Of a stretch of 64,000 nucleotides of DNA, positions 1-64,000 are shown piece by piece (within the stretch, counting starts at the first letter, position 1; each line of letters opens with the position of its first letter). Below the pieces are notes generated by a model that was not told the origin of the DNA, searched no databases, and saw only the letters and a program-made list of their open reading frames with translations. Where the stretch lies: the NCBI RefSeq assembly GCF_000381925.1, contig NZ_KB907307.1:2170001-2234000 (forward strand), written 5' to 3'. Both the position numbers and the translations under genes were made by a program. Source of the DNA: Nocardia sp. BMG111209. GTDB taxonomy: Bacteria > Actinomycetota > Actinomycetes > Mycobacteriales > Mycobacteriaceae.

Positions 1-123
1 CATCGCCTCCTCGAGGTCCTCCAGCTGCCGCAGCTCCTCGGGCGACAACTGCACGGGCTCGGCGGGCGCGCCGGTCTCCGCCGCCGCGGCCTCGGCCGTC
101 TCCGGGATGTTCGTCTCGCTCAT
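1..123 (-). CDS. sufT: SufT-like Fe-S assembly factor (5' part only)
   Basis: This is the first 41 codons of a minus-strand gene that runs off the left edge. The visible part is an acidic, Ala/Glu-rich N-terminus followed by a segment rich in Glu and Leu (PEELRQLEDLEEAM). Its ATG (121-123) overlaps the sufU stop in an ATGA arrangement, so it is translationally coupled as the last gene of the SUF operon. In mycobacterial SUF operons this place is taken by a DUF59/PaaD-like (SufT) protein involved in iron-sulfur protein maturation. The assignment rests on position and the start of the sequence; the catalytic domain lies outside the window. Confidence 0.7.
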   Translation of the reverse strand, partial: MSETNIPETAEAAAAETGAPAEPVQLSPEELRQLEDLEEAM

Positions 124-599
124 GACTGCTTCTCTCCGTTGCTCATCGGAGCCTTGGCTTCCTGGTCGGTTACCCGGATCACCGCGTCCTTGAACGCCAT
201 CCAGCCCAGCAGGGCGCACTTGACCCGGGCCGGGTACTTCGCCACGCCGGCGAAGGCGATGCCGTCGCCGATCACGTCCTCGTCGCCCTCGACCGCGCCG
301 CGGCTCGCGATCATCTCGCTGAACGCGTCGACGGTCTTCAAAGCCTGCTGCACCGGCAACCCGACCACCTGATCGGTGAGAACCGACGTAGCGGCCTGAC
401 TGATCGAGCAGCCCTGACCGTCGTACGAGACATCGGCCACATCGCCATTACCATCAATGTGCACCCGCAACGTCACCTCGTCACCACAGGTCGGATTGAC
501 GTGATGCACCTCGGCCTCGTACGGCTCCCGCAGGCCGCGGCCGTGCGGGTGCTTGTAGTGATCCAGGATCACTTCCTGATACATCTGCTCCAAGCGCAT
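120..599 (-). CDS. sufU: SufU iron-sulfur cluster assembly / sulfur transfer protein
   Basis: The 159-residue protein has the zinc-ligand set of SufU: Cys38 and Asp40 (NPTCGDEV), Cys64 (GQGCSIS) and Cys128 (RVKCALLGW). In Gram-positive bacteria SufU takes persulfide sulfur from the cysteine desulfurase SufS and passes it to the SufBCD scaffold. The gene follows sufS directly, the usual pairing, and overlaps sufT by ATGA. The length is normal for the family, and the ATG at 597-599 starts the conserved MRLEQMYQEVILDHY region. Confidence 0.95.
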   Translation of the reverse strand: MRLEQMYQEVILDHYKHPHGRGLREPYEAEVHHVNPTCGDEVTLRVHIDGNGDVADVSYDGQGCSISQAATSVLTDQVVGLPVQQALKTVDAFSEMIASRGAVEGDEDVIGDGIAFAGVAKYPARVKCALLGWMAFKDAVIRVTDQEAKAPMSNGEKQS

Positions 600-602
600 G
601 AT

Positions 603-2641
<2,039 letters not shown>

Positions 2642-2672
2642 GAAAGTCCTTCGTGGGCTGTGTGGTTCGGGT

Positions 2673-3896
2673 TCAGGCGCCGATCGCGGCGAGCTCGGCC
2701 TCGACGGCCGCCTCCAGCCGCTCCCGCACCTCGGGCAGCGCGATCTTCTGGATGATCTCGTGGAAGAAGCCGCGCACCACCAGACGTCGCGCGACATCCT
2801 CCGGAATGCCACGGGCGCGCAGGTAGAACAGCTGCTCGTCGTCGAAACGACCGGTGGCCGAGGCATGTCCGGCGCCGACGATCTCGCCGGTCTCGATCTC
2901 CAGGTTCGGCACCGAATCGGCGCGCGCGCCGTCGGTGAGCACCAGGTTGCGGTTCGCCTCGTAGGTGTCGGTGCCCTCGGCGGCGGCCCGGATGAGCACG
3001 TCACCCACCCACACGGTGTGCGCGTCCGACTTGTTCGAATGCGGATCGCCTTGCAGCGCACCCTTGTACAGCACGTTCGACTTGCAGTTCGGCACGGCGT
3101 GATCGATCAGCAGCCGCTGCTCGAAGTGCTGGCCGTCGTCGGCGAAGTAGAGCCCCAGCAGTTCGGCGTCGCCGCCGGGACCGGCGTAGCGCACGTTCGC
3201 GGTCAGGCGGACCAGGTCGCCGCCGAGGGTGACGTCGGTGTGCCGCAGCACGGCGTCGCGGCCGAGCACCGCGTGGTGCGCGGTGACGTGCACGGCGTCG
3301 TCGGCCCAGTCCTGGATCGCCACCACGGTCAGCTGCGCGCTGTCGCCGAGCACGAATTCCACGTTCTCCGCGTAGGTTCCGCTGCCGCGCTGGTCGATCA
3401 CGACGGTGGCGACGGCGAAGTTGCCGAGCCGGATCTGCAAGTGGCCGTAGGCGGTCCGGTCCACGCCGGGGCCGGTGACGGTGATCGCGACCGGCTCGGC
3501 CACCTCCGTCTCCGTGCCCACGGACACGATCGTCGCCCGCTCGAAGCTCGAATATGCCTGGGCGGCAACGCGATCGGTCGGGGCGCCGGCGGCGCCGAGG
3601 CGTTCGTCGGTGCGCTCGACCGTCGCGACGGTCACGCCCTCGGCCGCCGCCACCTCGACGGTCGCGGCGCCGTCCGCGACGGCGGTGCCGTCGTGCAGGC
3701 CGCGCAGCCGGCGCAGCGGGGTGAACCGCCACGCCTCGTCGTGCGACACCGGAATCTCGAAGGCGGTCACATCGAACGAGGCGAACAGCTCGCCCTTGTT
3801 GATCGCCGGCATCCGGGCCTCCCCGGCGGCCGCGATCCGATCGGCCACGGCCGCGATCTCGTCGGCTCCCGCCGAGACGCTCGCAAGCTTGCTCAC
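2673..3896 (-). CDS. sufD: SufD Fe-S scaffold subunit
   Basis: A 407-residue SufB/SufD-family protein, the partner of SufB in the SufBC2D scaffold. The C-terminal beta-helix core ends in the conserved NLEIETGEIVGAGHASATG and DDEQLFYLRARGI segments, in which His near AGHA is typical for SufD. Translation starts at GTG 3894-3896, which shares one base with the sufB TAG stop, so the two subunits are tightly coupled. Length and order (B-D-C-S-U-T) are normal for actinobacteria. Confidence 0.96.
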   Translation of the reverse strand: MSKLASVSAGADEIAAVADRIAAAGEARMPAINKGELFASFDVTAFEIPVSHDEAWRFTPLRRLRGLHDGTAVADGAATVEVAAAEGVTVATVERTDERLGAAGAPTDRVAAQAYSSFERATIVSVGTETEVAEPVAITVTGPGVDRTAYGHLQIRLGNFAVATVVIDQRGSGTYAENVEFVLGDSAQLTVVAIQDWADDAVHVTAHHAVLGRDAVLRHTDVTLGGDLVRLTANVRYAGPGGDAELLGLYFADDGQHFEQRLLIDHAVPNCKSNVLYKGALQGDPHSNKSDAHTVWVGDVLIRAAAEGTDTYEANRNLVLTDGARADSVPNLEIETGEIVGAGHASATGRFDDEQLFYLRARGIPEDVARRLVVRGFFHEIIQKIALPEVRERLEAAVEAELAAIGA

Positions 3897-5353
3897 TAGC
3901 CGACCGCTCCTTCCATCTGCAGCTCGATCAGGCGGTTCAGCTCGAGCGCGTATTCCATGGGCAGTTCCTTGGCGATGGGCTCGACGAAGCCGCGCACCAC
4001 CATCGCCATCGCCTCGTCCTCGGTGAGGCCGCGGCTCATCAGGTAGAACAGCTGATCATCGGAGATCTTCGAGACCGTGGCCTCGTGACCCATCGTGACG
4101 TCGTCCTCGCGGATGTCGACGTACGGGTAGGTGTCCGAGCGGCTGATCGTATCCACCAGCAGCGCATCGCATTTCACGGTCGACTTGGAGCCGTGGGCGC
4201 CCTTGTTGACCTGGACCAGGCCGCGGTAGGAGGCCCGGCCGCCGCCGCGCGCCACCGACTTCGACACGATCTTCGAGGAGGTGTTCGGCGCCAGGTGCAG
4301 CATCTTCGCGCCGGTGTCCTGGTGCTGGCCCTCGCCCGCGAACGCCACCGAGAGCACCTCGCCCTTGGCGTGCTCGCCGGTCATCCAGACCGCCGGGTAC
4401 TTCATGGTGACCTTGGAACCGATGTTGCCGTCGATCCACTCCATGGTCGCGCCCGCGCTCGCCTTGGCCCGCTTGGTGACCAGGTTGTACACGTTGTTGG
4501 ACCAGTTCTGGATGGTGGTGTAGCGGCAGCGGCCACCGTCCTTGACGATGATCTCGACCACCGCGGAGTGCAGCGAGTCCGACTTGTAGATCGGTGCGGT
4601 GCAGCCCTCGACGTAGTGCACGTAGGCGCCCTCGTCGACGATGATCAGGGTCCGCTCGAACTGGCCCATGTTCTCGGTGTTGATCCGGAAGTAGGCCTGC
4701 AGCGGGATGTCGACGCGCACGCCCGGCGGCACGTAGATGAACGAGCCACCCGACCACACCGCGGTGTTCAGCGCGGAGAACTTGTTGTCGCCGGCGGGGA
4801 TCACCGAGCCGAAGTACTGCTGGAAGATCTCCGGATGCTCCTTGAGACCGGTGTCGGTGTCGAGGAAGATCACGCCCTGCTGTTCCAGATCCTCACGGAT
4901 CTGGTGGTAGACGACCTCCGACTCGTACTGCGCCGCGACACCGGCGATCAGCCGCTGCTTCTCCGCCTCCGGGATGCCCAGCCGGTCGTAGGTGTTCTTG
5001 ATGTCCTCGGGCAGGTCTTCCCAGCTCTCGGCCTGCTTCTCGGTGGAGCGCACGAAGTACTTGATGTTGTCGAAGTCGATGCCCTCGAGGTTGGAACCCC
5101 AGGACGGCATCGGCTTGCGATCGAAGATGCGCAGCGCCTTCAGCCGGATGTCGAGCATCCAGGACGGCTCGTTCTTCTTGGCCGAGATGTCGCGGACGAC
5201 GTCCTCGGACAGGCCGCGCTTGGCCGAGGCGCCGGCGGCATCGGAGTCCGCCCAGCCGTAGCCGTAGGTACCCAGGGAGGCGATGGTCTCCTCCTGGGTC
5301 AGGGACGCAACCGGGATGGCCGGGTCCTGGCCTGCCGTGGTCGTGGTCGTCAT
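3896..5353 (-). CDS. sufB: SufB Fe-S scaffold subunit
   Basis: A 485-residue SufB-family scaffold protein on which nascent Fe-S clusters form. Recognisable segments are the [17 protein letters not shown] region, [19 protein letters not shown], the conserved cysteine region [10 protein letters not shown], and [25 protein letters not shown] near the C-terminus. No intein is present; the M. tuberculosis homologue is known to carry one. The ATG at 5351-5353 forms an ATGA overlap with the sufR stop. Confidence 0.97.
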
Positions 5354-6153
5354 TCGGCACTCCTTCCGGAGTCGAGTGGAGACGCCACCGCGGGCTGAGC
5401 GGTGGCTTTCTTGCTGGTGCTCGCAGGTATGCCGGGGGCCGGCAGGAGCAGGGGGACGTGCGTGGTGCAGGCGCAGTCGCCGTTGGCGATGGTCGCCAGG
5501 CGCTGCACGTGGGTGCCGAGCAGTTCGCGGAACGCCTCCAGCTCGGCGGTGCACAGCTCCGGGAATTCCTCGGCGACGTGCGAGACCGGGCAGTGGTGCT
5601 GGCAGATCTGGACACCCGGGCCGACGGTCCGGGTGGAGGCGGCGAAGCCGGCGTCGCTGAACGCGCCGGCGATCTCCTCGGCCTTGGCGCGGGTGGCCTC
5701 GGGGGTGTGCCGGGCCAGTTTGTCGATACCGGCGACGATGGTGCCCACCCGTTTGCGGGCGAATTCCATGATGGCCGAATCGCCGCCGATCTCGCGCAGC
5801 TGCCGCATGGCCGCTCCCGCCAGATCGTCGTAGGCGTGCCCGAGCCGGCCACGGCCCGCCGCGGTGAGCTGGTACTGCTTGGCGGGACGGCCGCGGCCCT
5901 TCTGCTGCCAGGCCGCGGACCGGGCGGCCCGCGCCTCGCCCGACTCGATGAGCGCGTCCAGATGACGCCGCACACCGGCCGGTGCCAGGCCCAGCTGCTC
6001 GCCGATCGCCGTCGCCGTGATGGGGCCCTGCTCCAGCAGGACCCGGATGATCGCCGCCCGGGTGTGCCCCTCGCTCGCGGGCACAGCAGCAGACCGGGCA
6101 CCCTCCGGGCGCCCGGCGTCTACCTGCTCATTCGGCAAACCCACGGTTTTCAC
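5350..6153 (-). CDS. sufR: SufR Fe-S-responsive repressor of the suf operon
   Basis: A 267-residue winged-helix DeoR/ArsR-like regulator of the SufR type, first gene of the SUF operon. The DNA-binding domain lies at about residues 28-80 ([20 protein letters not shown]). The C-terminal half has the cysteines expected to hold an Fe-S cluster: Cys184 and Cys188 (QICQHHC), Cys201 (PELC) and Cys227/Cys229 (GDCAC). Holo-SufR is known to repress suf genes when clusters are plentiful. The chosen start is GTG 6151-6153, which gives the normal length; no convincing ribosome site precedes it. A putative SufR operator overlaps this codon, suggesting autorepression. Confidence 0.93.
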
Positions 6154-6164
6154 AACACCAGTGT
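6150..6164 (-). promoter_or_regulatory. Putative SufR operator overlapping the sufR start codon
   Basis: Read on the minus strand the site is ACACT-N5-TGTGA. From memory this is the motif reported for mycobacterial SufR. The GTG start of sufR lies inside the TGTGA half. The site sits in the 99-bp gap between sufR and the divergent mptB, so binding would cover the 5' end of the suf message. The match is seen directly; SufR binding is inferred. Confidence 0.6.
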
Positions 6165-6252
6165 GGCGGAATTCCTTCCCGCAATCCAGTAAGGGTGACC
6201 TGACCCGCTCCCGATGCGCCGAACCGTCACCCCCGGCCACTAGTCTGCTGTC

Positions 6253-7938
6253 GTGGCATTCGAGGGCGCGCGGCGCAGACTCATCGATGGCGGGCGCCGG
6301 GCCCTCGGGCTGGACGTCGCGACCGCCGACCACATCACCCTCGCGTCCTTACATCACGTCGAGGCCGAGGTACCCGAACTCGACCCGCGGGAACTGGCCC
6401 AATTCCGGCGGATCCGGCTGCTCGGCGCCACCGGTACGGTGCTGATCGCGATCAGCGCGCTGGGCGTCGCCGCGCAGCCGGTGTTGCAGAATCCGGTGTC
6501 CGGCGTCCGAGTGATCGGCGTGTTCGCGCGCTGGCAGACCTCCTCACTGGCGCTGTCGATGATCGGCACCGTGCTGGTGGTCATGGCGTGGCTGCTGCTG
6601 GGCCGGTTCGCCGTCGGCGGATTCGGCGCGCAGCCGCTGCACCGGCTGACCCGCTCGCAGCTGGACCGGACGCTGCTGCTGTGGATCCTGCCGCTGTCGG
6701 TCGCGCCGCCGCTGTACTCCACGGACGTGTACTCCTACCTCGCGCAGAGCGAGATCGCCCGGCGCGGGATGGACCCGTACGTGGTCGGCCCGGCCAGCGG
6801 CCTCGGCGTCGGCAACATCCTGACCATGAACGTGCCGAACATCTGGCGCGAGACGCCCGCGCCGTACGGGCCGCTGATCCTCTGGATCGGCCGCGGCATC
6901 GCCCAGATCACCGGGGACAACATCATTTTCGGGGTCTGGGCGCATCGGCTGCTGGCGCTCGGCGGGGTCGCGCTGATCGTGTGGGCGCTGCCGCGGCTGT
7001 CGCGGCGCTGCGGCGTGGCGCCGGTGAGCGCGCTGTGGCTCGGCGCGGCCAATCCGCTGGTGCTGTTCCATCTGGTCGCGGGTGTGCACAACGACGCGCT
7101 GATGCTCGGGCTGATGCTCGCGGGTATCGAATTCTGCCTGCGCGGTATCCGGGATCGGCCCGGACCCTTCGATCGCCGGGCCTGGGGGCTGCTGATATTC
7201 GGGGTGGTGGTGATCACCCTGTCGTCGACGGTGAAGTTCACCGGGATCATCGCGCTGGGCTTCGTCGGCATGGCCCTGGCCCGGCGCTGGGGTCCGGGCC
7301 TGCGGCCGGTGCTCGCCTCGGCCGCGACCCTCGGCGGGCTCGCGGTCGCCACCACGCTGTTCGTCAGTCTGGCCAGCGGTCTCGGCTTCGGCTGGATCTA
7401 CACGCTCAACACCGCCGGCGCGGTGCGCAGCTGGATGTCGCTGCCGACCGCGATCGGGATCATCACCGGATTCGGTGGCGTGCTGCTGGGGCTCGGCGAT
7501 CACACCACGGCGCTGCTGTTCATCACCCGGCCGATCGCGGGCGCGGTCGCCGCCTTCGTGACGTTGCGGATGCTCATCGCGACCTGGACCGGGCGGTTGC
7601 CCGCGGTGGGTGCGCTCGGCGTCTCGCTCGCGGCGATCGTGCTGCTGTTCCCGGTGGTGCAGCCGTGGTATCTGCTGTGGGCGATCGTGCCGCTGGCCGC
7701 GTGGGCCACCACCAAGGCGTTCCGGGTGCCGGCGGTCGCGTTCTCGGCGGTGGTCAGCGTGATGCTGATGCCGCGCGGCGCCGACTACGGCGTCTTCCAG
7801 ATCATCGAGGCGGCGGTCGCGGTGGTCATCGTGTCGCTGGCGTTCATCGTGTGGACGCGAAACCGGTTGCCGTGGCGCGCGACTCCGGGGGTGTCTGCTC
7901 CGTCACAGCAGCCCGCGACATACGGTGTGGGCTCGTGA
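6253..7938 (+). CDS. mptB: MptB-type alpha-(1->6)-mannopyranosyltransferase
   Basis: A 561-residue polytopic membrane protein of the GT-C mannosyltransferase class. It has a hydrophilic N-terminus (residues 1-55), then many transmembrane helices. The first extracytoplasmic loop carries the STDVYSYLAQSEIARRGMDPY segment typical of MptA/MptB, followed by NIWRETPAPYGPL and VAGVHNDALMLGLMLAG. MptB is known to start the alpha-1,6-mannan core of lipomannan/lipoarabinomannan using polyprenyl-phosphomannose. It is divergent from sufR, as Rv1459c is in M. tuberculosis. The GTG 6253 start gives the full N-terminus. Confidence 0.85.
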   Translation: MAFEGARRRLIDGGRRALGLDVATADHITLASLHHVEAEVPELDPRELAQFRRIRLLGATGTVLIAISALGVAAQPVLQNPVSGVRVIGVFARWQTSSLALSMIGTVLVVMAWLLLGRFAVGGFGAQPLHRLTRSQLDRTLLLWILPLSVAPPLYSTDVYSYLAQSEIARRGMDPYVVGPASGLGVGNILTMNVPNIWRETPAPYGPLILWIGRGIAQITGDNIIFGVWAHRLLALGGVALIVWALPRLSRRCGVAPVSALWLGAANPLVLFHLVAGVHNDALMLGLMLAGIEFCLRGIRDRPGPFDRRAWGLLIFGVVVITLSSTVKFTGIIALGFVGMALARRWGPGLRPVLASAATLGGLAVATTLFVSLASGLGFGWIYTLNTAGAVRSWMSLPTAIGIITGFGGVLLGLGDHTTALLFITRPIAGAVAAFVTLRMLIATWTGRLPAVGALGVSLAAIVLLFPVVQPWYLLWAIVPLAAWATTKAFRVPAVAFSAVVSVMLMPRGADYGVFQIIEAAVAVVIVSLAFIVWTRNRLPWRATPGVSAPSQQPATYGVGS

Positions 7939-8867
7939 GTGTTGCTTCGCATCCGGCCGTGCGCATCGACGCCGTCGTGAAACGCTTCGGCGACACCACC
8001 GCGGTCGACGGCATCAGCTTCGAGGTGCAGCGGGCCGAGGTGCTCGCGCTGCTGGGCCCCAACGGCGCGGGCAAGACCACCACCGTCGAGATGTGCGAGG
8101 GCTTCCGCTCCCCCGACGGCGGCAGTGTGCGGGTGCTCGGCCTGGATCCGATCGCCGACTCCGGCCGGTTGCGGCCCCGGATCGGCGTCATGTTGCAGGG
8201 CGGCGGCGCGTATCCCGGCTCCCGGGCCGGTGAGATGCTCGACCTGGTGGCGGCCTATGCCGCCGACCCGCTGGATCCGGACTGGCTGCTGGCCACCCTC
8301 GGCCTCCAGGACGCGCGCCGCACCCCCTACCGCCGGCTGTCCGGCGGGCAGCAGCAGCGGCTGTCCCTGGCCTGCGCGCTGGTCGGGCGGCCCGAACTGG
8401 TGTTCCTCGACGAGCCGACCGCCGGCATGGACGCCCAGGCGCGGCATCTGGTGTGGGAGCTGATCGACGCGCTGCGCCGCGACGGGGTGAGCGTGCTGCT
8501 CACCACCCATCTGATGGACGAGGCCGAGCAGCTCGCCGACCGGCTGGTCATCATCGACCACGGCCGGGTGGTGGCCGCCGGCACCCCGGCCGAGGTGACC
8601 TCCGCCGGCGCCGAGGGACAGCTGCGCTTCACCGCGCCACCGAAACTCACCCTCGATCTGCTGGAAGCCGCACTGCCCGAAGGGTTCTCGCCACGGGAGA
8701 CCTCGCCGGGCGCCTACCTGCTGGAGGGTGACATCACCCCGCAGGTGCTCGCGACCGTGACCGCCTGGTGTGCGCGAATCGACGTGCTGCCCAGCGATAT
8801 TCGCATCGACCAGCGCCGCCTCGAGGATGTCTTCCTCGAACTGACCGGACGGGAGTTGCGGAGTTGA
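7935..8867 (+). CDS. ABC exporter ATP-binding protein
   Basis: A 310-residue ABC ATPase of the drug-exporter (DrrA-like) class. Walker A GPNGAGKT is at residues 41-48, the signature is LSGGQQQR, Walker B is LVFLDEPTAGMD, and the switch His is in LLTTHLMDEAEQ. The C-terminal extension of about 80 residues ends in DVFLELTGREL, typical of this subfamily. The GTG start at 7935 overlaps the mptB stop (GTGA), and its own stop overlaps the permease start, so all three genes are coupled. This corresponds to Rv1458c by position. The substrate is unknown; coupling to mptB hints at an envelope lipid or glycolipid. Confidence 0.9.
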   Translation: MSVASHPAVRIDAVVKRFGDTTAVDGISFEVQRAEVLALLGPNGAGKTTTVEMCEGFRSPDGGSVRVLGLDPIADSGRLRPRIGVMLQGGGAYPGSRAGEMLDLVAAYAADPLDPDWLLATLGLQDARRTPYRRLSGGQQQRLSLACALVGRPELVFLDEPTAGMDAQARHLVWELIDALRRDGVSVLLTTHLMDEAEQLADRLVIIDHGRVVAAGTPAEVTSAGAEGQLRFTAPPKLTLDLLEAALPEGFSPRETSPGAYLLEGDITPQVLATVTAWCARIDVLPSDIRIDQRRLEDVFLELTGRELRS

Positions 8868-9652
8868 CCGACGCAGCAGCACGTTTCGCACCCGGCACCT
8901 TCCGCCCGGACCCGCGTCCGGCGACGCGGACGGCGATGCTGGCCGCGCAGACGCGCATGGAGCTGATCCTGTTGCTGCGCAACGGGGAACAGCTGCTGCT
9001 GACCATGTTCATCCCGATCACGCTGCTGATCGGGCTCACCCTGCTGCCCCTGAGCGGCAGCCTCGGTTCCCATCATCGGGTGGACCGGATCGTGCCCGCG
9101 GTGATGATGCTCGCCATCATGTCGACCGGATTCACCGGGCAGGCCATCGCGGTCGGCTTCGACCGCCGCTACGGCGCGCTGAAACGCTTGGGCGCCACCG
9201 CATTACCGCGCTGGGGCATCGTCGGCGGCAAATGCGCGGCGGTGCTGATCGTGGTCGTCCTGCAATCGGTGCTGCTGGGGCTGATCGGGGTCGCGCTGGG
9301 CTGGCGGCCGCCGATCACCGGTCTGTTGTTCGGCGCGGTCGTGATCGCGCTGGGCACGGCCACGTTCACCGCGCTGGGCCTGCTGCTCGGCGGCACCCTG
9401 AAGGCCGAGGTCGTGCTGGCGCTGGCCAACATCCTGTGGTTCGTGCTGCTCGGCGTGGGCAGCCTGGTGGTGACCGCGGACAACATGCCCTCCGCGGTCA
9501 CCGTGATCGCCCGGCTGATCCCCTCCGGCGCGCTGGCCCAGGCCCTGGATCAGGCGCTGCACACCAGCGTGGACTGGTACGGGCTGGTCGTGCTGGTGGT
9601 GTGGGGTGCGGGCGCCGGATATCTGGCGACCCGCTGGTTCCGCTTCGACTGA
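8864..9652 (+). CDS. ABC-2 type exporter permease
   Basis: A 262-residue integral membrane protein of the ABC-2 family with about six transmembrane segments. It has the typical FDRRYGALKRLGATALPRWG loop after the second helix and the late VIARLIPSGALAQALDQAL segment. It should form the membrane channel for the preceding ATPase. The start is the TTG at 8864-8866, overlapping the ATPase stop (TTGA); upstream in-frame ATGs would overlap far into the ATPase gene. Its stop lies 4 bp from the convergent MFS gene. Confidence 0.87.
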   Translation: MTDAAARFAPGTFRPDPRPATRTAMLAAQTRMELILLLRNGEQLLLTMFIPITLLIGLTLLPLSGSLGSHHRVDRIVPAVMMLAIMSTGFTGQAIAVGFDRRYGALKRLGATALPRWGIVGGKCAAVLIVVVLQSVLLGLIGVALGWRPPITGLLFGAVVIALGTATFTALGLLLGGTLKAEVVLALANILWFVLLGVGSLVVTADNMPSAVTVIARLIPSGALAQALDQALHTSVDWYGLVVLVVWGAGAGYLATRWFRFD

Positions 9653-9656
9653 CCCG

Positions 9657-10928
9657 TCAGGTCTGCTGCGGGACCGTTCCCGGCGGTACCAGCACCACGT
9701 GCGCCTCGGCGGGTTCGCGGCGATCCGCCCAGCGCGTGGTGGCGACCGTGATCGACAGCAGCAGCATGACGTACACGGTGAGCAGCACCGGATGGTCCAC
9801 GGTCAGTTGCTTGAGCATCGGCATCGTGCCGCCGAAGAGGGTGACGGTGGCCGTGTACGGCAGCGCCTCGGCGGTAACCCGATAGCGGGCCGGTACCAGC
9901 CCGGCCAGCACCGCCGGCATGGTGGCGACCATCGCGGCCATGATCAGATGGCCCACCACGACGACGACCCAGTAGCCCGGCACACCACCGTGATCCAGGC
10001 AGAACACCAGCGGGCCGATCGCGAACGTCATCACCAGCGCCGCCGACGACAGCAGCCGCGCACAGCCGATCCGGTCGCCGAGCCGGCCGAACATCGGGAT
10101 CGCGACCACGTTCGCCAGTGACGACACGGTGGTGGCGAGCAGTACCTGGGTGTCGTCCAGATGCAGGATGCCGATCGCGTACGCGGTCGGTACCGCCGAC
10201 CAGAGGTAGAAGGACGCCGCCGCGCCGATGGTCACGCCGGCGACGGACAACATCGGCACGGCCAGCGATCGCCGGGCGGCCCACCACGAATACGCCTGGT
10301 GCCGCCGCAGTTCGAATTCACTCGACTCGGCCAGCCCGCCGCGCAGCGCCGCGAACAGCATCGACGCCAGCGCTCCCACCAGGAACGGGACGCGCCAGCC
10401 ACCGGCGGCCATGGCGTCCGCCCCGAGTCCCAGCACCAGGCCGAGGACCAGCAGGTTGGCGACGATCGCGCCGATACAGGCGGCGGTCGCCAGCAGGGCC
10501 GCGCCGGCGCCGCGGCGCTGCCGGGGAGTCATCTCGTACATGTAGCTGTGGCCGAGCGGCGTCTCGCCGCCGAACGAGAATCCCAGCAGGGTCCGCCAGA
10601 ACAGCACCAGGATCGGGGCGGCCACCCCGATGGACGTGCCCGACGGCGTCAGCGCCATCCCGAGTGCCGCGATCCCGGCGCCGGCCAGGCACAGCCGCAT
10701 CGCGGGCTTGCGGCCGCGGGTGTCGGCGTACCGGCCGAGCGCCAGGCCGCCGAGCGGACGGGTGAGGAATCCGGCCGCGAACACCGCGAAGCCGGAGAAC
10801 AGCGCGTGCTGCGCGTCACCGCCGAAGAACGACGGTCCGAAGTAGCAGAGCAACAGCGGATACAACCCCCAGTCGTACGCCTCCAGACCGAAACCGGCAC
10901 ATACGGCGAGCAGTCGAATCCGAGACAT
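9657..10928 (-). CDS. MHS-family major facilitator transporter
   Basis: A 423-residue, 12-helix major facilitator protein of the metabolite:H+ symporter group. The motif-A loop GRYADTRGRKPAMR follows TM2, and LLGFSFGGETPLGHSYMYEMTPRQRRG follows TM4, both typical of MHS proteins. A second motif-A-like loop, MFGRLGDRIGCARL, is in the C-terminal half. Substrates of this family include organic acids, betaines and shikimate; none can be assigned here. It is not part of the conserved mycobacterial order and looks like an insertion, with the DNA glycosylase, between the ABC exporter and ctaA. An AAGGG ribosome site precedes ATG 10926-10928. Confidence 0.82.
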   Translation of the reverse strand: MSRIRLLAVCAGFGLEAYDWGLYPLLLCYFGPSFFGGDAQHALFSGFAVFAAGFLTRPLGGLALGRYADTRGRKPAMRLCLAGAGIAALGMALTPSGTSIGVAAPILVLFWRTLLGFSFGGETPLGHSYMYEMTPRQRRGAGAALLATAACIGAIVANLLVLGLVLGLGADAMAAGGWRVPFLVGALASMLFAALRGGLAESSEFELRRHQAYSWWAARRSLAVPMLSVAGVTIGAAASFYLWSAVPTAYAIGILHLDDTQVLLATTVSSLANVVAIPMFGRLGDRIGCARLLSSAALVMTFAIGPLVFCLDHGGVPGYWVVVVVGHLIMAAMVATMPAVLAGLVPARYRVTAEALPYTATVTLFGGTMPMLKQLTVDHPVLLTVYVMLLLSITVATTRWADRREPAEAHVVLVPPGTVPQQT

Positions 10929-11362
10929 CGGGCCACCCTTCTACGAGGGACGCCACCTCCCGCACGCGGCGCCGGACGAGGGAACGAGGGTCGGACGGCT
11001 GCGCCGAACCACGCGCAGCGGTGGACGTCGGAAAGAGGTGGATGCGCCGCCGGTGGCCATCCGGGCGCGGGGTCGTGAGCGAAGACTCGGTCACCGATTC
11101 CGTTACGCTAGCGAAGGACCCGTCAGCTATTTCATGGCAATACACCTATGTTCATCGACCCGTGATCAACCCGATATGCGACGCGGCCGATCACACGGGG
11201 CCTTGTTGGGCAAAGATGCGGCGGCGCAGGGTAATTACGTGCGATCGGCGGCACGGCGGATCGCCACCCATTCGGACATCGGATCAAAACAGCAACCTTT
11301 CAGCGATCGATCCGATTCGACCCGGCCCGCCGACCGGCCGAGGTGCTCGGCAGACTGGTCGA
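10929..11362. other. Intergenic region between MFS transporter and DNA glycosylase
   Basis: This 434-bp non-coding stretch lies between two divergent genes. Roughly 11095-11180 is clearly less GC-rich than its surroundings, as expected for promoters. Open frames crossing it are out-of-frame extensions of the glycosylase gene. No inverted repeat longer than about 6 bp, tRNA or riboswitch was recognised. Confidence 0.5.
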
Positions 11363-11920
11363 ATGCCTTCCGCTCGACCGACCGCGGACCAGCTCGCCGC
11401 GGCGACCTCGGCCACGCTCACCGATGTGATCGCGCCGGATCTGCGCGTGCTGTTCTGCGGGATCAACCCCGGGCTGTGGTCGGGCGCCACCGGTCACCAC
11501 TTCGCGCGACCCGGCAACCGGTTCTGGCCCGCGCTGCACCGGTCCGGCTTCACGCCGCGTCAGCTGAGTCCGGACGAGCAGAGCGAACTGCTCGAGTACG
11601 GTCTCGGCATCACGAACGTCGTGGCGCGCACCACCGCCCGCGCCGACGAGCTGACCGCCGCGGAGTTCCGGGAGGGCGGCCGCGCGCTGGTCGAGCGCGT
11701 CACCCGGTACCGGCCGCGCACCCTCGCGGTACTCGGGCTGGGCGCCTACCGGACCGCGTTCGGACGGCCGCGCACCACCGTCGGCCGCCAGGCCGAATCC
11801 ATCGGCGATACCGAGGTCTGGGTACTGCCCAACCCGAGCGGCCTCAACGCGCACTACACCCCCGCGGCCCTCGCCGACGAATTCCGCATCCTCCGCGAGG
11901 CGGTCGGACACCCGGCCTGA
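11363..11920 (+). CDS. mug: Mismatch-specific (G:T/U) DNA glycosylase, Mug/TDG type
   Basis: A 185-residue member of the uracil-DNA glycosylase superfamily, Mug/TDG branch, which removes uracil or thymine from mismatches with guanine. The active-site motif GINPGLWSG (residues 33-41) includes the catalytic Asn35. FARPGNRFWPALH follows, and the minor-groove loop is LPNPSGLNAHY near residue 157. The ATG at 11363-11365 (MPSARPTADQL) gives the family length. It is a single gene, divergent from the MFS transporter. Confidence 0.88.
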   Translation: MPSARPTADQLAAATSATLTDVIAPDLRVLFCGINPGLWSGATGHHFARPGNRFWPALHRSGFTPRQLSPDEQSELLEYGLGITNVVARTTARADELTAAEFREGGRALVERVTRYRPRTLAVLGLGAYRTAFGRPRTTVGRQAESIGDTEVWVLPNPSGLNAHYTPAALADEFRILREAVGHPA

Positions 11921-12119
11921 CGGCACCGTTTCTGCACTCGCTGCACCTCTGCATCGACGGCTCTTCGGACGACGACGCGACCCCGTTTCCGCACCTCGAG
12001 GCCGCCACGCCGCCGAGATCCGGCGCGGCACACCTCGCGAGATGGCACACGATGCAATGAACGACGGCGCGTAGTAGGCCGCGTGCGGGACGGGCGGTGC
12101 GCCGGACTACCATCGTCAC

Positions 12120-13094
12120 GTGCTGTCACGCGCCCTCTTGCGAATCGTCGACCTGCTGCCGCTGCCGTCGCTGCGGGTGCAGCGGATCCTCGCCGCGTTC
12201 GCCGTGCTGACCCAGGCCGGGATCTCCGTGACCGGGGCCATCGTGCGGGTGACCTCGTCCGGGCTCGGCTGCCCGACCTGGCCGCAGTGCTTCCCGGGCA
12301 GCTTCACCCCGGTACCGCACGCCGAGGTGCCGTTCTGGCATCAGACCGTCGAATTCTCCAACCGGCTGCTGACCTTCGCGGTGACGCTGTCCGCGGCGCT
12401 GGTCGTGCTCGCGGTGATCCGCGCGCGACGGCGGCGCGAGGTGATCGGGTACGCGTGGCTGATGCCGGGTGGCACCGTGCTGCAGGCGGTCATCGGCGGG
12501 ATCACCGTGCGCACCGGCCTGTTGTGGTGGACGGTCTCGATCCATCTGCTCGTCTCGATGCTGATGGTGTGGCTGGCGACGCTGCTGTACGCGAAGGTCG
12601 GCGAGCCGGACGACGGCGTCGACGTGCCACAGGTCCCGAATCCGCTGCGGTGGCTCACCGCGCTCAGCGCCGTCCTGCTGGCCGGGGTGCTGGTGGCGGG
12701 CACCCTGGTGACCGGCGCCGGGCCGCACGCCGGGGACAAGAGCGCCGACAAGCCGGTCGCCCGTCTCCAGGTGGAGATCGTGACGCTGGTGCACGCGCAC
12801 GCCGAATTGCTGGTCGCCTACCTGTGCCTGCTGATCGGCCTCGGTTTCGGCCTGGCCGCGGTCGGCACGACACGGGCGATCCGCACCCGCCTCGCCGTGC
12901 TGATCGCCCTGGTCTGCGCGCAGGGTCTGATCGGTCTCGTCCAGTACTTCACCCACGTGCCCGCGGCTCTGGTCGCCTGCCACGTCGGCGGCGCGGCGGC
13001 CTGCACCGCCGCCACCGCGGCGGTCTGGTCGGCCATGCGGACCAGAGAGCTGGTCGCCGCTCCGGCCGCCACTCCCGTCGCGCACCCGGCCTGA
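12120..13094 (+). CDS. ctaA: CtaA heme A synthase
   Basis: A 324-residue, eight-helix membrane protein of the COX15/CtaA family, which oxidises the C8 methyl of heme O to give heme A for cytochrome aa3 oxidase. Conserved features are the TM1 region TGAIVRVTSSGLGCPTWPQCFPG with the two paired cysteines, and heme-ligand histidines in FWHQTVEFSNRL, SIHLLVSMLMV, VHAHAELLVAYL and ACHVGGAA. The start is GTG 12120. Its substrate is made by CtaB, encoded at 23499-24470. By position it matches Rv1456c. Confidence 0.92.
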   Translation: MLSRALLRIVDLLPLPSLRVQRILAAFAVLTQAGISVTGAIVRVTSSGLGCPTWPQCFPGSFTPVPHAEVPFWHQTVEFSNRLLTFAVTLSAALVVLAVIRARRRREVIGYAWLMPGGTVLQAVIGGITVRTGLLWWTVSIHLLVSMLMVWLATLLYAKVGEPDDGVDVPQVPNPLRWLTALSAVLLAGVLVAGTLVTGAGPHAGDKSADKPVARLQVEIVTLVHAHAELLVAYLCLLIGLGFGLAAVGTTRAIRTRLAVLIALVCAQGLIGLVQYFTHVPAALVACHVGGAAACTAATAAVWSAMRTRELVAAPAATPVAHPA

Positions 13095-13304
13095 TCCGCA
13101 CGGATCGGGCTCCGCTGCCGGACCGGTATTCCGCGGCGGGCACATCCCGCCCGGCCTACCGGCCGATTCTGCGACCGGCCGGGTCACGCCTGCCGGAACG
13201 CCTCGGGTCGGCCCGGTCAGCGGCCTCACGCCACGATGCCGTCCGGACGACATCCCTCGATACCGTCCGGACGGACGGATCCGAGGACGCCTGTCGAGGG
13301 ACGG

Positions 13305-13901
13305 CTAGCGCGGTGCTCCGGCCGTCTGCTTGCGGGCCGGCAGCACGCGGTAGGAGCGGAGGACGCCGTCCGCGACCAGGGCCACGATCACGGTCTTGAG
13401 CAGGTCGCCGGGGACGAAGACCATGCCGGAGCTGAATGCCTTGTGCAGTGGGATGCCGGTGTTCGCCGACAGCCACGGGATGCCCACCGCGTACACCACG
13501 GCGATTCCGCCGACGACGGCCGCGAGGAACAGGGCCACGATCCGCAGCCATCGGGTGGTGAGCCGCCACGCCCAGAGCTGGGCGATCAGGCCGGTCACCA
13601 GCGCGCCGGGCAGCCAGCCGATCAGGTAGCCGGCCGTGGGTCCGGCGAATACGCCGAGTCCGCCGCGGCCGCCGGACAGCACCGGCAGCCCGGCCGCGGT
13701 CAGCAACGCCACCAGCGCGCAGGCCAGCATGCCGCGCACCGAGCCGAGGATCGCTCCGGCGAGCATCACGCCGAGGGTCTGCAGGGTGATCGGCACCGCG
13801 ATGAAGCCGACGCTGACCGGCGGGATCAGGCCCAGGGCGACGATGATCGCCGCGAACAGCGCGACGAGCACGACATCCCGGGTGGCGACGCGGTCGGTCA
13901 C
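13305..13901 (-). CDS. bioY: BioY, biotin-binding S component of an ECF transporter
   Basis: A 198-residue, six-helix membrane protein of the BioY family, the high-affinity biotin-binding component. Recognisable parts are IPPVSVGFIAVPITLQTLGVMLAGAILG near the N-terminus, GGRGGLGVFAGPTAGYLIGW, and the late AFSSGMVFVPGDLLKTVIVAL. The start is GTG 13899-13901, overlapping the bioN stop by GTGA. It is the last gene of bioM-bioN-bioY. Length is as expected for BioY. Confidence 0.95.
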   Translation of the reverse strand: MTDRVATRDVVLVALFAAIIVALGLIPPVSVGFIAVPITLQTLGVMLAGAILGSVRGMLACALVALLTAAGLPVLSGGRGGLGVFAGPTAGYLIGWLPGALVTGLIAQLWAWRLTTRWLRIVALFLAAVVGGIAVVYAVGIPWLSANTGIPLHKAFSSGMVFVPGDLLKTVIVALVADGVLRSYRVLPARKQTAGAPR

Positions 13902-14548
13902 GATATCTCCTCGGAACGGCCGGCCCCGGCACGCCGGGGCGGGGGTGGGGGTGGGTAACCGCGCGCGTCGACGGCCGCGGCCACGTCGTCGGCGGATTTC
14001 AGGGTGCGGACCAGCAGCGGCACCAGCAGCGCGATCGGATTCGCGTGCAGGCCGCGCGCGCGTTGCGCCTCCCGGATGTCGAGAAAATGCCGGTGCACCT
14101 CGGGCACGAAGCGCAGCACCAGCGCGATGCTCAGGCCGATTCGCTCGGTGTCGCGCACGCCGACGTAGCGCAGCGTGCCGGCCAGTCGTTCGAACAGGTC
14201 GAGTACCCGCATCGGCGGTGTGGTCATGGTGACCGCCAGCGCGAGCAGCAGTACCGCGAGCAGCCGCAGCAGCGACAGCAGCGCGGTGTGCAGGTCCTGC
14301 AGGACGACAGTGAGTGCGAAGAAGCAGCCCAGCATCCACAGCAGCGGGGTCAGCCGGGCCCGCAACACTCGCCACGGCACCCGGCACGACAGCAGGATCA
14401 GCAGTACGACGACGGTCACCGCACCCGAGACCGGGAGGGAGTCGACCAGGAACAGGCCGATGCCGACGACGAACAGCATCGCGAATTTCGGCCCGGCCGG
14501 CAGTCGATGCGCGATCGTCGTCCCGGGCACGTACAGCCCGGTGTTCAC
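13898..14548 (-). CDS. bioN: BioN, ECF transporter T component
   Basis: A 216-residue transmembrane coupling protein (EcfT/CbiQ family) linking the ATPase to BioY. It starts with the conserved GTTIAHRLPAGPKF segment and has several hydrophobic helices. It ends with coupling-helix motifs of the AxG type: REAQRARGLH and AAAVDARGYP. Starts and stops overlap both neighbours by GTGA, so the three transporter genes are coupled. The C-terminal tail is a run of prolines followed by Arg. Confidence 0.93.
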   Translation of the reverse strand: MNTGLYVPGTTIAHRLPAGPKFAMLFVVGIGLFLVDSLPVSGAVTVVVLLILLSCRVPWRVLRARLTPLLWMLGCFFALTVVLQDLHTALLSLLRLLAVLLLALAVTMTTPPMRVLDLFERLAGTLRYVGVRDTERIGLSIALVLRFVPEVHRHFLDIREAQRARGLHANPIALLVPLLVRTLKSADDVAAAVDARGYPPPPPPRRAGAGRSEEIS

Positions 14549-15219
14549 GAACAGTGCTCCCGGTACCAGCCGATCGCGTCGGCGGGCGAGCCGTCGCGGG
14601 CGATCGTGCCCTCGTGCACGACCAGCACCCGGTCGTAGCCGGCGAGCAGGTCGAGATCGTGGGTGACGACGATCGCGGCCTGCGGCATGGCGTCGATGGC
14701 GGTCCGCAGCCGGTTGCGGTTGCGCAGATCCAGCATGGTGGTGGGCTCGTCGAACACCACCAGTTCGGGTTGCATCACCAGCACCGACGCCAACGCGACC
14801 AGTTGTTTCTCGCCGCCGCTGAGCGAATGACTCTGCCGCTCGGCCAGGCCGGCGATGCCGTATTCGGCCAGCGCCGCGCGCACCCGGTCCGGGATCTCCT
14901 TGCGCGGCAGGCCGAGGTTCTTCAGGCCGAACGCCATATCCTCCGCGACGATCGGGAAGACGATCTGATTGTCCGGATTCTGGAAGACGAAGCCGACCTT
15001 GGCCCGGACCTTCCGGCCCGCGCCGCGGGTGTCGAGCCCGTCCACCCGCACGGTGCCGGTATCCGGCAGCACCAGGCCGTTGAGCAGCCGGGCCAGGGTG
15101 CTCTTACCGGATCCGTTCTGCCCGATGACGCCGATGCGCCGTTCCGTCAGCCGCAGGTCGACGCCGCTCAGCACGCGGTGACCGTCGTACCCGACGGTCA
15201 CGTCCGCCAGTTCGATCAC
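14545..15219 (-). CDS. bioM: BioM, ECF transporter ATPase
   Basis: A 224-residue ECF-type ABC ATPase that energises biotin uptake through BioN and BioY. Walker A is GQNGSGKST (about residues 33-41), the Q-loop is FVFQNPDNQIVFP, the signature is LSGGEKQLVAL, and Walker B is LVVFDEPTTMLD. FQNPDNQ is diagnostic for ECF ATPases. It is the first gene of the operon and starts at GTG 15217-15219. An upstream palindrome at 15348-15366 may control it. Confidence 0.94.
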   Translation of the reverse strand: MIELADVTVGYDGHRVLSGVDLRLTERRIGVIGQNGSGKSTLARLLNGLVLPDTGTVRVDGLDTRGAGRKVRAKVGFVFQNPDNQIVFPIVAEDMAFGLKNLGLPRKEIPDRVRAALAEYGIAGLAERQSHSLSGGEKQLVALASVLVMQPELVVFDEPTTMLDLRNRNRLRTAIDAMPQAAIVVTHDLDLLAGYDRVLVVHEGTIARDGSPADAIGWYREHCS

Positions 15220-15347
15220 CGGGACAGGCCACCACTGGGCGCGCCGGACGGTCGGACGGACAGGTACATGCGGGCATTTCCTTCATCGGGGACCGGCCGG
15301 GCTCCGCCGCGCGGATTGCGGTGCGGCACAGCGCCATTCGGTGAACA

Positions 15348-15366
15348 ACCGGTATATCATACCTGT
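15348..15366. promoter_or_regulatory. 19-bp palindrome between bioM and the zinc-ribbon gene
   Basis: The site is ACCGGTAT-ATC-ATACCTGT, with arms matching at seven of eight positions. On the minus strand it contains TATGAT (15361-15356), a good -10 element for the bioM transcript, so a bound protein would block it. In mycobacteria and corynebacteria, biotin genes are under the TetR-type BioQ, but this sequence does not clearly match the BioQ motif I remember, and the regulator is unknown. It could equally serve the plus-strand gene at 15464. Confidence 0.5.
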
Positions 15367-15463
15367 CGGTCCGTTGATGCCGGAGACCGCCCCGCCGGAT
15401 CGGTGCCACGTACGGCCGGATCCACGGTTTCGCGACCGGGCCGCCGGCGGCGATAATCCTGTC

Positions 15464-15682
15464 ATGCCGACCTATGCCTACCGCTGCCGCGAATGCACCG
15501 AGACCTTCGAACTGCGACGGCCGATGAGCGAGGCCGGCGCGCCCGCGGCCTGCCCGGACGGTCACAGCGACACCGTCAAGCTCCTGACCACCTTCGCCCT
15601 CACCGGGTCGGCGGGCGCACCGGCGGTCGCCGCCCCCGCACCCACCGGCGGCGGCTGTTGCGGAGGCGGCTGCTGCGCCTGA
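15464..15682 (+). CDS. FmdB-family zinc ribbon protein
   Basis: A 72-residue protein starting MPTYAYRCRECTETFEL, the hallmark of the FmdB regulatory-protein family. Cys8 and Cys11 form the first zinc knuckle. The second is Cys30-x3-His34 (ACPDGH), a variant of the usual Cys pair. The tail is unusual: GGGCCGGGCCA holds two Cys-Cys pairs in glycine, which could bind metal. The function of the family is not settled. The ATG 15464 is the only sensible start. Confidence 0.82.
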   Translation: MPTYAYRCRECTETFELRRPMSEAGAPAACPDGHSDTVKLLTTFALTGSAGAPAVAAPAPTGGGCCGGGCCA

Positions 15683-15695
15683 TCGGCCCGCCGCG

Positions 15696-16571
15696 TCACG
15701 CCCGGTCGGCGACGACGACGCGACTGTCGCCGACGAACCGGGAGCGTGAGGCGGGGATCCCGAGGGTGCGCGAGGCCTCGTACAAGTCGTGATCGGCGGT
15801 GACGGTCCAGCCGTGACCGGCGAGGATCGCGGCCATCTCGCCGGTGGTCCAGGTCGAGATGTGCGGCTCGTTCGCGAGCGGGTCGCGGTCGCCGGAGAGC
15901 ATGCTGTAGACGCGCATGCCGAGCCGGCCGATCGCGGCCAGTCGTGAGGGCAGCGGATAGGTCGCGATCAGCCGGCTGCCCGGCGCGGAGCACGCGGCCA
16001 CCGCGCTCAGTGTCGAATCCACTTGCGCCGCGGTGAGATACGGCAGGACACCCTCCCAGATCCAGGTCGTGGCAGTGTCGGTGCGGTGCCCGGCGGCGGC
16101 GAGGGCCGGACCGAGCTCGTCCCGGCCGAATTCGACCGGCACCCAGCACAATTCCTTCGCGACGGGGGTGAGGTCACCGGCACGCTCGCGCTTGTCCTGT
16201 TGGGAGGCGGGCTGATCCACCTCGTACACGACGACGTCGTCGAGATCGGGGAGGCGCCAGGCGCGGCCGTCGAGGCCCGCGCCGAGGATCACCAGTTGCG
16301 GGGTGTGCCGGTCCCCGATCGCGTCATCGATCAGCACGGTGCGGGTGGCCAGCACCGCCGCGGTGGCGTTGAGCATCTCGTATTCCATGCGGGGGCGCAT
16401 AGCCTGTGGGACCGTTCCGGTCCGCGCGCGCTCCACGGCCGCGCGCTCGTCGTCGAGCAGAAATCGCTGCGCCACCGGATCACCGAACCGGCCGACCGCC
16501 AATCGGCCGTCGGCCACCGCACGCCCCTGACACACCAGTACCGCGGTACGACTCGCTTGCTTCTCCGTCAT
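15696..16571 (-). CDS. Putative SAM-dependent O-methyltransferase (LCMT family)
   Basis: A 291-residue protein of the leucine carboxyl methyltransferase-like family that is abundant in mycobacteria and Nocardia. The SAM-binding motif I is QLVILGAGLDGRAWRLP (near residue 91), followed by the acidic VVYEVDQP and the conserved WIWEGVLPYLT. The natural substrate is unknown for most members. The gene is convergent with the FmdB gene and close to the next minus-strand gene, with which it could share transcription. Confidence 0.82.
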   Translation of the reverse strand: MTEKQASRTAVLVCQGRAVADGRLAVGRFGDPVAQRFLLDDERAAVERARTGTVPQAMRPRMEYEMLNATAAVLATRTVLIDDAIGDRHTPQLVILGAGLDGRAWRLPDLDDVVVYEVDQPASQQDKRERAGDLTPVAKELCWVPVEFGRDELGPALAAAGHRTDTATTWIWEGVLPYLTAAQVDSTLSAVAACSAPGSRLIATYPLPSRLAAIGRLGMRVYSMLSGDRDPLANEPHISTWTTGEMAAILAGHGWTVTADHDLYEASRTLGIPASRSRFVGDSRVVVADRA

Positions 16572-16609
16572 GTCCGCCCATTATGGTCGGCCGGCGAGCG
16601 GCGAGCAGC

Positions 16610-16954
16610 TCAACGCTCGTTGCGCGCCTTGGGGAATCGGCTCTGCCGGGCGACCCACGCAGCCATCCGGGCCCAGTGCCCGCGCGCCGGGGTGGCCTTG
16701 GCGCTGAGCTCGCGGCCCCACTCCTCGGTCTCGGTGACCTCCGGGACCGCGGCGACGAGCGCCTTCGCCTCGGCGAGATCGGCGGCGAACTGATCACCGA
16801 GGACGCCGTCCGCGCCGACCAGGGTGACCCGGACACCGATCCGGCCGGTCGGCTGCAGGACGGCCGTGGCCGAACCGCCGTGCTCGGCGACGAACTTGCG
16901 CAGCGCGGCGACGGTGGCGGACGACGGCTTCGCGCGAGCCTCGGTAGCAGTCAT
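16610..16954 (-). CDS. Conserved hypothetical protein, 114 residues
   Basis: I do not recognise a domain. The protein begins MTATEARAKPSSATV, has a central mixed alpha/beta-looking stretch (GRIGVRVTLVGADGVLGDQF), and ends in a basic tail rich in Arg and Trp (GHWARMAAWVARQSRFPKARNER). It is predicted to be cytoplasmic, with no signal or membrane segment. It is divergent from qor, the same place and orientation as Rv1455 in M. tuberculosis, so it may be the counterpart. Codon usage is normal for the window. Confidence 0.65.
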   Translation of the reverse strand: MTATEARAKPSSATVAALRKFVAEHGGSATAVLQPTGRIGVRVTLVGADGVLGDQFAADLAEAKALVAAVPEVTETEEWGRELSAKATPARGHWARMAAWVARQSRFPKARNER

Positions 16955-17040
16955 GGGCCGAAGTTTACCAACGGGTAATCGGCGTCCACACCGCGCGGGC
17001 GCCACGGCGACCGGAGTCCCCAGGTGTACAAATAGGACTC

Positions 17041-18006
17041 ATGCGTGCCATCCAGGTATCCGAACAGGGCGGTCCCGAGGTTCTCGAATACGTCGAGGTG
17101 CCCGATCCGGAGCCGGGCCCGGGGCAGCTGCTGGTCGAGCTCGAGGCGGCCGGCGTGAACTTCATCGATACCTACATCCGCACCGGGATCTATCCGCAGC
17201 AGGTGCCCTATGTTCCGGGCGCCGAGGGCAGCGGCGTGGTGGCCGGGATCGGTTCCGGCGTCACCGGATTCGCGGTCGGCGACCGGGTGGCGTGGGCATC
17301 GGCGCCGGGGAGCTACGCGGAGCGGGTCGTGGTCGCCGCGGAGGTGGCGATCCCGGTGCCCGCGGGGGTCGACGGCCCGATCGCGGCTTCCGCTCTGCTG
17401 CAAGGGATGACGGCGCACTATCTGTGCGAGTCGCTCTACCGGCCGGAGCCCGGCGAGTCCGTGCTGGTGCACGCCGGGGCCGGCGGCGTCGGCCTCATCC
17501 TCACCCAGTTGTTGGCCGTGCGCGGGGTCCGGGTGATCACCACCGTCTCGAGCGACGAGAAGGAGACGCTGTCGCGGCACGCCGGGGCGGCCGAGGTGCT
17601 GCGGTACGGCGACGATCTGGCGGCCCGGGTGCGCGCGCTGACCGACGGCGAGGGGGTCGCGGCGGTCTACGACGGCGTGGGCGCCTCCACGTTCGACGCC
17701 AGCCTCGATTCGCTGCGCATCCGGGGCATGCTCGCGCTGTTCGGCGCGGCCAGCGGGCCGGTGCCGCCGATCGATCCGCAGCGCCTCAACCGGGGCGGCT
17801 CGCTGTTCCTGACCCGCCCGACACTGGTCCACTACACCCGCACCCGCGACGAATTGCTCTGGCGCGCAGGCGATATCTTCGACGCGTTGGCGGCGGGCGG
17901 GCTGCGGATCCGGATCGGCGCCGAATATCCGCTGGCGGACGCCGCACAGGCGCATCGCGATCTGGAGGCCCGTCGGACCACGGGCTCGATCGTGTTGCTG
18001 CCCTGA
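17041..18006 (+). CDS. qor: Quinone oxidoreductase (zeta-crystallin type)
   Basis: A 321-residue zinc-independent medium-chain dehydrogenase/reductase, probably an NADPH:quinone reductase. It has the family N-terminus (MRAIQVSEQGGPEVLEYVEVP), the ligand region GVNFIDTYIRTGIYP, and the nucleotide-binding loop HAGAGGVGLILTQLL near residue 143. The zinc ligands of alcohol dehydrogenases are absent. Position matches Rv1454c. The gene is convergent with the TetR gene at 18012, only 5 bp away. Confidence 0.9.
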   Translation: MRAIQVSEQGGPEVLEYVEVPDPEPGPGQLLVELEAAGVNFIDTYIRTGIYPQQVPYVPGAEGSGVVAGIGSGVTGFAVGDRVAWASAPGSYAERVVVAAEVAIPVPAGVDGPIAASALLQGMTAHYLCESLYRPEPGESVLVHAGAGGVGLILTQLLAVRGVRVITTVSSDEKETLSRHAGAAEVLRYGDDLAARVRALTDGEGVAAVYDGVGASTFDASLDSLRIRGMLALFGAASGPVPPIDPQRLNRGGSLFLTRPTLVHYTRTRDELLWRAGDIFDALAAGGLRIRIGAEYPLADAAQAHRDLEARRTTGSIVLLP

Positions 18007-18011
18007 GCGTT

Positions 18012-18647
18012 TCAGTAGTCGCGGCCGGTGAGGCCGCGGTAGAAGAACCGGGTCAGGTCCTCGATCGCCTGTTCGTCGGTGAACTCCAGCGTGCCCTCGC
18101 GGGTCGCCTGGAGCAGGCCCTCGATGGCGGCGAACATCATGGTCAGCCCGGCCTCGGGCGAGGTCGGCAGCCGTAGTCCCGCTGCGGGCACGTAGGCCAT
18201 GTGATCGAGGATGTCGGTGCGCTGACCGACGGCGAACTGCCGCATGATCGCCGCGAACTCGTCGTTCACCAGCGCCGCCTGGCTCATCGCGCGCAGCACC
18301 GGCCAGTTGCGGCGGGAGAACCGCCAGTACGCCTCGACGTGGTAGCGGATCGCGTCCGGATCGGTGAAGTCCTCCTTGTGCTCGGGCCGTGCGGCGTCCG
18401 CGTCCCCTTCGGCGGCGAGGTCGTCCAGCAGCGCACGCAGGAGGTCCTCCTTGCTCGCGAAGTGGTTGTAGAACGACCCGGCGGCCCGGCCCGCGGCGGC
18501 GGTGATGTCGGTGATCTTGGTGTTCAGATAGCCGCGTTCGGCGAACACCTCGCGCGCGGCATCCTTCAGCGCCTGCTCGGTCTCGGCCGACCGCTCCTTG
18601 CGGCGCCCGCGCCGGTCGCCACCCGCCTCCGCATCCGCGTGGGTCAT
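18012..18647 (-). CDS. TetR-family repressor
   Basis: A 211-residue TetR regulator. The helix-turn-helix domain is at about residues 22-70 (AAREVFAERGYLNTKITDITAAAGRAAGSFYNHFASKEDLL), preceded by a charged N-terminus. The C-terminal ligand domain ends in DLTRFFYRGLTGRDY. The start chosen is ATG 18645-18647. It is divergent from the FAD monooxygenase at 18733, and two identical-class palindromes lie between the genes, so it very likely represses itself and the monooxygenase. Confidence 0.88.
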   Translation of the reverse strand: MTHADAEAGGDRRGRRKERSAETEQALKDAAREVFAERGYLNTKITDITAAAGRAAGSFYNHFASKEDLLRALLDDLAAEGDADAARPEHKEDFTDPDAIRYHVEAYWRFSRRNWPVLRAMSQAALVNDEFAAIMRQFAVGQRTDILDHMAYVPAAGLRLPTSPEAGLTMMFAAIEGLLQATREGTLEFTDEQAIEDLTRFFYRGLTGRDY

Positions 18648-18686
18648 CACCACCTCCTTGACAGCGGAGAGTAGCAACCAACATAC

Positions 18687-18715
18687 TGAATTAACATTCA
18701 CTGAATACAAATTCA
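18687..18715. promoter_or_regulatory. Tandem TetR-type operators
   Basis: Two perfect inverted repeats of the form TGAAT-N4-ATTCA stand at 18687-18700 and 18702-18715, 15 bp apart. They are in an AT-rich patch of the 85-bp gap between the divergent TetR and monooxygenase genes. Their position, symmetry and length fit binding by one or two TetR dimers. Confidence 0.75.
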
Positions 18716-18732
18716 TTGCTGGAGGCACGGAT

Positions 18733-20205
18733 ATGTCACCCCAGGTCCTCATCGCCGGCGGCGGTCCCACCGGTGTCACGCTCGCCGTCGACCTCGCCCG
18801 CCGGGGCGTCGCGGTCCGCATCGTGGACCGCGCCGAGACGTTCTTCCAGGGCTCCCGCGGCGACGGGATCCAGCCCCGCACCCTCGAGGTGTTCGACGAC
18901 CTGGGCGTACTCGACGCGGTGCTCGCCGCCGGTTCGAACCAGGCGCTGATGCGGGCCTATCTGGGCGGGCAGTTCGCCGGGGAGCAGCGGATGAGCGATC
19001 TGCGCGAGCCCACTCCGGCTGTGCCGTACCCGAATCCGTGGGTGCTCGGCCAGTCCGGCACCGAACGGATCCTGCGCGACCGGCTCGGCGAATACGGTGT
19101 CGTAGTCGAATTGTCCACGGCCGTCACCGGTTTCACCCAGGACGCGGACGGGGTGACGGTCGGGCTGGTCGGGCCGGACGGACCGGCCACCGTACGCGCC
19201 GACTACCTCGTCGGCGCCGACGGCGGCGGCAGCACCGTCCGCAAGGCGCTCGGCATCCCGTTCGAGGGTGAGACCGACGAATCCCTGCGCATCCTGCTCG
19301 GCGACCTCACCGCCGACGGACTGGATCACGACTACGGCTACTGGTTCGCCGAACCGGACGCGTTGACGGCCGGTATCGGCATGAGCCCGCTGCCGGGCGG
19401 GCAGTTGTTCCAATTCTTCGCTCCCCTGGCCGATTCCGTCGAACCGACCCGGGATGGATTGCAGCAGTTCCTGAATCGACTCTCGCATCGCGACGACATC
19501 GTGCTGGGCGAACCGGTGTGGTCGACGATCTGGCGGCCGAACATCCGTCTGGCGCAGCGCTTCCGGGTGGGGCGGGTGTTCCTCGCCGGGGATGCCGCGC
19601 ACGTGCATCCGCCGACCGGCGGGCAGGGCATGAACACCGGCATCCAGGACGCGTACAACCTGGGCTGGAAGCTGGCCGCCGCCCTCGGTGGCGATCCCGG
19701 CCCCCTGGACAGTTACGAGCCGGAGCGGCGCACGGTCGCCGCCCGGGTACTGGGGATCGCCACCGGCCTGCTCGAAAAGGCCGTTGCCGGAGACGAAGAC
19801 GCGATGCGCCGCGGCACCGAGACCCATCAACTCGACATCACCTACCGGGCTCCGGACGCCGACGGCGAATCGGTCGCGGGCGACCGCGCTCCGGACGCGC
19901 CGTTGCGCGGCGCCGACGGGTCCGAGTTGCGCCTGTTCGACCTGTTCCGCGGGCCGCACGCCACCCTGCTGGTCTTCGGCGCACCGGCCGAGATCCCGGC
20001 GGATCCCGGCGTCCGAGCGTTCTCGATCGGGTCCGCCACGGACCCGAATACCGATGGCCGCCTGGTTGCGGTGGACGATCACGCATTCGCCGCCTATGCC
20101 GCCGGCGCCGGCACCCGGGTCCTGGTGCGGCCCGACGGACATATCGCGTGGCGTACCGACGCACCCGTGACATCGCCTGCCGCACATCCCCATCCGGTCG
20201 GATGA
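18733..20205 (+). CDS. FAD-dependent aromatic monooxygenase
   Basis: A 490-residue class A flavoprotein monooxygenase (PheA/TetX/RdmE group). The N-terminal FAD-binding motif is VLIAGGGPTGVTLA (residues 5-18). The DG motif is YLVGADGGGSTVRKALG, and the GD motif is VFLAGDAAHVHPPTGGQGMNTG. The C-terminal thioredoxin-like domain (ATLLVFGAP onwards) is typical of enzymes that hydroxylate phenols, polyketides or antibiotics such as rifampicin. The substrate cannot be told. A GGAGG ribosome site just upstream supports ATG 18733. Control by the divergent TetR gene suggests induction by the substrate. Confidence 0.88.
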   Translation: MSPQVLIAGGGPTGVTLAVDLARRGVAVRIVDRAETFFQGSRGDGIQPRTLEVFDDLGVLDAVLAAGSNQALMRAYLGGQFAGEQRMSDLREPTPAVPYPNPWVLGQSGTERILRDRLGEYGVVVELSTAVTGFTQDADGVTVGLVGPDGPATVRADYLVGADGGGSTVRKALGIPFEGETDESLRILLGDLTADGLDHDYGYWFAEPDALTAGIGMSPLPGGQLFQFFAPLADSVEPTRDGLQQFLNRLSHRDDIVLGEPVWSTIWRPNIRLAQRFRVGRVFLAGDAAHVHPPTGGQGMNTGIQDAYNLGWKLAAALGGDPGPLDSYEPERRTVAARVLGIATGLLEKAVAGDEDAMRRGTETHQLDITYRAPDADGESVAGDRAPDAPLRGADGSELRLFDLFRGPHATLLVFGAPAEIPADPGVRAFSIGSATDPNTDGRLVAVDDHAFAAYAAGAGTRVLVRPDGHIAWRTDAPVTSPAAHPHPVG

Positions 20206-20430
20206 GCCGGCGGCGTGCGGCGCCGCGCACCCCGGTCCCCGGCCGGATGTGTTGCGGCGCCGCATATCACCGTGTTGTCCGCCCCGGATGCTCGGTAGTT
20301 GCCCGGAATGCCGGATGATCTTGCTGCCGCACAAGCCGATTCGCCCGCTCGGTCGTTTTCGGCGTACGGTTGTCGACGGTGCCGGCGCAGGTAACCGGCG
20401 GAGGACGCATCCGGTCAGGGGTTGATCAGC

Positions 20431-22425
20431 ATGTTGGTGAAGGTTCGCAACGACGATCCGGCACGGCTGTCCAGCACCGAGCGCACGGTGGTCGCCTGGC
20501 TGCAGACCTGGCGCGACGCCCGCGCCCTGGCCGGGATCGCGGTGTTCAAGGCGCGCGGTACCGATCTCATCGTGTTCACACCGGAAGCGTGCGTGGTGGT
20601 GGCGATCAAATCGTTCACCGAGCGGGCCACCGGCACCCTGCGTTGCGGCGCCGACCAGCCGTGGACCCTGGAGGGCCGGATCGCCCCCCTGGAGGGCGTG
20701 CAGACCGGCAACGAGCCGATCGAGGAGATCACCACCCGCACCGGCGAGATCACCCGCCTGCTGCGCTCGGCCCCCGGTCGCGAGCAACTGAACATCACCG
20801 GCGTCGTCCTGGTGGTCCCGCAGTTCGGCAGCCGCATCACCCTCGACCGCGGCGACCTGCCCGAGGGCATCGACGTGGTCCGCGGCGACGGGCCGTCCTC
20901 CCTGCGTTCGTACATCATGCGGGCATCGGCCGACAATCCCGGCTCCTGGGACGCCGCCCAGGTCGGCCAGGCACTCGGCGTCCTCGGCTTCGCCGCCGCG
21001 GCCACCTTCGCCGAACTCACCGACGAAGGATTCCCGGCCCCCGCCGCCAACCGCACCCCACTCCAACCCCAATCCCCCACCGGCACACCGGCATTCGCCC
21101 CCGCACCCCAACCCGCCTGGGCAGCTGCCCCCGCCGCCGGCCTCCAACCCGTACCCCCCGGCTACCCCACCGGCCAACCACAAGCCGCGGGCGGCCCACT
21201 ACCCGAATCCGCGAATCCGGCCGGCGCACCACCACATCCGAGCGGAGCACCGGCACAGCCCTTCGGCCCCGGTGGTCAGCCCATCGGCCCGGGTGGCCAG
21301 CCGATCGGACCCGGCGGCCAGCCGATCGGACCCGGCGGCCAACCCGTCGGCCCCGGTGGTCAGCCCATCGGCCCCGGCGGCCAGCCATACGGTTCGGGCG
21401 GTCAACCCATCGGCCCAGGCGGTCAACCTCTCGGTCCGGGTGGTCAACCTGTCGGTCCCGGCGGCCAACCCATCGGAGCCAGCGGCCAACCAGTCGGTCC
21501 CGGCGGCCAGCCATACGGCCCGGGCGGTCAACCCATCGGCCCCGGTGGTCAACCAATCGGAGCCGGTGGTCAACCAATCGGTCCTGGGGGTCAGCCTGTT
21601 GGTCCCAGCGGCCAGCCATATGGCCCCGGCGGCCAACCGGTAGGTCCCGGTGGCCAACCGATCGGACCCGGCGGCCAACCGGTAGGTCCCGGTGGCCAAC
21701 CGATCGGACCCGGCGGCCAGGCGATCGGCCCCGGCGGCCAACCGCTACCGCCGCACGGTTCCGGTGGCCAACAACAATCGCTCGGGTACAGCGGGCCACC
21801 ACAACAACCGATCGGTCCCGCGGGTTCCGCATCGCAGCCGGTCGGCCCCGGTGGCGTACCACCACAAGCAACCGGGCCGGCGGGCCCGCAGCCGATCGAG
21901 ACGCCACCGCACGGCGTCGCGGCGATGTCCCAGGGCGCTTCGCTACCACCGGCGGGTCCCGGCTCGCATGCCGCCCCGCCCTACGGTTCCGGACCCGGCG
22001 GCGCGCCGATTCCGACACCGGGCAGCCCGGTGCAGACGGCTACTCCACCCCAATACGACCAGCCCACAACGGAATTCGCGGGAGCGCCGAACGATCCCAA
22101 CGCGGCGTACGCCGGGCAGGACTCGCAGCGTTACTCGATTCCGTTCGACCAGCGCCCGGCCGCCAGGCCACGTCGCCGCCTCGGCAGCATCGCTCCTCTG
22201 GTCCTGCTGGTATTCCTGGTGATCATCCTCGGTCTGGTCGCGATGTGCGGCGGCAGCGGTCACAAATCCACCGGCGGCAACACCGGCCCCACCGGCAATC
22301 ACAGTCCGGGCCTCACCACAGCCCGTCCCACCGGCGCTCCCCCGCCACCGGCCACCCCGACCGAGATGACCATCCCGTCGACCAGCGCCGGACGCGCCTG
22401 TTTCCCCCTGCAACCGAACTGCTGA
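20431..22425 (+). CDS. Membrane-anchored protein with 23 GPGGQP[IVYL] heptads and a NERD-like N-terminus
   Basis: A 664-residue protein of unknown function. Residues 1-200 form a globular, apparently cytoplasmic domain. Its DLIVFTPEACVVVAIKSF stretch (residues 45-62) resembles the core of nuclease-related (NERD) domains, but the usual Glu of the ExK motif is Ala58. Residues 200-278 are Pro/Ala-rich; residues 279-439 are 23 heptads, mostly GPGGQP plus I, V, Y or L. A further Pro/Gly-rich stretch leads to a basic patch (RPRRR), one transmembrane helix (about 585-607) and a 57-residue outer tail ending CFPLQPNC. There is no signal peptide, so the N-terminus should be inside. ATG 20431 has an AGGGG site 9 bp upstream. 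The NERD reading is tentative. Confidence 0.8.
   Translation: MLVKVRNDDPARLSSTERTVVAWLQTWRDARALAGIAVFKARGTDLIVFTPEACVVVAIKSFTERATGTLRCGADQPWTLEGRIAPLEGVQTGNEPIEEITTRTGEITRLLRSAPGREQLNITGVVLVVPQFGSRITLDRGDLPEGIDVVRGDGPSSLRSYIMRASADNPGSWDAAQVGQALGVLGFAAAATFAELTDEGFPAPAANRTPLQPQSPTGTPAFAPAPQPAWAAAPAAGLQPVPPGYPTGQPQAAGGPLPESANPAGAPPHPSGAPAQPFGPGGQPIGPGGQPIGPGGQPIGPGGQPVGPGGQPIGPGGQPYGSGGQPIGPGGQPLGPGGQPVGPGGQPIGASGQPVGPGGQPYGPGGQPIGPGGQPIGAGGQPIGPGGQPVGPSGQPYGPGGQPVGPGGQPIGPGGQPVGPGGQPIGPGGQAIGPGGQPLPPHGSGGQQQSLGYSGPPQQPIGPAGSASQPVGPGGVPPQATGPAGPQPIETPPHGVAAMSQGASLPPAGPGSHAAPPYGSGPGGAPIPTPGSPVQTATPPQYDQPTTEFAGAPNDPNAAYAGQDSQRYSIPFDQRPAARPRRRLGSIAPLVLLVFLVIILGLVAMCGGSGHKSTGGNTGPTGNHSPGLTTARPTGAPPPPATPTEMTIPSTSAGRACFPLQPNC
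21265..21747 (+). repeat. In-frame 21-bp minisatellite, 23 units
   Basis: Twenty-three consecutive 21-bp units encode G-P-G-G-Q-P-(I/V/Y/L). Substitutions are few: GS, GA or GPS at the start of four units and QA in one. Units differ mainly at third codon positions, so the amino acid pattern appears conserved by selection. The array is uninterrupted and keeps frame. Confidence 0.95.
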
Positions 22426-22429
22426 TGCT

Positions 22430-22460
22430 CGATGCCCCGGGGATGGTCCCCGGGGCATCG
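22430..22460. terminator. Bidirectional intrinsic terminator, 14-bp perfect stem
   Basis: A perfect 14-bp inverted repeat (22430-22443 and 22447-22460) with a 3-base loop begins 4 bp after the stop of the repeat protein gene. It faces the convergent secreted-protein gene. There is no T-tract, as is common in actinobacteria. Confidence 0.85.
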
Positions 22461-22507
22461 TGTCGGTGCGATCACTGGCCGACCGGAAGTTGTTCACGGC
22501 GAAACGA

Positions 22508-23212
22508 TTACGCGGATCCGTCTGCGAGGGGCTCGAAATCCCATGTCCTGCAACCGTAGACGATCCGGTCCGCACCGCCGGTGCCGCTGTCGTTGAGCAC
22601 CCCGTACTCGGTGACGATCGCATCGGGATTGTTCTGCGCGATCGTCTGCAACGAGGCCGTCGACTGCTGCCCGCCGGCGAGCCCCTGGATCGCCTGCGTC
22701 GACCACCAATTTCCCGTGACGAGGTTGTCACTGGTCGCCCAGCCCGCCCCGCCTTCGTTGCCGTTGGCCGGTGGCCACCAGACGAGCGTGGTGAAGCCGC
22801 TGCGGTTCGTATCCGTGCGATCCGCCAGGCGGAGTCGCAACTGGAAGCTGACGTACTGGCCCTGGTGCATGAACCCGAGATTCTGCGGGTCGGCGGCCAG
22901 GTCCGACAGCCGTGTGTTGATGCCGGGGTGGAAGTAGTTCGTCCGGCCGCCCGGTGGCGCGTACATGTCCAGATATCCGGTGCCGGAGGCCTGAGTGCCC
23001 TCCGCATATCGCGGCGCCCTGCCGTCGATCGGGAACCACAGCCACGTGGACAGCGGAGACACCGTGGTGGTACCGCACGGAAACCCCGGCGGAAGGCCCT
23101 CGGCGGAGTCCGAACTGCCCTGTTCCGCCCATGCCGGAACGCCGAGTGCGATCAATGCCGCCACAGCGGCCAGGAGGGCAGCGCTGCTCGATCGGACACC
23201 ACGAAGAAACAT
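22508..23212 (-). CDS. Secreted protein of unknown function
   Basis: A 234-residue protein with a clear Sec signal peptide: MFLRGVRSSSAALLAAVAALIALGVPAWA, with probable cleavage after AWA (residue 29). The mature part is aromatic- and Gly-rich, has two cysteines (PCGTTT and YGCRTW) that may form a disulfide, and has repeated W/Y motifs (LSTWLWFPIDG, NYFHPGINTRL, TTLVWWPPANGNEGG) suggesting a beta-rich fold. I recognise no family. ATG 23210-23212 has a GAGGAG ribosome site. It converges on the repeat-protein gene and shares its terminator. Confidence 0.8.
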   Translation of the reverse strand: MFLRGVRSSSAALLAAVAALIALGVPAWAEQGSSDSAEGLPPGFPCGTTTVSPLSTWLWFPIDGRAPRYAEGTQASGTGYLDMYAPPGGRTNYFHPGINTRLSDLAADPQNLGFMHQGQYVSFQLRLRLADRTDTNRSGFTTLVWWPPANGNEGGAGWATSDNLVTGNWWSTQAIQGLAGGQQSTASLQTIAQNNPDAIVTEYGVLNDSGTGGADRIVYGCRTWDFEPLADGSA

Positions 23213-23461
23213 CGACGACTCCTCACACTGTTGTGCGGATGTCGCGTGCCCGCCACCTCCACACGCGAACAGCGCAGCGCTGCGGAGTGATTCGACGGCG
23301 GGCCCGAACAGCCGCAACCGATTGTTGTCGTGAGCACTCGAACGGCAGCCGGTCGGGTGCGGACCGGTGGCATCGACTCGGGTATACGGCCGGTATGTCC
23401 GGGTCGCGCAGCGCAGTCTCACCGGCGCGGACCGGGTGCCACAGCCACCGTGCCGATGGTT

Positions 23462-23480
23462 CGCCGATTCGTTATCGGCG
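23462..23480 (-). terminator. Possible ctaB terminator hairpin
   Basis: CGCCGAT and ATCGGCG form a 7-bp stem with a 5-base loop, about 19 bp beyond the ctaB stop. Two more pairs are possible on each side with one bulged base. The stem is short, so confidence is moderate. Confidence 0.45.
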
Positions 23481-23498
23481 GAAGCCGTGAGCGGCAAC

Positions 23499-24470
23499 CT
23501 AGAGCAGCGGGTGCCAGCCCAGCACGGAATCGACCGCCAGCCCGCAGAACACGACGGCGAGGTAGTTGTTGGACTGCAGGAACAGTCGCAGCGGCTTGAC
23601 CGACTCGCCCCGGCGGACACCGGAGTACAACTGGTGGGCCATCAGCAGGAACCACGCGCCCGCGACGATCGCCACGGCGGTGTAGATCACACCCGTGGCC
23701 GGGATCAGGGCCAGGGTGGCCGCGACGGTGAGCCAGGTGTAGATGACGATCTGCTTGGTCACGACCTGTTCGGTGGCGACCACCGGCAGCATCGGTACCC
23801 CTGCCGCGCGGTAGTCCTCCTTGTAGCGCATGGCCAGGGCCCAGGTGTGCGGCGGCGTCCAGAAGAAGATCACCAGGAACAGGACGAGGGCGGGCCAGCC
23901 GATGGTGCCCCGCACCGCCGCCCAGCCGACCAGGACCGGCATACACCCGGCCGCGCCGCCCCACACCACGTTCTGCGAGGTGCGGCGCTTCAGGCCCAGC
24001 GTGTACACGAAGACGTAGAACAGGATGGTCGCGATCACGAGCGCGCCGGAGAGCAGGTTCGCCTGCCACCACAGCCACGCGAACGAGCCGAGTCCGAGCA
24101 CCACGCCGAAGACGAACGCGTGCGAGGTCGGTACCGCCTCGCGGGCCAGCGGCCGGCGCGACGTCCGCTTCATCACCTTGTCGATGTCGGCGTCGGCGAC
24201 GCAGTTGAGCGTGTTGGCGCTCGCGGCGCCCATCCAGCCGCCGAACAGGGTGGCGAGGATCAGCCGGATGTCGACGTGGCCGCGATGCGCGAGCAGCATC
24301 GTGGGGATCGTGGCGACCAGCAGCAGCTCGATGACGCGCGGCTTGGTGAGCGCGATATACGCCAATATCCGGCGGGTCAGCGTGGCGATCGGGCCGGAGC
24401 CGGTGACACGGTCGCTCAGCACGGGAGCGGAGGAGCCATGTGCACCACCCGGCTGTTGCCCAATCCGCAC
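23499..24470 (-). CDS. ctaB: CtaB protoheme IX farnesyltransferase (heme O synthase)
   Basis: A 323-residue UbiA-family membrane prenyltransferase that adds a farnesyl group to heme B to make heme O, the substrate of CtaA. It has about nine helices. The two polyprenyl-diphosphate sites are [20 protein letters not shown] (first aspartate-rich motif) and the loop [15 protein letters not shown]. The start chosen is GTG 24468-24470, preceded at good spacing by AGGAGA; it is longer by about 15 residues than I remember for mycobacterial CtaB. The divergent neighbour is tkt, as in M. tuberculosis. Confidence 0.94.
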
Positions 24471-24734
24471 TGTTTCTCCTCGCAGGTGGTGCCTCGATCC
24501 GGTATCAGGAACGAGCAGCGCGCACGCGACCGGCGCGGCTACTACTACAAGGGATGGTAGACCCACGCGTTCCGTGCTCCCGAATCGGCGGGGCCGTAAC
24601 GGTTACATTGCGGACGACACGGGCAGTACGCATGGGCGGGTTCGGTTATCCCGCCGATCCGGCGCGCTCTAGGGTGGTAGGTGCACCCCCCAACCGCATA
24701 GACGTTGTCGAATAAGGTCAGGAGAACCCCGGTC

Positions 24735-26879
24735 GTGTCAGTCACAGACGACATCCGAGCCCTCACCCAGCCGCACCATCCGGTCGACTGGAGCGATCTG
24801 GACACCAGAGCAGTCGACACGGTGCGGGTGCTCGCCGCCGACTCGGTGCAGAAAGCCGGCAACGGTCATCCGGGTACCGCGATGAGCCTCGCGCCACTGG
24901 CGTACACGCTGTACCAGCGGGTGATGAACGTCGACCCGAGCGATCCGGACTGGACCGGTCGCGACCGGTTCGTCCTGTCCTGCGGTCACTCCAGCCTCAC
25001 CCAGTACATCCAGCTGTACCTCGCCGGTTTCGGCCTGGAGCTGTCGGATCTGCAGAATCTGCGTCAGTGGGGTTCGCTCACCCCCGGCCACCCGGAGCAC
25101 CGCCACACCAAGGGCGTCGAGATCACCACCGGCCCGCTGGGCCAGGGTCTGGCCTCCGCCGTCGGTATGGCCATGGCCGCCCGCCGCGAACGCGGCCTGT
25201 TCGACCCCGCCACCGCGCCAGGGCGCAGCCCGTTCGACCACTTCATCTACGTGATCGCCTCCGACGGCGATATCGAGGAGGGTGTCACCTCCGAGGCGTC
25301 GTCGCTGGCCGGCACCCAGCAGCTCGGCAATCTGGTCGTGGTCTACGACGACAACCGGATCTCCATCGAGGACGACACCCGCATCGCGCTCAGCGAGGAC
25401 ACCGCCGCGCGGTACCGCGCCTACGGCTGGCACGTCCAGGTGGTCGAGGGCGGCGAGAACGTGGCCGAGCTCGAGGCGGCGCTCGAGGCCGCCAAGGCCG
25501 TCACCGACAAGCCGTCGTTCATCCTGCTGCGCACCATCATCGGATATCCGGCGCCGAACAAGATGAACACCGGCGCGGCCCACGGCGCGGCGCTGGGCGC
25601 CGACGAGGTGGCCGCCGTCAAGACGGCGCTGGGCTTCGATCCGGCGCAGAGCTTCGAGGTGGACCCGGCCGTCATCGCGCACACCCGGGGTAACGCCGCG
25701 GCCCGCGCCGAGGCGTCCCGCGACGCCTGGCAGAAGCAGTTCGACGCCTGGGCGACGGCAAATCCGGAGAACAAGGAACTGTTCGACCGGCTGACCGCGC
25801 GCCGGCTGCCCGAGGGCTGGGCCGAGGCGCTGCCGTCCTGGGAGCCGGATCCGAAGGGCACCTCCACCCGGAAGGCGTCCGGCAAGGTGCTCGCCGCGCT
25901 GGCCCCGGTGCTGCCCGAATTGTGGGGCGGCTCGGCCGATCTCGCGGAATCCAACAACACCACGATGCCGGGCGTGCCCAGCTTCGGCCCGGAGTCCATC
26001 TCCACCGACAGCTGGAAGGCCGAACCCTACGGCCGCACACTGCATTTCGGGGTGCGCGAGCACGCGATGGGCTCGATCCTCAACGGCATCGCGCTGCACG
26101 GCCCGACCCGCCCGTACGGCGGCACCTTCCTGGTGTTCTCCGATTACATGCGCCCGGCGGTCCGGCTGGCCGCGCTGATGCGCATCCCGGCGGTCTACGT
26201 GTGGACGCACGATTCGATCGGCCTCGGCGAGGACGGTCCCACCCATCAGCCGATCGAGCATCTGGCCGCGCTGCGGGCCATCCCGGGCCTCAACGTGGTC
26301 CGGCCCGGCGACGCCAACGAGGCGGCCTACGCGTGGCGCACGATCCTGGAAATCGAGAGCGGCGACCATCATTCGCCGTATTCGGTCTCCGAGCTGCCGC
26401 ACATCGACGGACCGTCCGCGCTGGCGCTGACCCGCCAGGACCTGCCGATCTTCGAGGGCACGAGTTTCGAGGGTGTCCGCCGCGGCGGCTACATCCTGGC
26501 CGAGTCCTCCACCGCCACACCGCAGATCATCCTGATCGCGACCGGTTCCGAGTTGCAGATCGCCGTGGAGGCGCGGACTAAGCTGGAGGAGCAGGGCATC
26601 GGCGCCCGCGTGGTATCCATGCCGTGTGTGGAGTGGTTCGACACCCAGGACCGCGCCTACCGCGAGCAGGTGTTGCCGCCGTCGGTCCGGGCTCGTGTCG
26701 TGGTCGAGGCAGGTATCGCGATGCCGTGGCACCGTTTCGCCGGAGACGCCGGCGAGATCGTGTCCATCGAGCATTTCGGCGCCTCGGCTCCCTACCAGGT
26801 CCTGTTCCGGGAGTTCGGCTTCACGACGGAACACGTCGTGGACGCCGCCCATCGCTCCCTCGACAACGTGAAGGGATAA
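24735..26879 (+). CDS. tkt: Transketolase
   Basis: A 714-residue thiamine-diphosphate enzyme of the non-oxidative pentose phosphate pathway and first gene of tkt-tal-zwf-opcA-pgl. Visible features are the N-terminal SVQKAGNGHPGTAMSLAP, the TPP/Mg motif SDGDIEEGVTSEA through DDNRISIEDD, and the pyrimidine-domain EHAMGSILNGIALHG. The C-terminal domain contains ILIATGSELQIAVEA. The GTG at 24735 has AGGAGA upstream and gives the family length. The neighbouring genes confirm a role in pentose phosphate metabolism. Confidence 0.97.
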   Translation: MSVTDDIRALTQPHHPVDWSDLDTRAVDTVRVLAADSVQKAGNGHPGTAMSLAPLAYTLYQRVMNVDPSDPDWTGRDRFVLSCGHSSLTQYIQLYLAGFGLELSDLQNLRQWGSLTPGHPEHRHTKGVEITTGPLGQGLASAVGMAMAARRERGLFDPATAPGRSPFDHFIYVIASDGDIEEGVTSEASSLAGTQQLGNLVVVYDDNRISIEDDTRIALSEDTAARYRAYGWHVQVVEGGENVAELEAALEAAKAVTDKPSFILLRTIIGYPAPNKMNTGAAHGAALGADEVAAVKTALGFDPAQSFEVDPAVIAHTRGNAAARAEASRDAWQKQFDAWATANPENKELFDRLTARRLPEGWAEALPSWEPDPKGTSTRKASGKVLAALAPVLPELWGGSADLAESNNTTMPGVPSFGPESISTDSWKAEPYGRTLHFGVREHAMGSILNGIALHGPTRPYGGTFLVFSDYMRPAVRLAALMRIPAVYVWTHDSIGLGEDGPTHQPIEHLAALRAIPGLNVVRPGDANEAAYAWRTILEIESGDHHSPYSVSELPHIDGPSALALTRQDLPIFEGTSFEGVRRGGYILAESSTATPQIILIATGSELQIAVEARTKLEEQGIGARVVSMPCVEWFDTQDRAYREQVLPPSVRARVVVEAGIAMPWHRFAGDAGEIVSIEHFGASAPYQVLFREFGFTTEHVVDAAHRSLDNVKG

Positions 26880-26885
26880 CCGATC

Positions 26886-28025
26886 ATGGCTCAGAACGAG
26901 AACCTCGCCGCGCTTTCCGCGGCCGGGGTGTCGGTGTGGCTGGACGACCTGTCCCGCGACCGCATCCAGTCCGGCAACCTGGCCGACCTCATCGCGACCC
27001 GCAGCATCGTCGGCGTCACCACCAACCCGACGATCTTCCAGGGCGCGCTGAGCAAGGGCCACGCGTACGACGCGCAACTGCGGGACCTCACCGCGCAGGG
27101 CGCCGACGCCGACGCGGCGATCCGCACCATCACCACCGACGACGTGCGCGCCGCCTGCGATGTGTTCGCGAAGGTGTTCGCCGATACCGACGGCGTCGAC
27201 GGCCGGGTCTCGATCGAGGTCGACCCGCGGCTGGCGTTCGACACCGACAAGACCGTGGCCCAGGCGGTCGAGCTGTGGAAGATCGTCGACCGCCCCAACC
27301 TGTTCATCAAGATCCCGGCCACCGAGGCGGGCCTGCCGGCCATCACCCGGGTGCTGTCCGAGGGCATCAGCGTCAACGTGACGCTGATCTTCTCGGTCGA
27401 GCGGTACCTGTCGGTGATGGGCGCCTACCTGGACGGCATCCGCAACGCCTCGCTCGGCGGCCACGATGTCGGCAAGATCCATTCGGTCGCTTCGTTCTTC
27501 GTGTCCCGGGTGGACACCGAGATCGACGCGCGGCTCGAGAAGATCGGCACCCCGGAGGCGCTGGAGCTGCGCGGTAAGGCCGGTCTGGCCAACGCCCGCC
27601 TCGCCTACGCCGCCTACCGGGACGTGTTCGTCGACGGTAAGCACATCTCGACGTACCAGTACCTGCACGCCAACGGCGGCGCGAACCGGCAGCGCCCGCT
27701 GTGGGCGTCCACCGGCGTGAAGAACCCGGACTATCCCGACACGCTGTACGTCATCGACCTGGCCGCGCCGAATACGGTGAACACCATGCCGGAGAAGACC
27801 CTCGACGCGGTCGCCGATCACGGCACCGTGCGCGGTGACGAGGTCAGCGACACCGGCGAGGAGTCGCAGCAGGTGTTCGACCGGCTCGCCGCCGTCGGCG
27901 TCGATCTCGCGGACGTGTTCGCGGTGCTGGAGCGCGAGGGCGTCGACAAGTTCGTGAAGTCCTGGGACGAACTGCTGCAGGCGACCACGACCGCGCTCTC
28001 CGACACCAGCGCTGGGAGCAAATAG
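26886..28025 (+). CDS. tal: Transaldolase
   Basis: A 379-residue transaldolase of the longer actinobacterial type. It transfers a dihydroxyacetone unit between sugar phosphates. The Schiff-base lysine is in [12 protein letters not shown], the substrate region is [13 protein letters not shown], and [16 protein letters not shown] is conserved. It starts 6 bp after the tkt stop, with AAGGG as ribosome site inside the end of tkt. It lies in the operon between tkt and zwf. Confidence 0.97.
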
Positions 28026-28029
28026 CCCG

Positions 28030-29592
28030 ATGGCCGGCGATCAGTCGACGGCCGTTCCGGTGAATCCGCTGCGCGAAGAGCGCGATCAGCGGCTTCCCCG
28101 GATCGCGGGGCCGTGCAGTGTGGTGATCTTCGGGGTCACCGGTGACCTGTCGCGCAAGAAGCTGATGCCGGCCATCTACGACCTCGTGAACCGGGGGCTG
28201 CTGCCCCCGGCCTTCGCGTTGGTCGGTTTCGCCCGGCGCGAGTACAGCGACGAGGATTTCGCCCAGGTGGTGCTGGAATCGGTGAAAGCGCACGCGCGCA
28301 CCGAATTCCGGCAGGAGGTGTGGGACCAGCTGTCGGAGGGCATCCGGTTCGTCCAGGGCACCTTCGAGGACGACGCGGCGTTCTCCCAGCTGGCGACGAC
28401 GTTGAAACAGCTGGACCACGATCGGGGCACCGGCGGTAATCACGCCTTCTACCTGTCGATTCCGCCGAACGCGTTTCCGGTTGTGCTGCAACAGCTTTCG
28501 CGCACCGGACTGGCGGACGCCGCGGAACCCGAACCGGGGCGGGCGAAGCCGTGGCGGCGGGTGGTGATCGAGAAGCCGTTCGGCCACGATCTGAAGAGCG
28601 CCAAGGAACTCAACGCTCTGGTGAACCGGACGTTCCCGGAGGAGACGGTGTTCCGCATCGATCACTATCTGGGCAAGGAGACGGTGCAGAACCTGCTGGC
28701 GCTGCGCTTCGCCAACGAGCTGTTCCAGCCGATCTGGAACTCCAACTACGTCGACCACGTCCAGATCACGATGGCCGAGGACATCGGATTGGGCGGCCGC
28801 GCAGGCTATTACGACGGTATCGGCGCCGCGCGCGACGTCATCCAGAACCACCTGTTGCAGTTGCTGGCGCTGACCACGATGGAGGATCCGGTCAGCTTCC
28901 AGCCCAAGCAGTTGCAGATCGAGAAGATCAAGGTGTTCTCGGCGCTGAAACTGGTCGAGCCGCTGGACGAGACCACCGCGCGCGGGCAGTACACCGAGGG
29001 CTGGCAGGGCAGCGAGCATGTGGTCGGGCTGCTCGACGAGGAGGGTTTCGACCCGCAGTCGCGCACCGAGACCTATGCCGCGATCACGCTCAACGTCGAC
29101 ACCCGGCGCTGGGCCGGCGTACCGTTCTACCTGCGCACGGGTAAGCGCCTGGGCCGTCGCGTCACCGAGATCGCGATCATGTTCAAGCGCGCCCCGCATC
29201 TGCCCTTCGATCACGTCATGACCGAGGAGCTGGGGCAGAACGCCCTGGTCATCCGGGTGCAGCCGGACGAGGGCATCACGCTGCGGTTCGGCTCCAAGGT
29301 GCCGGGCTCCAGCATGGAGGTCCGCGACGTGAACATGGACTTCAGCTACGGCGCCTCGTTCACCGAATCCTCGCCGGAGGCCTACGAACGGCTGATCCTG
29401 GACGTGCTGCTCGGGGTGCCGTCGCTGTTCCCGGTCAACGAGGAGGTCGAATTGTCCTGGCGGATACTGGATCCGGTGCTCGAGCACTGGGCCGCCGGCG
29501 GCAAGCCCGACCCGTACGAGTCGGGTACCTGGGGTCCGAAATCGGCCGACGAGATGCTCGCCCGGACCGGGCGCGAATGGCGGCGGCCGTGA
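28030..29592 (+). CDS. zwf: Glucose-6-phosphate dehydrogenase
   Basis: A 520-residue NADP-dependent enzyme that opens the oxidative pentose phosphate pathway. The dinucleotide-binding motif is FGVTGDLSRKKLMPAIYDL near residue 35. The substrate/active-site peptide is RIDHYLGKETVQN, with the catalytic His further on in IQNHLLQLLALTTME. Normal length. It starts 4 bp after tal and overlaps opcA by GTGA, so both subunits of the holo-enzyme are coupled. Confidence 0.97.
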   Translation: MAGDQSTAVPVNPLREERDQRLPRIAGPCSVVIFGVTGDLSRKKLMPAIYDLVNRGLLPPAFALVGFARREYSDEDFAQVVLESVKAHARTEFRQEVWDQLSEGIRFVQGTFEDDAAFSQLATTLKQLDHDRGTGGNHAFYLSIPPNAFPVVLQQLSRTGLADAAEPEPGRAKPWRRVVIEKPFGHDLKSAKELNALVNRTFPEETVFRIDHYLGKETVQNLLALRFANELFQPIWNSNYVDHVQITMAEDIGLGGRAGYYDGIGAARDVIQNHLLQLLALTTMEDPVSFQPKQLQIEKIKVFSALKLVEPLDETTARGQYTEGWQGSEHVVGLLDEEGFDPQSRTETYAAITLNVDTRRWAGVPFYLRTGKRLGRRVTEIAIMFKRAPHLPFDHVMTEELGQNALVIRVQPDEGITLRFGSKVPGSSMEVRDVNMDFSYGASFTESSPEAYERLILDVLLGVPSLFPVNEEVELSWRILDPVLEHWAAGGKPDPYESGTWGPKSADEMLARTGREWRRP

Positions 29593-30497
29593 TCGTCGAC
29601 ATGCCCGACACCACGACTCAGGCGGTCGCCAAGCGCCTGGTCAGCCTGCGCGACGCCAACGGCGTCGTCACCCAGGGCCGGGTGCTGACCCTGGTGGTGT
29701 GCACCCTGGACAGTTCCGAGGCCGAGGACGCCATCGAGGCGGCCAACGACTCCAGCCGCGAACATCCCTCGCGGGTGATCGTGCTGGCCCGTGGCGATCG
29801 GTTCGCCGACACCAAACTCGACGCGCAGATCCGGGTCGGCGGCGACGCCGGCGCGGCCGAGGTGATCGTGCTGCGGTTGCAGGGTGAGCTGATCAACCAC
29901 GAGAACAGCGTGGTGATCCCGTTCCTGCTGCCGGACGTGCCGGTGGTGGCCTGGTGGCCGCGCGGCGCGCCGAAGTATCCGGCCGAGGACGCGGTGGGCA
30001 AACTCGCCACCCGGCGCATCACCGACGCCACCTTCGCCACCGATCCGCAGGCGACCATCAAGAAGCGGCTGGCCTCGTACGCACCCGGCGATACGGATCT
30101 GGCGTGGAGCCGGATCACGTACTGGCGGGCGCTGCTGGCGGCGGCGCTGGACGATCCGCCGTACGACCCGGTGGAATCGGTGACGGTGTCCGGCCTCTAC
30201 GAGGAACCGGCCCTGGATGTGCTGGCCGGTTGGCTCGCCGCCCGGCTGGAATGCCCGGTGCACCGCAAGACCGGCGATCTCAAGGTGGAGTTGCACCGCG
30301 GGTCGGTCTCCATCGCGATCGCCCGGCCGCAGACCGGCCGTACCGCGACGCTGGAACGCACCGGCGAACCCAACGCGCGGTTCGCGCTGGCCCGCCGCGA
30401 GACCAAGGACTGCCTGGCCGAGGAATTGCGCCGGCTCGACGCCGACGAGGTGTACGCCGAGGCCCTGGCCGGGATCGAGAAGGTGATCTATGACTGA
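29589..30497 (+). CDS. opcA: OpcA, G6PD assembly factor
   Basis: A 302-residue OpcA-family protein, required for activity or assembly of glucose-6-phosphate dehydrogenase in cyanobacteria and actinobacteria. The start GTG 29589 gives MIVDMPDTTTQAVAKRL, the usual N-terminus, and overlaps the zwf stop. WWPRGAPKYPAED and the central domain match the family. An ATG at 29577 is possible but makes the protein longer than usual. The stop overlaps pgl by 8 bp. Confidence 0.95.
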   Translation: MIVDMPDTTTQAVAKRLVSLRDANGVVTQGRVLTLVVCTLDSSEAEDAIEAANDSSREHPSRVIVLARGDRFADTKLDAQIRVGGDAGAAEVIVLRLQGELINHENSVVIPFLLPDVPVVAWWPRGAPKYPAEDAVGKLATRRITDATFATDPQATIKKRLASYAPGDTDLAWSRITYWRALLAAALDDPPYDPVESVTVSGLYEEPALDVLAGWLAARLECPVHRKTGDLKVELHRGSVSIAIARPQTGRTATLERTGEPNARFALARRETKDCLAEELRRLDADEVYAEALAGIEKVIYD

Positions 30498-31224
30498 GCG
30501 GATCGTCGAGATCCATTCCGGCACAGACGATCTGGTGGCGGCCGCGGCGGCCCGCCTCGTCGCGGTGGTCACCGCGGCCCAGCGGGCCCGCGGCTCCGCC
30601 TCGGTGGTGCTCACCGGCGGCGGCACCGGCATCGGCCTGCTCGAGGTGGTGCGCAAGTCGCCCGGCGATATCGACTGGTCCCGGCTGGACGTGTTCTGGG
30701 GCGACGAGCGGTTCGTCCCCGCCGGCGATGCCGAGCGCAACGATCTGCAGGCCCGGCAGGCGCTGCTGGATCATGTGCCGGTGGATCCGTCCCGGGTGCA
30801 TCCGGTCGCGACCTCCGACGGGGAGTATCCGGATCCGATCGAGGCCGCCGCCGAGTACTCGGCGCTGGTGCACGCGCACCTGGCCGAGCACGGTGCGTTC
30901 GATCTGCATCTGCTCGGCATGGGCGGCGAGGGCCATGTGAACTCGCTGTTCCCGGACACCGATGCGACCCGCGAGGAGCACGAACTGGTGGTGGCGGTGA
31001 CGAATTCGCCGAAGCCCCCGCCGGTCCGGGTCACCTTGACCCTGCCCGCCGTCCGCCGCACCCGGCACGTGGTGCTGGTGGTGGGTGGCGCGGCCAAGGC
31101 CGAGGCGGTCGCCGGTGCGCTGGCGGGTGCGGCCGCGGTCGACATTCCCGCGGCGGGTGCGGTCGGGAGCGAGACCACCACCTGGCTGCTGGACGAGGCC
31201 GCTGCCGCGCAGCTGTCCGGGTAG
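30490..31224 (+). CDS. pgl: 6-Phosphogluconolactonase
   Basis: A 244-residue hydrolase of 6-phosphogluconolactone, second step of the oxidative pentose phosphate branch (also known as DevB). Signatures are VVLTGGGTGIGLLEVV, VFWGDERFVPAGDAERND and the catalytic region FDLHLLGMGGEGHVNSLFP. It is the last gene of the operon and overlaps opcA by 8 bp. Length is typical. Confidence 0.96.
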   Translation: MTERIVEIHSGTDDLVAAAAARLVAVVTAAQRARGSASVVLTGGGTGIGLLEVVRKSPGDIDWSRLDVFWGDERFVPAGDAERNDLQARQALLDHVPVDPSRVHPVATSDGEYPDPIEAAAEYSALVHAHLAEHGAFDLHLLGMGGEGHVNSLFPDTDATREEHELVVAVTNSPKPPPVRVTLTLPAVRRTRHVVLVVGGAAKAEAVAGALAGAAAVDIPAAGAVGSETTTWLLDEAAAAQLSG

Positions 31225-31277
31225 AGGCGACGGGCGCCAGTCGGCGACACCGGTGTGCCGCCTGCGCCTGCGTCACA

Positions 31278-31353
31278 GCGTCACGGGTGCAAATGGCGTC
31301 ACGGGTGCGAATGCCGGGCACCGGGTGCGAATGCGGGGCGCCGGGTGCGCACA
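31278..31353 (+). repeat. Short non-coding tandem repeat, 18-20 bp units
   Basis: Four degenerate units follow one another. Two 18-bp units of the type GCGTCACGGGTGCRAATG are followed by two 20-bp units built on CCGGGTGCG. The array lies between the convergent pgl and epoxide hydrolase genes. The unit length and frame changes show it is not coding. Confidence 0.7.
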
Positions 31354-31395
31354 GGCGCGCCGACCGGCTCGGCCCAGGACGAATACCGCGGCCAC

Positions 31396-32370
31396 TCAGG
31401 CGCCCGGTGGGCCCACCAGTTCGCCCAGCGCCGTGAGCAGGAAGTCGTTCACGGCACCGGTGCGTTCCAGTTGGACGAGATGTCCTGCGCCGGGCACCTT
31501 TTCGACGGCGCGTAGATCCGTGAGGTGGGCCCGCATGACGGCGAGCGGGTCCCGGCCGCTGAAACCCTCCATATCGGGATCGTTCTCGCCGTAGAGGAAG
31601 TGGACGGGCACGGGCACGGTGGTGGGCAGGTCGGCGGACAGCTCCCAGTTGCGGTCCATGGCGCGGTACCAGGCCAGTCCGCCGGTGAACCCGGTTCGCT
31701 CGAACTCGCCGCTCAGATAGTCGAATTCGGACTCGGTCAGCCAACTCCACGGCAGCGCGGGCGCTTTCGGCAGCACGTCCAGGTAGCCGAGACCGGGTGG
31801 GTTCTGCCAGGTGTCCAGATAGTGGTAGTCGGCGCTCAGCGCGTAGTACACGTTGGCGAGGAATTCCCGTGGGCGCGCGGCGAGTTCGACGTCGGCGACC
31901 CCGGGTTCCTGGAAGTACGACAGGTGCAGGAAGTGCCGTTCGGCGGCCTTGGTCCAATAGCTCGACGGCGGCTTCGGACTGCGCGGCGCGTACGGGTTGT
32001 TCAACACGATCACCCCGGCCACGCGGTCCGGGGCGCGCAGTGCGAGCTCCCACACCAGTTGTGCGCCGAAGTCCAGGCCGACGAACACCGCACGATCCGC
32101 GCCGAGTTCGTCGAGCAGGCCGAGCAGATCACCGATCACGGCCGCGTTGGTGTACGTATCCACCCCCTCCGGCACCTCGGTGCGGCCGTAACCGCGCAGG
32201 TCGGGCGCGACGGCGTGGTATCCGGCGGCCCCGATCGCCGCCAGCTGCCGGTGCCAGATGAACCAGCCGTGCGGGAACCCGTGACAGAAAATCACCGGAT
32301 ATCCGCGCCCCTGCTCGGCTATGTGCAACCGAATTCCGTTGGTGTCGACCATCCGATGCGTCGGGGTCAC
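31396..32370 (-). CDS. Alpha/beta hydrolase, epoxide hydrolase type
   Basis: A 324-residue soluble alpha/beta hydrolase. The oxyanion motif is HGFP (residues 30-33). The nucleophile is Asp100 in VGLDFGAQLVW, an Asp as in epoxide hydrolases and haloalkane dehalogenases, not the Ser of esterases. Catalytic His is in VPGAGHLVQLE and an acid candidate is in GENDPDM. HGFPHGWFIWHRQL and DLRGYGRTEVP are typical of epoxide hydrolases. The start is taken as GTG 32368-32370 because GGGAGG stands 6 bp upstream; GTG 32385 is an alternative. It is divergent from an SDR gene across a KstR-like palindrome. Confidence 0.83.
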   Translation of the reverse strand: MTPTHRMVDTNGIRLHIAEQGRGYPVIFCHGFPHGWFIWHRQLAAIGAAGYHAVAPDLRGYGRTEVPEGVDTYTNAAVIGDLLGLLDELGADRAVFVGLDFGAQLVWELALRAPDRVAGVIVLNNPYAPRSPKPPSSYWTKAAERHFLHLSYFQEPGVADVELAARPREFLANVYYALSADYHYLDTWQNPPGLGYLDVLPKAPALPWSWLTESEFDYLSGEFERTGFTGGLAWYRAMDRNWELSADLPTTVPVPVHFLYGENDPDMEGFSGRDPLAVMRAHLTDLRAVEKVPGAGHLVQLERTGAVNDFLLTALGELVGPPGA

Positions 32371-32385
32371 CGCGCCTCCCAGCAC

Positions 32386-32399
32386 TAGAACGTGTTCTT
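32386..32399. promoter_or_regulatory. KstR-like palindrome in a divergent promoter
   Basis: The sequence is T-AGAAC-GT-GTTCT-T. It agrees with the KstR operator as I remember it (TNNAACNNGTTNNA) at all fixed positions but the last. It is 15 bp upstream of the epoxide hydrolase start and 24 bp upstream of the SDR start, so it could control both. KstR governs cholesterol and lipid degradation genes in mycobacteria and relatives. Confidence 0.5.
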
Positions 32400-32423
32400 A
32401 TTTCACGGTAATGTCCCGGAGTC

Positions 32424-33275
32424 GTGAACGGAACACTTTCCGGCCGGGTCGCGGTCGTCACGGGGGCCAGTCGCGGCATCGGCAAGGGCATCGCACTGGA
32501 ATTGGGGGCCGCGGGCGCGACCGTCTACGTCACCGGTCGCTCCGCCACCGCCGGCCGGTTGCCCGGCACCGTCCTCGACACGGCCGCGGCTGTCGGCGAA
32601 CTCGGCGGCACGGGGGTGCCGTTCGTATGCGATCACCGCGACGACGAGGCCGTGGCCGGGCTTTTCGCGGCCATCCGCGCGGAGCACGAACGGCTGGACG
32701 TCCTGGTCAACAACGTCTACAACTCCCCCGCCTCCGCGCGCTGGCTGGGCCGGCCGTTCTGGGAGGTGCCGCCGCGGGCATGGGACGAGAGTTTCGACAT
32801 CGGCGTCCGATCCCATTATGTGGCAGCGCATTTCGCCGCGCCGCTGCTGATCGAATCCGGCGGCCTGATCGTCAACGTCTCCTCCCCCGGCGCGGTGCAC
32901 TACACACACAACACGGTCTACGGGGTGGCGAAGGCCGCCGTCGACCGGCTCACCGCCGATCTGGCCCACGATCTGCGCGACACCGGGGTGACCGCGGTGT
33001 CGCTCTGGCCCGGCATCGTGGACACCGAACTGCTGCAACTGGTTCCGGCCGACGCGACGGGACACCGGTCCATCACCCTCCCGGGCGAGGGCACCTTCGA
33101 TCTGGCCGAGGCCCAGTCACCCCGCTTCGTCGGCCGCGCGGTGGCCGCGCTGGCCGCCGACCCGGACCGTCGCGCTCGCACCGGAAAACCCTGGCGGACA
33201 GCGGAACTCGCACGCGCCTACAACTTCACGGACCTGGACGGCACCATCCACGAGGCCGAACCGCTCGCAGGATGA
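32424..33275 (+). CDS. Short-chain dehydrogenase/reductase (DHRS1-like)
   Basis: A 283-residue classical SDR. The cofactor motif is VTGASRGIGKG (residues 13-23), NNVYNSPA follows, and the catalytic Ser and Tyr-x3-Lys are in NVSSPGAVHY and VYGVAKAAVDRL. The length and the DHRDDEAV segment resemble the DHRS1 group. The likely cofactor is NADP(H), from the Arg in GASRGIG and GRSA. The substrate is unknown; the shared divergent promoter with an epoxide hydrolase suggests a joint role in lipid or xenobiotic breakdown. GTG 32424 has CGGAG upstream. Confidence 0.85.
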   Translation: MNGTLSGRVAVVTGASRGIGKGIALELGAAGATVYVTGRSATAGRLPGTVLDTAAAVGELGGTGVPFVCDHRDDEAVAGLFAAIRAEHERLDVLVNNVYNSPASARWLGRPFWEVPPRAWDESFDIGVRSHYVAAHFAAPLLIESGGLIVNVSSPGAVHYTHNTVYGVAKAAVDRLTADLAHDLRDTGVTAVSLWPGIVDTELLQLVPADATGHRSITLPGEGTFDLAEAQSPRFVGRAVAALAADPDRRARTGKPWRTAELARAYNFTDLDGTIHEAEPLAG

Positions 33276-33586
33276 CCGCCCCGGAACCGACCGACATCCC
33301 CGCAATGCCGAAACCCCGTTGTTCGCGGCCCGTCTCGGTCCTGGACTGACGGAGGGAGGGAGCGCAGCGACTGACCGGAGGAGGGAAGGACCGAGACAAA
33401 GGGGGCCGCGAACCCCGCCGGAGCGAAGCGGAGGCTATATTGACACAGTGACTGCCGGGTCGGCCAATAGCCGCACACAGACAGGGTTCCCGGCCGCGCG
33501 TTGAGCGCGGCGCGGGCACGAGGCCCGCCTCTCCCGCATTCCCGAGCGTCAGAACGCTTCCAGGGACTGCGAAGGAGGTGAAATCA
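33276..33586 (+). other. Intergenic region before the S1-domain gene
   Basis: About 310 bp without a convincing gene. Apart from the long inverted repeat it holds a TTGACA at 33440-33445, a weak -35 candidate, and two small GC-rich hairpins at 33494-33510 and 33512-33528. These would lie in the leader of the S1-domain gene. The AGGAGGTG ribosome site is at 33573-33580. Confidence 0.5.
33321..33413. repeat. Long interrupted inverted repeat, 10 + 11 bp arms
   Basis: GTTCGCGGCC (33321-33330) and GTCTCGGTCCT (33332-33342) are mirrored by AGGACCGAGAC (33387-33397) and GGCCGCGAAC (33404-33413), all perfectly. Together they make a 21-bp stem with a 1/6-base internal loop and a purine-rich 44-base loop containing GAGCGCAGCGACTGACCGGAGG-like sequence. 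It lies 45 bp after the SDR stop. It may be a terminator, a structured 5' leader of the downstream S1 gene, or an interspersed palindromic element. Confidence 0.75.
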
Positions 33587-33832
33587 ATGTCCTCTCATGA
33601 GGTGTCGCCTGCCCGTTGGCAGGAGTTCCAGGATCAGCACGGGGTCGGCGCACTCGTCGACGCGACCGTGGTGTCGGTGGTGCCGTTCGGCGCGTTCGTC
33701 GAGGTCGCGCCGGGAATCCACGCTCTGCTGCACCGGGATTCGTGGGTCGTGCCGCCGAATGTCGGTGATCGCCTGCCCGTACGGATCGCCGAATGGGGCC
33801 CGCCACGGCTGAGCGTCGTGCCGGCGCCGTGA
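33587..33832 (+). CDS. Stand-alone S1 RNA-binding domain protein, 81 residues
   Basis: A tiny protein that is almost entirely one S1/OB-fold domain: GALVDATVVSVVPFGAFVEVAPGIHALLHRDSW, then a final strand DRLPVRIAEW. The GAFV and the glycine before HALLH match the RNA-binding face of S1 domains. It should bind single-stranded RNA or the ribosome; no partner is evident. The start is ATG 33587, with a near-perfect AGGAGG about 7 bp upstream; GTG 33578 lies inside that ribosome site and is unlikely. A strong leader with hairpins suggests post-transcriptional control. Confidence 0.8.
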   Translation: MSSHEVSPARWQEFQDQHGVGALVDATVVSVVPFGAFVEVAPGIHALLHRDSWVVPPNVGDRLPVRIAEWGPPRLSVVPAP

Positions 33833-33845
33833 TCCGGTGATGCGG

Positions 33846-33876
33846 GTGTGGGGCCGGGTTCAGGCCGGCCCCACAC
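33846..33876. terminator. Bidirectional intrinsic terminator, 12-bp perfect stem
   Basis: GTGTGGGGCCGG (33846-33857) pairs perfectly with CCGGCCCCACAC (33865-33876) across a 7-base loop. It stands between the ends of the S1 gene (plus) and secG (minus) and can serve both. Confidence 0.85.
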
Positions 33877-33900
33877 TCGCTCGAGCGTAGTCGCCGCGGG

Positions 33901-34134
33901 TCAGGAGAACTTGATCTGGAAACCGATGCCGAGGATCGAGATGAGCCAGATCAGGCCCACGAAGACGGTGATCCGGTCGAGGTTCTTCTCCACCACGGTC
34001 GATCCGGAGAGGCTGGCCTGCACGCCGCCACCGAACAGGCTGGACAGGCCGCCGCCCTTCGCCCGGTGCAGCAGCACCAGCAGCACCAGCAGCACGCTGG
34101 TGATCACCAGCAGGATGTCCAGGAACATGCGCAT
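33901..34134 (-). CDS. secG: SecG preprotein translocase subunit
   Basis: A 77-residue protein with two transmembrane helices (about 3-21 and 55-73) separated by the conserved loop LLHRAKGGGLSSLFGGGVQ. SecG helps SecYEG insert and export preproteins. The start is ATG 34132-34134 (MRMFLDILL). In mycobacteria secG is near tpi; here about 6.6 kb of extra genes separate them. Confidence 0.95.
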   Translation of the reverse strand: MRMFLDILLVITSVLLVLLVLLHRAKGGGLSSLFGGGVQASLSGSTVVEKNLDRITVFVGLIWLISILGIGFQIKFS

Positions 34135-34238
34135 GCCCGACAGTCTAAACGGCACCCGGCGGCGTTCCCGAATCACCCGTGACCGGGCGGCGGCGCGGCG
34201 GTCCGGTCGGCCTATCCGGCGATCGCTAGGATCGGTCC

Positions 34239-35015
34239 ATGTCGGCTCCCGCGCTGCGCGTACTCCCCGTGATGGCCGTCGCGGCGCTGGCCGCCTGTGC
34301 CACCCACCACGCCGCCACCGCCGATCCGATGGGCCGCTCGTTCGTCTCCACCGGTATCAGCGGCACCCCGATACCCGGCGGCGGGCCGCTGACCCTGTCC
34401 TTCGCCGGCGGCCGGGTGACCGCCGACGCCGGATGCAACACCAGCAGCGGCGCGGCCCGGTTCGACGAGGACACCGTGGTGGTGTCCGACCTGACCACCA
34501 CGCTGCTCGGCTGCACCTCCGACCGGGCCGGGGCCGACGCCTGGCAGACCGGGTTGCTGCAGTCCTCCCCCACCTGGAAGCTGGATCGCAACACCCTCAC
34601 CCTCACCGGTAACAACAGCATCGTCATGCTGAAGGACAAGAAGATCGTGGAGCCCGACCGACCGCTGACCGGCACCACCTGGATCGTCACCACCCTGATC
34701 CAGCTGCAGGGCCTGGTGCGCACCGTGACCCTCGAGCAGGCGCGGCCGACGCTCACCATCGCCGCCGACGGCGCGGTCAGCGGTTCGGCCGGCTGCAATC
34801 GGGTCACCGGCACCGCGGACCTGCCCGAATCGGGCGGATCGGATCTCACCTTCCACCTCGCCACCACCCGGATGGCCTGCGCCGACGATGTGATGGCGCT
34901 GGAGGGCCAGGTGCTGCAGGCGCTGGACGGCCGCACCACCGCCACCGTCGACGGCAACACCCTCACCCTCCGCAATCCCGGTAACGGCACCGGCCTGGTG
35001 CTGCGAGCGGAATGA
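34239..35015 (+). CDS. Lipoprotein with two META domains
   Basis: A 258-residue protein with a lipoprotein signal peptide: hydrophobic LPVMAVAALAAC with the lipid-modified Cys20 in a LAAC box. Two META (HslJ-like) domains follow, one at about 30-130 and one at 140-257. Each has the core GRVTADAGCNTSSG / GAVSGSAGCNRVTG and a second cysteine (LLGCTS / RMACAD). META domains are found in secreted heat-shock or motility-related proteins, but their biochemical role is not known. It should sit on the outer face of the membrane. Confidence 0.85.
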   Translation: MSAPALRVLPVMAVAALAACATHHAATADPMGRSFVSTGISGTPIPGGGPLTLSFAGGRVTADAGCNTSSGAARFDEDTVVVSDLTTTLLGCTSDRAGADAWQTGLLQSSPTWKLDRNTLTLTGNNSIVMLKDKKIVEPDRPLTGTTWIVTTLIQLQGLVRTVTLEQARPTLTIAADGAVSGSAGCNRVTGTADLPESGGSDLTFHLATTRMACADDVMALEGQVLQALDGRTTATVDGNTLTLRNPGNGTGLVLRAE

Positions 35016-35046
35016 ACACCGCGCCCCGCCGGTCCGGGCAGGCGTC

Positions 35047-37779
35047 ATGACATCCGCTCCCGGCACCGCCCTCGATCACCGCTTCCGGGCCGCCGTCACC
35101 GCGGCGGTGCCCGGCCCGGCTGACGACCGACCGGGCGGCCCCGACTACCTCGCCCTGTTCGACGCCCAGGTCACCAGCCGGCAGCTCGACCTCGCCGCGC
35201 GTCGCCTGACCGCCGCGGGCCGCGGCTACTACAGCATCGGATCGTCCGGCCACGAGGGCAATGTCGCGCTCGCCGCCGCCCTGCGGGTCACCGATCCGGC
35301 GCTGCTGCACTACCGCTCCGGCGCGTTCTACGTGCACCGCTGTCATCGGATACCGGGCCTGGATCCGATCGGCGACGTACTGCGCGGGGTGGTCGCCGCG
35401 ACCACGGACCCGATCTCCGGCGGCCGGCACAAGGTGTTCGGCAACGCCGCGGCGGCGGTCATCCCGCAGACCTCCACGATCGCCTCGCATCTGCCCCGCG
35501 CGATCGGCCTGGCCTTCGCAATGGACCGGGCCACCCGGCTGGGCCGCTTCACGCCGTGGCCGACGGATGCCGTGGTGCTGTGCAGCTTCGGCGACGCGTC
35601 CGCCAACCACAGCACCGCCACGGGCGCGATCAACACGGCGATTCACACGGCGTACCAGCGCCTGCCGATGCCGATCCTGTTCGTCTGCGAGGACAACGGT
35701 CTCGGCATCAGCGTGCCCACACCCCCGGGCTGGATCGAACAGACCTACGGAACCCGGCCGGGACTCCGGTATTTCACCGCGGACGGCTCGAATCTGGCGG
35801 AGGCGCTGGCAGTTTCGGCCGAGGCGGTGGACTGTGTGCGGGCCACCCGGCGCCCGGTCTTCCTGCGCCTGCGCACGGTCCGCCTGCTCGGGCACGCCGG
35901 ATCGGACCTGGAATCCGCGTACCGGCGCGCCTCCGACATCGTCGACGACCTCGACCGAGATCCGGTGACGGCCACCGGCCGCCTCCTCGTGACCACCGGA
36001 ATCGCCACCGCCACAGAGGTTCTCGCTCGCTACGACGCGATCGCCGACACGGTGGCCCGCACCGCCGACCAGGTCGTGACGGAGCCGAAACTCACCTCCG
36101 CCGCAGCCGTCGTCGCCCCCCTGGCACCGAGCCACCCCGACCTGGTCGACGCCGACGCCCGCCGACCGCACCCACTCCCCCGCACCATTCCCGAAATCGG
36201 CTCGGCCGCCACCCCTTCCGGCACCGACCGCCCGGCCGCGCAGGGCACACAGCAGCCCGAACGCCCCGCCGAACCCGGTGGGCGACAACCCGAACCAACC
36301 GCTGAACCCGGCGGACAGCGACCCGAACCGACTGCTGAAGCGGGCGGGCGGCATTCCGGGCCGGCCACCGAAGCACCCGGGCCACGATCCGGGCCGGACA
36401 TCGAAGCCGGTGGGCCGCGGCCCGAACCAACTGCCGAACCCGGCGGGCGGCACTTCAAGCCGGACACCGAGACAGGCAAGCCACAATCCGGCCCGTCCAC
36501 CGAAACAGGCCGGCGACGGCCTGAATCAACCGCCGAAGCCAGCGGGAGGCACTCGGGGCCGCTCTCCGGAGCAGGCGGTCCACGGTCGGGGCCGGACACC
36601 GAAGGCGTTGGGCCACAGTCGGGCCCGCATACCGAATCCAGTGGGCCACAGTTCAGCCCGCGTACCGAACCCCGTCGCCCACAGTCGGGGCCGGACACGA
36701 AAGTTGGTGGATCGCAGCCCGGCCCGCACACCGAACTCGCCGGGCCGCAACAAGGGTCGACGGTTGCCCAGGCGATCAACCGCACTCTCGGGGAGTTGCT
36801 GGCTCGGGACGACGACCTTCTCGTCTTCGGGGAGGATGTCGGGCGCAAGGGTGGCGTTTATGGGGTGACCAAAGGGTTGCAGAAGTCGTTCGGTGCGCGG
36901 AGGGTTTTCGATACGCTGCTGGACGAGCAGAGTCTGCTCGGGCTTGCGCTCGGGGCCGGGCTGACAGGGTTGGTGCCCATCGCGGAGATCCAGTATCTGG
37001 CCTACGTCCACAATGCGATGGATCAGATCCGCGGCGAGGCGGCCACGCTGGAGTTCTTCTCCTGCGGGCGGTTCCGTAATCCGATGGTGGTGCGCATCGC
37101 GGCGTACGGCTATCAGCGTGGCTTCGGCGGTCATTTCCACAACGACGATTCGGTGGCGGCGCTGCGGGACATTCCCGGCCTGCTGATCGCCTCGCCCGCC
37201 CGCGCCGACGACGCCGCGGCGATGCTGCGCACCTGTGTGTCGGCGGCCCGGGTCGACGGCCGGGTGTGCCTGTTCCTGGAGCCGATCGCCCTCTATCACA
37301 CCCGCGATCTGCACGAATCCGGCGACGATGCGTGGCTCGCGCCGGTCGGCGCGGCGCCGGCGCCGCTGAATCGCGCCCGAATCCACGGCGCCGGAACCGA
37401 TCTCACGATCGTCACGTTCGCCAACGGGGTGCCGATGAGCCTGCGCGTGGCCGCCCGCCTGGCCGACCGCGACCTTCATGCCCGGGTGCTGGATCTGCGC
37501 TGGCTGACTCCGTTGCCCGTCGACGACCTGCTGGCACATGCCAGTGCCACCGGCCGTGTGCTGATCGCCGACGAGACCCGGCGCAGCGGTGGGGTTTCCG
37601 AATCCGTGGCCGCGGTGTTGCTCGACGGCGGATTCACCGGTCCGATCGCTCGCGTCACCAGCGCCGACAGCTTCGTTCCGCTCGGGCCGGCGGCGAACAC
37701 CGTCCTGTTGTCCGAATCGCAGATCGAGGCGGCTGCCGTACGGCTGGTCGACGGGCGATCTCGGGTCGAAAAACGCTGA
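35047..37779 (+). CDS. Fused 2-oxoacid dehydrogenase E1 alpha/beta with repeat linker
   Basis: A 910-residue thiamine-diphosphate protein. Residues 1 to about 395 are E1 alpha, with SSGHEGN, RSGAFYVHR and a TPP motif GDASANHS (from Gly182) through EDNGLGIS. Residues about 571-910 are E1 beta, with FGEDVGRKGGVYGVT, LAYVHNAMDQIRGE, RGFGGHFHNDD and ADETRRSGGVSE. Such fused enzymes oxidatively decarboxylate 2-oxo acids, usually branched-chain. No E2 or E3 gene is nearby. The linker (404-568) is 15 tandem 11-residue repeats, making the protein much longer than the roughly 720 residues I expect of fused E1 proteins. GDA instead of GDG in the TPP motif is a minor variant. Confidence 0.87.
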   Translation: MTSAPGTALDHRFRAAVTAAVPGPADDRPGGPDYLALFDAQVTSRQLDLAARRLTAAGRGYYSIGSSGHEGNVALAAALRVTDPALLHYRSGAFYVHRCHRIPGLDPIGDVLRGVVAATTDPISGGRHKVFGNAAAAVIPQTSTIASHLPRAIGLAFAMDRATRLGRFTPWPTDAVVLCSFGDASANHSTATGAINTAIHTAYQRLPMPILFVCEDNGLGISVPTPPGWIEQTYGTRPGLRYFTADGSNLAEALAVSAEAVDCVRATRRPVFLRLRTVRLLGHAGSDLESAYRRASDIVDDLDRDPVTATGRLLVTTGIATATEVLARYDAIADTVARTADQVVTEPKLTSAAAVVAPLAPSHPDLVDADARRPHPLPRTIPEIGSAATPSGTDRPAAQGTQQPERPAEPGGRQPEPTAEPGGQRPEPTAEAGGRHSGPATEAPGPRSGPDIEAGGPRPEPTAEPGGRHFKPDTETGKPQSGPSTETGRRRPESTAEASGRHSGPLSGAGGPRSGPDTEGVGPQSGPHTESSGPQFSPRTEPRRPQSGPDTKVGGSQPGPHTELAGPQQGSTVAQAINRTLGELLARDDDLLVFGEDVGRKGGVYGVTKGLQKSFGARRVFDTLLDEQSLLGLALGAGLTGLVPIAEIQYLAYVHNAMDQIRGEAATLEFFSCGRFRNPMVVRIAAYGYQRGFGGHFHNDDSVAALRDIPGLLIASPARADDAAAMLRTCVSAARVDGRVCLFLEPIALYHTRDLHESGDDAWLAPVGAAPAPLNRARIHGAGTDLTIVTFANGVPMSLRVAARLADRDLHARVLDLRWLTPLPVDDLLAHASATGRVLIADETRRSGGVSESVAAVLLDGGFTGPIARVTSADSFVPLGPAANTVLLSESQIEAAAVRLVDGRSRVEKR
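36256..36750 (+). repeat. In-frame 33-bp minisatellite, 15 units
   Basis: Fifteen units of exactly 11 codons encode variants of PEPTAEPGGRH or SGPDTEGVGPQ. The reading frame and length are kept while the residues vary. They form the linker between the E1 alpha and E1 beta domains and are rich in Pro, Gly, Glu, Thr and Ser, so the linker should be unstructured. Confidence 0.92.
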
Positions 37780-37812
37780 GCTGTATGTTGTTTCGGTGGC
37801 GGGTGCGGGCGA

Positions 37813-38673
37813 TCAGTCCAGGTTCAGTACGCGGCGGGCGTTGCCGCTCAGGAACTTCGGCCAGACCTCGTCGCGGAAGGGTACCTGCGGCATATCGGTG
37901 AAGATGCGCTCCAGCGACAGGCCCATCGGGAAGTAGCCGCCGTAGAGGATCTTGTCCGCGCCGCGGGTGTTGGCGTAGTCGAGGATGGCCTTCGGGTAGT
38001 ACTTCGGGGCGAACGCGGAGGTGGAGTAGTACAGGTTCGGCCATTTCAGCATCAGTTTCACCGCCAGGTCCTCCCACGGCTCGCAGCCGTGCCGGGTGAC
38101 GAACACCAGCTCGGGGAAGTCGTACATCACCACATCGATGCGCGACACCTCCTGCACCGCGTATTTCAGCCGGGGACCCGGGATTCCGGCCGTGCAGAAG
38201 ATCGGGATACCGAGGTCCACGCAGGTCTGGTACACCGGGTACATCTTCGGGTCGTCGATCGCCACCTGTGGAAAGGTCCCGGCGGGAAAGACACTCGCGG
38301 CCCGGACCCCGAATTCCTCGTATTCCCGGCGCAATCGGCGCACGCTGCCGGAAACGTCGTTGGGGTCGTCGATGCTGCCGGTGGGCACGAACCGATCCGG
38401 ATGCCGTTTCAGCGCGAGCCGGGACAGTTCGTCGCCGCAGCCGATCACACCGATCTCGATGCCGAACCGGTCCATCTCGCGCAGCGTCACCGACACCGGA
38501 TCCACGGTCGGCAGATCCTTGGGCACCTCCTTGAACATGTACTCGACGGGGAATTCCATCGACTCCGAACCCTCGTCGCGGGTCTGCTTGCGGATGAAGT
38601 CGTACTGCCGGAACCCCTCGTGCGGGAAACCGATCATGGTGTCCACGATCGGCACGCCGGTCGGCATTGCCAC
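37813..38673 (-). CDS. Amidohydrolase-2 family protein lacking canonical metal ligands
   Basis: A 286-residue TIM-barrel protein of the amidohydrolase-2 (ACMSD-like) family. The usual N-terminal DxHxH is replaced by VDTMIGFP, and the usual late Asp (GSDYP) by YGGYFPMG. The middle RHGCEPWEDLAVKL with its His is kept. It follows the second amidohydrolase gene by 39 bp on the same strand, so it is probably co-transcribed. It may be a non-catalytic or specificity partner. The start is GTG 38671-38673 with GAGGG upstream; ATG 38667 is an alternative. Confidence 0.8.
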   Translation of the reverse strand: MAMPTGVPIVDTMIGFPHEGFRQYDFIRKQTRDEGSESMEFPVEYMFKEVPKDLPTVDPVSVTLREMDRFGIEIGVIGCGDELSRLALKRHPDRFVPTGSIDDPNDVSGSVRRLRREYEEFGVRAASVFPAGTFPQVAIDDPKMYPVYQTCVDLGIPIFCTAGIPGPRLKYAVQEVSRIDVVMYDFPELVFVTRHGCEPWEDLAVKLMLKWPNLYYSTSAFAPKYYPKAILDYANTRGADKILYGGYFPMGLSLERIFTDMPQVPFRDEVWPKFLSGNARRVLNLD

Positions 38674-38712
38674 GATGCCCTCTTCTCGTAATACGTTGTG
38701 CCCGGCGGCTTC

Positions 38713-39903
38713 TCAGGCCGGTCGACGGGTCGCGAGGAACCAGCCGTTGTCCTTCATCACGGTCTCGCACTGGGCCGGGGTGTAGTCGAAGTTCTGCAGA
38801 TCCTTCAGATAGGTCGCCGGTTCGGCCAGGCCCTCGACGTGCGGATAGTCCGAGCCCATCAGGATGTGATCGGCGCCCAGCAGGTTCAGCAGCGCGCCGA
38901 GTTCCTCCTCGTAATAGGGTGAGACCCAGACGTGCCGCTTGAACGTCTCCCGCGGATCCTCCGGATACAGTTGCGGCACTTGGCCGTACGACTTGGTGAG
39001 CTTGTCGAACAGGTGGATCACCCATTCCGAACCGGTTTCGATGGTCGCGATGCGCAGATTGGGGAAGCGATGGAACAGTCCCAGCGCCAGATGGCTGGCG
39101 AGCGTGTCGTGGATCGGATTCGCCGAGACCAGGCTGCGGAAGGTGTTGGCGCGGAAGGCTTCCGTGAAATCGTTCTCACCCCAGTCGCGAAGGTACTTCG
39201 TGTACAGCGTCTCTCCGCCGTGGTACAGCACCGTGATGCCGGAATCGTTTGCCAGCCGCCAGAATTCGTCGAACATCGGATCCGCCGGGGCCCGGGAGCC
39301 CGCGGCGGTGGTGACCGGGCCGCTCACCATCACCACGAACCGGGCGTCGTGCTCCAGCGCCCAGGCCAGTTCCCGCGTCGCGTTGTCCGGGTCGGCGAGG
39401 GTGATGTACGGCGCGGCGAAGATCCGGTCCCGATAGGCGAATCCCCAGTCCTCGGCCAGCCAGCGGTTGAACGCGCGGAACGCGGCGAGCAGGGCGGGCC
39501 GATCGCCGGCCAGGGCCTGTTCCATCCCGACGCCGAGGGTGGGCAGGAAGATCGCCGCCGCCATCCCCTGCCGGTCCATCACCGCGAGCCGGGCGTCACG
39601 GTCGCGGTACTCCGGCCGGATCGGCTCCAGCGCGCCGAACAACGTCTTCGGATCCGTGCCCTGCGGATTGCGGCCACGGAAGTATTCGTCGAGCGCCCCC
39701 GGCGCGGCAACCGGATCGAAGGTCGGATTCGGGATGAACTTGTTGATCCGGCCGCCGACCAGCAGCCGCTGCTTCCCGTCGACCTGCGCCCACTGCATGG
39801 CACGCTTGCGATACTCCGGCTCCAGGTAGCGGGTGAACGCGTCCAGCGCCTCGTAGTAGTGGTTGTCGCAGTCGAAGTAGCGGAACGGCAGTTCGGTGCT
39901 CAT
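38713..39903 (-). CDS. Amidohydrolase-2 family metal-dependent hydrolase
   Basis: A 396-residue amidohydrolase with canonical residues: DCDNHYYEALDAF at the N-terminus, VLYHGGETLYTKYL in the middle, and a catalytic Asp in LMGSDYPHVEG near residue 325. Relatives act as decarboxylases or ring-cleavage-product hydrolases in aromatic and steroid degradation. It is the first gene of the pair and has no ribosome site; a TANNNT -10 element 6 bp before the ATG suggests a leaderless message. A TetR gene lies just upstream on the same strand. Confidence 0.83.
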   Translation of the reverse strand: MSTELPFRYFDCDNHYYEALDAFTRYLEPEYRKRAMQWAQVDGKQRLLVGGRINKFIPNPTFDPVAAPGALDEYFRGRNPQGTDPKTLFGALEPIRPEYRDRDARLAVMDRQGMAAAIFLPTLGVGMEQALAGDRPALLAAFRAFNRWLAEDWGFAYRDRIFAAPYITLADPDNATRELAWALEHDARFVVMVSGPVTTAAGSRAPADPMFDEFWRLANDSGITVLYHGGETLYTKYLRDWGENDFTEAFRANTFRSLVSANPIHDTLASHLALGLFHRFPNLRIATIETGSEWVIHLFDKLTKSYGQVPQLYPEDPRETFKRHVWVSPYYEEELGALLNLLGADHILMGSDYPHVEGLAEPATYLKDLQNFDYTPAQCETVMKDNGWFLATRRPA

Positions 39904-39933
39904 GCACTAAAACTAGAACCCGATTCCTGTTCT
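39904..39933 (-). promoter_or_regulatory. Leaderless promoter with spaced AGAAC/GTTCT inverted repeat
   Basis: On the minus strand TAGTTT ends 6 bases before the ATG of the amidohydrolase gene, the layout of a leaderless promoter. Just upstream AGAAC and GTTCT (39915-39919 and 39929-39933) form an inverted repeat with 9 bases between. The half-sites equal those of the KstR-like site at 32386, but the spacing differs. The TetR protein encoded next door is the natural candidate to bind. Confidence 0.5.
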
Positions 39934-40000
39934 TTCAAGAGTGCGCGGCAAACCGGAGACGAAAAAGGTTGCAGCCCAAGCAGTTCCGATCGATCATCGA

Positions 40001-40621
40001 TCAGAGCGCGGCGCGCAGGCGTGGTTCGACCAGATCGATGAAGCGGTCGGCCAGCCGGTAGACATCGGCCATCGGCCGCCCGCCGTGGATCACCGCGTCC
40101 GACAGCATCGCGCTGATCACCGACCACAGCATGGCCGCGGTATCCCGGTCGTGGCCGGGGCCGAGGGCGGCGAAATCCGCGGTCAGCCAGCCCTGCGCGG
40201 TGCGGGCGAAGTCGGACAGCAGAGCCCGGGCCTGCGGATCGGTGGTGCCCTGCAACGACACCTGCACCTTGTACAGCCGCGGCTGCCGCTCGAACGCGCG
40301 GATCACCCGGCGCATCCGCACCCGGATCCGCTCCACCGGATCGAGTCCGGCCGACCGGGCGTCGAACGATCGGCTCGCGGGTTCCGCCCAGGATTGCAGG
40401 ACCGCGGCGTACAGATGCTCCTTGGAGGAGAAGTAGCGGTAGAGGGTACCGAGCGCCACCCCCGCCGCCTGGGCCACATCGCGGATCTGGATCTGCTCGT
40501 ACTCGGATTCGGCCAGCGCGGCCAGGGCGGCGTCGACGATGCGGCGCCGCCGGGCCAATTGCCAGGCCGGCATATCCTCCGGCGACCGGCCACCGGCCGT
40601 ACCCTGTGCCTGCTGAACCAT
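40001..40621 (-). CDS. TetR-family regulator, KstR-like
   Basis: A 206-residue TetR protein. The DNA-binding region RRRRIVDAALAALAESEYEQIQIRDVAQAAGVALGTLYRYFSSKEHL resembles KstR, especially VGTLYRYF-SK. The C-terminal half contains the AMLWSVISAMLSDAVIHGG segment. The start is ATG 40619-40621, with GGGAAG 5 bp upstream; ATG 40660 would add 13 residues. It precedes the amidohydrolase pair and probably controls it. Confidence 0.85.
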   Translation of the reverse strand: MVQQAQGTAGGRSPEDMPAWQLARRRRIVDAALAALAESEYEQIQIRDVAQAAGVALGTLYRYFSSKEHLYAAVLQSWAEPASRSFDARSAGLDPVERIRVRMRRVIRAFERQPRLYKVQVSLQGTTDPQARALLSDFARTAQGWLTADFAALGPGHDRDTAAMLWSVISAMLSDAVIHGGRPMADVYRLADRFIDLVEPRLRAAL

Positions 40622-40736
40622 GCTCGCTTCCCGATCGGACGGCCGCGGCCCAAGCCGCATTGCCGCTGCGGAACACTACCCGGCCGTCGCGGACCCATCG
40701 TCACGGTACGGAATGCCGCCGCACCCGGAGACGGGT

Positions 40737-40767
40737 ACGGCCCGGCACTGCGAAAGTGCCGGGCCGT
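40737..40767 (-). terminator. Terminator of the glycolytic operon, 13-bp perfect stem
   Basis: ACGGCCCGGCACT (40737-40749) and AGTGCCGGGCCGT (40755-40767) pair perfectly around GCGAA. It begins 20 bp past the tpiA stop and is the expected terminator of gap-pgk-tpiA. No T-run follows. Confidence 0.87.
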
Positions 40768-40786
40768 GGCCGAAATATGCTGCCGC

Positions 40787-41572
40787 TCAGGGCAGCGGGC
40801 CGCCCGCGGCGATCGCCGAGAGGGTGGCGAACTCGTCGCCCTTCAGCGAGGCGCCACCGACGAGCGCGCCGTCGATATCGGTCCGGGTGACCAATTCGCC
40901 GACGTTCTTCGCGTTCACCGAGCCGCCGTAGAGGATGCGGACACCCCCGGCCACCGGCGCGCCGACCATTTCGGTGAGCTCCTTGCGCAGCGCGCCGCAC
41001 ACCTCCTGCGCGTCGGCGGGGGTCGCCACCCGGCCGGTGCCGATCGCCCAGACCGGCTCGTAGGCGATCACGGTCTTCGACACCTCCTCCGGACTCAGGC
41101 CCTTCAGGGAGCCGCGCAACTGTTCCAGGTTGTAGGCGACGTGGGTCTGCGCCTCCCGGACACCGAGGCCCTCACCGATGCAGACGATGGGGGTCATCCC
41201 GTTCTTCAGCACCTGCTTGGCCTTGGCGAGCACGATCGCATCGTCCTCGTTGTGGTACTGGCGGCGCTCCGAGTGACCGACCACCACGTAGGTGCAGCCG
41301 AGCTTCGCCAGCATGGGACCGCTGATCTCACCGGTGTAGGCGCCGGAATTGTGCACCGACACGTCCTGCGCGCCGAAGGTGATGCGCAGGCGATCGCCCT
41401 CCACCAGCGTCTGCACGCTGCGGATATCGGTGAACGGCGGGATCACCGTGACGTCCACCTTGTCGAAATACTTGTCCGGCAACGCGAATGCGATCTTCTG
41501 CACCAGCGCGATGGCCTCGAGGTGATTGAGGTTCATCTTCCAGTTGCCGGCGATCAAGGGCTTACGTGCCAC
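40787..41572 (-). CDS. tpiA: Triosephosphate isomerase
   Basis: A 261-residue TIM-barrel enzyme interconverting glyceraldehyde 3-phosphate and dihydroxyacetone phosphate. The catalytic residues are visible: Lys in GNWKMN, His in [11 protein letters not shown] and Glu in [11 protein letters not shown]. The phosphate loop is [12 protein letters not shown]. The start is GTG 41570-41572, 3 bp after pgk. Last gene of gap-pgk-tpiA. Confidence 0.98.
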
Positions 41573-41575
41573 CCG

Positions 41576-42787
41576 TCAGTCCTCCAGAATCGCGATGCCG
41601 GGCAGTTCCTTGCCCTCCAGATATTCCAGTGACGCGCCGCCACCGGTGGAGATGTGCGAGAAGCCGTCCTCGGGCAGGCCCAGGGTACGGACCGCCGCGG
41701 CCGAATCGCCGCCGCCGACCACGGTGAAGGCGCCCTTCGCGGTGGCCTTCACGATGGCCTCGGCCACGCCCCGGGTGCCGGCGGCGAACTTCTCGAACTC
41801 GAACACACCCATCGGGCCGTTCCAGAAGATCGTCCGCGCCTGGGTCAGCAGCGCCCCGAACCGGGACACCGATTCCGGGCCGATGTCCAGGCCCGCCCAG
41901 CCCTCCGGAATCTCGTTGGCGGACACCACCTTCGACTCCGCGTCGGCGGCGAACTTGTCCGCCACCACGATGTCCCACGGCAGGTGGATGACATCGGCGA
42001 AGGTGTCGAGCAGCTTCTTGCAGGTCTCGACCATCTCCGCCTGCAACAGCGAGGAACCGACCGGAAGTCCTTGTGCGGCAAGGAAGGTGAAGCACATGCC
42101 GCCGCCGATCACCAGCGTGTCGACCTTCGGCGCGAGCGCCTCGATGACGGCCAGCTTGTCGGACACCTTCGAGCCGCCCAGCACGACCGCGTACGGCCGC
42201 TCGGTGTCGCTGGTCAGCTTGCGCAGCACCTCGACCTCGGCCGCGACCAGGCTGCCGGCGTAGTGCGGCAGCAGCTTCGCCACGTCGTACACCGACGCCT
42301 GCTTGCGGTGCACGACACCGAAGCCGTCGGACACGAATGCGCCGTCGTCGCCGACCAGTTCGACCAGCGCCGCCGCCAGCTTGGCCCGCTCGGCCTCGTC
42401 CTTGCTGGTCTCGCGCGGATCGAAGCGGATGTTCTCCAGCAGCAGCACGTCGCCGTCGGTGAGGCCCTCGGACCGCGCGAGCGCGTCCTGACCCACCACG
42501 TCGCCGGCCAGCTGGACGTTGCGGCCCAGTTCCTCCGCCAGCCGCGCGGCCACCGGGGCCAGCGACAGCTTCGGATCGGGCTCGCCCTTCGGGCGGCCCA
42601 GATGGGCCGTGACGATCACCTTCGCACCGGCCTCGGCCAGTGCCGCGATGGTCGGCGCGGAGGCCACGATCCGGCCCGCGTCCGTGATCGCGCCCTGGTC
42701 GAGCGGCACGTTCAGGTCGGAGCGCACCAGTACGCCCCGGCCCTCGACACCCTCGGCCAGCAGATCCTGCAGTGTCTTTACCGCCAT
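41576..42787 (-). CDS. pgk: Phosphoglycerate kinase
   Basis: A 403-residue kinase with the signature VRSDLNVPL (near residue 21), [12 protein letters not shown], the hinge region [14 protein letters not shown], and the nucleotide-binding GGGDSAAAV. It makes ATP from 1,3-bisphosphoglycerate. The open frame continues upstream into gap, but ATG 42785-42787 ([10 protein letters not shown]) begins 5 bp after the gap stop and gives the family length. Confidence 0.98.
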
Positions 42788-42792
42788 GGCGA

Positions 42793-43830
<1,038 letters not shown>

Positions 43831-43975
43831 TCAAGCGGATTCGTTGCGTTGCCAATCCCACCCTAATGCCCGGCTTTTGCGCCACTGACATGCCCCTGGT
43901 CACTGTGAACAGCCACCAGCAAGCAGGTCACGATCGAATAACGGTCACCGGCCGGTCGGTACGATCGCCGAAATA

Positions 43976-44959
43976 TCAGGCGTCTTCCAGCAACTCGGCG
44001 GTCACCGCCGACTCGGTATCGGGAATGCCGAGTTCCTTGGCCCGCCGGTCGGCCATGGACAGCAGCCTGCGGATACGCCCGGCCACCGCGTCCTTCGTCA
44101 TCGGCGGCTCGGCCAGCTGACCCAGCTCCTCGAGCGACGCCTGCCGGTGCAGCACGCGCAGGCGGCCGGCCGCGGCCAGATGGTCGGGCACGTCGTCGCC
44201 CAGGATCTCGAGCGCCCGCTCGACCCGCGCGGCGGCGGCCACCGCGGCCCGCGCCGAACGCCGCAGATTCGCGTCGTCGAAATTGGCGAGCCGGTTGGCG
44301 GTGGCCCGCACCTCGCGCCGCATCCGCCGTTCTTCCCAGGTCAGACGGGTGTCCTGCGCGCCCATCCGGGTCAGCAGCGCGCCGATGGCCTCACCGTCGC
44401 GCACCACCACCCGATCGGTGCCGCGCACCTCGCGGGCCTTCGCCGAGATGCCCAGCCGCCGGGCCGCGCCCACGAGCGCCAGCGCCGCCTCCGGACCCGG
44501 GCAGCTGACCTCGAGCGCCGAGGACCGGCCCGGTTCGGTGAGCGAGCCGTGCGCGAGAAACGCACCGCGCCAAGCCGCTTCGGCATCGGCGATGCTACCG
44601 CCGACGACCTGTGCGGGCAGTCCGCGCACGGGACGGCCGCGCACATCGAGCAGTCCGGTCTGGCGGGCCAGCGCCTCGCCCTCCTTGGACACCCGCACCA
44701 CGTAGCGGGAGGTCTTGCGCAAACCACCCGCACCCAGCACGTGCACGTCCGAGCCGTAGCCGTACAGCTCGAAGATCTCCCGGCGCAGCCGTCGCGCGAT
44801 GGAACCCATGTCCACCTCGGCTTCGACGATCACCCGGCCGCCGACGATGTGCAGGCCGCCGGCGAAGCGCAATAGTGCCGAGAGTTCGGCCTTGCGCGAA
44901 CTGACCTGCGACACGCTGAGGCGGCTCAGCTCGTCTTTCACCTCGGCTGTCATCGCCAC
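43976..44959 (-). CDS. whiA: WhiA sporulation/division regulator homologue
   Basis: A 327-residue WhiA protein. It has a LAGLIDADG-like N-terminal domain ([38 protein letters not shown]) and a C-terminal helix-turn-helix ([27 protein letters not shown]). WhiA controls cell division and sporulation genes in Streptomyces together with WhiB. The start is GTG 44957-44959, overlapping yvcK by 10 bp, with AAGGAG upstream; ATG 44953 is an alternative. The rapZ-yvcK-whiA order is conserved. Confidence 0.96.
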
Positions 44960-46020
44960 GAGACCCGCTCCTTTCCACCCGACGCCGACTGCACTTGCCG
45001 GCCCATGTGCCGTCCATCGACTCGAAGCCCTGACTTGTCCGACCGGGGTTGCCGAATCACCTGATCCAGTGCGGCGGCTAGCTTTCCGGGGTGGTGCCGG
45101 TCTGTCCCAGCCTCGGCGACATCGGCAAAGGTTACTCGCGCACGCAGCTGTTCGGCAGCTCTTGCCACATGTTCGCGTTCCCTACCCTCCGGTACGGTGC
45201 CGGAGTCCACCACTACCTGATCAACCGCGAAATCCGGTGCGTGCTGGGACAATACATGCAAGTGCCGTTCGGCGGAGAATCCGGCTGTCTCCCCCGGTTC
45301 CGCGGCGAGGTTGAGTACCAGGATCTTTCGGGCACGAGTGTGCACGAGCGCGTCGTGCAATTCGGGCACCAGCACATGCGGGATGACACTCGTGAACCAC
45401 GAGCCCGGGCCGAGCACCACTACGTCGGCCCGCGCGATCGCGGCGGTGGCCTGCGGACTGGCCGGCGGATCGGACGGGATGAGCCGCACCCGCCGCACCT
45501 TGCCCGGCGTGGTCGCGACCGCCACCTGCCCGCGGATGCATCGGCTCACCCGGGGATCGGCCTCCAGGCCGGATACGTCGGCCTCGATGATCAACGGCGT
45601 CGGCGACATCGGCAGCACCCGGCCGGAGCAGCCCAGCAGGCGGGCCGCCTCGTCCAGCGCGGCCACCGGATCGCCGAGCACCTCGGTCAGTCCGGCCAGG
45701 ATCAGGTTGCCCACCGAATGCCCGGCCAGTGCGCCGGTGCCGCCGAAGCGATGCTGCATCGTCCGGGCCCACAGCCCCTCGGTGTCGTCGGCGAGCGCCG
45801 CCAGCGCCATCCGCAGATCGCCCGGCGGCAGCATGCCCAGTTCGGAGCGCAGCCGGCCGGAGGAACCGCCGTCGTCGGCGACCGTCACCACCGCGGTGAT
45901 CTCCCGGGTCAGCCGGCGCACGGCCGTGAGCGTGGCATACAACCCGTGCCCGCCGCCGAGCGCGGCAACGGCCGGCCCGCCGGCGGAATCGTCCGCCGCG
46001 GTCTCGTTCCGATCGGTCAT
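44950..46020 (-). CDS. yvcK: YvcK/CuvA gluconeogenesis factor
   Basis: A 356-residue member of the YvcK/CofD-like family. The nucleotide-sugar binding region is [17 protein letters not shown] near residue 19, followed by [23 protein letters not shown] and the late [19 protein letters not shown]. Homologues are needed for growth on gluconeogenic carbon and for cell envelope building, and bind UDP-sugars. Overlaps rapZ by ATGA and whiA by 10 bp. The C-terminal 35 residues are basic and likely flexible. Confidence 0.95.
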
Positions 46021-46982
46021 TCGCGCCCCAGATCCCGATGTACCACCCGCACCACGTCGGCCGGTGCGGCGTCGCCCGCCGCACCCAGCAACTCACCGAG
46101 CGCCTCCGCGAGCGCCACGCTGCGGTGCTTACCGCCCGTGCAGCCCACTGCCACGGTCATGTATCGCTTCCCCTCTTGGCGGTACCCGTCGGTCGTCAGA
46201 TCGATCAGATGACGACAGGTCCGCAGATAGTCGTCGGCTCCCGGACGGGACAGCACGTACTCACTGACCACGGCGTCCTGTCCGGTGAGTTCACGCAGTT
46301 CCGGTACCCAATGCGGATTGGGCAGGAAACGCACATCAAACACCATGTCGGCGTCCAGTGGTACTCCGTACTTGAAACCGAACGATTGGATTGTGAGCTG
46401 CAACGCGGTCGGCGTGCCGTCGCCGTACACCTCCTCGAGCTTGCGGTGCAGCTGGTGCACCGACAGCGCGGTGGTGTCGATGACCACGTCGGCGGCCGTC
46501 TTCACCGACGCCAGCCTGGTCCGCTCGGCGGCCAGGCCCGCCGACAGCGTGCCGTCGGCGCTCTCGCTCTGCAACGGATGCCGCCGCCGCGCGAAGCCGA
46601 ACCGGCGGATCAGGACGTCGTCGGAGGCCTCCAGGAACAACAGCCGCGTCCGCACCCCGGCGGCCCGTAGTTGTTCGATCACCGCCGACAGATCACCGGT
46701 GAAGAAGCGGCTGCGCACATCCATCACCAGGGCGAACTTGCGGATGGGCGGATCGGCCGACAACCCCAGCTCGACCATCCGGCCGATCAGGTCCGGAGGC
46801 AGATTGTCGGCGACGTACCAGCCCAGATCCTCCAGGACCCGGGCCGCGGTACCGCGCCCCGCGCCCGACAGCCCGGTCACGATCACCACTTCGACCGGCC
46901 GGTCGGCATTCACGGCCGGTTGGGACCGGCCCGCCGGGGACCCGCGGTCCACGGCACTGCTGCTCGATTCGACGCTTGTCAT
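46017..46982 (-). CDS. rapZ: RapZ-family nucleotide-binding protein
   Basis: A 321-residue RapZ/YvcJ protein. The P-loop is VTGLSGAGRGTAARVLE; Arg stands where many relatives have Lys, a feature I also remember from the mycobacterial protein. The C-terminal domain has SFGFKYGVPLDADMVFDVRFLPNP and VAVGCTGGKHRSV, typical of RapZ. In enterobacteria RapZ senses glucosamine-6-phosphate and recruits RNase E; its role in actinobacteria is less clear. The first 28 residues are a Ser-rich, variable leader. ATG 46980-46982. Confidence 0.95.
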   Translation of the reverse strand: MTSVESSSSAVDRGSPAGRSQPAVNADRPVEVVIVTGLSGAGRGTAARVLEDLGWYVADNLPPDLIGRMVELGLSADPPIRKFALVMDVRSRFFTGDLSAVIEQLRAAGVRTRLLFLEASDDVLIRRFGFARRRHPLQSESADGTLSAGLAAERTRLASVKTAADVVIDTTALSVHQLHRKLEEVYGDGTPTALQLTIQSFGFKYGVPLDADMVFDVRFLPNPHWVPELRELTGQDAVVSEYVLSRPGADDYLRTCRHLIDLTTDGYRQEGKRYMTVAVGCTGGKHRSVALAEALGELLGAAGDAAPADVVRVVHRDLGRE

Positions 46983-47186
46983 GTCCTACCGGATCCGTTC
47001 CTGCCTGTCACTGTTGCCGATTCTCGCCGCGCCGTGCGCACCCGGTATTGCCCCGGGCGTGTCGTCTCGAACATCCTCGCACCCCGGCCCGGTCACGTGT
47101 TCGATCCACGCGCCCTGGAAATGGGGCCGTCACCGTATCAACCTGCCGGAAACATCAACCTGCTGGAACACACCGGGTGCGCCGCG

Positions 47187-49508
47187 CTACTCCGCGTTGC
47201 GGGCGGACAACTCCCCGTTGAGGGCGGACAACACCGCCTTCGCCGTCGCCACGCCGATGCCGGGCACCTCCGTGATCTGCTCCACCGTAGCGTCCTTCAG
47301 CCGTGCGACCGAGCCGAAATGAGTGACCAGTGCGGTGCGCCGCGATTCGCCGAGCCCCGGCACCTCGTCCAGTACCGACGCGGTCATCCGCCGCGACCGC
47401 TTGCTGCGGTGGAAGGTGATGGCGAACCGGTGCGCCTCGTCTCGGACGCGTTGCAGCAGGTAGAGGGACTCGCTGTTGCGCGGCATGATCACCGGATCGG
47501 GTTCGTTCGGCACCCACACCTCCTCCAGCCGCTTCGCCAGCCCGATCACCGCGACATCGGTGATACCGAGTTCGTCGAGCACCTCGGAAGCGGCGTTGAC
47601 CTGCGGCGCACCACCGTCGACCACGTACAGATTCGGCGGATAGGAGAATTTGCGCGGCTTGCCCGTCTTGGGGTCGATACCGGGGAGCACGGACGGATCC
47701 TCGGCGTGCTCCGCTTCGAGCGTGTCGAGGTCGCGCCGCAGCCGCGCGAACCGCCGCCGGGTGACCTCGGCGATGCTCGCCACGTCGTCGGAGCGGCCGC
47801 CGCCGGCCGCCTCCTTGATGGTGTAGTGCCGGTATTCGGACTTACGGGCCAGACCGTCCTCGAACACCACCAGCGAGGCGACCACATCGGTGCCCTGGAC
47901 ATGGCTGATGTCGACACATTCGATGCGCAGCGGCGCGCTGTCCAGTTCGAGCGCGTCCTGAATGCCTTGCAGGGCGGCCGATCTGGCGGTCAGATCGCCC
48001 GCGCGCTTGAGCTTGTGCTGCGCCAGGGCCTCCATCGCATTGCGCTGCACGGTCTCCATCAGCGCCTTCTTGTCGCCGCGCTGCGGAACCCGCAGGTGCA
48101 CACCCGCACCACGCAGCCGCGACAGCCAGTCCTGCAACTGCACCGCATCGGCGGGCAGCGCCGGAACCAGGACCTCGCGCGGCACCACCATCGCCGCGGA
48201 CTCACCCTGCTCCGCCGGCGCGTCGTCGACCAGGGCGGCCTGCTCACCGTAGAACTGGGTGAGGAACTGCTCCACGAGCGCCGCCAGCTCCGCGGTACCC
48301 GCCTGGACGATTTCCGCGGGCACGGCAGCGGCGAGTCCGGTTTCGCCCGATTGCGAAATATCCTGCCCGGCAACACTTGTCGTCGACACGTTCACGTCCG
48401 CGGCGCCGACTTCGGGGCCATCCCGCCCGATGGTGTCCGCCACCGACTCGTCCGAGCCGCTGGTGCCCGACTCGTCCGAGCCGGCGGTGTCCGGTTCGGT
48501 CCAGCCGGTGATGTCCGGTGCGCCCAGGCCGGCGGCCTCCGGCTCACCCGAACCGGCGGTGTCCGGTTCACCCTCACCACCCACGACCCGGTCGCCTGTC
48601 GTCCCCGACCAGCTCATGTCGAGGGCGTCGCCGGACTTGTCGACCACCCAGCCGCGCTGGCCGCGCACCCGGCCGTCGCGGACGTGGAAGATCTGGACCG
48701 CGGCCTCGAGTTCGTCGGTGGCGAAGGCGATCACGTCGGCATCGGTGCCCGTGCCGAGCACGACCGCCTGCTTCTCCAGGGCGCGCTTGAGCGCCTGGAC
48801 GTCGTCGCGCAGGCGAGCGGCGGATTCGAAGTCGAGGTCCTCGGACGCGGCCTGCATGCGGCGCTCCAGATCGCGGACCATGCGATCGGTCTTGCCGGAG
48901 AGGAAGTCGCAGAAGTCCTCGGCGATGCGCCGATGCTCCTCCGCGCTGACCCGGCCGATGCAGGGGGCCGAGCACTTGTCGATGTAGCCGAGCAGGCAGG
49001 GACGGCCGATCTGGTTGTGCCGCTTGAAGACTCCCGCCGAGCAGGTACGCACCGGGAACACCCGCAACAGCAGATCGACCGTCTCCCGGATGGCCCAGGC
49101 GTGCGCGTACGGGCCGAAATAGCGCACGCCCTTCTTGCGGGCGCCCCGGTAGACGAAGACGCGCGGATACTCCTCGTTCATGCTCACCGCGAGCATGGGA
49201 TAGGTCTTGTCGTCGCGATACCGGACGTTGAACCGCGGATCGAACTCCTTGATCCAGTTGTATTCCAGCTGAAGCGCTTCCACCTCGGTGGACACCACCG
49301 TCCACTCCACCGACGCGGCGGAGGTGACCATCTGGCGGGTGCGCGGATGCAGCGCGGACAGATCCGCGAAATAGGAATTCAGGCGGCTGCGCAGACTCTT
49401 CGCCTTGCCGACATAGATCACCCGCCCGCGCGCGTCGCGGAATTTGTAGACGCCGGGGTCGACGGGGATCGTGCCCGGTGCGGGCCGGTAGGTCGCGGGA
49501 TCTGCCAC
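47187..49508 (-). CDS. uvrC: UvrC excinuclease subunit with repeat insertion
   Basis: A 773-residue UvrC, about 130 residues longer than the M. tuberculosis protein as I remember it. The GIY-YIG nuclease domain is at about 14-95 ([27 protein letters not shown]), a four-cysteine region ([24 protein letters not shown]) follows, and the UVR motif lies near 205-240. The C-terminal RNase H-like nuclease begins near [24 protein letters not shown], and the end has two helix-hairpin-helix motifs. Between UVR and C-terminal nuclease an acidic Ser/Gly/Thr stretch (about residues 300-400) includes six 8-residue repeats. Catalytic segments look intact. GTG 49508 starts VADPATYRP. Confidence 0.95.
48426..48569 (-). 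repeat. In-frame 24-bp minisatellite in uvrC, 6 units
   Basis: Six consecutive units of eight codons ([48 protein letters not shown]) occupy residues 314-361 of UvrC. They are acidic and predicted unstructured. The units have diverged but keep length and frame. Confidence 0.85.
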
Positions 49509-49518
49509 GGCACCCAGG

Positions 49519-50421
49519 TTAACGATCGGCACCGACAGCCGGCGCCACCCGACCACCGGCCACGTTCGCGCGCACGCGGCGCGCGCCGGCCGCGATCGCC
49601 TCGCACAGCGCGCGCTCCGGATCGGTCGGGGTGCGGTGCCGCCGGACCAGCACGAATTCCAGCTCGCCGAGATCGGGCAGGTTCGGATCGTCGACGGCGA
49701 AAACGTCTGCCGGAAGCAGACTTTCGGCGTGCACGATGACACCGAGCCCGGCCAGCACCGCGGCCCGCAGGCCCAGCTGACTGTCGCTGACGCAGGCCAC
49801 CCGCCACGGTCGCCCCGCGCGTTCCAGGGCGCGCAGCGCGGTGAGCCGGGTGAGGCTCGGCGGCGGATAGGTCACCAGCGGCACCGGATCCTCGAATCCG
49901 CCGGCGCCGCGGCGGGCCGCCCACACCAGCCGGTCCCGCCACAGCAGCTCGCCGTGCTGTTCCCCGGGCAGCCGCTTGCCCACCATCAGGTCCAGTTCGC
50001 CGGCGGCCATCCGGGTCTTGAGGTTCTCGCTGAGCCCCACGGTCAGCTCCAGATCGACGCCGGGATGGGCACGCTGGAATTCGAGCAGGACATCGGGCAG
50101 TTCGCGGCCCACCACATCGTCGGAGGCGCCGAGGCGGATCAGCCCGGACAGCCGGGACCCGGAGAAGTGCCGCGCGGCCTGCTCCTGGGCCTCCAGAATG
50201 GTGCGCGCGAAGCCGACCATGGCGGCGCCGTCGGCGGTCAGGGCCAGATTACGGGTGTCGCGGCGGAACAGTTCCCGGCCGGTGGCCTGTTCGAGGCGGG
50301 CCACATGCCCGCTCACCGTGGACTGCCGCAACCCCAGGATGCGCCCGGCCGCGGTGAATCCCCCGGCCCGTTCGACCGTCAGAAAGGTCCGCAGCAATTC
50401 GGGATCGAACATATTCATCAT
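49519..50421 (-). CDS. LysR-family regulator
   Basis: A 300-residue LysR protein. The N-terminal winged helix is [41 protein letters not shown] (within residues 4-60). The effector domain follows ([24 protein letters not shown]). Several ATGs stand close together at the start; ATG 50419-50421 is used, and MFDPELL at 50412 is possible. No ribosome site is visible. It is divergent from a BASS-family transporter, the typical LysR pairing, with an inverted repeat in between. The uvrC start lies 11 bp downstream of its stop. Confidence 0.88.
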
Positions 50422-50424
50422 GAT

Positions 50425-50454
50425 AGTCGTTCGGAGATATCGGTTCGAACGACT
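50425..50454. promoter_or_regulatory. LysR-type operator
   Basis: AGTCGTTCG (50425-50433) and CGAACGACT (50446-50454) form a perfect 9-bp inverted repeat with a 12-bp spacer. It fills the 68-bp gap between the divergent LysR and transporter genes and begins 4 bp from the LysR start. Confidence 0.7.
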
Positions 50455-50489
50455 TTTGCGATCAGTCCGCGTGGGCATACCGTACTCTG

Positions 50490-51503
50490 GTGCACCTCCT
50501 CGCCAAACTCCGCATCGAACCGTTCATGCTCGGCATCCTCGCCAGCCTGGCGGTCGGCGCGATCCTCCCCGCGAGCGGCCCGGCCGCCGATGTGCTGGAC
50601 TGGACCACCAAGATCGCGATCGCGCTGCTGTTCTTCCTCTACGGCGCCCGGTTGCAGCCGCGGGAGGCGCTGGAGGGGCTGCGGCACTGGCGGCTGCACA
50701 CCACCGTGCTCGCCGCCACCTACCTGCTGTTCCCGCTGATCGGGCTGGTGCTGCGCATCCTCGTCCCGTCGGTGCTCACCGACGATCTGTACACCGGCGT
50801 GCTGTACCTGTGCCTGCTGCCGTCCACCGTGCAGTCCTCGATCGCGTTCACCTCGGTCGCCCGGGGCAATGTCGCCGGCGCGGTGGTGAGCGCGTCGCTG
50901 TCGAATCTGCTCGGCGTGTTCGTCACTCCGCTGCTGGTGATGCTGCTGATGCACACCACCGGCACCGTGCACGTCTCCGGCGGGCAGATCCTGACCATCG
51001 TGGTCCAGTTGCTGCTGCCGTTCTTCGTCGGGCAGGCGCTGCGTCCCTGGCTGGGCTGGTTGATGCGGCACAAGCCGGTGACCAAGGTGGTCGACCGCGG
51101 TTCCATCTATCTCGTCGTGTACTCGGCGTTCAGCGCGAGCATGACCGAGCACATCTGGCACGGACTCTCGGTCTGGCGGATCCTGGCGGTCGTCGCGGTC
51201 TGCGCGATCATGCTGGCCGTGGTCCTGGGCCTCACCACGACCGCCGGGCGGCTGCTCGGTTTCACCTGGGCCGATCGCATCGTGATCACCTTCTGCGGCT
51301 CCAAGAAGAGTCTGGCGACCGGACTGCCGATGGCGACGGTGCTGTTCGCGGGCCACCCGGTGGGCCTGATCGTGTTGCCGCTCATGATCTTCCACCAGAT
51401 CCAGTTGCTCACCTGCGCCTGGCTGGCGGCTCGGTGGGGCCGGGCCGCCGAGGCCGCGGAACTGCCACAGCCCGCGGCGGAATCGGCCCCGGCGACCGCC
51501 TGA
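50490..51503 (+). CDS. Bile acid:sodium symporter family transporter (SLC10A7-like)
   Basis: A 337-residue membrane protein with about ten helices. It belongs to the BASS superfamily, SLC10A7-like branch: IAIALLFFLYGARLQPREALEGL, CLLPSTVQSSIAFTSVARGNVAGAVVSASLSNLLGVFVTPLL, and FCGSKKSLATGLPMATVLF are typical. The two discontinuous-helix motifs with Ser/Thr and Asn suggest Na+ coupling. The substrate is unknown. The C-terminal 30 residues are Ala/Glu-rich and soluble. GTG 50490; regulated probably by the divergent LysR. Confidence 0.87.
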   Translation: MHLLAKLRIEPFMLGILASLAVGAILPASGPAADVLDWTTKIAIALLFFLYGARLQPREALEGLRHWRLHTTVLAATYLLFPLIGLVLRILVPSVLTDDLYTGVLYLCLLPSTVQSSIAFTSVARGNVAGAVVSASLSNLLGVFVTPLLVMLLMHTTGTVHVSGGQILTIVVQLLLPFFVGQALRPWLGWLMRHKPVTKVVDRGSIYLVVYSAFSASMTEHIWHGLSVWRILAVVAVCAIMLAVVLGLTTTAGRLLGFTWADRIVITFCGSKKSLATGLPMATVLFAGHPVGLIVLPLMIFHQIQLLTCAWLAARWGRAAEAAELPQPAAESAPATA

Positions 51504-51522
51504 CGACCGGCCCGCGCGGACG

Positions 51523-53472
51523 TCAGCGCGTCAGCGGGAACCGCGTGGTGCCGCCACCGCCGGCCGGGACGATCGGCAGCACGATCGCGGACGGATGGTC
51601 GTGGTCGTGCAGGATGGTCTGGGTCGCGCCGAGGACGTTCGCGCTCTGCCCGAACGGTTCGCCGGTGTTCGGATTCGGCGCGTACTGCGGGAAGTCGCTG
51701 CTGGAGATCTCGAGCCGCAGCCGGTACCCCGCCTTCACCAGATAGCTGGTCGGCCAGATCCGAATCGTGTACTGGTACGGGCGATTCGGTTCGATCGGCG
51801 ACGGACGGTCCATACCGTCCCGGAAGGCCGTGCGCAGGATGCCGTTGTTGAGATTCTCGGTGCTGCCGTCCGGGGCCACCGCGATCAGTTTCGCGGTGAA
51901 GTCGGTATCGGTCGCCGTCGACGCGGCCCACAGGTTCACCGAGATCGGCCCGGTGATCTCGGTATCGGCGGACATCGCGTCGGTGCTGTAGGTGAGCACA
52001 TCGCTGCGCTGCTCGACCACTTCCTGGTCGTAGGGCCCCTCCGGGCCGCTGGCCGCCGCGCAGCAGGAATGCCCACCGGCGCTCGGAACGGGATTCAGCG
52101 GGTCGTAGTAGTACGAGTCCGGCGGTTGCGGCCCGTCTGGCGCGCCGACGGTCAGCGCACCGGTGCGGCCCATGATCGACGGCAGTCCCGAGCCGGAGAG
52201 GTAGTAGCTGGTGAACCGGGTGTCCGGCAGCGGCCACGCGGCCGCGGTCTTCCAGGTGTTCGCGCCGCGCAGGAAGTAGTCGACGGCGGGTGTACCGGTG
52301 ACGACCTTGTTGTCCACGCCCTTGAGGAAGTGGTCGAACCACGCCAGCATCAGATCGTTGACCGGACTGTCGCCGGCCGGACCGGCCGCGGCCAGCAACG
52401 GCGCGGACAGGCCGGTATTCGGCCGGTCCCAGCCGATGTGATCCCAGGGCCCGATCACCAGACGCTGATCGGCGCGGGCCTCCGGGGTGCCGCCGTGCTG
52501 CACCATCCCGGCGAAATTCTCGGTACCGCCGGCCAGGAAGGCGTCGTACCAGCCCTCGATATCGAGCACCGGGACATGCACGTTCGCGTACCGGTCCCGG
52601 ATACTCCACTGCTTCCAGTAATCATCGCGAGCGGAATGCCGGATCCAGTCGAAATACCAGGGCGCGACCGCCGGATCACCCGGATGCATCGGCGGAAACT
52701 GCTGGTACGGACGGTAGTTCAGCCAGCGCGTGGCCTGGGCGGTATCCGCCTCCAGCTGTTTCGCGGTGGCGGCGTCGCCGCGGTTGGCGGCCGCGGTCGA
52801 GGCGATCGTGCCCATCGCCCACGGCTCGACGAACGCGAGCCGGAATTCACCGCCGTCGTAGGTCCAGCCGTCGTAGTAGTCGGAGGCGGTGTTCGCGGGC
52901 ACGATCGTGGTCAGGTGCGGCGGGGTGGCGGTGGCCGCGAGCCATTGGGTGGCACCGACATACGACGAGCCGTACATGCCGACCTTGCCGTCGGTGCCGG
53001 GCAACGCGGCCGCCCATTCGACGGTGTCGTAGCCGTCGGCGCCGTCGTTCGCGAATTCGGTGAAGGTGCCGCCCGACGCTCCCTGACCCCGGATGTCCTG
53101 CACGACAACCAGATAGCAGTGCGAGGCGAACCAGTCCGGCGACTGGTAGCGGTACGGCTGGATCTGCGCGGCGGCCTTGCCGTACTGGGTGCGCATCAGG
53201 ATCACGGGCACCTTGTCGCCGGTCTGCGGCCGGTACACATCGGACTTCAGCACCACACCGTCGCGCATGGTCGCGGGCACGTTCTCCTGTTTGGCGACCG
53301 CACACGGCCCGCGGCCACCGGCGGGCGGCCAGGCCCCCGGGGTCACCGGCGACCGGGATCCCTGCGGGACCGGTACGGTACTGCTCGCACACCCACTGAG
53401 CACCGACGCGAGCACCGCGGCGACGGCGATCATCCTGCCGATCCCGCTGCGCCGCATCCCGATTCGCGCCAT
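51523..53472 (-). CDS. CocE/NonD-family hydrolase, lipoprotein
   Basis: A 649-residue exported esterase or peptidase-like hydrolase of the X-Pro dipeptidyl-peptidase/CocE type. The N-terminus has a lipoprotein signal (MIAVAAVLASVLSGC, Cys28). Catalytic Ser is in VGMYGSSYVGATQWLA (GxSYxG), an Asp candidate is in EGWYDAFLAGG and His in VIGPWDHIGWD. The C-terminal jelly-roll domain (ITGPISVNLWAASTATDTDFTAKLIAV) is conserved. It probably cleaves esters or amides on the outer side of the membrane. ATG 53470-53472 is used; ATG 53457 (MRRSGIGR) would also keep the signal. Confidence 0.87.
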   Translation of the reverse strand: MARIGMRRSGIGRMIAVAAVLASVLSGCASSTVPVPQGSRSPVTPGAWPPAGGRGPCAVAKQENVPATMRDGVVLKSDVYRPQTGDKVPVILMRTQYGKAAAQIQPYRYQSPDWFASHCYLVVVQDIRGQGASGGTFTEFANDGADGYDTVEWAAALPGTDGKVGMYGSSYVGATQWLAATATPPHLTTIVPANTASDYYDGWTYDGGEFRLAFVEPWAMGTIASTAAANRGDAATAKQLEADTAQATRWLNYRPYQQFPPMHPGDPAVAPWYFDWIRHSARDDYWKQWSIRDRYANVHVPVLDIEGWYDAFLAGGTENFAGMVQHGGTPEARADQRLVIGPWDHIGWDRPNTGLSAPLLAAAGPAGDSPVNDLMLAWFDHFLKGVDNKVVTGTPAVDYFLRGANTWKTAAAWPLPDTRFTSYYLSGSGLPSIMGRTGALTVGAPDGPQPPDSYYYDPLNPVPSAGGHSCCAAASGPEGPYDQEVVEQRSDVLTYSTDAMSADTEITGPISVNLWAASTATDTDFTAKLIAVAPDGSTENLNNGILRTAFRDGMDRPSPIEPNRPYQYTIRIWPTSYLVKAGYRLRLEISSSDFPQYAPNPNTGEPFGQSANVLGATQTILHDHDHPSAIVLPIVPAGGGGTTRFPLTR

Positions 53473-53551
53473 GCGGCGACGGTAGCATCGGACGCGCCCG
53501 GGGGACAGGGGATTCGGCAACGCGGGCGGTGCCCACCGGCTGCCGAGCGGG

Positions 53552-55482
53552 TCAGGTGTGCGTGGTGAACGTCGCCATCATCGACATGTCCTCGTGCTCC
53601 AGGTTGTGGCAGTGCAGGACATAGCGTCCCGGGAAATCGGTGAAACGCACGGCGATCTCGGCGGTCTGCGCGGCCCCCAGGTAGAGGGTGTCCTTCCAGC
53701 CGGCGTCGGTGCGGTGCGGCGGGCCGCCGTTGCGCGACAGCACCCGGAACTGGTTGAGATGCAGGTGGATCGGATGATCGAGATCGGTGACCAGCCGCCA
53801 GATCTCGGTGTCGCCGAGCCGGGGACGCGCGATCGGTTCCGTGGGCGAGTAGGCGTGGCCGTTGATCATCCAGCCGTGCGGGGTCCCGGCGTCGCGGCGG
53901 GCGAAGCGGAATGTCCGCGTGGTCACGGCCGCCGCCGGGACCGGAGTGCCGGAATCGGTGAGGACCTCCGGTAACACCGCCGGATCGGCGACTCGGTCGG
54001 TGACCGCGAAACGCATGATGCGCGAGGTGGTTCCGGTGCCGAGTTCGTTGTACACGGTCACCCGGTCCCCCACCGCGCAGCCGGTGAAGTCGATGATCAC
54101 GTCGTATCGTTCGCCGGGTGCGATGGTCAACTCGTCCACCCGCTGCGGCCGGTCCAGCAGCCCGCCGTCGGAACCGATCTGCACGAAATGGCCGTCCCCG
54201 CGCGGCATGTCGGCCCGCAACCGGTACACCCGGGCATTGGAACCGTTCAACAGCCGCAACCGGTATTTCGCGGTGCTCACCCGGTGTTCCGGCCACGGCA
54301 CTCCGTTGACCAGGATCACATCGCCGAGCGCACCACGGGTGAACTTCCCGGTCATTCCGGCGGTGTGCAGCGCCGAGGGGTCGGCCGCGGGATATTTCAA
54401 TGCACCCGCGGCGTCGAATGCCCGGTCGGCCAGCATCAACGGCAGATCGCGGTCACCGGCGGGCAATCCGAGCCGCCGCTCGGCCTCGTCGGTGACCAGG
54501 TGGAAACCGGCGAGCCCACGCCAGACCGCGGCGCCGGTGAAGTCCATGCGGTGGTCGTGGTACCACAGCATCGCCACGGGCTGCCCGGCCGGATACACGT
54601 AGTCGCGCTCACCGATTGCGGTGTGTGCCAGCGTATCCCGCTCCATGCCCATCCCCCTCATATCGGACATGGTCCCGGTGTTCGATCCGCCGGGCATGCC
54701 CGGCATACCCGCCGGATCCGATGTGCCCACCGGATACAGCAGGTCGGTCGGATAACCGTCGGAGTCCTCGGGCACGTGCCCGCCGTGCAGGTGCACCACG
54801 ACCGGCACCGGCAACTCGTTCCGATGGGTGACGACGGTGCGGCGGTCGCGCGCCGATAGCACGGTGGGGCCCGGAAAGCTGCCGTGATAGGTCCACATCG
54901 GCGTCGAATATCCCGGCAGCACAGTGATATTCGCCGGTCGCTGGACGATCCGGTAGTAGTCGGTCGTCTCGTCGCGCGCGATCGGGGCCGGTACCGGCGG
55001 TAGTACCAGCGGCAGGTGAACGGCTCCGGCAGCCGCGCCTCGCTGGTCAGGTGGACGCGATCGGCGGGGGTGTCCGCCGACCACTCCCACGCACCCAGCG
55101 CTCCGGCCACTCCCAGTGCCGCGGCCCCGCGCAGCATCCCGCGCCGCGAAAGCCTGAGTGCCCCAAGGGTTCCCCGATCCGGGACGCTGCCCACCTCTGT
55201 CGGACCGCGACCGGGGCCGGCCACGCGGTCACCGCCAGAGCCGGCCACCTGGTCACCAACGTCGTCCACCCGGTCAACAGAGTCGGCCACCCGGTCACCA
55301 GCGCCAGCCACCCGGTCACCGGAGCCGGCCACCCGGTCACCAGCGCCGTTCTCCTGCGGCGACGGGATGTCCACGGCGGCACGACCACCCACGGCCACCG
55401 CGTGACCACTCGAACCGTTCGGCGACCGGACCGGTGCCGCCTGCCGACCGTCCGCCGCGACTTCCGGCACCTCGTCGCTCAT
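53552..55482 (-). pseudogene. Multicopper oxidase (CueO-like), interrupted by a one-base frameshift
   Basis: All copper sites are present: HLHGGH, WYHDHRMD, HPIHLHLNQF and HCHNLEHEDMSMM, plus a Met-rich stretch (MPGMPGGSN, MRGMGMERD) as in copper-tolerance oxidases. A Tat signal SRRGMLRGAAALGVAG precedes the core but is in another frame. The frame changes near 55015-55018, where RLPEPFT should join LPLVLPPVP; one extra C on the minus strand would restore it. Start ATG 55482 overlaps the upstream membrane gene by ATGA but puts about 110 residues before the Tat motif; GTG 55224 would give a normal Tat leader. Either a true mutation or a sequencing error. Confidence 0.8.
55216..55344 (-). repeat. 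21-bp minisatellite in front of the multicopper oxidase Tat signal, about 6 units
   Basis: Five 21-bp units and one 24-bp unit encode GDRVAGS, GDRVAGA, GDRVADS, VDRVDDV, GDQVAGSG and GDRVAGPG on the minus strand. The frame is kept throughout. Every GDRV unit provides an in-frame GTG, so the array also offers alternative start codons. Confidence 0.85.
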
Positions 55483-55877
55483 GCCCGCGCTCCGGCGGGT
55501 TCCTGCCACGCCTGTCCGACCTGCCAGAGCAGACCGCCGATGAGCAGCACACCGACCGGCACGTGCACGGCGACGATCGATCGGAAACCGGTCGTCATCT
55601 GGATCGCCGTCAGCGCGATGAGGCCGAGGCCGATGAGCACCGGTCGCGGTGTACCGCTCCCGAATCGCCATGCGGCGGCGAAAGCGATTGTCTCGGTGAG
55701 AATTCCGGCGGCCAGCACGATGCCGTTGAGCATGTGCGAATCCAGGCCGTCGTAGCTGCCCGCGAGCAGCCGGCCGGCGAATACGGCCTGTGCGAAACCG
55801 TCCAGTGCGACCACGACGGTGAGTGCGCGCAGCAGCGACGGCCAGATCCGGGACCCTGCGCGCTCCGCAGTGGTCAT
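55479..55877 (-). CDS. Small four-helix membrane protein
   Basis: A 132-residue protein with four hydrophobic segments (LRALTVVVALDGFAQAVFAGRLL, HMLNGIVLAAGILTETIAFAAAW, PVLIGLGLIALTAIQM, VAVHVPVGVLLIGGLLWQVG). I recognise no family with confidence; the HMLNG and HVPVG histidines might bind heme or metal. It overlaps the multicopper oxidase gene by ATGA and is divergent from a MarR gene, so the three form one unit. The start is ATG 55875-55877 with TTGGGG 8 bp upstream; GTG 55886 is possible. Confidence 0.75.
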   Translation of the reverse strand: MTTAERAGSRIWPSLLRALTVVVALDGFAQAVFAGRLLAGSYDGLDSHMLNGIVLAAGILTETIAFAAAWRFGSGTPRPVLIGLGLIALTAIQMTTGFRSIVAVHVPVGVLLIGGLLWQVGQAWQEPAGARA

Positions 55878-55892
55878 CACGATCACCCCAAT

Positions 55893-55927
55893 AGTTCAGA
55901 TTTTTGAATAGTTCAGAAGTCTGAACT
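55893..55927. promoter_or_regulatory. MarR operators
   Basis: AGTTCAGA-AG-TCTGAACT at 55910-55927 is a perfect 18-bp palindrome. A weaker copy starting with the same AGTTCAGA half stands at 55893-55910. Both lie in the AT-rich gap between the divergent membrane-protein and MarR genes. Confidence 0.72.
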
Positions 55928-55970
55928 TGTATGCTGATGCTGTCAAGACCGGACCGACAGGAGGCAGCGC

Positions 55971-56429
55971 GTGACCGACGCGGACGACATCGCGGAGTTC
56001 CGATCGCTGGTACCACTGCTGTCGGCGTATCTGCGGCGGGCACACGGCGATATGTCGCCGGAGCTGCAACAGCTGTTCGAATCGGCCGGTCTCGGCCCGC
56101 GGCACGGCGCGGTGCTGTCGTTCGTGCTGTCTTCCGGGCCGGTCAGCGTCGGCGATGTGGCCCGGCAGCTGAGCCTCGGCCTCACCAATGTCAGCCAGCT
56201 CGCCGGTGACCTGACCCGGGCGGGCTGGTTACGCCGCGAATCCGACCCGTCCGATCACCGCCGCACACTGCTGACGGTGCCGCCGGAGCACCGGCAGACG
56301 GTCACGGAATTCCTCGACCGCCGCTCGGCCCCCCTGGCCCGCGCGATCCGGCGCCTGACCCCGGACGAACTCGCGGGCTTCCGCGCGGGCCTCACCGCCT
56401 GGGTCGAGGAGATCACCGCACTGGATTGA
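55971..56429 (+). CDS. MarR-family regulator
   Basis: A 152-residue MarR protein. The winged helix is SVGDVARQLSLGLTNVSQLAGDLTRAGWLRRESDPSDHRRTLLTVPP (about 58-105), with the wing motif DPSDHRR. It has no cysteines suited to redox or metal sensing. It is divergent from the membrane-protein/multicopper oxidase pair and separated by palindromes, so it probably represses them. The start is GTG 55971 with AGGAGG about 8 bp upstream. Confidence 0.87.
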   Translation: MTDADDIAEFRSLVPLLSAYLRRAHGDMSPELQQLFESAGLGPRHGAVLSFVLSSGPVSVGDVARQLSLGLTNVSQLAGDLTRAGWLRRESDPSDHRRTLLTVPPEHRQTVTEFLDRRSAPLARAIRRLTPDELAGFRAGLTAWVEEITALD

Positions 56430-56537
56430 GTTCGGCTGCCGCCCAGCCACATTCGAGCAGGTGGCAACCGACGGCAAACCACATGCAGGTGGACCGCCGC
56501 CAACGGCAAGCCACGTTCGGATCGACGGCATCGACGG

Positions 56538-56700
56538 CGAACCGAGCCCACCGCCGAATCCCGGCATCGGCGAGCCGGATCCAACCCACCACGAATCCCG
56601 GTATCGGCGAGCCGGATCCAACCCACCACGAATCGCGGCATCGGCAATCCGGACCTGACCCGCCACGGGATCACGGCATCGGCAATCCGGACGGTCCCGG
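56538..56700. repeat. Non-coding 37-bp tandem repeat, about 4 copies
   Basis: Units starting at about 56556, 56593, 56630 and 56667 repeat every 37 bp, with a partial copy before the first. The core is CGGCATCGGCGAGCCGGATCC followed by AACCCACCAC-like sequence. A 37-bp period cannot keep frame, so the array is not coding. It fills most of the 295-bp gap between the MarR gene and the end of the TetR gene; nothing else was seen there. Confidence 0.85.
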
Positions 56701-56724
56701 CGACGACGACCGACCGCTGCGGCG

Positions 56725-57333
56725 CTATTCCGGCTGCACCACGAACCCGGCGGCGGCGATCCCCACCAGTCGCTCGATCAACTCCGGCTGATCCGGGACG
56801 TATTCACCCGCGACGGCGACCCCGGCCGCCAGCGCCAACAGGTCCCCGACGCCGACCCCGTCGCGCAGCGCGCCCGCCTCCCGGGCCCGGGTGACGAGCG
56901 CGTCGATCCCGGCGGTCATCTCCGTGCAGGCCACGTGCAGGGCCGAGCCCTCGTCGTGGACGGCGGCGAGTACCGAGGTGGGCAGCCCGCGGTAGATCAG
57001 CGATCCGGTGGCCAACTGGGTGAGCCAGGCGATCAGGGCCTCGCCCGGCGACGGGTCGTCGAGCAGGTGCCGGGCGGTCTCGCTCAGATCGTGCAGCGCG
57101 TCGCCGAACAGCGCTTCCAGTAGGGATTGCCGATCCGGGAAGTGCCGGTACAGCGTGCCGATGCCGACCCCCGCCCGGCGGGCGACGTCGCGCAGCGAGG
57201 CGTCGACACCGTGTTCGGCGAACACCTCGCGGGCGGAGTCCAGCAGGCGCGCGCGGTTGTCCAGGGCGTCGGACCGGCGGGCCCGGCGCGGTTCGGTAGA
57301 CGCGGCGATGACGGCACACCTTTCCCGTTGCAT
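56725..57333 (-). CDS. TetR-family repressor
   Basis: A 202-residue TetR protein with its helix-turn-helix at about residues 20-65 (SAREVFAEHGVDASLRDVARRAGVGIGTLYRHFPDRQSLLEALF). The C-terminal domain is Ala/Leu-rich. The ATG at 57331-57333 is 3 bp from the first of two palindromes, so binding would directly block its own transcript. It is divergent from the crotonase gene, its probable target. Confidence 0.87.
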   Translation of the reverse strand: MQRERCAVIAASTEPRRARRSDALDNRARLLDSAREVFAEHGVDASLRDVARRAGVGIGTLYRHFPDRQSLLEALFGDALHDLSETARHLLDDPSPGEALIAWLTQLATGSLIYRGLPTSVLAAVHDEGSALHVACTEMTAGIDALVTRAREAGALRDGVGVGDLLALAAGVAVAGEYVPDQPELIERLVGIAAAGFVVQPE

Positions 57334-57335
57334 TC

Positions 57336-57373
57336 CGGAGCGGTGCTCCGTTATAGTTCGGAGCACCGCTCCG
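57336..57373. promoter_or_regulatory. Twin TetR operators CGGAGC-N3-GCTCCG
   Basis: Two perfect 15-bp palindromes lie at 57336-57350 and 57359-57373, 23 bp centre to centre, separated by TTATAGTT. Each arm is CGGAGC/GCTCCG. Because the middle bases are GGT in one and ACC in the other, the whole 38-bp stretch is itself an inverted repeat with 15-bp arms. Confidence 0.85.
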
Positions 57374-57398
57374 AATAGTAATCGATCGAGAGGAAATC

Positions 57399-58238
57399 AT
57401 GCCGAAAGACCTGGCCGACTGGCACGCGGCGGTCGGCGGCTTCGTCGCGCGACCGCGCTTCGAGGAGTACTCGCAGAAGTACGCCGAGCATTTCGTGATG
57501 ACCCGGGAGGACGGAATCCTGGAGTTGCGCATGCACACCGACGGCGGGCCGGCACAGTTCGGCTTCGCGGTGCACAACGCCTGGGGGCAGGCGTGGCAGG
57601 AGATCGGCAACGATCCCGACAACGAGGTGCTGATCCTGACCGGCACCGGCGACCAGTGGATCGCCACCGACAACCTGGCCCCCCAGGACCGGGACCTCGG
57701 CGAGATGATGCCGCCCGCGCTGCCACCGGACTTCGCCTACGAGCACACCTATTACGACGCGATCAAACTGCTGGAGAACATGGTCTTCGGCATCGACATC
57801 CCCACCATCGCGGCGCTGAACGGACCCAGCCCGGCGCACACCGAATTCGCCCTACTGTGCGATATCACCCTGGCCGCCGACCACGCGACGATTCTGGACC
57901 CGCACTTCCCCTCCGGGGTTGTCCCCGGCGACGGGTTGCAGCTCACCCTGCAGGAGGCGCTCGGCACCAAACGCGCCGCCTACTACCTGTACACCGCCGC
58001 TCCGATCGATGCGCCGACCGCACTGGAACTCGGCCTCGTGAACGAGGTTCTGCCACTGGCGGATCTGCTGCCCCGCGCCTGGGAGATCGCGCGGACGATC
58101 GCGCGCCAACCGCGGGCCGCCCGGCGGTTCACCCACGCCGTCGCCCAGCGCCCGTGGAAGCGCCGGCTCGTCCAGGATCTCGGATTCGGCCTGGCCCACG
58201 AGATGGCCGGTATCTCCGCCGACCGCCGCTTCGGATAG
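57399..58238 (+). CDS. Enoyl-CoA hydratase/isomerase family protein
   Basis: A 279-residue crotonase-fold protein. The oxyanion-hole regions are recognisable as TGTGDQWIATDN and ALNGPSPAHTEFALLCDITLAADHATILDPHF. In place of the usual A-G-G at the second site it has GPSPAH, and the hydratase Glu pair is not obvious, so it may be an atypical crotonase such as a hydrolase acting on C-C bonds. ATG 57399 has GAGAGG about 9 bp upstream. It is controlled probably by the divergent TetR. Confidence 0.82.
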   Translation: MPKDLADWHAAVGGFVARPRFEEYSQKYAEHFVMTREDGILELRMHTDGGPAQFGFAVHNAWGQAWQEIGNDPDNEVLILTGTGDQWIATDNLAPQDRDLGEMMPPALPPDFAYEHTYYDAIKLLENMVFGIDIPTIAALNGPSPAHTEFALLCDITLAADHATILDPHFPSGVVPGDGLQLTLQEALGTKRAAYYLYTAAPIDAPTALELGLVNEVLPLADLLPRAWEIARTIARQPRAARRFTHAVAQRPWKRRLVQDLGFGLAHEMAGISADRRFG

Positions 58239-58265
58239 CGCGGATCCGGGCCGAAATCACCCGGT

Positions 58266-59483
58266 TCACCCGGCGGCCAGGGTGAGTTCCGCCGCCAGGT
58301 TGCCGCGTTCACCGATGACCACGTGATCCAGTTCCAGCCAATCCGCCATGGATCGCAGGGCCGCGGCCAGCTCGGAGGCGACGCGGGGATCGTCGCGTCC
58401 GGGCTCGGCGAACGCGCCGGGGACCAGCAGGCGGCCGGTGGCGCGTTCGGCGCGCAGGTCGACCCGGGCGACGAGCTCACCGTCCAGTAGGAAGGGGAAG
58501 ACGTAATACCCGTGTACCCGTTTGGGTTCCGGGGTGTAGATCTCGATGCGGTAGTGGAAGTCGAAGATGCGCTCGGTGCGGGGACGGCAGAAGATCAGCG
58601 GGTCGAACGGGCACAGCAGTGCCGAACCGGTGACGGCCCGCGGCGTGCGCGCGCCGGCGCGCAGATAGGCGAGCCGGTCCCAGCCGGCGACCTGCACCGG
58701 TTCCAGCTCACCGGCGTCGACCAGATCCGCGATGGCCGGTGCGGTCTGTTCGCGGTGCAGGCGGTAGTAGTCGCGCAGATCCGGTTCGGTCGCGACGCCG
58801 AGCGCATCGGCGGCGCGGCGGACCAGTTCGCGCACGGCGTCGGGCTCGTCCACCTCGCGGGCCAGCACCTCCGGGGGCAGCACCCGTTCGGTGAGGTCGT
58901 AGTAGCGCTGGAAGCCGACCCGTTTGTCGACCGACAGCTCGCCGGTGGCGAACAGCAGTTCGCACACCACCTTGGTATCGCTGTAGTTCCAGCCCCAATG
59001 ATCCTTGGCGCGTGGACGATTCAGCTCGAGATGGTTCTCCACCTCGCCGGCCGTGCAGGCGCCGAACTCGCCGACGACCTCGAGCACATCCTTCGGCAGC
59101 CCGGGACTGTGCTCCAGCACGCGCTTCGCCCCGCCCCAGCGGCCGTGCCGGTAGCGGGCCATGCGCCAGCGCAGCAGCGGCCAATCCTCGACCGGGAGCA
59201 GCGCGGCCTCGTGCGCCCAGTATTCGACCAGGCGGCGCGGCCGGCGAGAGTCGTGGCTCCAGGCCAGTTCGTCGAGCAGGTCCCGGTCGTAGCCGCCGAT
59301 GCGGCTGAAGATCGGCGCGTAGTGTGCCCGCACCACCGCGGCCACACTGTCCAGCTGTAACAGCTGGGTCCGTGCCAGAACTCGTTGCAGGACACGGCGA
59401 TTCACCGTGGCGGGTGGGGCGGCGGCGAATCCCTGGGCCGCGAGTGCGGTCCGGCGGGCGCCGGCGGCGGTCATCGTACGCAC
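58266..59483 (-). CDS. YcaQ/AlkZ-like winged-helix DNA glycosylase
   Basis: A 405-residue protein of the HTH_42 family, which includes AlkZ and YcaQ glycosylases that unhook interstrand crosslinks or remove bulky alkyl lesions. The catalytic motif is Gln43-Leu-Asp45 (LLQLDSVAAVVRAHY), the Q-phi-D type I associate with YcaQ, not the Q-phi-Q of AlkZ. Winged-helix tandems follow (LARTQLLQLD to EVENHLELNRPRAKDHWGW), and LLCPFDPLIFCRPRTERIFDFHYRIEIYTP is a hallmark. GTG 59483 has an AAGG site 7 bp upstream. Confidence 0.87.
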   Translation of the reverse strand: MRTMTAAGARRTALAAQGFAAAPPATVNRRVLQRVLARTQLLQLDSVAAVVRAHYAPIFSRIGGYDRDLLDELAWSHDSRRPRRLVEYWAHEAALLPVEDWPLLRWRMARYRHGRWGGAKRVLEHSPGLPKDVLEVVGEFGACTAGEVENHLELNRPRAKDHWGWNYSDTKVVCELLFATGELSVDKRVGFQRYYDLTERVLPPEVLAREVDEPDAVRELVRRAADALGVATEPDLRDYYRLHREQTAPAIADLVDAGELEPVQVAGWDRLAYLRAGARTPRAVTGSALLCPFDPLIFCRPRTERIFDFHYRIEIYTPEPKRVHGYYVFPFLLDGELVARVDLRAERATGRLLVPGAFAEPGRDDPRVASELAAALRSMADWLELDHVVIGERGNLAAELTLAAG

Positions 59484-59535
59484 TTCAGCACCTTCTCACG
59501 AGGCACCGACAGATTCCGCCGCCGGAGCCGGCGGC

Positions 59536-61203
59536 CTAGCGCGGGGTCCGCGCCGCCGCCCGTCCGGCGGCCCGGCCGGAGAAGATGCAGCCACCGAGGA
59601 AGGTGCCCTCCAGCGCGTTGTATCCGTGCACGCCGCCGCCACCGAAACCGGCGACCTCACCGGCCGCGTACAGGCCGGGGAACGGCTCGCCGTCGGCGCG
59701 GATCACCCGGGAGTCCAGGTCGGTCTGCAAGCCGCCCAGCGTCTTCCGGGTCAGGACGTTGAGCCGCACGCCGATCAGCGGGCCGTGCGCCGGATCGAGG
59801 ACTCGGTGCGGCGGCACCACCCGCAGCTTCTCCCCCAGCGAGCGCCTGGCGTTCGTGATCGCCATCAACTGGGCGTCCTTGGAGAACTTGTTGGTCACCT
59901 CGCGATCGCGGGCGACGATCTGGCGTTCGATCGCCGCGACCTCGAGCTGCGGGCCGCGCGAGATCTTGTTCATCCCCGCGATCAGTTCCGGCAGCGAATC
60001 GGCGACCACGAAATCGACGCCGTGCTGTTTGAACGCCTCCACCGGACCCGGCGCGCCCTTGGCCACCCGGCTGCGCAGGGTGAACTTGAGATCCTTACCC
60101 GTGATGTCGGGATTCTGCTCGGAGCCCGACAGCGCGAACTCCTTGGCGATGATCGACTGGTTCAGGATGAACCACGAGTAGTCGTAGCCGGTCGAGAGAA
60201 TCTCCCGCATGGTCCGATTGGTGTCGAAGCCCGGGAAACACGGTGCGCCCAAACGCTTTCCGTTGGCATCGAACCACAGCGAGGACGGGCCCGGGATGAT
60301 CCGGATGGCGTGGTCGGGCCAGATCGGATCCCAGTTGTGGATGCCCTCGGTGTAGTGCCACATCCGATCCCGGTTCACGATCCGCCCGCCGGCCTCCTCG
60401 GTGATGCCGAGCATCCGCCCGTCGACATGGGCGGGTACTCCCGAGATCATCGTCTGCGGGCAGGGTCCCAGCCGGTCGGTGGGCCAGTTCTTGCGGATCA
60501 GGTCGTGGTTGTGCCCGATGCCGCCGGAGGACACGATGGTCGCCGGGGCCCGGAATTCGAACTCCCCCACCACCGTTCGCGACGAGGCGTGGCCACGTTC
60601 CAGATCGGTGGCCGCCAGTACGCCGCCGCGCACGCCGACGACCGCGCCGTCCTCGACGATCAGTTCGTCCACCCGGTGCCGGAACGCGAATTCGACCAGC
60701 CCGCGCCGCTCGGCCTCGAGGACCGGTTCCAGGAACACCCGCACCACCTCGGGCCCGGTCCCCCAGGTCAGGTGGAAGCGCGGTACCGAGTTGCCGTGCC
60801 CGTCGGCCGCGCCGCCACCGCGTTCGGCCCACCCCACCAGCGGCGTCACCCGCAGGCCGAGGTCGTGCAGGTACTGCCGCTTCTCGCCGGCGGCGAACTC
60901 GACATAGGCCCGCGCCCACTGCCGGGCCCACTGATCCTCGTCGTCGCGGTCGAATCCGGCCGAACCCTGCCAGTCCTGCCACGCCAGCTCGAAGGAATCC
61001 TTCACCCCGACCCGCCGCTGCTCCGGACTGTCCACGAAGAACAGCCCGCCCAGCGACCAGAAGGCCTGACCACCGAGGTTGTTACGATTCTCCTGGTCGA
61101 GCACGAGCACCTTCCGCCCGGCCCGGGTCAGCTCGTAGGTCGCGACCAGACCGGCCAGCCCGGCTCCGACGACGACGACATCCGGCTGCAACGACGGAGC
61201 CAC
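59536..61203 (-). CDS. KstD-like FAD-binding dehydrogenase
   Basis: A 555-residue flavoprotein of the fumarate reductase/3-ketosteroid dehydrogenase superfamily. The FAD motif is DVVVVGAGLAGLVATYELTRAG near residue 8, followed by LVLDQE and GGQAFWSLGG. The C-terminal FAD region is PGLYAAGEVAGFGGGGVHGYNALEGTFLGGCIFSGR. It resembles the mycobacterial FAD-binding dehydrogenase Rv0785 as I remember it, not a true KstD. Starting at GTG 61201-61203, preceded by GGAGGAGG. The promoter lies at the end of the upstream MBL gene. Confidence 0.87.
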   Translation of the reverse strand: MAPSLQPDVVVVGAGLAGLVATYELTRAGRKVLVLDQENRNNLGGQAFWSLGGLFFVDSPEQRRVGVKDSFELAWQDWQGSAGFDRDDEDQWARQWARAYVEFAAGEKRQYLHDLGLRVTPLVGWAERGGGAADGHGNSVPRFHLTWGTGPEVVRVFLEPVLEAERRGLVEFAFRHRVDELIVEDGAVVGVRGGVLAATDLERGHASSRTVVGEFEFRAPATIVSSGGIGHNHDLIRKNWPTDRLGPCPQTMISGVPAHVDGRMLGITEEAGGRIVNRDRMWHYTEGIHNWDPIWPDHAIRIIPGPSSLWFDANGKRLGAPCFPGFDTNRTMREILSTGYDYSWFILNQSIIAKEFALSGSEQNPDITGKDLKFTLRSRVAKGAPGPVEAFKQHGVDFVVADSLPELIAGMNKISRGPQLEVAAIERQIVARDREVTNKFSKDAQLMAITNARRSLGEKLRVVPPHRVLDPAHGPLIGVRLNVLTRKTLGGLQTDLDSRVIRADGEPFPGLYAAGEVAGFGGGGVHGYNALEGTFLGGCIFSGRAAGRAAARTPR

Positions 61204-61230
61204 GGATCCTCCTCCACACTGGGACAAACG

Positions 61231-61258
61231 GATACATTCATGTATCGGATGCTGTCAA
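61231..61258 (-). promoter_or_regulatory. Promoter and palindromic operator of the flavoprotein gene
   Basis: On the minus strand TTGACA (61258-61253) is a consensus -35 box; it includes the TGA stop of the upstream MBL gene. Within the following spacer and -10 region lies the perfect palindrome GATACAT-TC-ATGTATC (61231-61246). A bound repressor would cover the promoter. No regulator gene is adjacent. Confidence 0.65.
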
Positions 61259-61977
61259 CGTAGCAGACCCGCGCGGCGCTCGTAGTCCGCGGCGAGGTCC
61301 CGCAACGCCGCGGCACAGTCGCCGGTATAGCTCGGTCCGTGCATGATCGCCAGCGTGGCCGGTGCGAGATCCGCCAGCGCGTGCAGCGCGGCCGGGACGG
61401 CGGGCCCGATCGAGGTGGCGTGGAAGACGTCCTCGGCGAAGCTCGCGGGCCCGACCACGTCCGATTCGGTGAGCGCCGGGCCGGGGCCGACCTGGGTCAT
61501 GAAATCACCGCAGAGCAGGACGCCGCTCGTCTCGTCGTAGAGCACCCGCGCCTCCCAGTTGTGCGGGGCGTGCGGGGTGTCGATGTGCCGGATCCGGTGC
61601 CCGCCGAGGTCGATGATCTCCCCGTCGGCGAGGTGCCGCGGCGGCCGGTCGGCCAGGTCGTCCAGTGACACCAGACAGCCCTGTTCACCGTGGGCCACCT
61701 GGGCCCGCGGCGCGGCTGCGAGGAACATGTTCATGGCACCGGCCTCGTCCGCCTCGACGTGCCCGAAGGTGATCCAGCGCAGGCTTTCCACCGGCAGTAC
61801 GCGGGCGATCTGCTCGGTGACCGCGGGGAACAGCCACCGCATACCGCAGTGGAACAGCAGCGGCTCCGCGCCGGTGATCAGGAACTGGTTATAGGTGAAG
61901 CCTGTGGGTCCCACCGCGGGGACGAACGTGGAGATGCGGTAGATACCGTCGGCGATCTCGTCCGTGCGGGTGTCCAC
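61255..61977 (-). CDS. Metallo-beta-lactamase-fold hydrolase
   Basis: A 240-residue MBL-fold protein. The metal motif is HVEADEAGAMN, i.e. HxExD as in flavodiiron/ODP-type MBL proteins and not the usual HxHxDH. Further ligands are His in AQVAHGEQG and HAPHNWEARVLY, and Asp in LLCGDFMTQVG; IMHGPSYTGD is near the end. The HxExD form often binds a di-iron site. No partner flavodoxin domain is attached. GTG 61975-61977 start. Same strand as the flavoprotein gene but that has its own promoter. Confidence 0.83.
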   Translation of the reverse strand: MDTRTDEIADGIYRISTFVPAVGPTGFTYNQFLITGAEPLLFHCGMRWLFPAVTEQIARVLPVESLRWITFGHVEADEAGAMNMFLAAAPRAQVAHGEQGCLVSLDDLADRPPRHLADGEIIDLGGHRIRHIDTPHAPHNWEARVLYDETSGVLLCGDFMTQVGPGPALTESDVVGPASFAEDVFHATSIGPAVPAALHALADLAPATLAIMHGPSYTGDCAAALRDLAADYERRAGLLR

Positions 61978-62081
61978 AGGGCCTCCCTCTGGCGCCCGGC
62001 GACCACGGACCTCCGGTGCAGGCGAAGCACATGGTCACCGCCGGATGTTGTCCCTGTCACACGGTACTCGGCCCCGGCGGC

Positions 62082-62762
62082 TCAGCCCAGGCCGTGCGCG
62101 CGCAGCGCCGATGCCAGCGCGTCCCGTCGCTCGCCGGTCGGCACCGCCGGGACCAGTGCGAATCGGCAGCCGAATGTCGTTGCCACACCGTCGTTCTCGG
62201 GGCTGTCGCCTACCATGAGCACCGACTCCGGGGCCACCGCCAGCCGCTCGAAGGTCCAGTCGAAGATGGCGCGGTCCGGCTTCATCGAGCCGATCTCGAA
62301 CGACAGCGCGAAGGCGGCCACGTACCGATCCCAGCCGTGCTCGACGAACGCCGGCCGCAGGTCGAAGGGGATGTTGCTCACCACGGCCGCCGGAATACGC
62401 TGGGAATCCAGCAGTTTCAGCACCGCGCCGGTATCCGGATAGGGCGTCCAGGCCAGCGGGTCGACCAGTCGCGAGTACAACCGGCTCGCCTGCGGTCCGG
62501 CCACTCCCGACTGCCGCAGCACCTCGCGATACGCCTGCTCGTGCAGCGCCGGGTCCAGATCGCGATGGTCCCAGGCGTACTGCTCGCGGGCGTCGAATTC
62601 GAGGGTCTGGGTGGGGTGGGTGAGGTGGTGCAGGAGTTCCGCCGACCGATGCGCGTCGAACGGCTCACCGGCATCGGACACCAGGTCCGTGGTCCAGGTC
62701 TCGTCCGGCTCCAGCCGGAACAGGGTTCCCGAGAAATCGAACAGGACGGCCTCGATGGTCAC
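62082..62762 (-). CDS. HAD-superfamily hydrolase
   Basis: A 226-residue haloacid dehalogenase-like phosphatase. Motif I is VLFDFSGTLF, in which the second Asp of DxD is replaced by Ser (D9-F-S11), a change also seen in some HAD dehalogenase-like members. Motif II is AAVVSNIP, motif III is MKPDRAIF and motif IV is MVGDSPENDG. A helical cap domain lies between. The substrate is unknown. GTG 62760-62762 start. Confidence 0.87.
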   Translation of the reverse strand: MTIEAVLFDFSGTLFRLEPDETWTTDLVSDAGEPFDAHRSAELLHHLTHPTQTLEFDAREQYAWDHRDLDPALHEQAYREVLRQSGVAGPQASRLYSRLVDPLAWTPYPDTGAVLKLLDSQRIPAAVVSNIPFDLRPAFVEHGWDRYVAAFALSFEIGSMKPDRAIFDWTFERLAVAPESVLMVGDSPENDGVATTFGCRFALVPAVPTGERRDALASALRAHGLG

Positions 62763-62843
62763 CCGGCCAGCCTACCCCGGCGCATTCGGCCGACCACGTC
62801 ACACCCGCTACCACCCATCAGCTTGTCTGAGGAGTTTGCTACC

Positions 62844-63662
62844 GTGTCGGATATGGTCGACTCTCCCATCCTCCAGGTCACCGGCGTCGATTTCGTGCGC
62901 GGCGGTAATCCGATCCTCAGCGATGTCGCGCTGACGGTCCGGCCGGGTGAGCACTGGGCGCTGCTCGGGCCGAACGGCGCGGGGAAGACCACGCTGCTGA
63001 AGATGGTCGGCGCCTACGAACATCCGACCCGCGGCGCGGTCGAGGTGCTCGGTCACCGGCTGGGCCGGGTCGATATGCGCGAATTGCGCACGGCCATCGG
63101 ACATGTCGACCCGCGCCACAATCCGCCGTATCCGCTGACGGCACACGAGGTGGTGCTCACCGGCCTCACCAACACCCCCGACCTGAAGCAGCGCTGGAGC
63201 CCGACCGCCGCCGATATCGCCGAGGCGGATCGGCTGATCGATCTGCTCGGCCTCACCCGCCGCCGCGACGCCCGCTGGCCGACCATGTCCCAGGGCGAGC
63301 GCGGCCGGGCCCTCATCGCCCGCGCGCTGATGCCGAAGCCGCGCCTGCTGCTGCTCGACGAGCCGGCCACCGGCCTGGACGTCGGCGGCCGCGAACAACT
63401 GATCGAGCGGATCGACCGGCTCCAGGCCGCCCACCCGGAACTGGCCTCGGTTCTGGTCACCCATCACCTGGAGGAACTGCCGCCCGGCACCACCCACGCC
63501 ATGCTGCTGCGCCAGGGGCGCACGGTCGCGCGCGGCCCGGTCGACGAGGTCCTGACCAGCGCCAACATCAGCGACTGCTTCGATCACCCGATCCGCCTGA
63601 CCCGCACCGACGGCCGCTGGCAGGTCCGCAGCCGCGGCGACAGCGTCGACGCCCGCCGCTGA
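62844..63662 (+). CDS. ABC ATP-binding protein, stand-alone
   Basis: A 272-residue ABC ATPase. Walker A is GPNGAGKTTLLKMV (about residues 38-51), Walker B is LLLLDEPATGLD, and the switch is VTHHLEEL. The signature is the unusual MSQGERGRALIARAL instead of LSGGQ, as in ModF/PhrA-like or molybdate-type stand-alone ATPases. No permease gene is adjacent. GTG 62844 is chosen because GAGGAG stands 9-10 bp upstream; ATG 62853 would be too far from it. Confidence 0.88.
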   Translation: MSDMVDSPILQVTGVDFVRGGNPILSDVALTVRPGEHWALLGPNGAGKTTLLKMVGAYEHPTRGAVEVLGHRLGRVDMRELRTAIGHVDPRHNPPYPLTAHEVVLTGLTNTPDLKQRWSPTAADIAEADRLIDLLGLTRRRDARWPTMSQGERGRALIARALMPKPRLLLLDEPATGLDVGGREQLIERIDRLQAAHPELASVLVTHHLEELPPGTTHAMLLRQGRTVARGPVDEVLTSANISDCFDHPIRLTRTDGRWQVRSRGDSVDARR

Positions 63663-63758
63663 ACGACCGGCGCTCGCCCGGATCCAGTCCGGCGCCGACC
63701 GGGCCTCGGTGGGGTGCGGAGCGCACGCCTGCTCCGCGAGGTCCAGCAATATTCCTTT

Positions 63759-63785
63759 ACACGTATATACGTCGACACGTATATT
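63759..63785. promoter_or_regulatory. Putative ArsR operator
   Basis: ACACGTATAT occurs twice as a perfect direct repeat (63759-63768 and 63775-63784), 16 bp apart. The first copy is part of the perfect palindrome ACGTATATACGT (63761-63772). This AT-rich patch is just upstream of the ArsR start and probably overlaps its promoter. Confidence 0.6.
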
Positions 63786-63791
63786 GAGCGC

Positions 63792-64000
63792 GTGTCCGCC
63801 GATCCGTTCACCGTCGTCGCCGAACCGCAGCGGCGGCGGATCCTCGAACAGCTGCGCGACGGGCACGCCACCGTCGGCGAACTCGTCGAGCGGCTCGCGC
63901 TGCCGCAGCCGACGGTGTCGAAACACCTGAAGGTGCTGCGCGATTCCGGCTTCGTCACCTGCGAGGTCGCCGCGCAGAAGCGCATCTACCGCCTCGCCCC
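63792..64000 (+). CDS. ArsR-family regulator (5' part only)
   Basis: The first 69 codons of an ArsR-type winged-helix regulator cut by the window end. GTG 63792 starts VSADPFTVVAEPQRRRILEQL. The recognition helix is in TVGELVERLALPQPTVSKHLKVLRDSGFV, and the wing begins CEVAAQKRIYRLAP. No metal-binding CxC is seen in the helix, so this resembles the SdpR/SRPBCC-associated group, which often precedes an activator of Hsp90 ATPase-like gene. What it controls lies beyond the edge. Confidence 0.85.
   Translation, partial: MSADPFTVVAEPQRRRILEQLRDGHATVGELVERLALPQPTVSKHLKVLRDSGFVTCEVAAQKRIYRLA

Follow-up and report, generated by a model that had tools for sequence, protein, structure and literature searches.

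Does the occurrence of several unrelated tandem arrays in a single 64-kb stretch of a Nocardia genome (the window, which lies inside a 5.06-Mb contig) reflect a special propensity to expand repeats, or are such arrays ordinary for these bacteria? A sequence-only reading had noted four coding and two non-coding arrays and ascribed them to a genome-wide tendency to expand GC-rich repeats, tolerated where protein is disordered. We examined whether the arrays are real, how they differ between relatives, and how common they are.

Tandem arrays in the window

Tandem arrays were called with TRF; for counts by score class, rows were merged and periods of at least 9 bp retained. TRF recovered all six arrays noted earlier, together with smaller ones that had been missed (Table 1). 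The window held 12 arrays at a score of at least 50, 8 at a score of at least 70 and 4 at a score of at least 100, compared with means per 64 kb of 1.25, 0.05 and 0.00, respectively, in 20 dinucleotide-preserving shuffles of the same sequence. These results confirm that the six arrays are real and that the window is repetitive beyond its composition (8 versus 0.05 expected at a score of at least 70). With contiguous, head-to-tail copies and TRF periods of 18-37 bp, they have the unit structure of minisatellites.

Most of the copy numbers proposed previously held up. Exactly 23 in-frame units of 21 bp fit array 1, 15 degenerate in-frame units of 33 bp fit array 3 when started at 36271, array 5 comprises 6.2 copies of the ~6 x 21 bp unit ahead of an oxidase Tat signal, and the two non-coding arrays were described as 18 bp x 3.0 or 20 bp x 3.4 (array 2) and 37 bp x 3.9 (array 6). 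An array is likewise present in uvrC, but the six copies of 24 bp ascribed to it were generous: ~5 units of 8 aa are recognizable, and TRF reported 2.8 and 2.3 copies of 24 bp in two overlapping rows. The TRF call for array 1 (21251-21744; 21 bp x 23.4) fitted an 84-bp higher-order unit (x 5.7) better, that for array 3 (36266-36698; 33 bp) was best described as a 99-bp higher-order unit x 3.0, and array 5 has an alternative description as 42 bp x 2.7. Array 1 carries higher-order duplications of 84 bp and 42 bp, as well as a 53-bp exact internal repeat at an offset of 42.

Table 1. Genes and tandem arrays in the window (positions are those of the window).
Feature	Position	Strand	Evidence
TR1 gene	20431..22425	+	translation, Pfam, orthologue comparison
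Array 1, 23 x 21 bp, peptide GPGGQP(I/V/Y/L)	21265..21747	+	TRF, unit alignment
Array 2, 18/20 bp x ~3	31278..31349	.	TRF
Fused E1-alpha/E1-beta 2-oxo acid dehydrogenase gene	35047..37779	+	Pfam E1_dh, Transket_pyr, Transketolase_C
Array 3, ~15 x 33 bp, degenerate 11-aa unit, interdomain linker	36271..36765	+	TRF, unit alignment
uvrC	47187..49535	-	matches to solved UvrC domains
Array 4, degenerate 24-bp units	48426..48569	-	TRF 48443-48534
Multicopper oxidase domain ORF	53552..55090	-	Pfam Cu-oxidase domains, frame comparison
Start, 111-residue leader and Tat motif SRRGMLRGAAALGVAG	55091..55482	-	translation
Array 5, 21 bp x 6.2, peptide GDRVAGS/A, Tat n-region	55216..55349	-	TRF
Array 6, 37 bp x 3.9	56547..56691	.	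TRF
Smaller arrays	3827-3874, 15646-15677, 34069-34095, 47189-47237, 49556-49620, 55890-55925		TRF

Array turnover between conserved flanks

The window is syntenic with the genomes of two close relatives, N. aurantia RB56 (90.9% DNA identity where aligned) and Nocardia sp. alder85J (87.7%). Compared with both species, the flanks are kept while the arrays are missing, swapped for other repeats, or rebuilt. Array 2 lies where the 6-phosphogluconolactonase gene (+) and its downstream neighbour (-) meet tail to tail; the gap between them is 46 bp and devoid of the array in alder85J, and in N. aurantia, 3' of pgl, it holds an unrelated perfect array of 14 bp x 4.6. Array 6 sits in the tail-to-tail gap between a MarR gene (+) and a TetR gene (-) (both by Pfam), which measures 299-305 bp here versus 43 bp in alder85J and 40 bp in N. 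aurantia. Both arrays thus lie 3' of both neighbouring genes, away from promoters. At array 5 the spacing between aligned blocks is 238 bp here versus 13 bp in N. aurantia, and 111 residues precede the Tat motif compared with 37 in N. aurantia, which lacks the array. Measured anchor to anchor, the E1 interdomain linker harbouring array 3 spans 278 aa here, 206 aa in alder85J and 116 aa in N. aurantia, with a range of 91-264 aa in 29 relatives. The reverse case also occurs: alder85J carries an array where the window has 28 bp (58238-58265). The expectation of variable arrays between conserved flanks was therefore borne out between species, for the window against alder85J, N. aurantia and further relatives.

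TR1 encodes a weakly NERD-like (nuclease-related) N-terminal domain followed by a Gly/Pro/Gln-rich linker bearing array 1, one membrane span (by eye) close to the C-terminus and a short tail containing Cys. The match to Pfam NERD (PF08378) scored 17.4 bits, under the 22.1 cut-off, placing TR1 outside that family as Pfam delimits it. Among orthologues the N-terminus is conserved and the linker variable; in alder85J and the other relatives read, N. aurantia excepted, the gene is retained and array 1 is absent. Compared unit by unit, the array 1 copies of the window and of N. aurantia differed by 0.266 on the best diagonal (17 pairs) and by 0.295 over all pairs, and the flanks within TR1 were 92% (5') and 85% (3') identical. 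Since registered units are barely closer than unit pairs as a whole despite conserved flanks, array 1 has been largely rebuilt since the split from N. aurantia. At the peptide level, the array segment (query 283-491) weakly matched an ORF of the same genome (C1:3566687-3567304; 32%, E 1.5e-12), which probably reflects shared composition, the alternative being common descent.

The units of array 1 displayed a pN/pS of 0.15 in the unit alignment, with an excess of third-position differences both in the window (p 0.00015) and in the second species (p 0.0002). Its heptapeptide is under purifying selection, making array 1 the only one of the arrays that qualifies as a selected repeat peptide; for this array, the earlier label of tolerated was too weak. 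Corresponding values for arrays 3, 5 and 4 were 0.65, 0.91 and 1.12, the last two from imperfectly registered units.

The oxidase leader and the UvrC loop

The oxidase leader starts at an ATGA overlap with the upstream gene. Array 5 and the Tat motif share a reading frame, but frame comparison placed the Tat leader out of frame with the downstream oxidase domain. In 15 of 15 relatives compared (13 of 13 at ≥56% identity, together with alder85J and N. aurantia), the Tat motif and the oxidase are read in one frame. The view that all coding arrays keep frame thus stood for their periods (21, 33, 24 and 21 bp, all multiples of 3), but not for the oxidase gene, in which the array-bearing leader and the oxidase occupy different frames.

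A uvrC match was found in all 59 Nocardia genomes searched. Array 4 maps to a UvrC loop between a conserved VVDKSGD and a 13-residue segment. Outside this loop the protein is 97% identical to that of N. aurantia over 507 columns, and the loop itself spans 119 aa here, 138 aa in alder85J and 177 aa in N. aurantia. Among 29 other relatives it measures 16 aa in 20 and 14-63 aa in the remaining nine, with expansions to 62-63 aa in one clade (G040 and G049) and to 31-42 aa in six others. Parsimony assigned 5 changes of loop length to the tree, at least 3 of them forced, indicating repeated expansion. There is a slim chance that the UvrC loop is a recurrent site of repeat birth in Nocardia, having grown from ~16 to 31-177 aa with dissimilar sequences and become longest in the window's clade, in a genome seemingly somewhat array-rich for the genus. 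Were the length of the loop to tune the activity of this repair nuclease or its partner interactions, repeat expansion might then affect excision repair and vice versa.

Array density and placement

At a score of at least 70, a sample of 864 kb of the 9.14 Mb of this genome contained 64 arrays (7.4 per 100 kb), compared with 37 (4.6 per 100 kb) in 800 kb sampled from other Nocardia and 10.5 per 100 kb in the sampled members of other genera of the order. The window alone reached 12.5 per 100 kb, and counts per 20 kb ranged from 0 to 9 and were clustered. Because other genera exceed this genome, density could not be upheld as a special feature; as sampled, it is largely normal across actinobacteria, and arrays of this sort are common within the order. 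What survives of the proposed expansion tendency is turnover, with arrays differing between relatives whose flanks are kept.

In the same sample, 36 of 38 coding arrays versus 14 of 26 intergenic ones had a period that is a multiple of 3, as partitioned by a home-made gene finder that errs on some genes, for example miscalling TR1 and treating the oxidase leader as intergenic. Convergent gaps held 8 of the 26 intergenic arrays versus 82 of 521 gaps overall, a weak enrichment (p 0.041 by gap count), and divergent gaps displayed a deficit by count (p 0.091); since arrays are clustered, these counts are not independent. Array peptides were more disorder-prone than the remainder of their own protein in 28 of 37 coding arrays, judged by a residue scale and with seven of the 37 sharing one ORF and five another. 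Three of the 37 appeared by eye to be folded TPR-like or pentapeptide repeats. The disorder comparison supports the link between arrays and disordered protein, but for these three, too, tolerated is too weak a word.

Origin of the arrays

Several unrelated array-bearing sites within a single 64-kb window could suggest dispersal by a mobile or REP-like element. However, the units are unrelated to each other, blastn at E ≤1e-3 found no off-site match for any of the six arrays across 864 kb of this genome, and array 1, searched genome-wide, matched itself alone (40 of 189 first-look candidates scored). The window, arrays included, contained no Rfam family at gathering score and no tRNA by ARAGORN. 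Dispersal is extremely unlikely; the earlier view that the arrays did not spread from one element was supported, and they look locally born. Error is a further concern, as GC-rich repeats are hard to assemble and the oxidase frame break, soon after the array-bearing leader, looks suspicious. Yet unit copies diverge at many positions, so artefactual collapse or duplication does not explain most of them, independently assembled relatives show comparable arrays, and the window sits inside a large contig; it is very improbable that any of the copy numbers, or the interrupted oxidase frame, stem from sequencing or assembly errors. A CRISPR array does not fit, the units being contiguous without spacers. 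Hairpin-driven expansion drew no general support, as DNA folding z-scores (-1.93 to +1.50; arrays 1 and 3 in parts only) gave no consistent signal.

A repeat mutator, that is, an expansion process unusually active in this lineage beyond the background of the order, would agree with the higher count here than in other Nocardia, with the density of the window, and with the long UvrC loop in this species and both nearest relatives. We consider it unlikely, given the density in other genera and the loop expansions elsewhere in Nocardia; moreover, the excess over other Nocardia is 1.6-fold, which is weak because counts per 20 kb are so uneven. Loss of MutS is not usable as a cause: the genome has two adjacent unclassified ORFs matching MutS_V, and loops this large are not an expected substrate of mismatch repair. 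Adaptive length switches, in which VNTR-like variation tunes protein or expression in the manner of contingency loci, would be in keeping with purifying selection on the array 1 peptide in two species, and one study reports that expression of M. tuberculosis fpg1 correlates with upstream tandem-repeat length (PMC2734929). Against such switches, which we regard as decidedly unlikely, TR1 is kept without array 1 in alder85J and all other relatives read but N. aurantia, the other coding arrays are little constrained, and neither intergenic array has a promoter position. Nor do the arrays have the hallmarks of phase-variable loci: coding periods are multiples of 3, and the non-coding arrays are flanked on both sides by the 3' ends of genes.

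Taken together, these findings make it very probable that the arrays are ordinary bacterial minisatellites, subject to local duplication, block expansion and contraction, mutation, and loss over species divergence, with selection setting where they stay. Presence or absence between conserved flanks, different units at one site, higher-order duplications, the lack of DNA copies elsewhere in the sequence searched and codon-level constraint on array 1 were all shown. We infer that the local duplication of short GC-rich segments probably proceeded by replication slippage or unequal recombination. Arrays would then grow or shrink in blocks of one to four units, mutate, and disappear over the time in which species diverge. 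Selection would retain those with periods that are multiples of three in flexible linkers, loops and leaders, and those between genes, mostly not at divergent promoters. Array 1 alone of the six is maintained by selection as a Gly/Pro/Gln peptide linker, and the other five would mostly represent tolerated, presumably neutral, length variation.

Relation to known repeats

Low-complexity linkers of multidomain proteins vary in length. TR1, E1, the UvrC loop and the Tat n-region likewise have conserved domains around a hypervariable Pro/Gly/Gln/Glu-rich segment, with array 1 differing in its unusually regular, selectively kept heptapeptide. The MIRU-type interspersed repeats of mycobacteria, of the same bacterial order, are also tandem and intergenic; in contrast, no shared dispersed family was found for the arrays described here, and their units are unrelated between sites. 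Bacterial minisatellites and mycobacterial VNTR loci share with them local, GC-rich, head-to-tail units of 10-100 bp, placement within and between genes, and lineage-dependent length (here between species), whereas the typing or expression roles of VNTRs are not known for these Nocardia arrays. In the survey of Subirana and Messeguer 2019 (PMC6749651), many prokaryotic satellites are gene segments encoding amino-acid repeats, bacterial periods are mostly divisible by three and transposition is rare, all of which resembles the arrays described here. The survey gives 4.20 satellites per Mb for S. coelicolor and 4.99 for M. tuberculosis, densities not comparable to our TRF counts because finder and thresholds differ. 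Literature on Nocardia tandem repeats, actinobacterial or prokaryotic coding repeats, mycobacterial VNTRs and Nocardia UvrC insertions, judged by title and abstract start, yielded no description of these arrays. They belong to a known kind of sequence.

The locus provides a clean case, set in conserved repair and metabolic genes, of minisatellites that arise, give way to other repeats or are rebuilt from one close species to the next, with flanks roughly 83-93% identical. It allows one array kept by selection as a peptide to be told apart from arrays that are seemingly just tolerated, and cautions against inferring function from the length of linkers or from low-complexity insertions in actinobacterial proteins.

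Density and placement of the tandem arrays

Every tandem array named in the sequence-only reading was recovered by Tandem Repeats Finder (TRF), along with several smaller arrays beyond that list. After merging (period at least 9), the window contained 12, 8 and 4 arrays at scores of at least 50, 70 and 100, versus means of 1.25, 0.05 and 0.00 per 64 kb in 20 dinucleotide-preserving shuffles of its sequence, and the repeats are therefore real. Densities were counted at a single TRF setting (score at least 70, period at least 9, overlaps merged). The window corresponds to G000:C1:2170001-2234000 in a source genome of 9.14 Mb and 5 contigs. It held 12.5 arrays per 100 kb, compared to 7.75 and 6.25 in two 400-kb sets from the source genome (forty 20-kb stretches), 5.25 in ten Nocardia assembled into one or two contigs (400 kb), 4.0 in five relatives (400 kb, part of the stretches being syntenic with the window) and 10.5 in thirteen genomes from other genera of the order (400 kb), the count per 20 kb ranging from 0 to 9. 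The window is on the upper side of the ordinary density range. The view that its arrays are special in density largely fell away, as far as sampled, since other genera reach comparable values. The source genome was somewhat richer, with 64 arrays in 864 kb where other Nocardia had 37 in 800 kb, but the difference is weak and the arrays are clustered.

Coding and intergenic calls were made with a home-made gene finder on the source-genome sample, window included, in which the oxidase leader fell among the intergenic arrays. Periods were multiples of three in 36 of 38 coding versus 14 of 26 intergenic arrays of this sample (Fisher p 1.5e-4), and in 55/58 versus 20/43 across all Nocardia sampled (p 5.6e-8). 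Convergent gaps (82 of 521) held 8 of the 26 intergenic arrays (p 0.041 by count; p 0.003 by gap length) and divergent gaps held 3 (p 0.091 by count; 0.001 by length). Intergenic arrays were convergent in 4 cases, divergent in 4, codirectional in 6 and at stretch ends in 3 for other Nocardia, and convergent in 4, divergent in 4 and codirectional in 7 for other genera; with 4 versus 4 outside the source genome, avoidance of divergent gaps is therefore not clear there. On a residue scale, the array peptide was more disorder-prone than the remainder of its protein in 28 of 37 arrays (p 8.9e-5), although a single giant ORF accounts for seven of the 37 and another ORF for five. Three of the 37 ran counter to this, being folded repeat domains by eye, TPR-like (loci L132 and L134) or pentapeptide-like (L249).

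Length turnover between species

Among named genomes, the protein carrying the 21-bp array (TR1) matched 19 loci, all in Nocardia. The top match was Nocardia sp. alder85J, at 75% in its best segment; N. aurantia RB56 was also close (71%). Alignment of window positions 20-60 kb with a fetched 45-kb stretch of each relative covered 33.1 kb at 87.7% identity for alder85J and 34.0 kb at 90.9% for N. aurantia, and it was largely at arrays that conserved blocks differed in spacing. Five of the seven listed gap sites in N. aurantia touch arrays of the sequence-only reading (TR1, E1, uvrC, oxidase leader, MarR/TetR), the TR1 gap beginning at the array end and the E1 site lying inside a larger unaligned stretch. 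In alder85J, 6 of 12 listed sites touch them; two further sites have an array there and none in the window (40775-40781 and 58238-58265), two are gene-size differences, and the remaining two, 33265-33447 and 59523-59535, do not correspond to any array of the window.

The MarR/TetR gap measures 299-305 bp in the window versus 43 bp in alder85J and 40 bp in N. aurantia; the MarR and TetR genes are 84-90% identical between window and relatives. The gap 3' of pgl (6-phosphogluconolactonase) carries 18/20-bp units in the window and an unrelated array in N. aurantia, and measures 46 bp with no array in alder85J. Turnover is not universal among repeats, since the syntenic stretch of alder85J retains the unit and copy number of one 9-bp repeat.

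Coordinates of genes, repeats and neighbouring features
Feature	Sequence	Coordinates	Strand	Remark
TR1 gene	window	20431-22425	+	bears the 21-bp array
Multicopper oxidase gene, Tat leader and oxidase domain	window	53552-55482	-	leader and domain in different frames
Met/Gly-rich short stretch	window	54657-54687		inside oxidase, a further variable site of the gene; ~90 bp longer in N. aurantia
Oxidase match in two pieces	G013:C141 (locus L075)	24436-25807		broken near C-terminal end; copy may be disrupted as well
21 bp x 2.3 repeat	window	47189-47237		uvrC 3' end; similar 21 bp x 2.0 at corresponding position in N. aurantia
9 bp x 3 repeat	window	34069-34095		perfect; CAGCAGCAC
Gene-sized segment, ~1 kb	window	22426-23500		absent from alder85J; unconnected with arrays
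Gene-sized segment, ~3 kb	window	37749-40698		absent from alder85J; unconnected with arrays
Repeat-bearing insert	alder85J joined region L275-L277, window orientation	39094-39267		28 bp in window
Repeat-bearing insert	alder85J joined region L275-L277, window orientation	40517-40854		13 bp in window
14 bp x 4.6 array	N. aurantia joined region L278-L280, window orientation	14360-14423		perfect; then inverted repeat, terminator-like by eye; 3' of 6-phosphogluconolactonase gene
Single open frame, at least 6310 codons	G000:C1:1350001-1370000 (L127)	1070-19999		runs to stretch end; seven tandem arrays; resembles giant repeat-rich protein
Two adjoining ORFs	G000:C1 (L284, L285)	2278036-2279933		above Pfam MutS_V cut-off

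Arrays of the E1 linker, UvrC and oxidase leader

Measured anchor to anchor, some conserved sequence included, the linker of the fused E1-alpha/E1-beta 2-oxo acid dehydrogenase spans 278 aa in the window versus 206 in alder85J and 116 in N. aurantia. It spans 91-264 aa in 29 relatives with fetched loci (of 58 searched), in whose linkers, read by eye, the 11-aa unit was not seen.

The uvrC array, previously described as six 24-bp units, is present but is the weakest of all, and six copies is a generous count: TRF lists two overlapping rows, of 2.8 and 2.3 copies, and roughly five units of 8 aa can be made out. The loop between the conserved VVDKSGD and a conserved 13-residue stretch measures 119 aa in the window species, 138 in alder85J and 177 in N. 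aurantia; among 29 relatives with fetched loci, out of 58 searched, it measures 16 aa in 20, 14 aa in one and 31-63 aa in eight. Without the loop, UvrC of the window and N. aurantia is 97% identical over 507 columns, and the loop sits between stretches matching solved UvrC structures (22-112; 518 onward). On a maximum-likelihood tree of 32 proteins, loop left out, the expanded loop (at least 30 aa) takes 5 changes to explain, and well-supported branches force 3 or more of them. Expanded loops of separate clades are dissimilar in sequence, as repeated local birth predicts. Residues ~598-618 form a second poorly conserved stretch in Nocardia, where the matches of several relatives break.

The start of the oxidase leader (55482) overlaps the end of the upstream gene as ATGA, and its Tat motif follows after 111 residues. 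Of the claim that coding arrays keep frame, one part stood here: the array frame reaches the Tat motif, but it stops short of the oxidase domain, whose reading frame is a different one. Motif and oxidase share one frame in 15 of 15 relatives, namely all 13 that are at least 56% identical (L063-L075), alder85J and N. aurantia; the motif was not seen in a more distant homologue (L076, 44%). The gene is either broken here or affected by a sequence error. In N. aurantia the Tat motif is preceded by 37 residues; since this leader resembles that of the window at its start and end and is array-free, the array was gained in the window species, or lost in N. aurantia, after their split.

The pN/pS values were 0.65 for E1, 0.91 for the oxidase leader (raised by a sixth unit one codon out of register) and 1.12 for uvrC (computed over nine 24-bp slices, only about five of them unit-like). 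Constraint on these three arrays is weak or absent.

Array 1 of the TR1 gene

TR1 has a conserved, NERD-like N-terminal domain (Pfam 17.4 bits, under the 22.1 cut-off). After it comes a linker rich in Pro, Gly and Gln, and beyond that a single membrane span and a tail containing Cys can be read by eye. Among the relatives' loci read (19 relatives, L003-L021, with L006 incomplete, and 19 named, with L253 incomplete; species partly overlap), the GPGGQP array was found only in N. aurantia, as 26 units whose last residue is mostly L in place of I/V/Y; the linker of alder85J is shorter and has no such array. Differences between units fall chiefly at the third codon position (pairwise 0.166, 0.034 and 0.542 for the three positions; pN/pS 0.15), an excess that 20,000 shuffles of the 21 columns reached in 0.015% of draws for the window and 0.02% for N. 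aurantia. Mean unit difference within species was 0.247 and 0.290. Units registered between the two species differ by 0.266 at the best diagonal, little less than arbitrary pairs (0.295), yet the flanks of the gene are 92% and 85% identical; the array was thus for the most part rebuilt after the split, with its peptide retained. A 53-bp exact repeat at offset 42 shows that a block was duplicated recently.

Origin of the arrays

Slippage or unequal recombination is the probable source of the arrays, as indicated by their local origin, their block periods and the replacement of one array by another at the same site. Counting against strict isolation, the array 1 segment has a weak protein-level match in the same genome (G000:C1:3566687-3567304, 32%, E 1.5e-12), which common Gly/Pro-rich composition may explain. 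The arrays showed no general preference for hairpin formation. According to a 2019 survey of prokaryotic satellites (PMC6749651), many of them code for amino-acid repeats, most periods in Bacteria are multiples of three, and satellites seldom transpose. The arrays of the window are a known kind of sequence.
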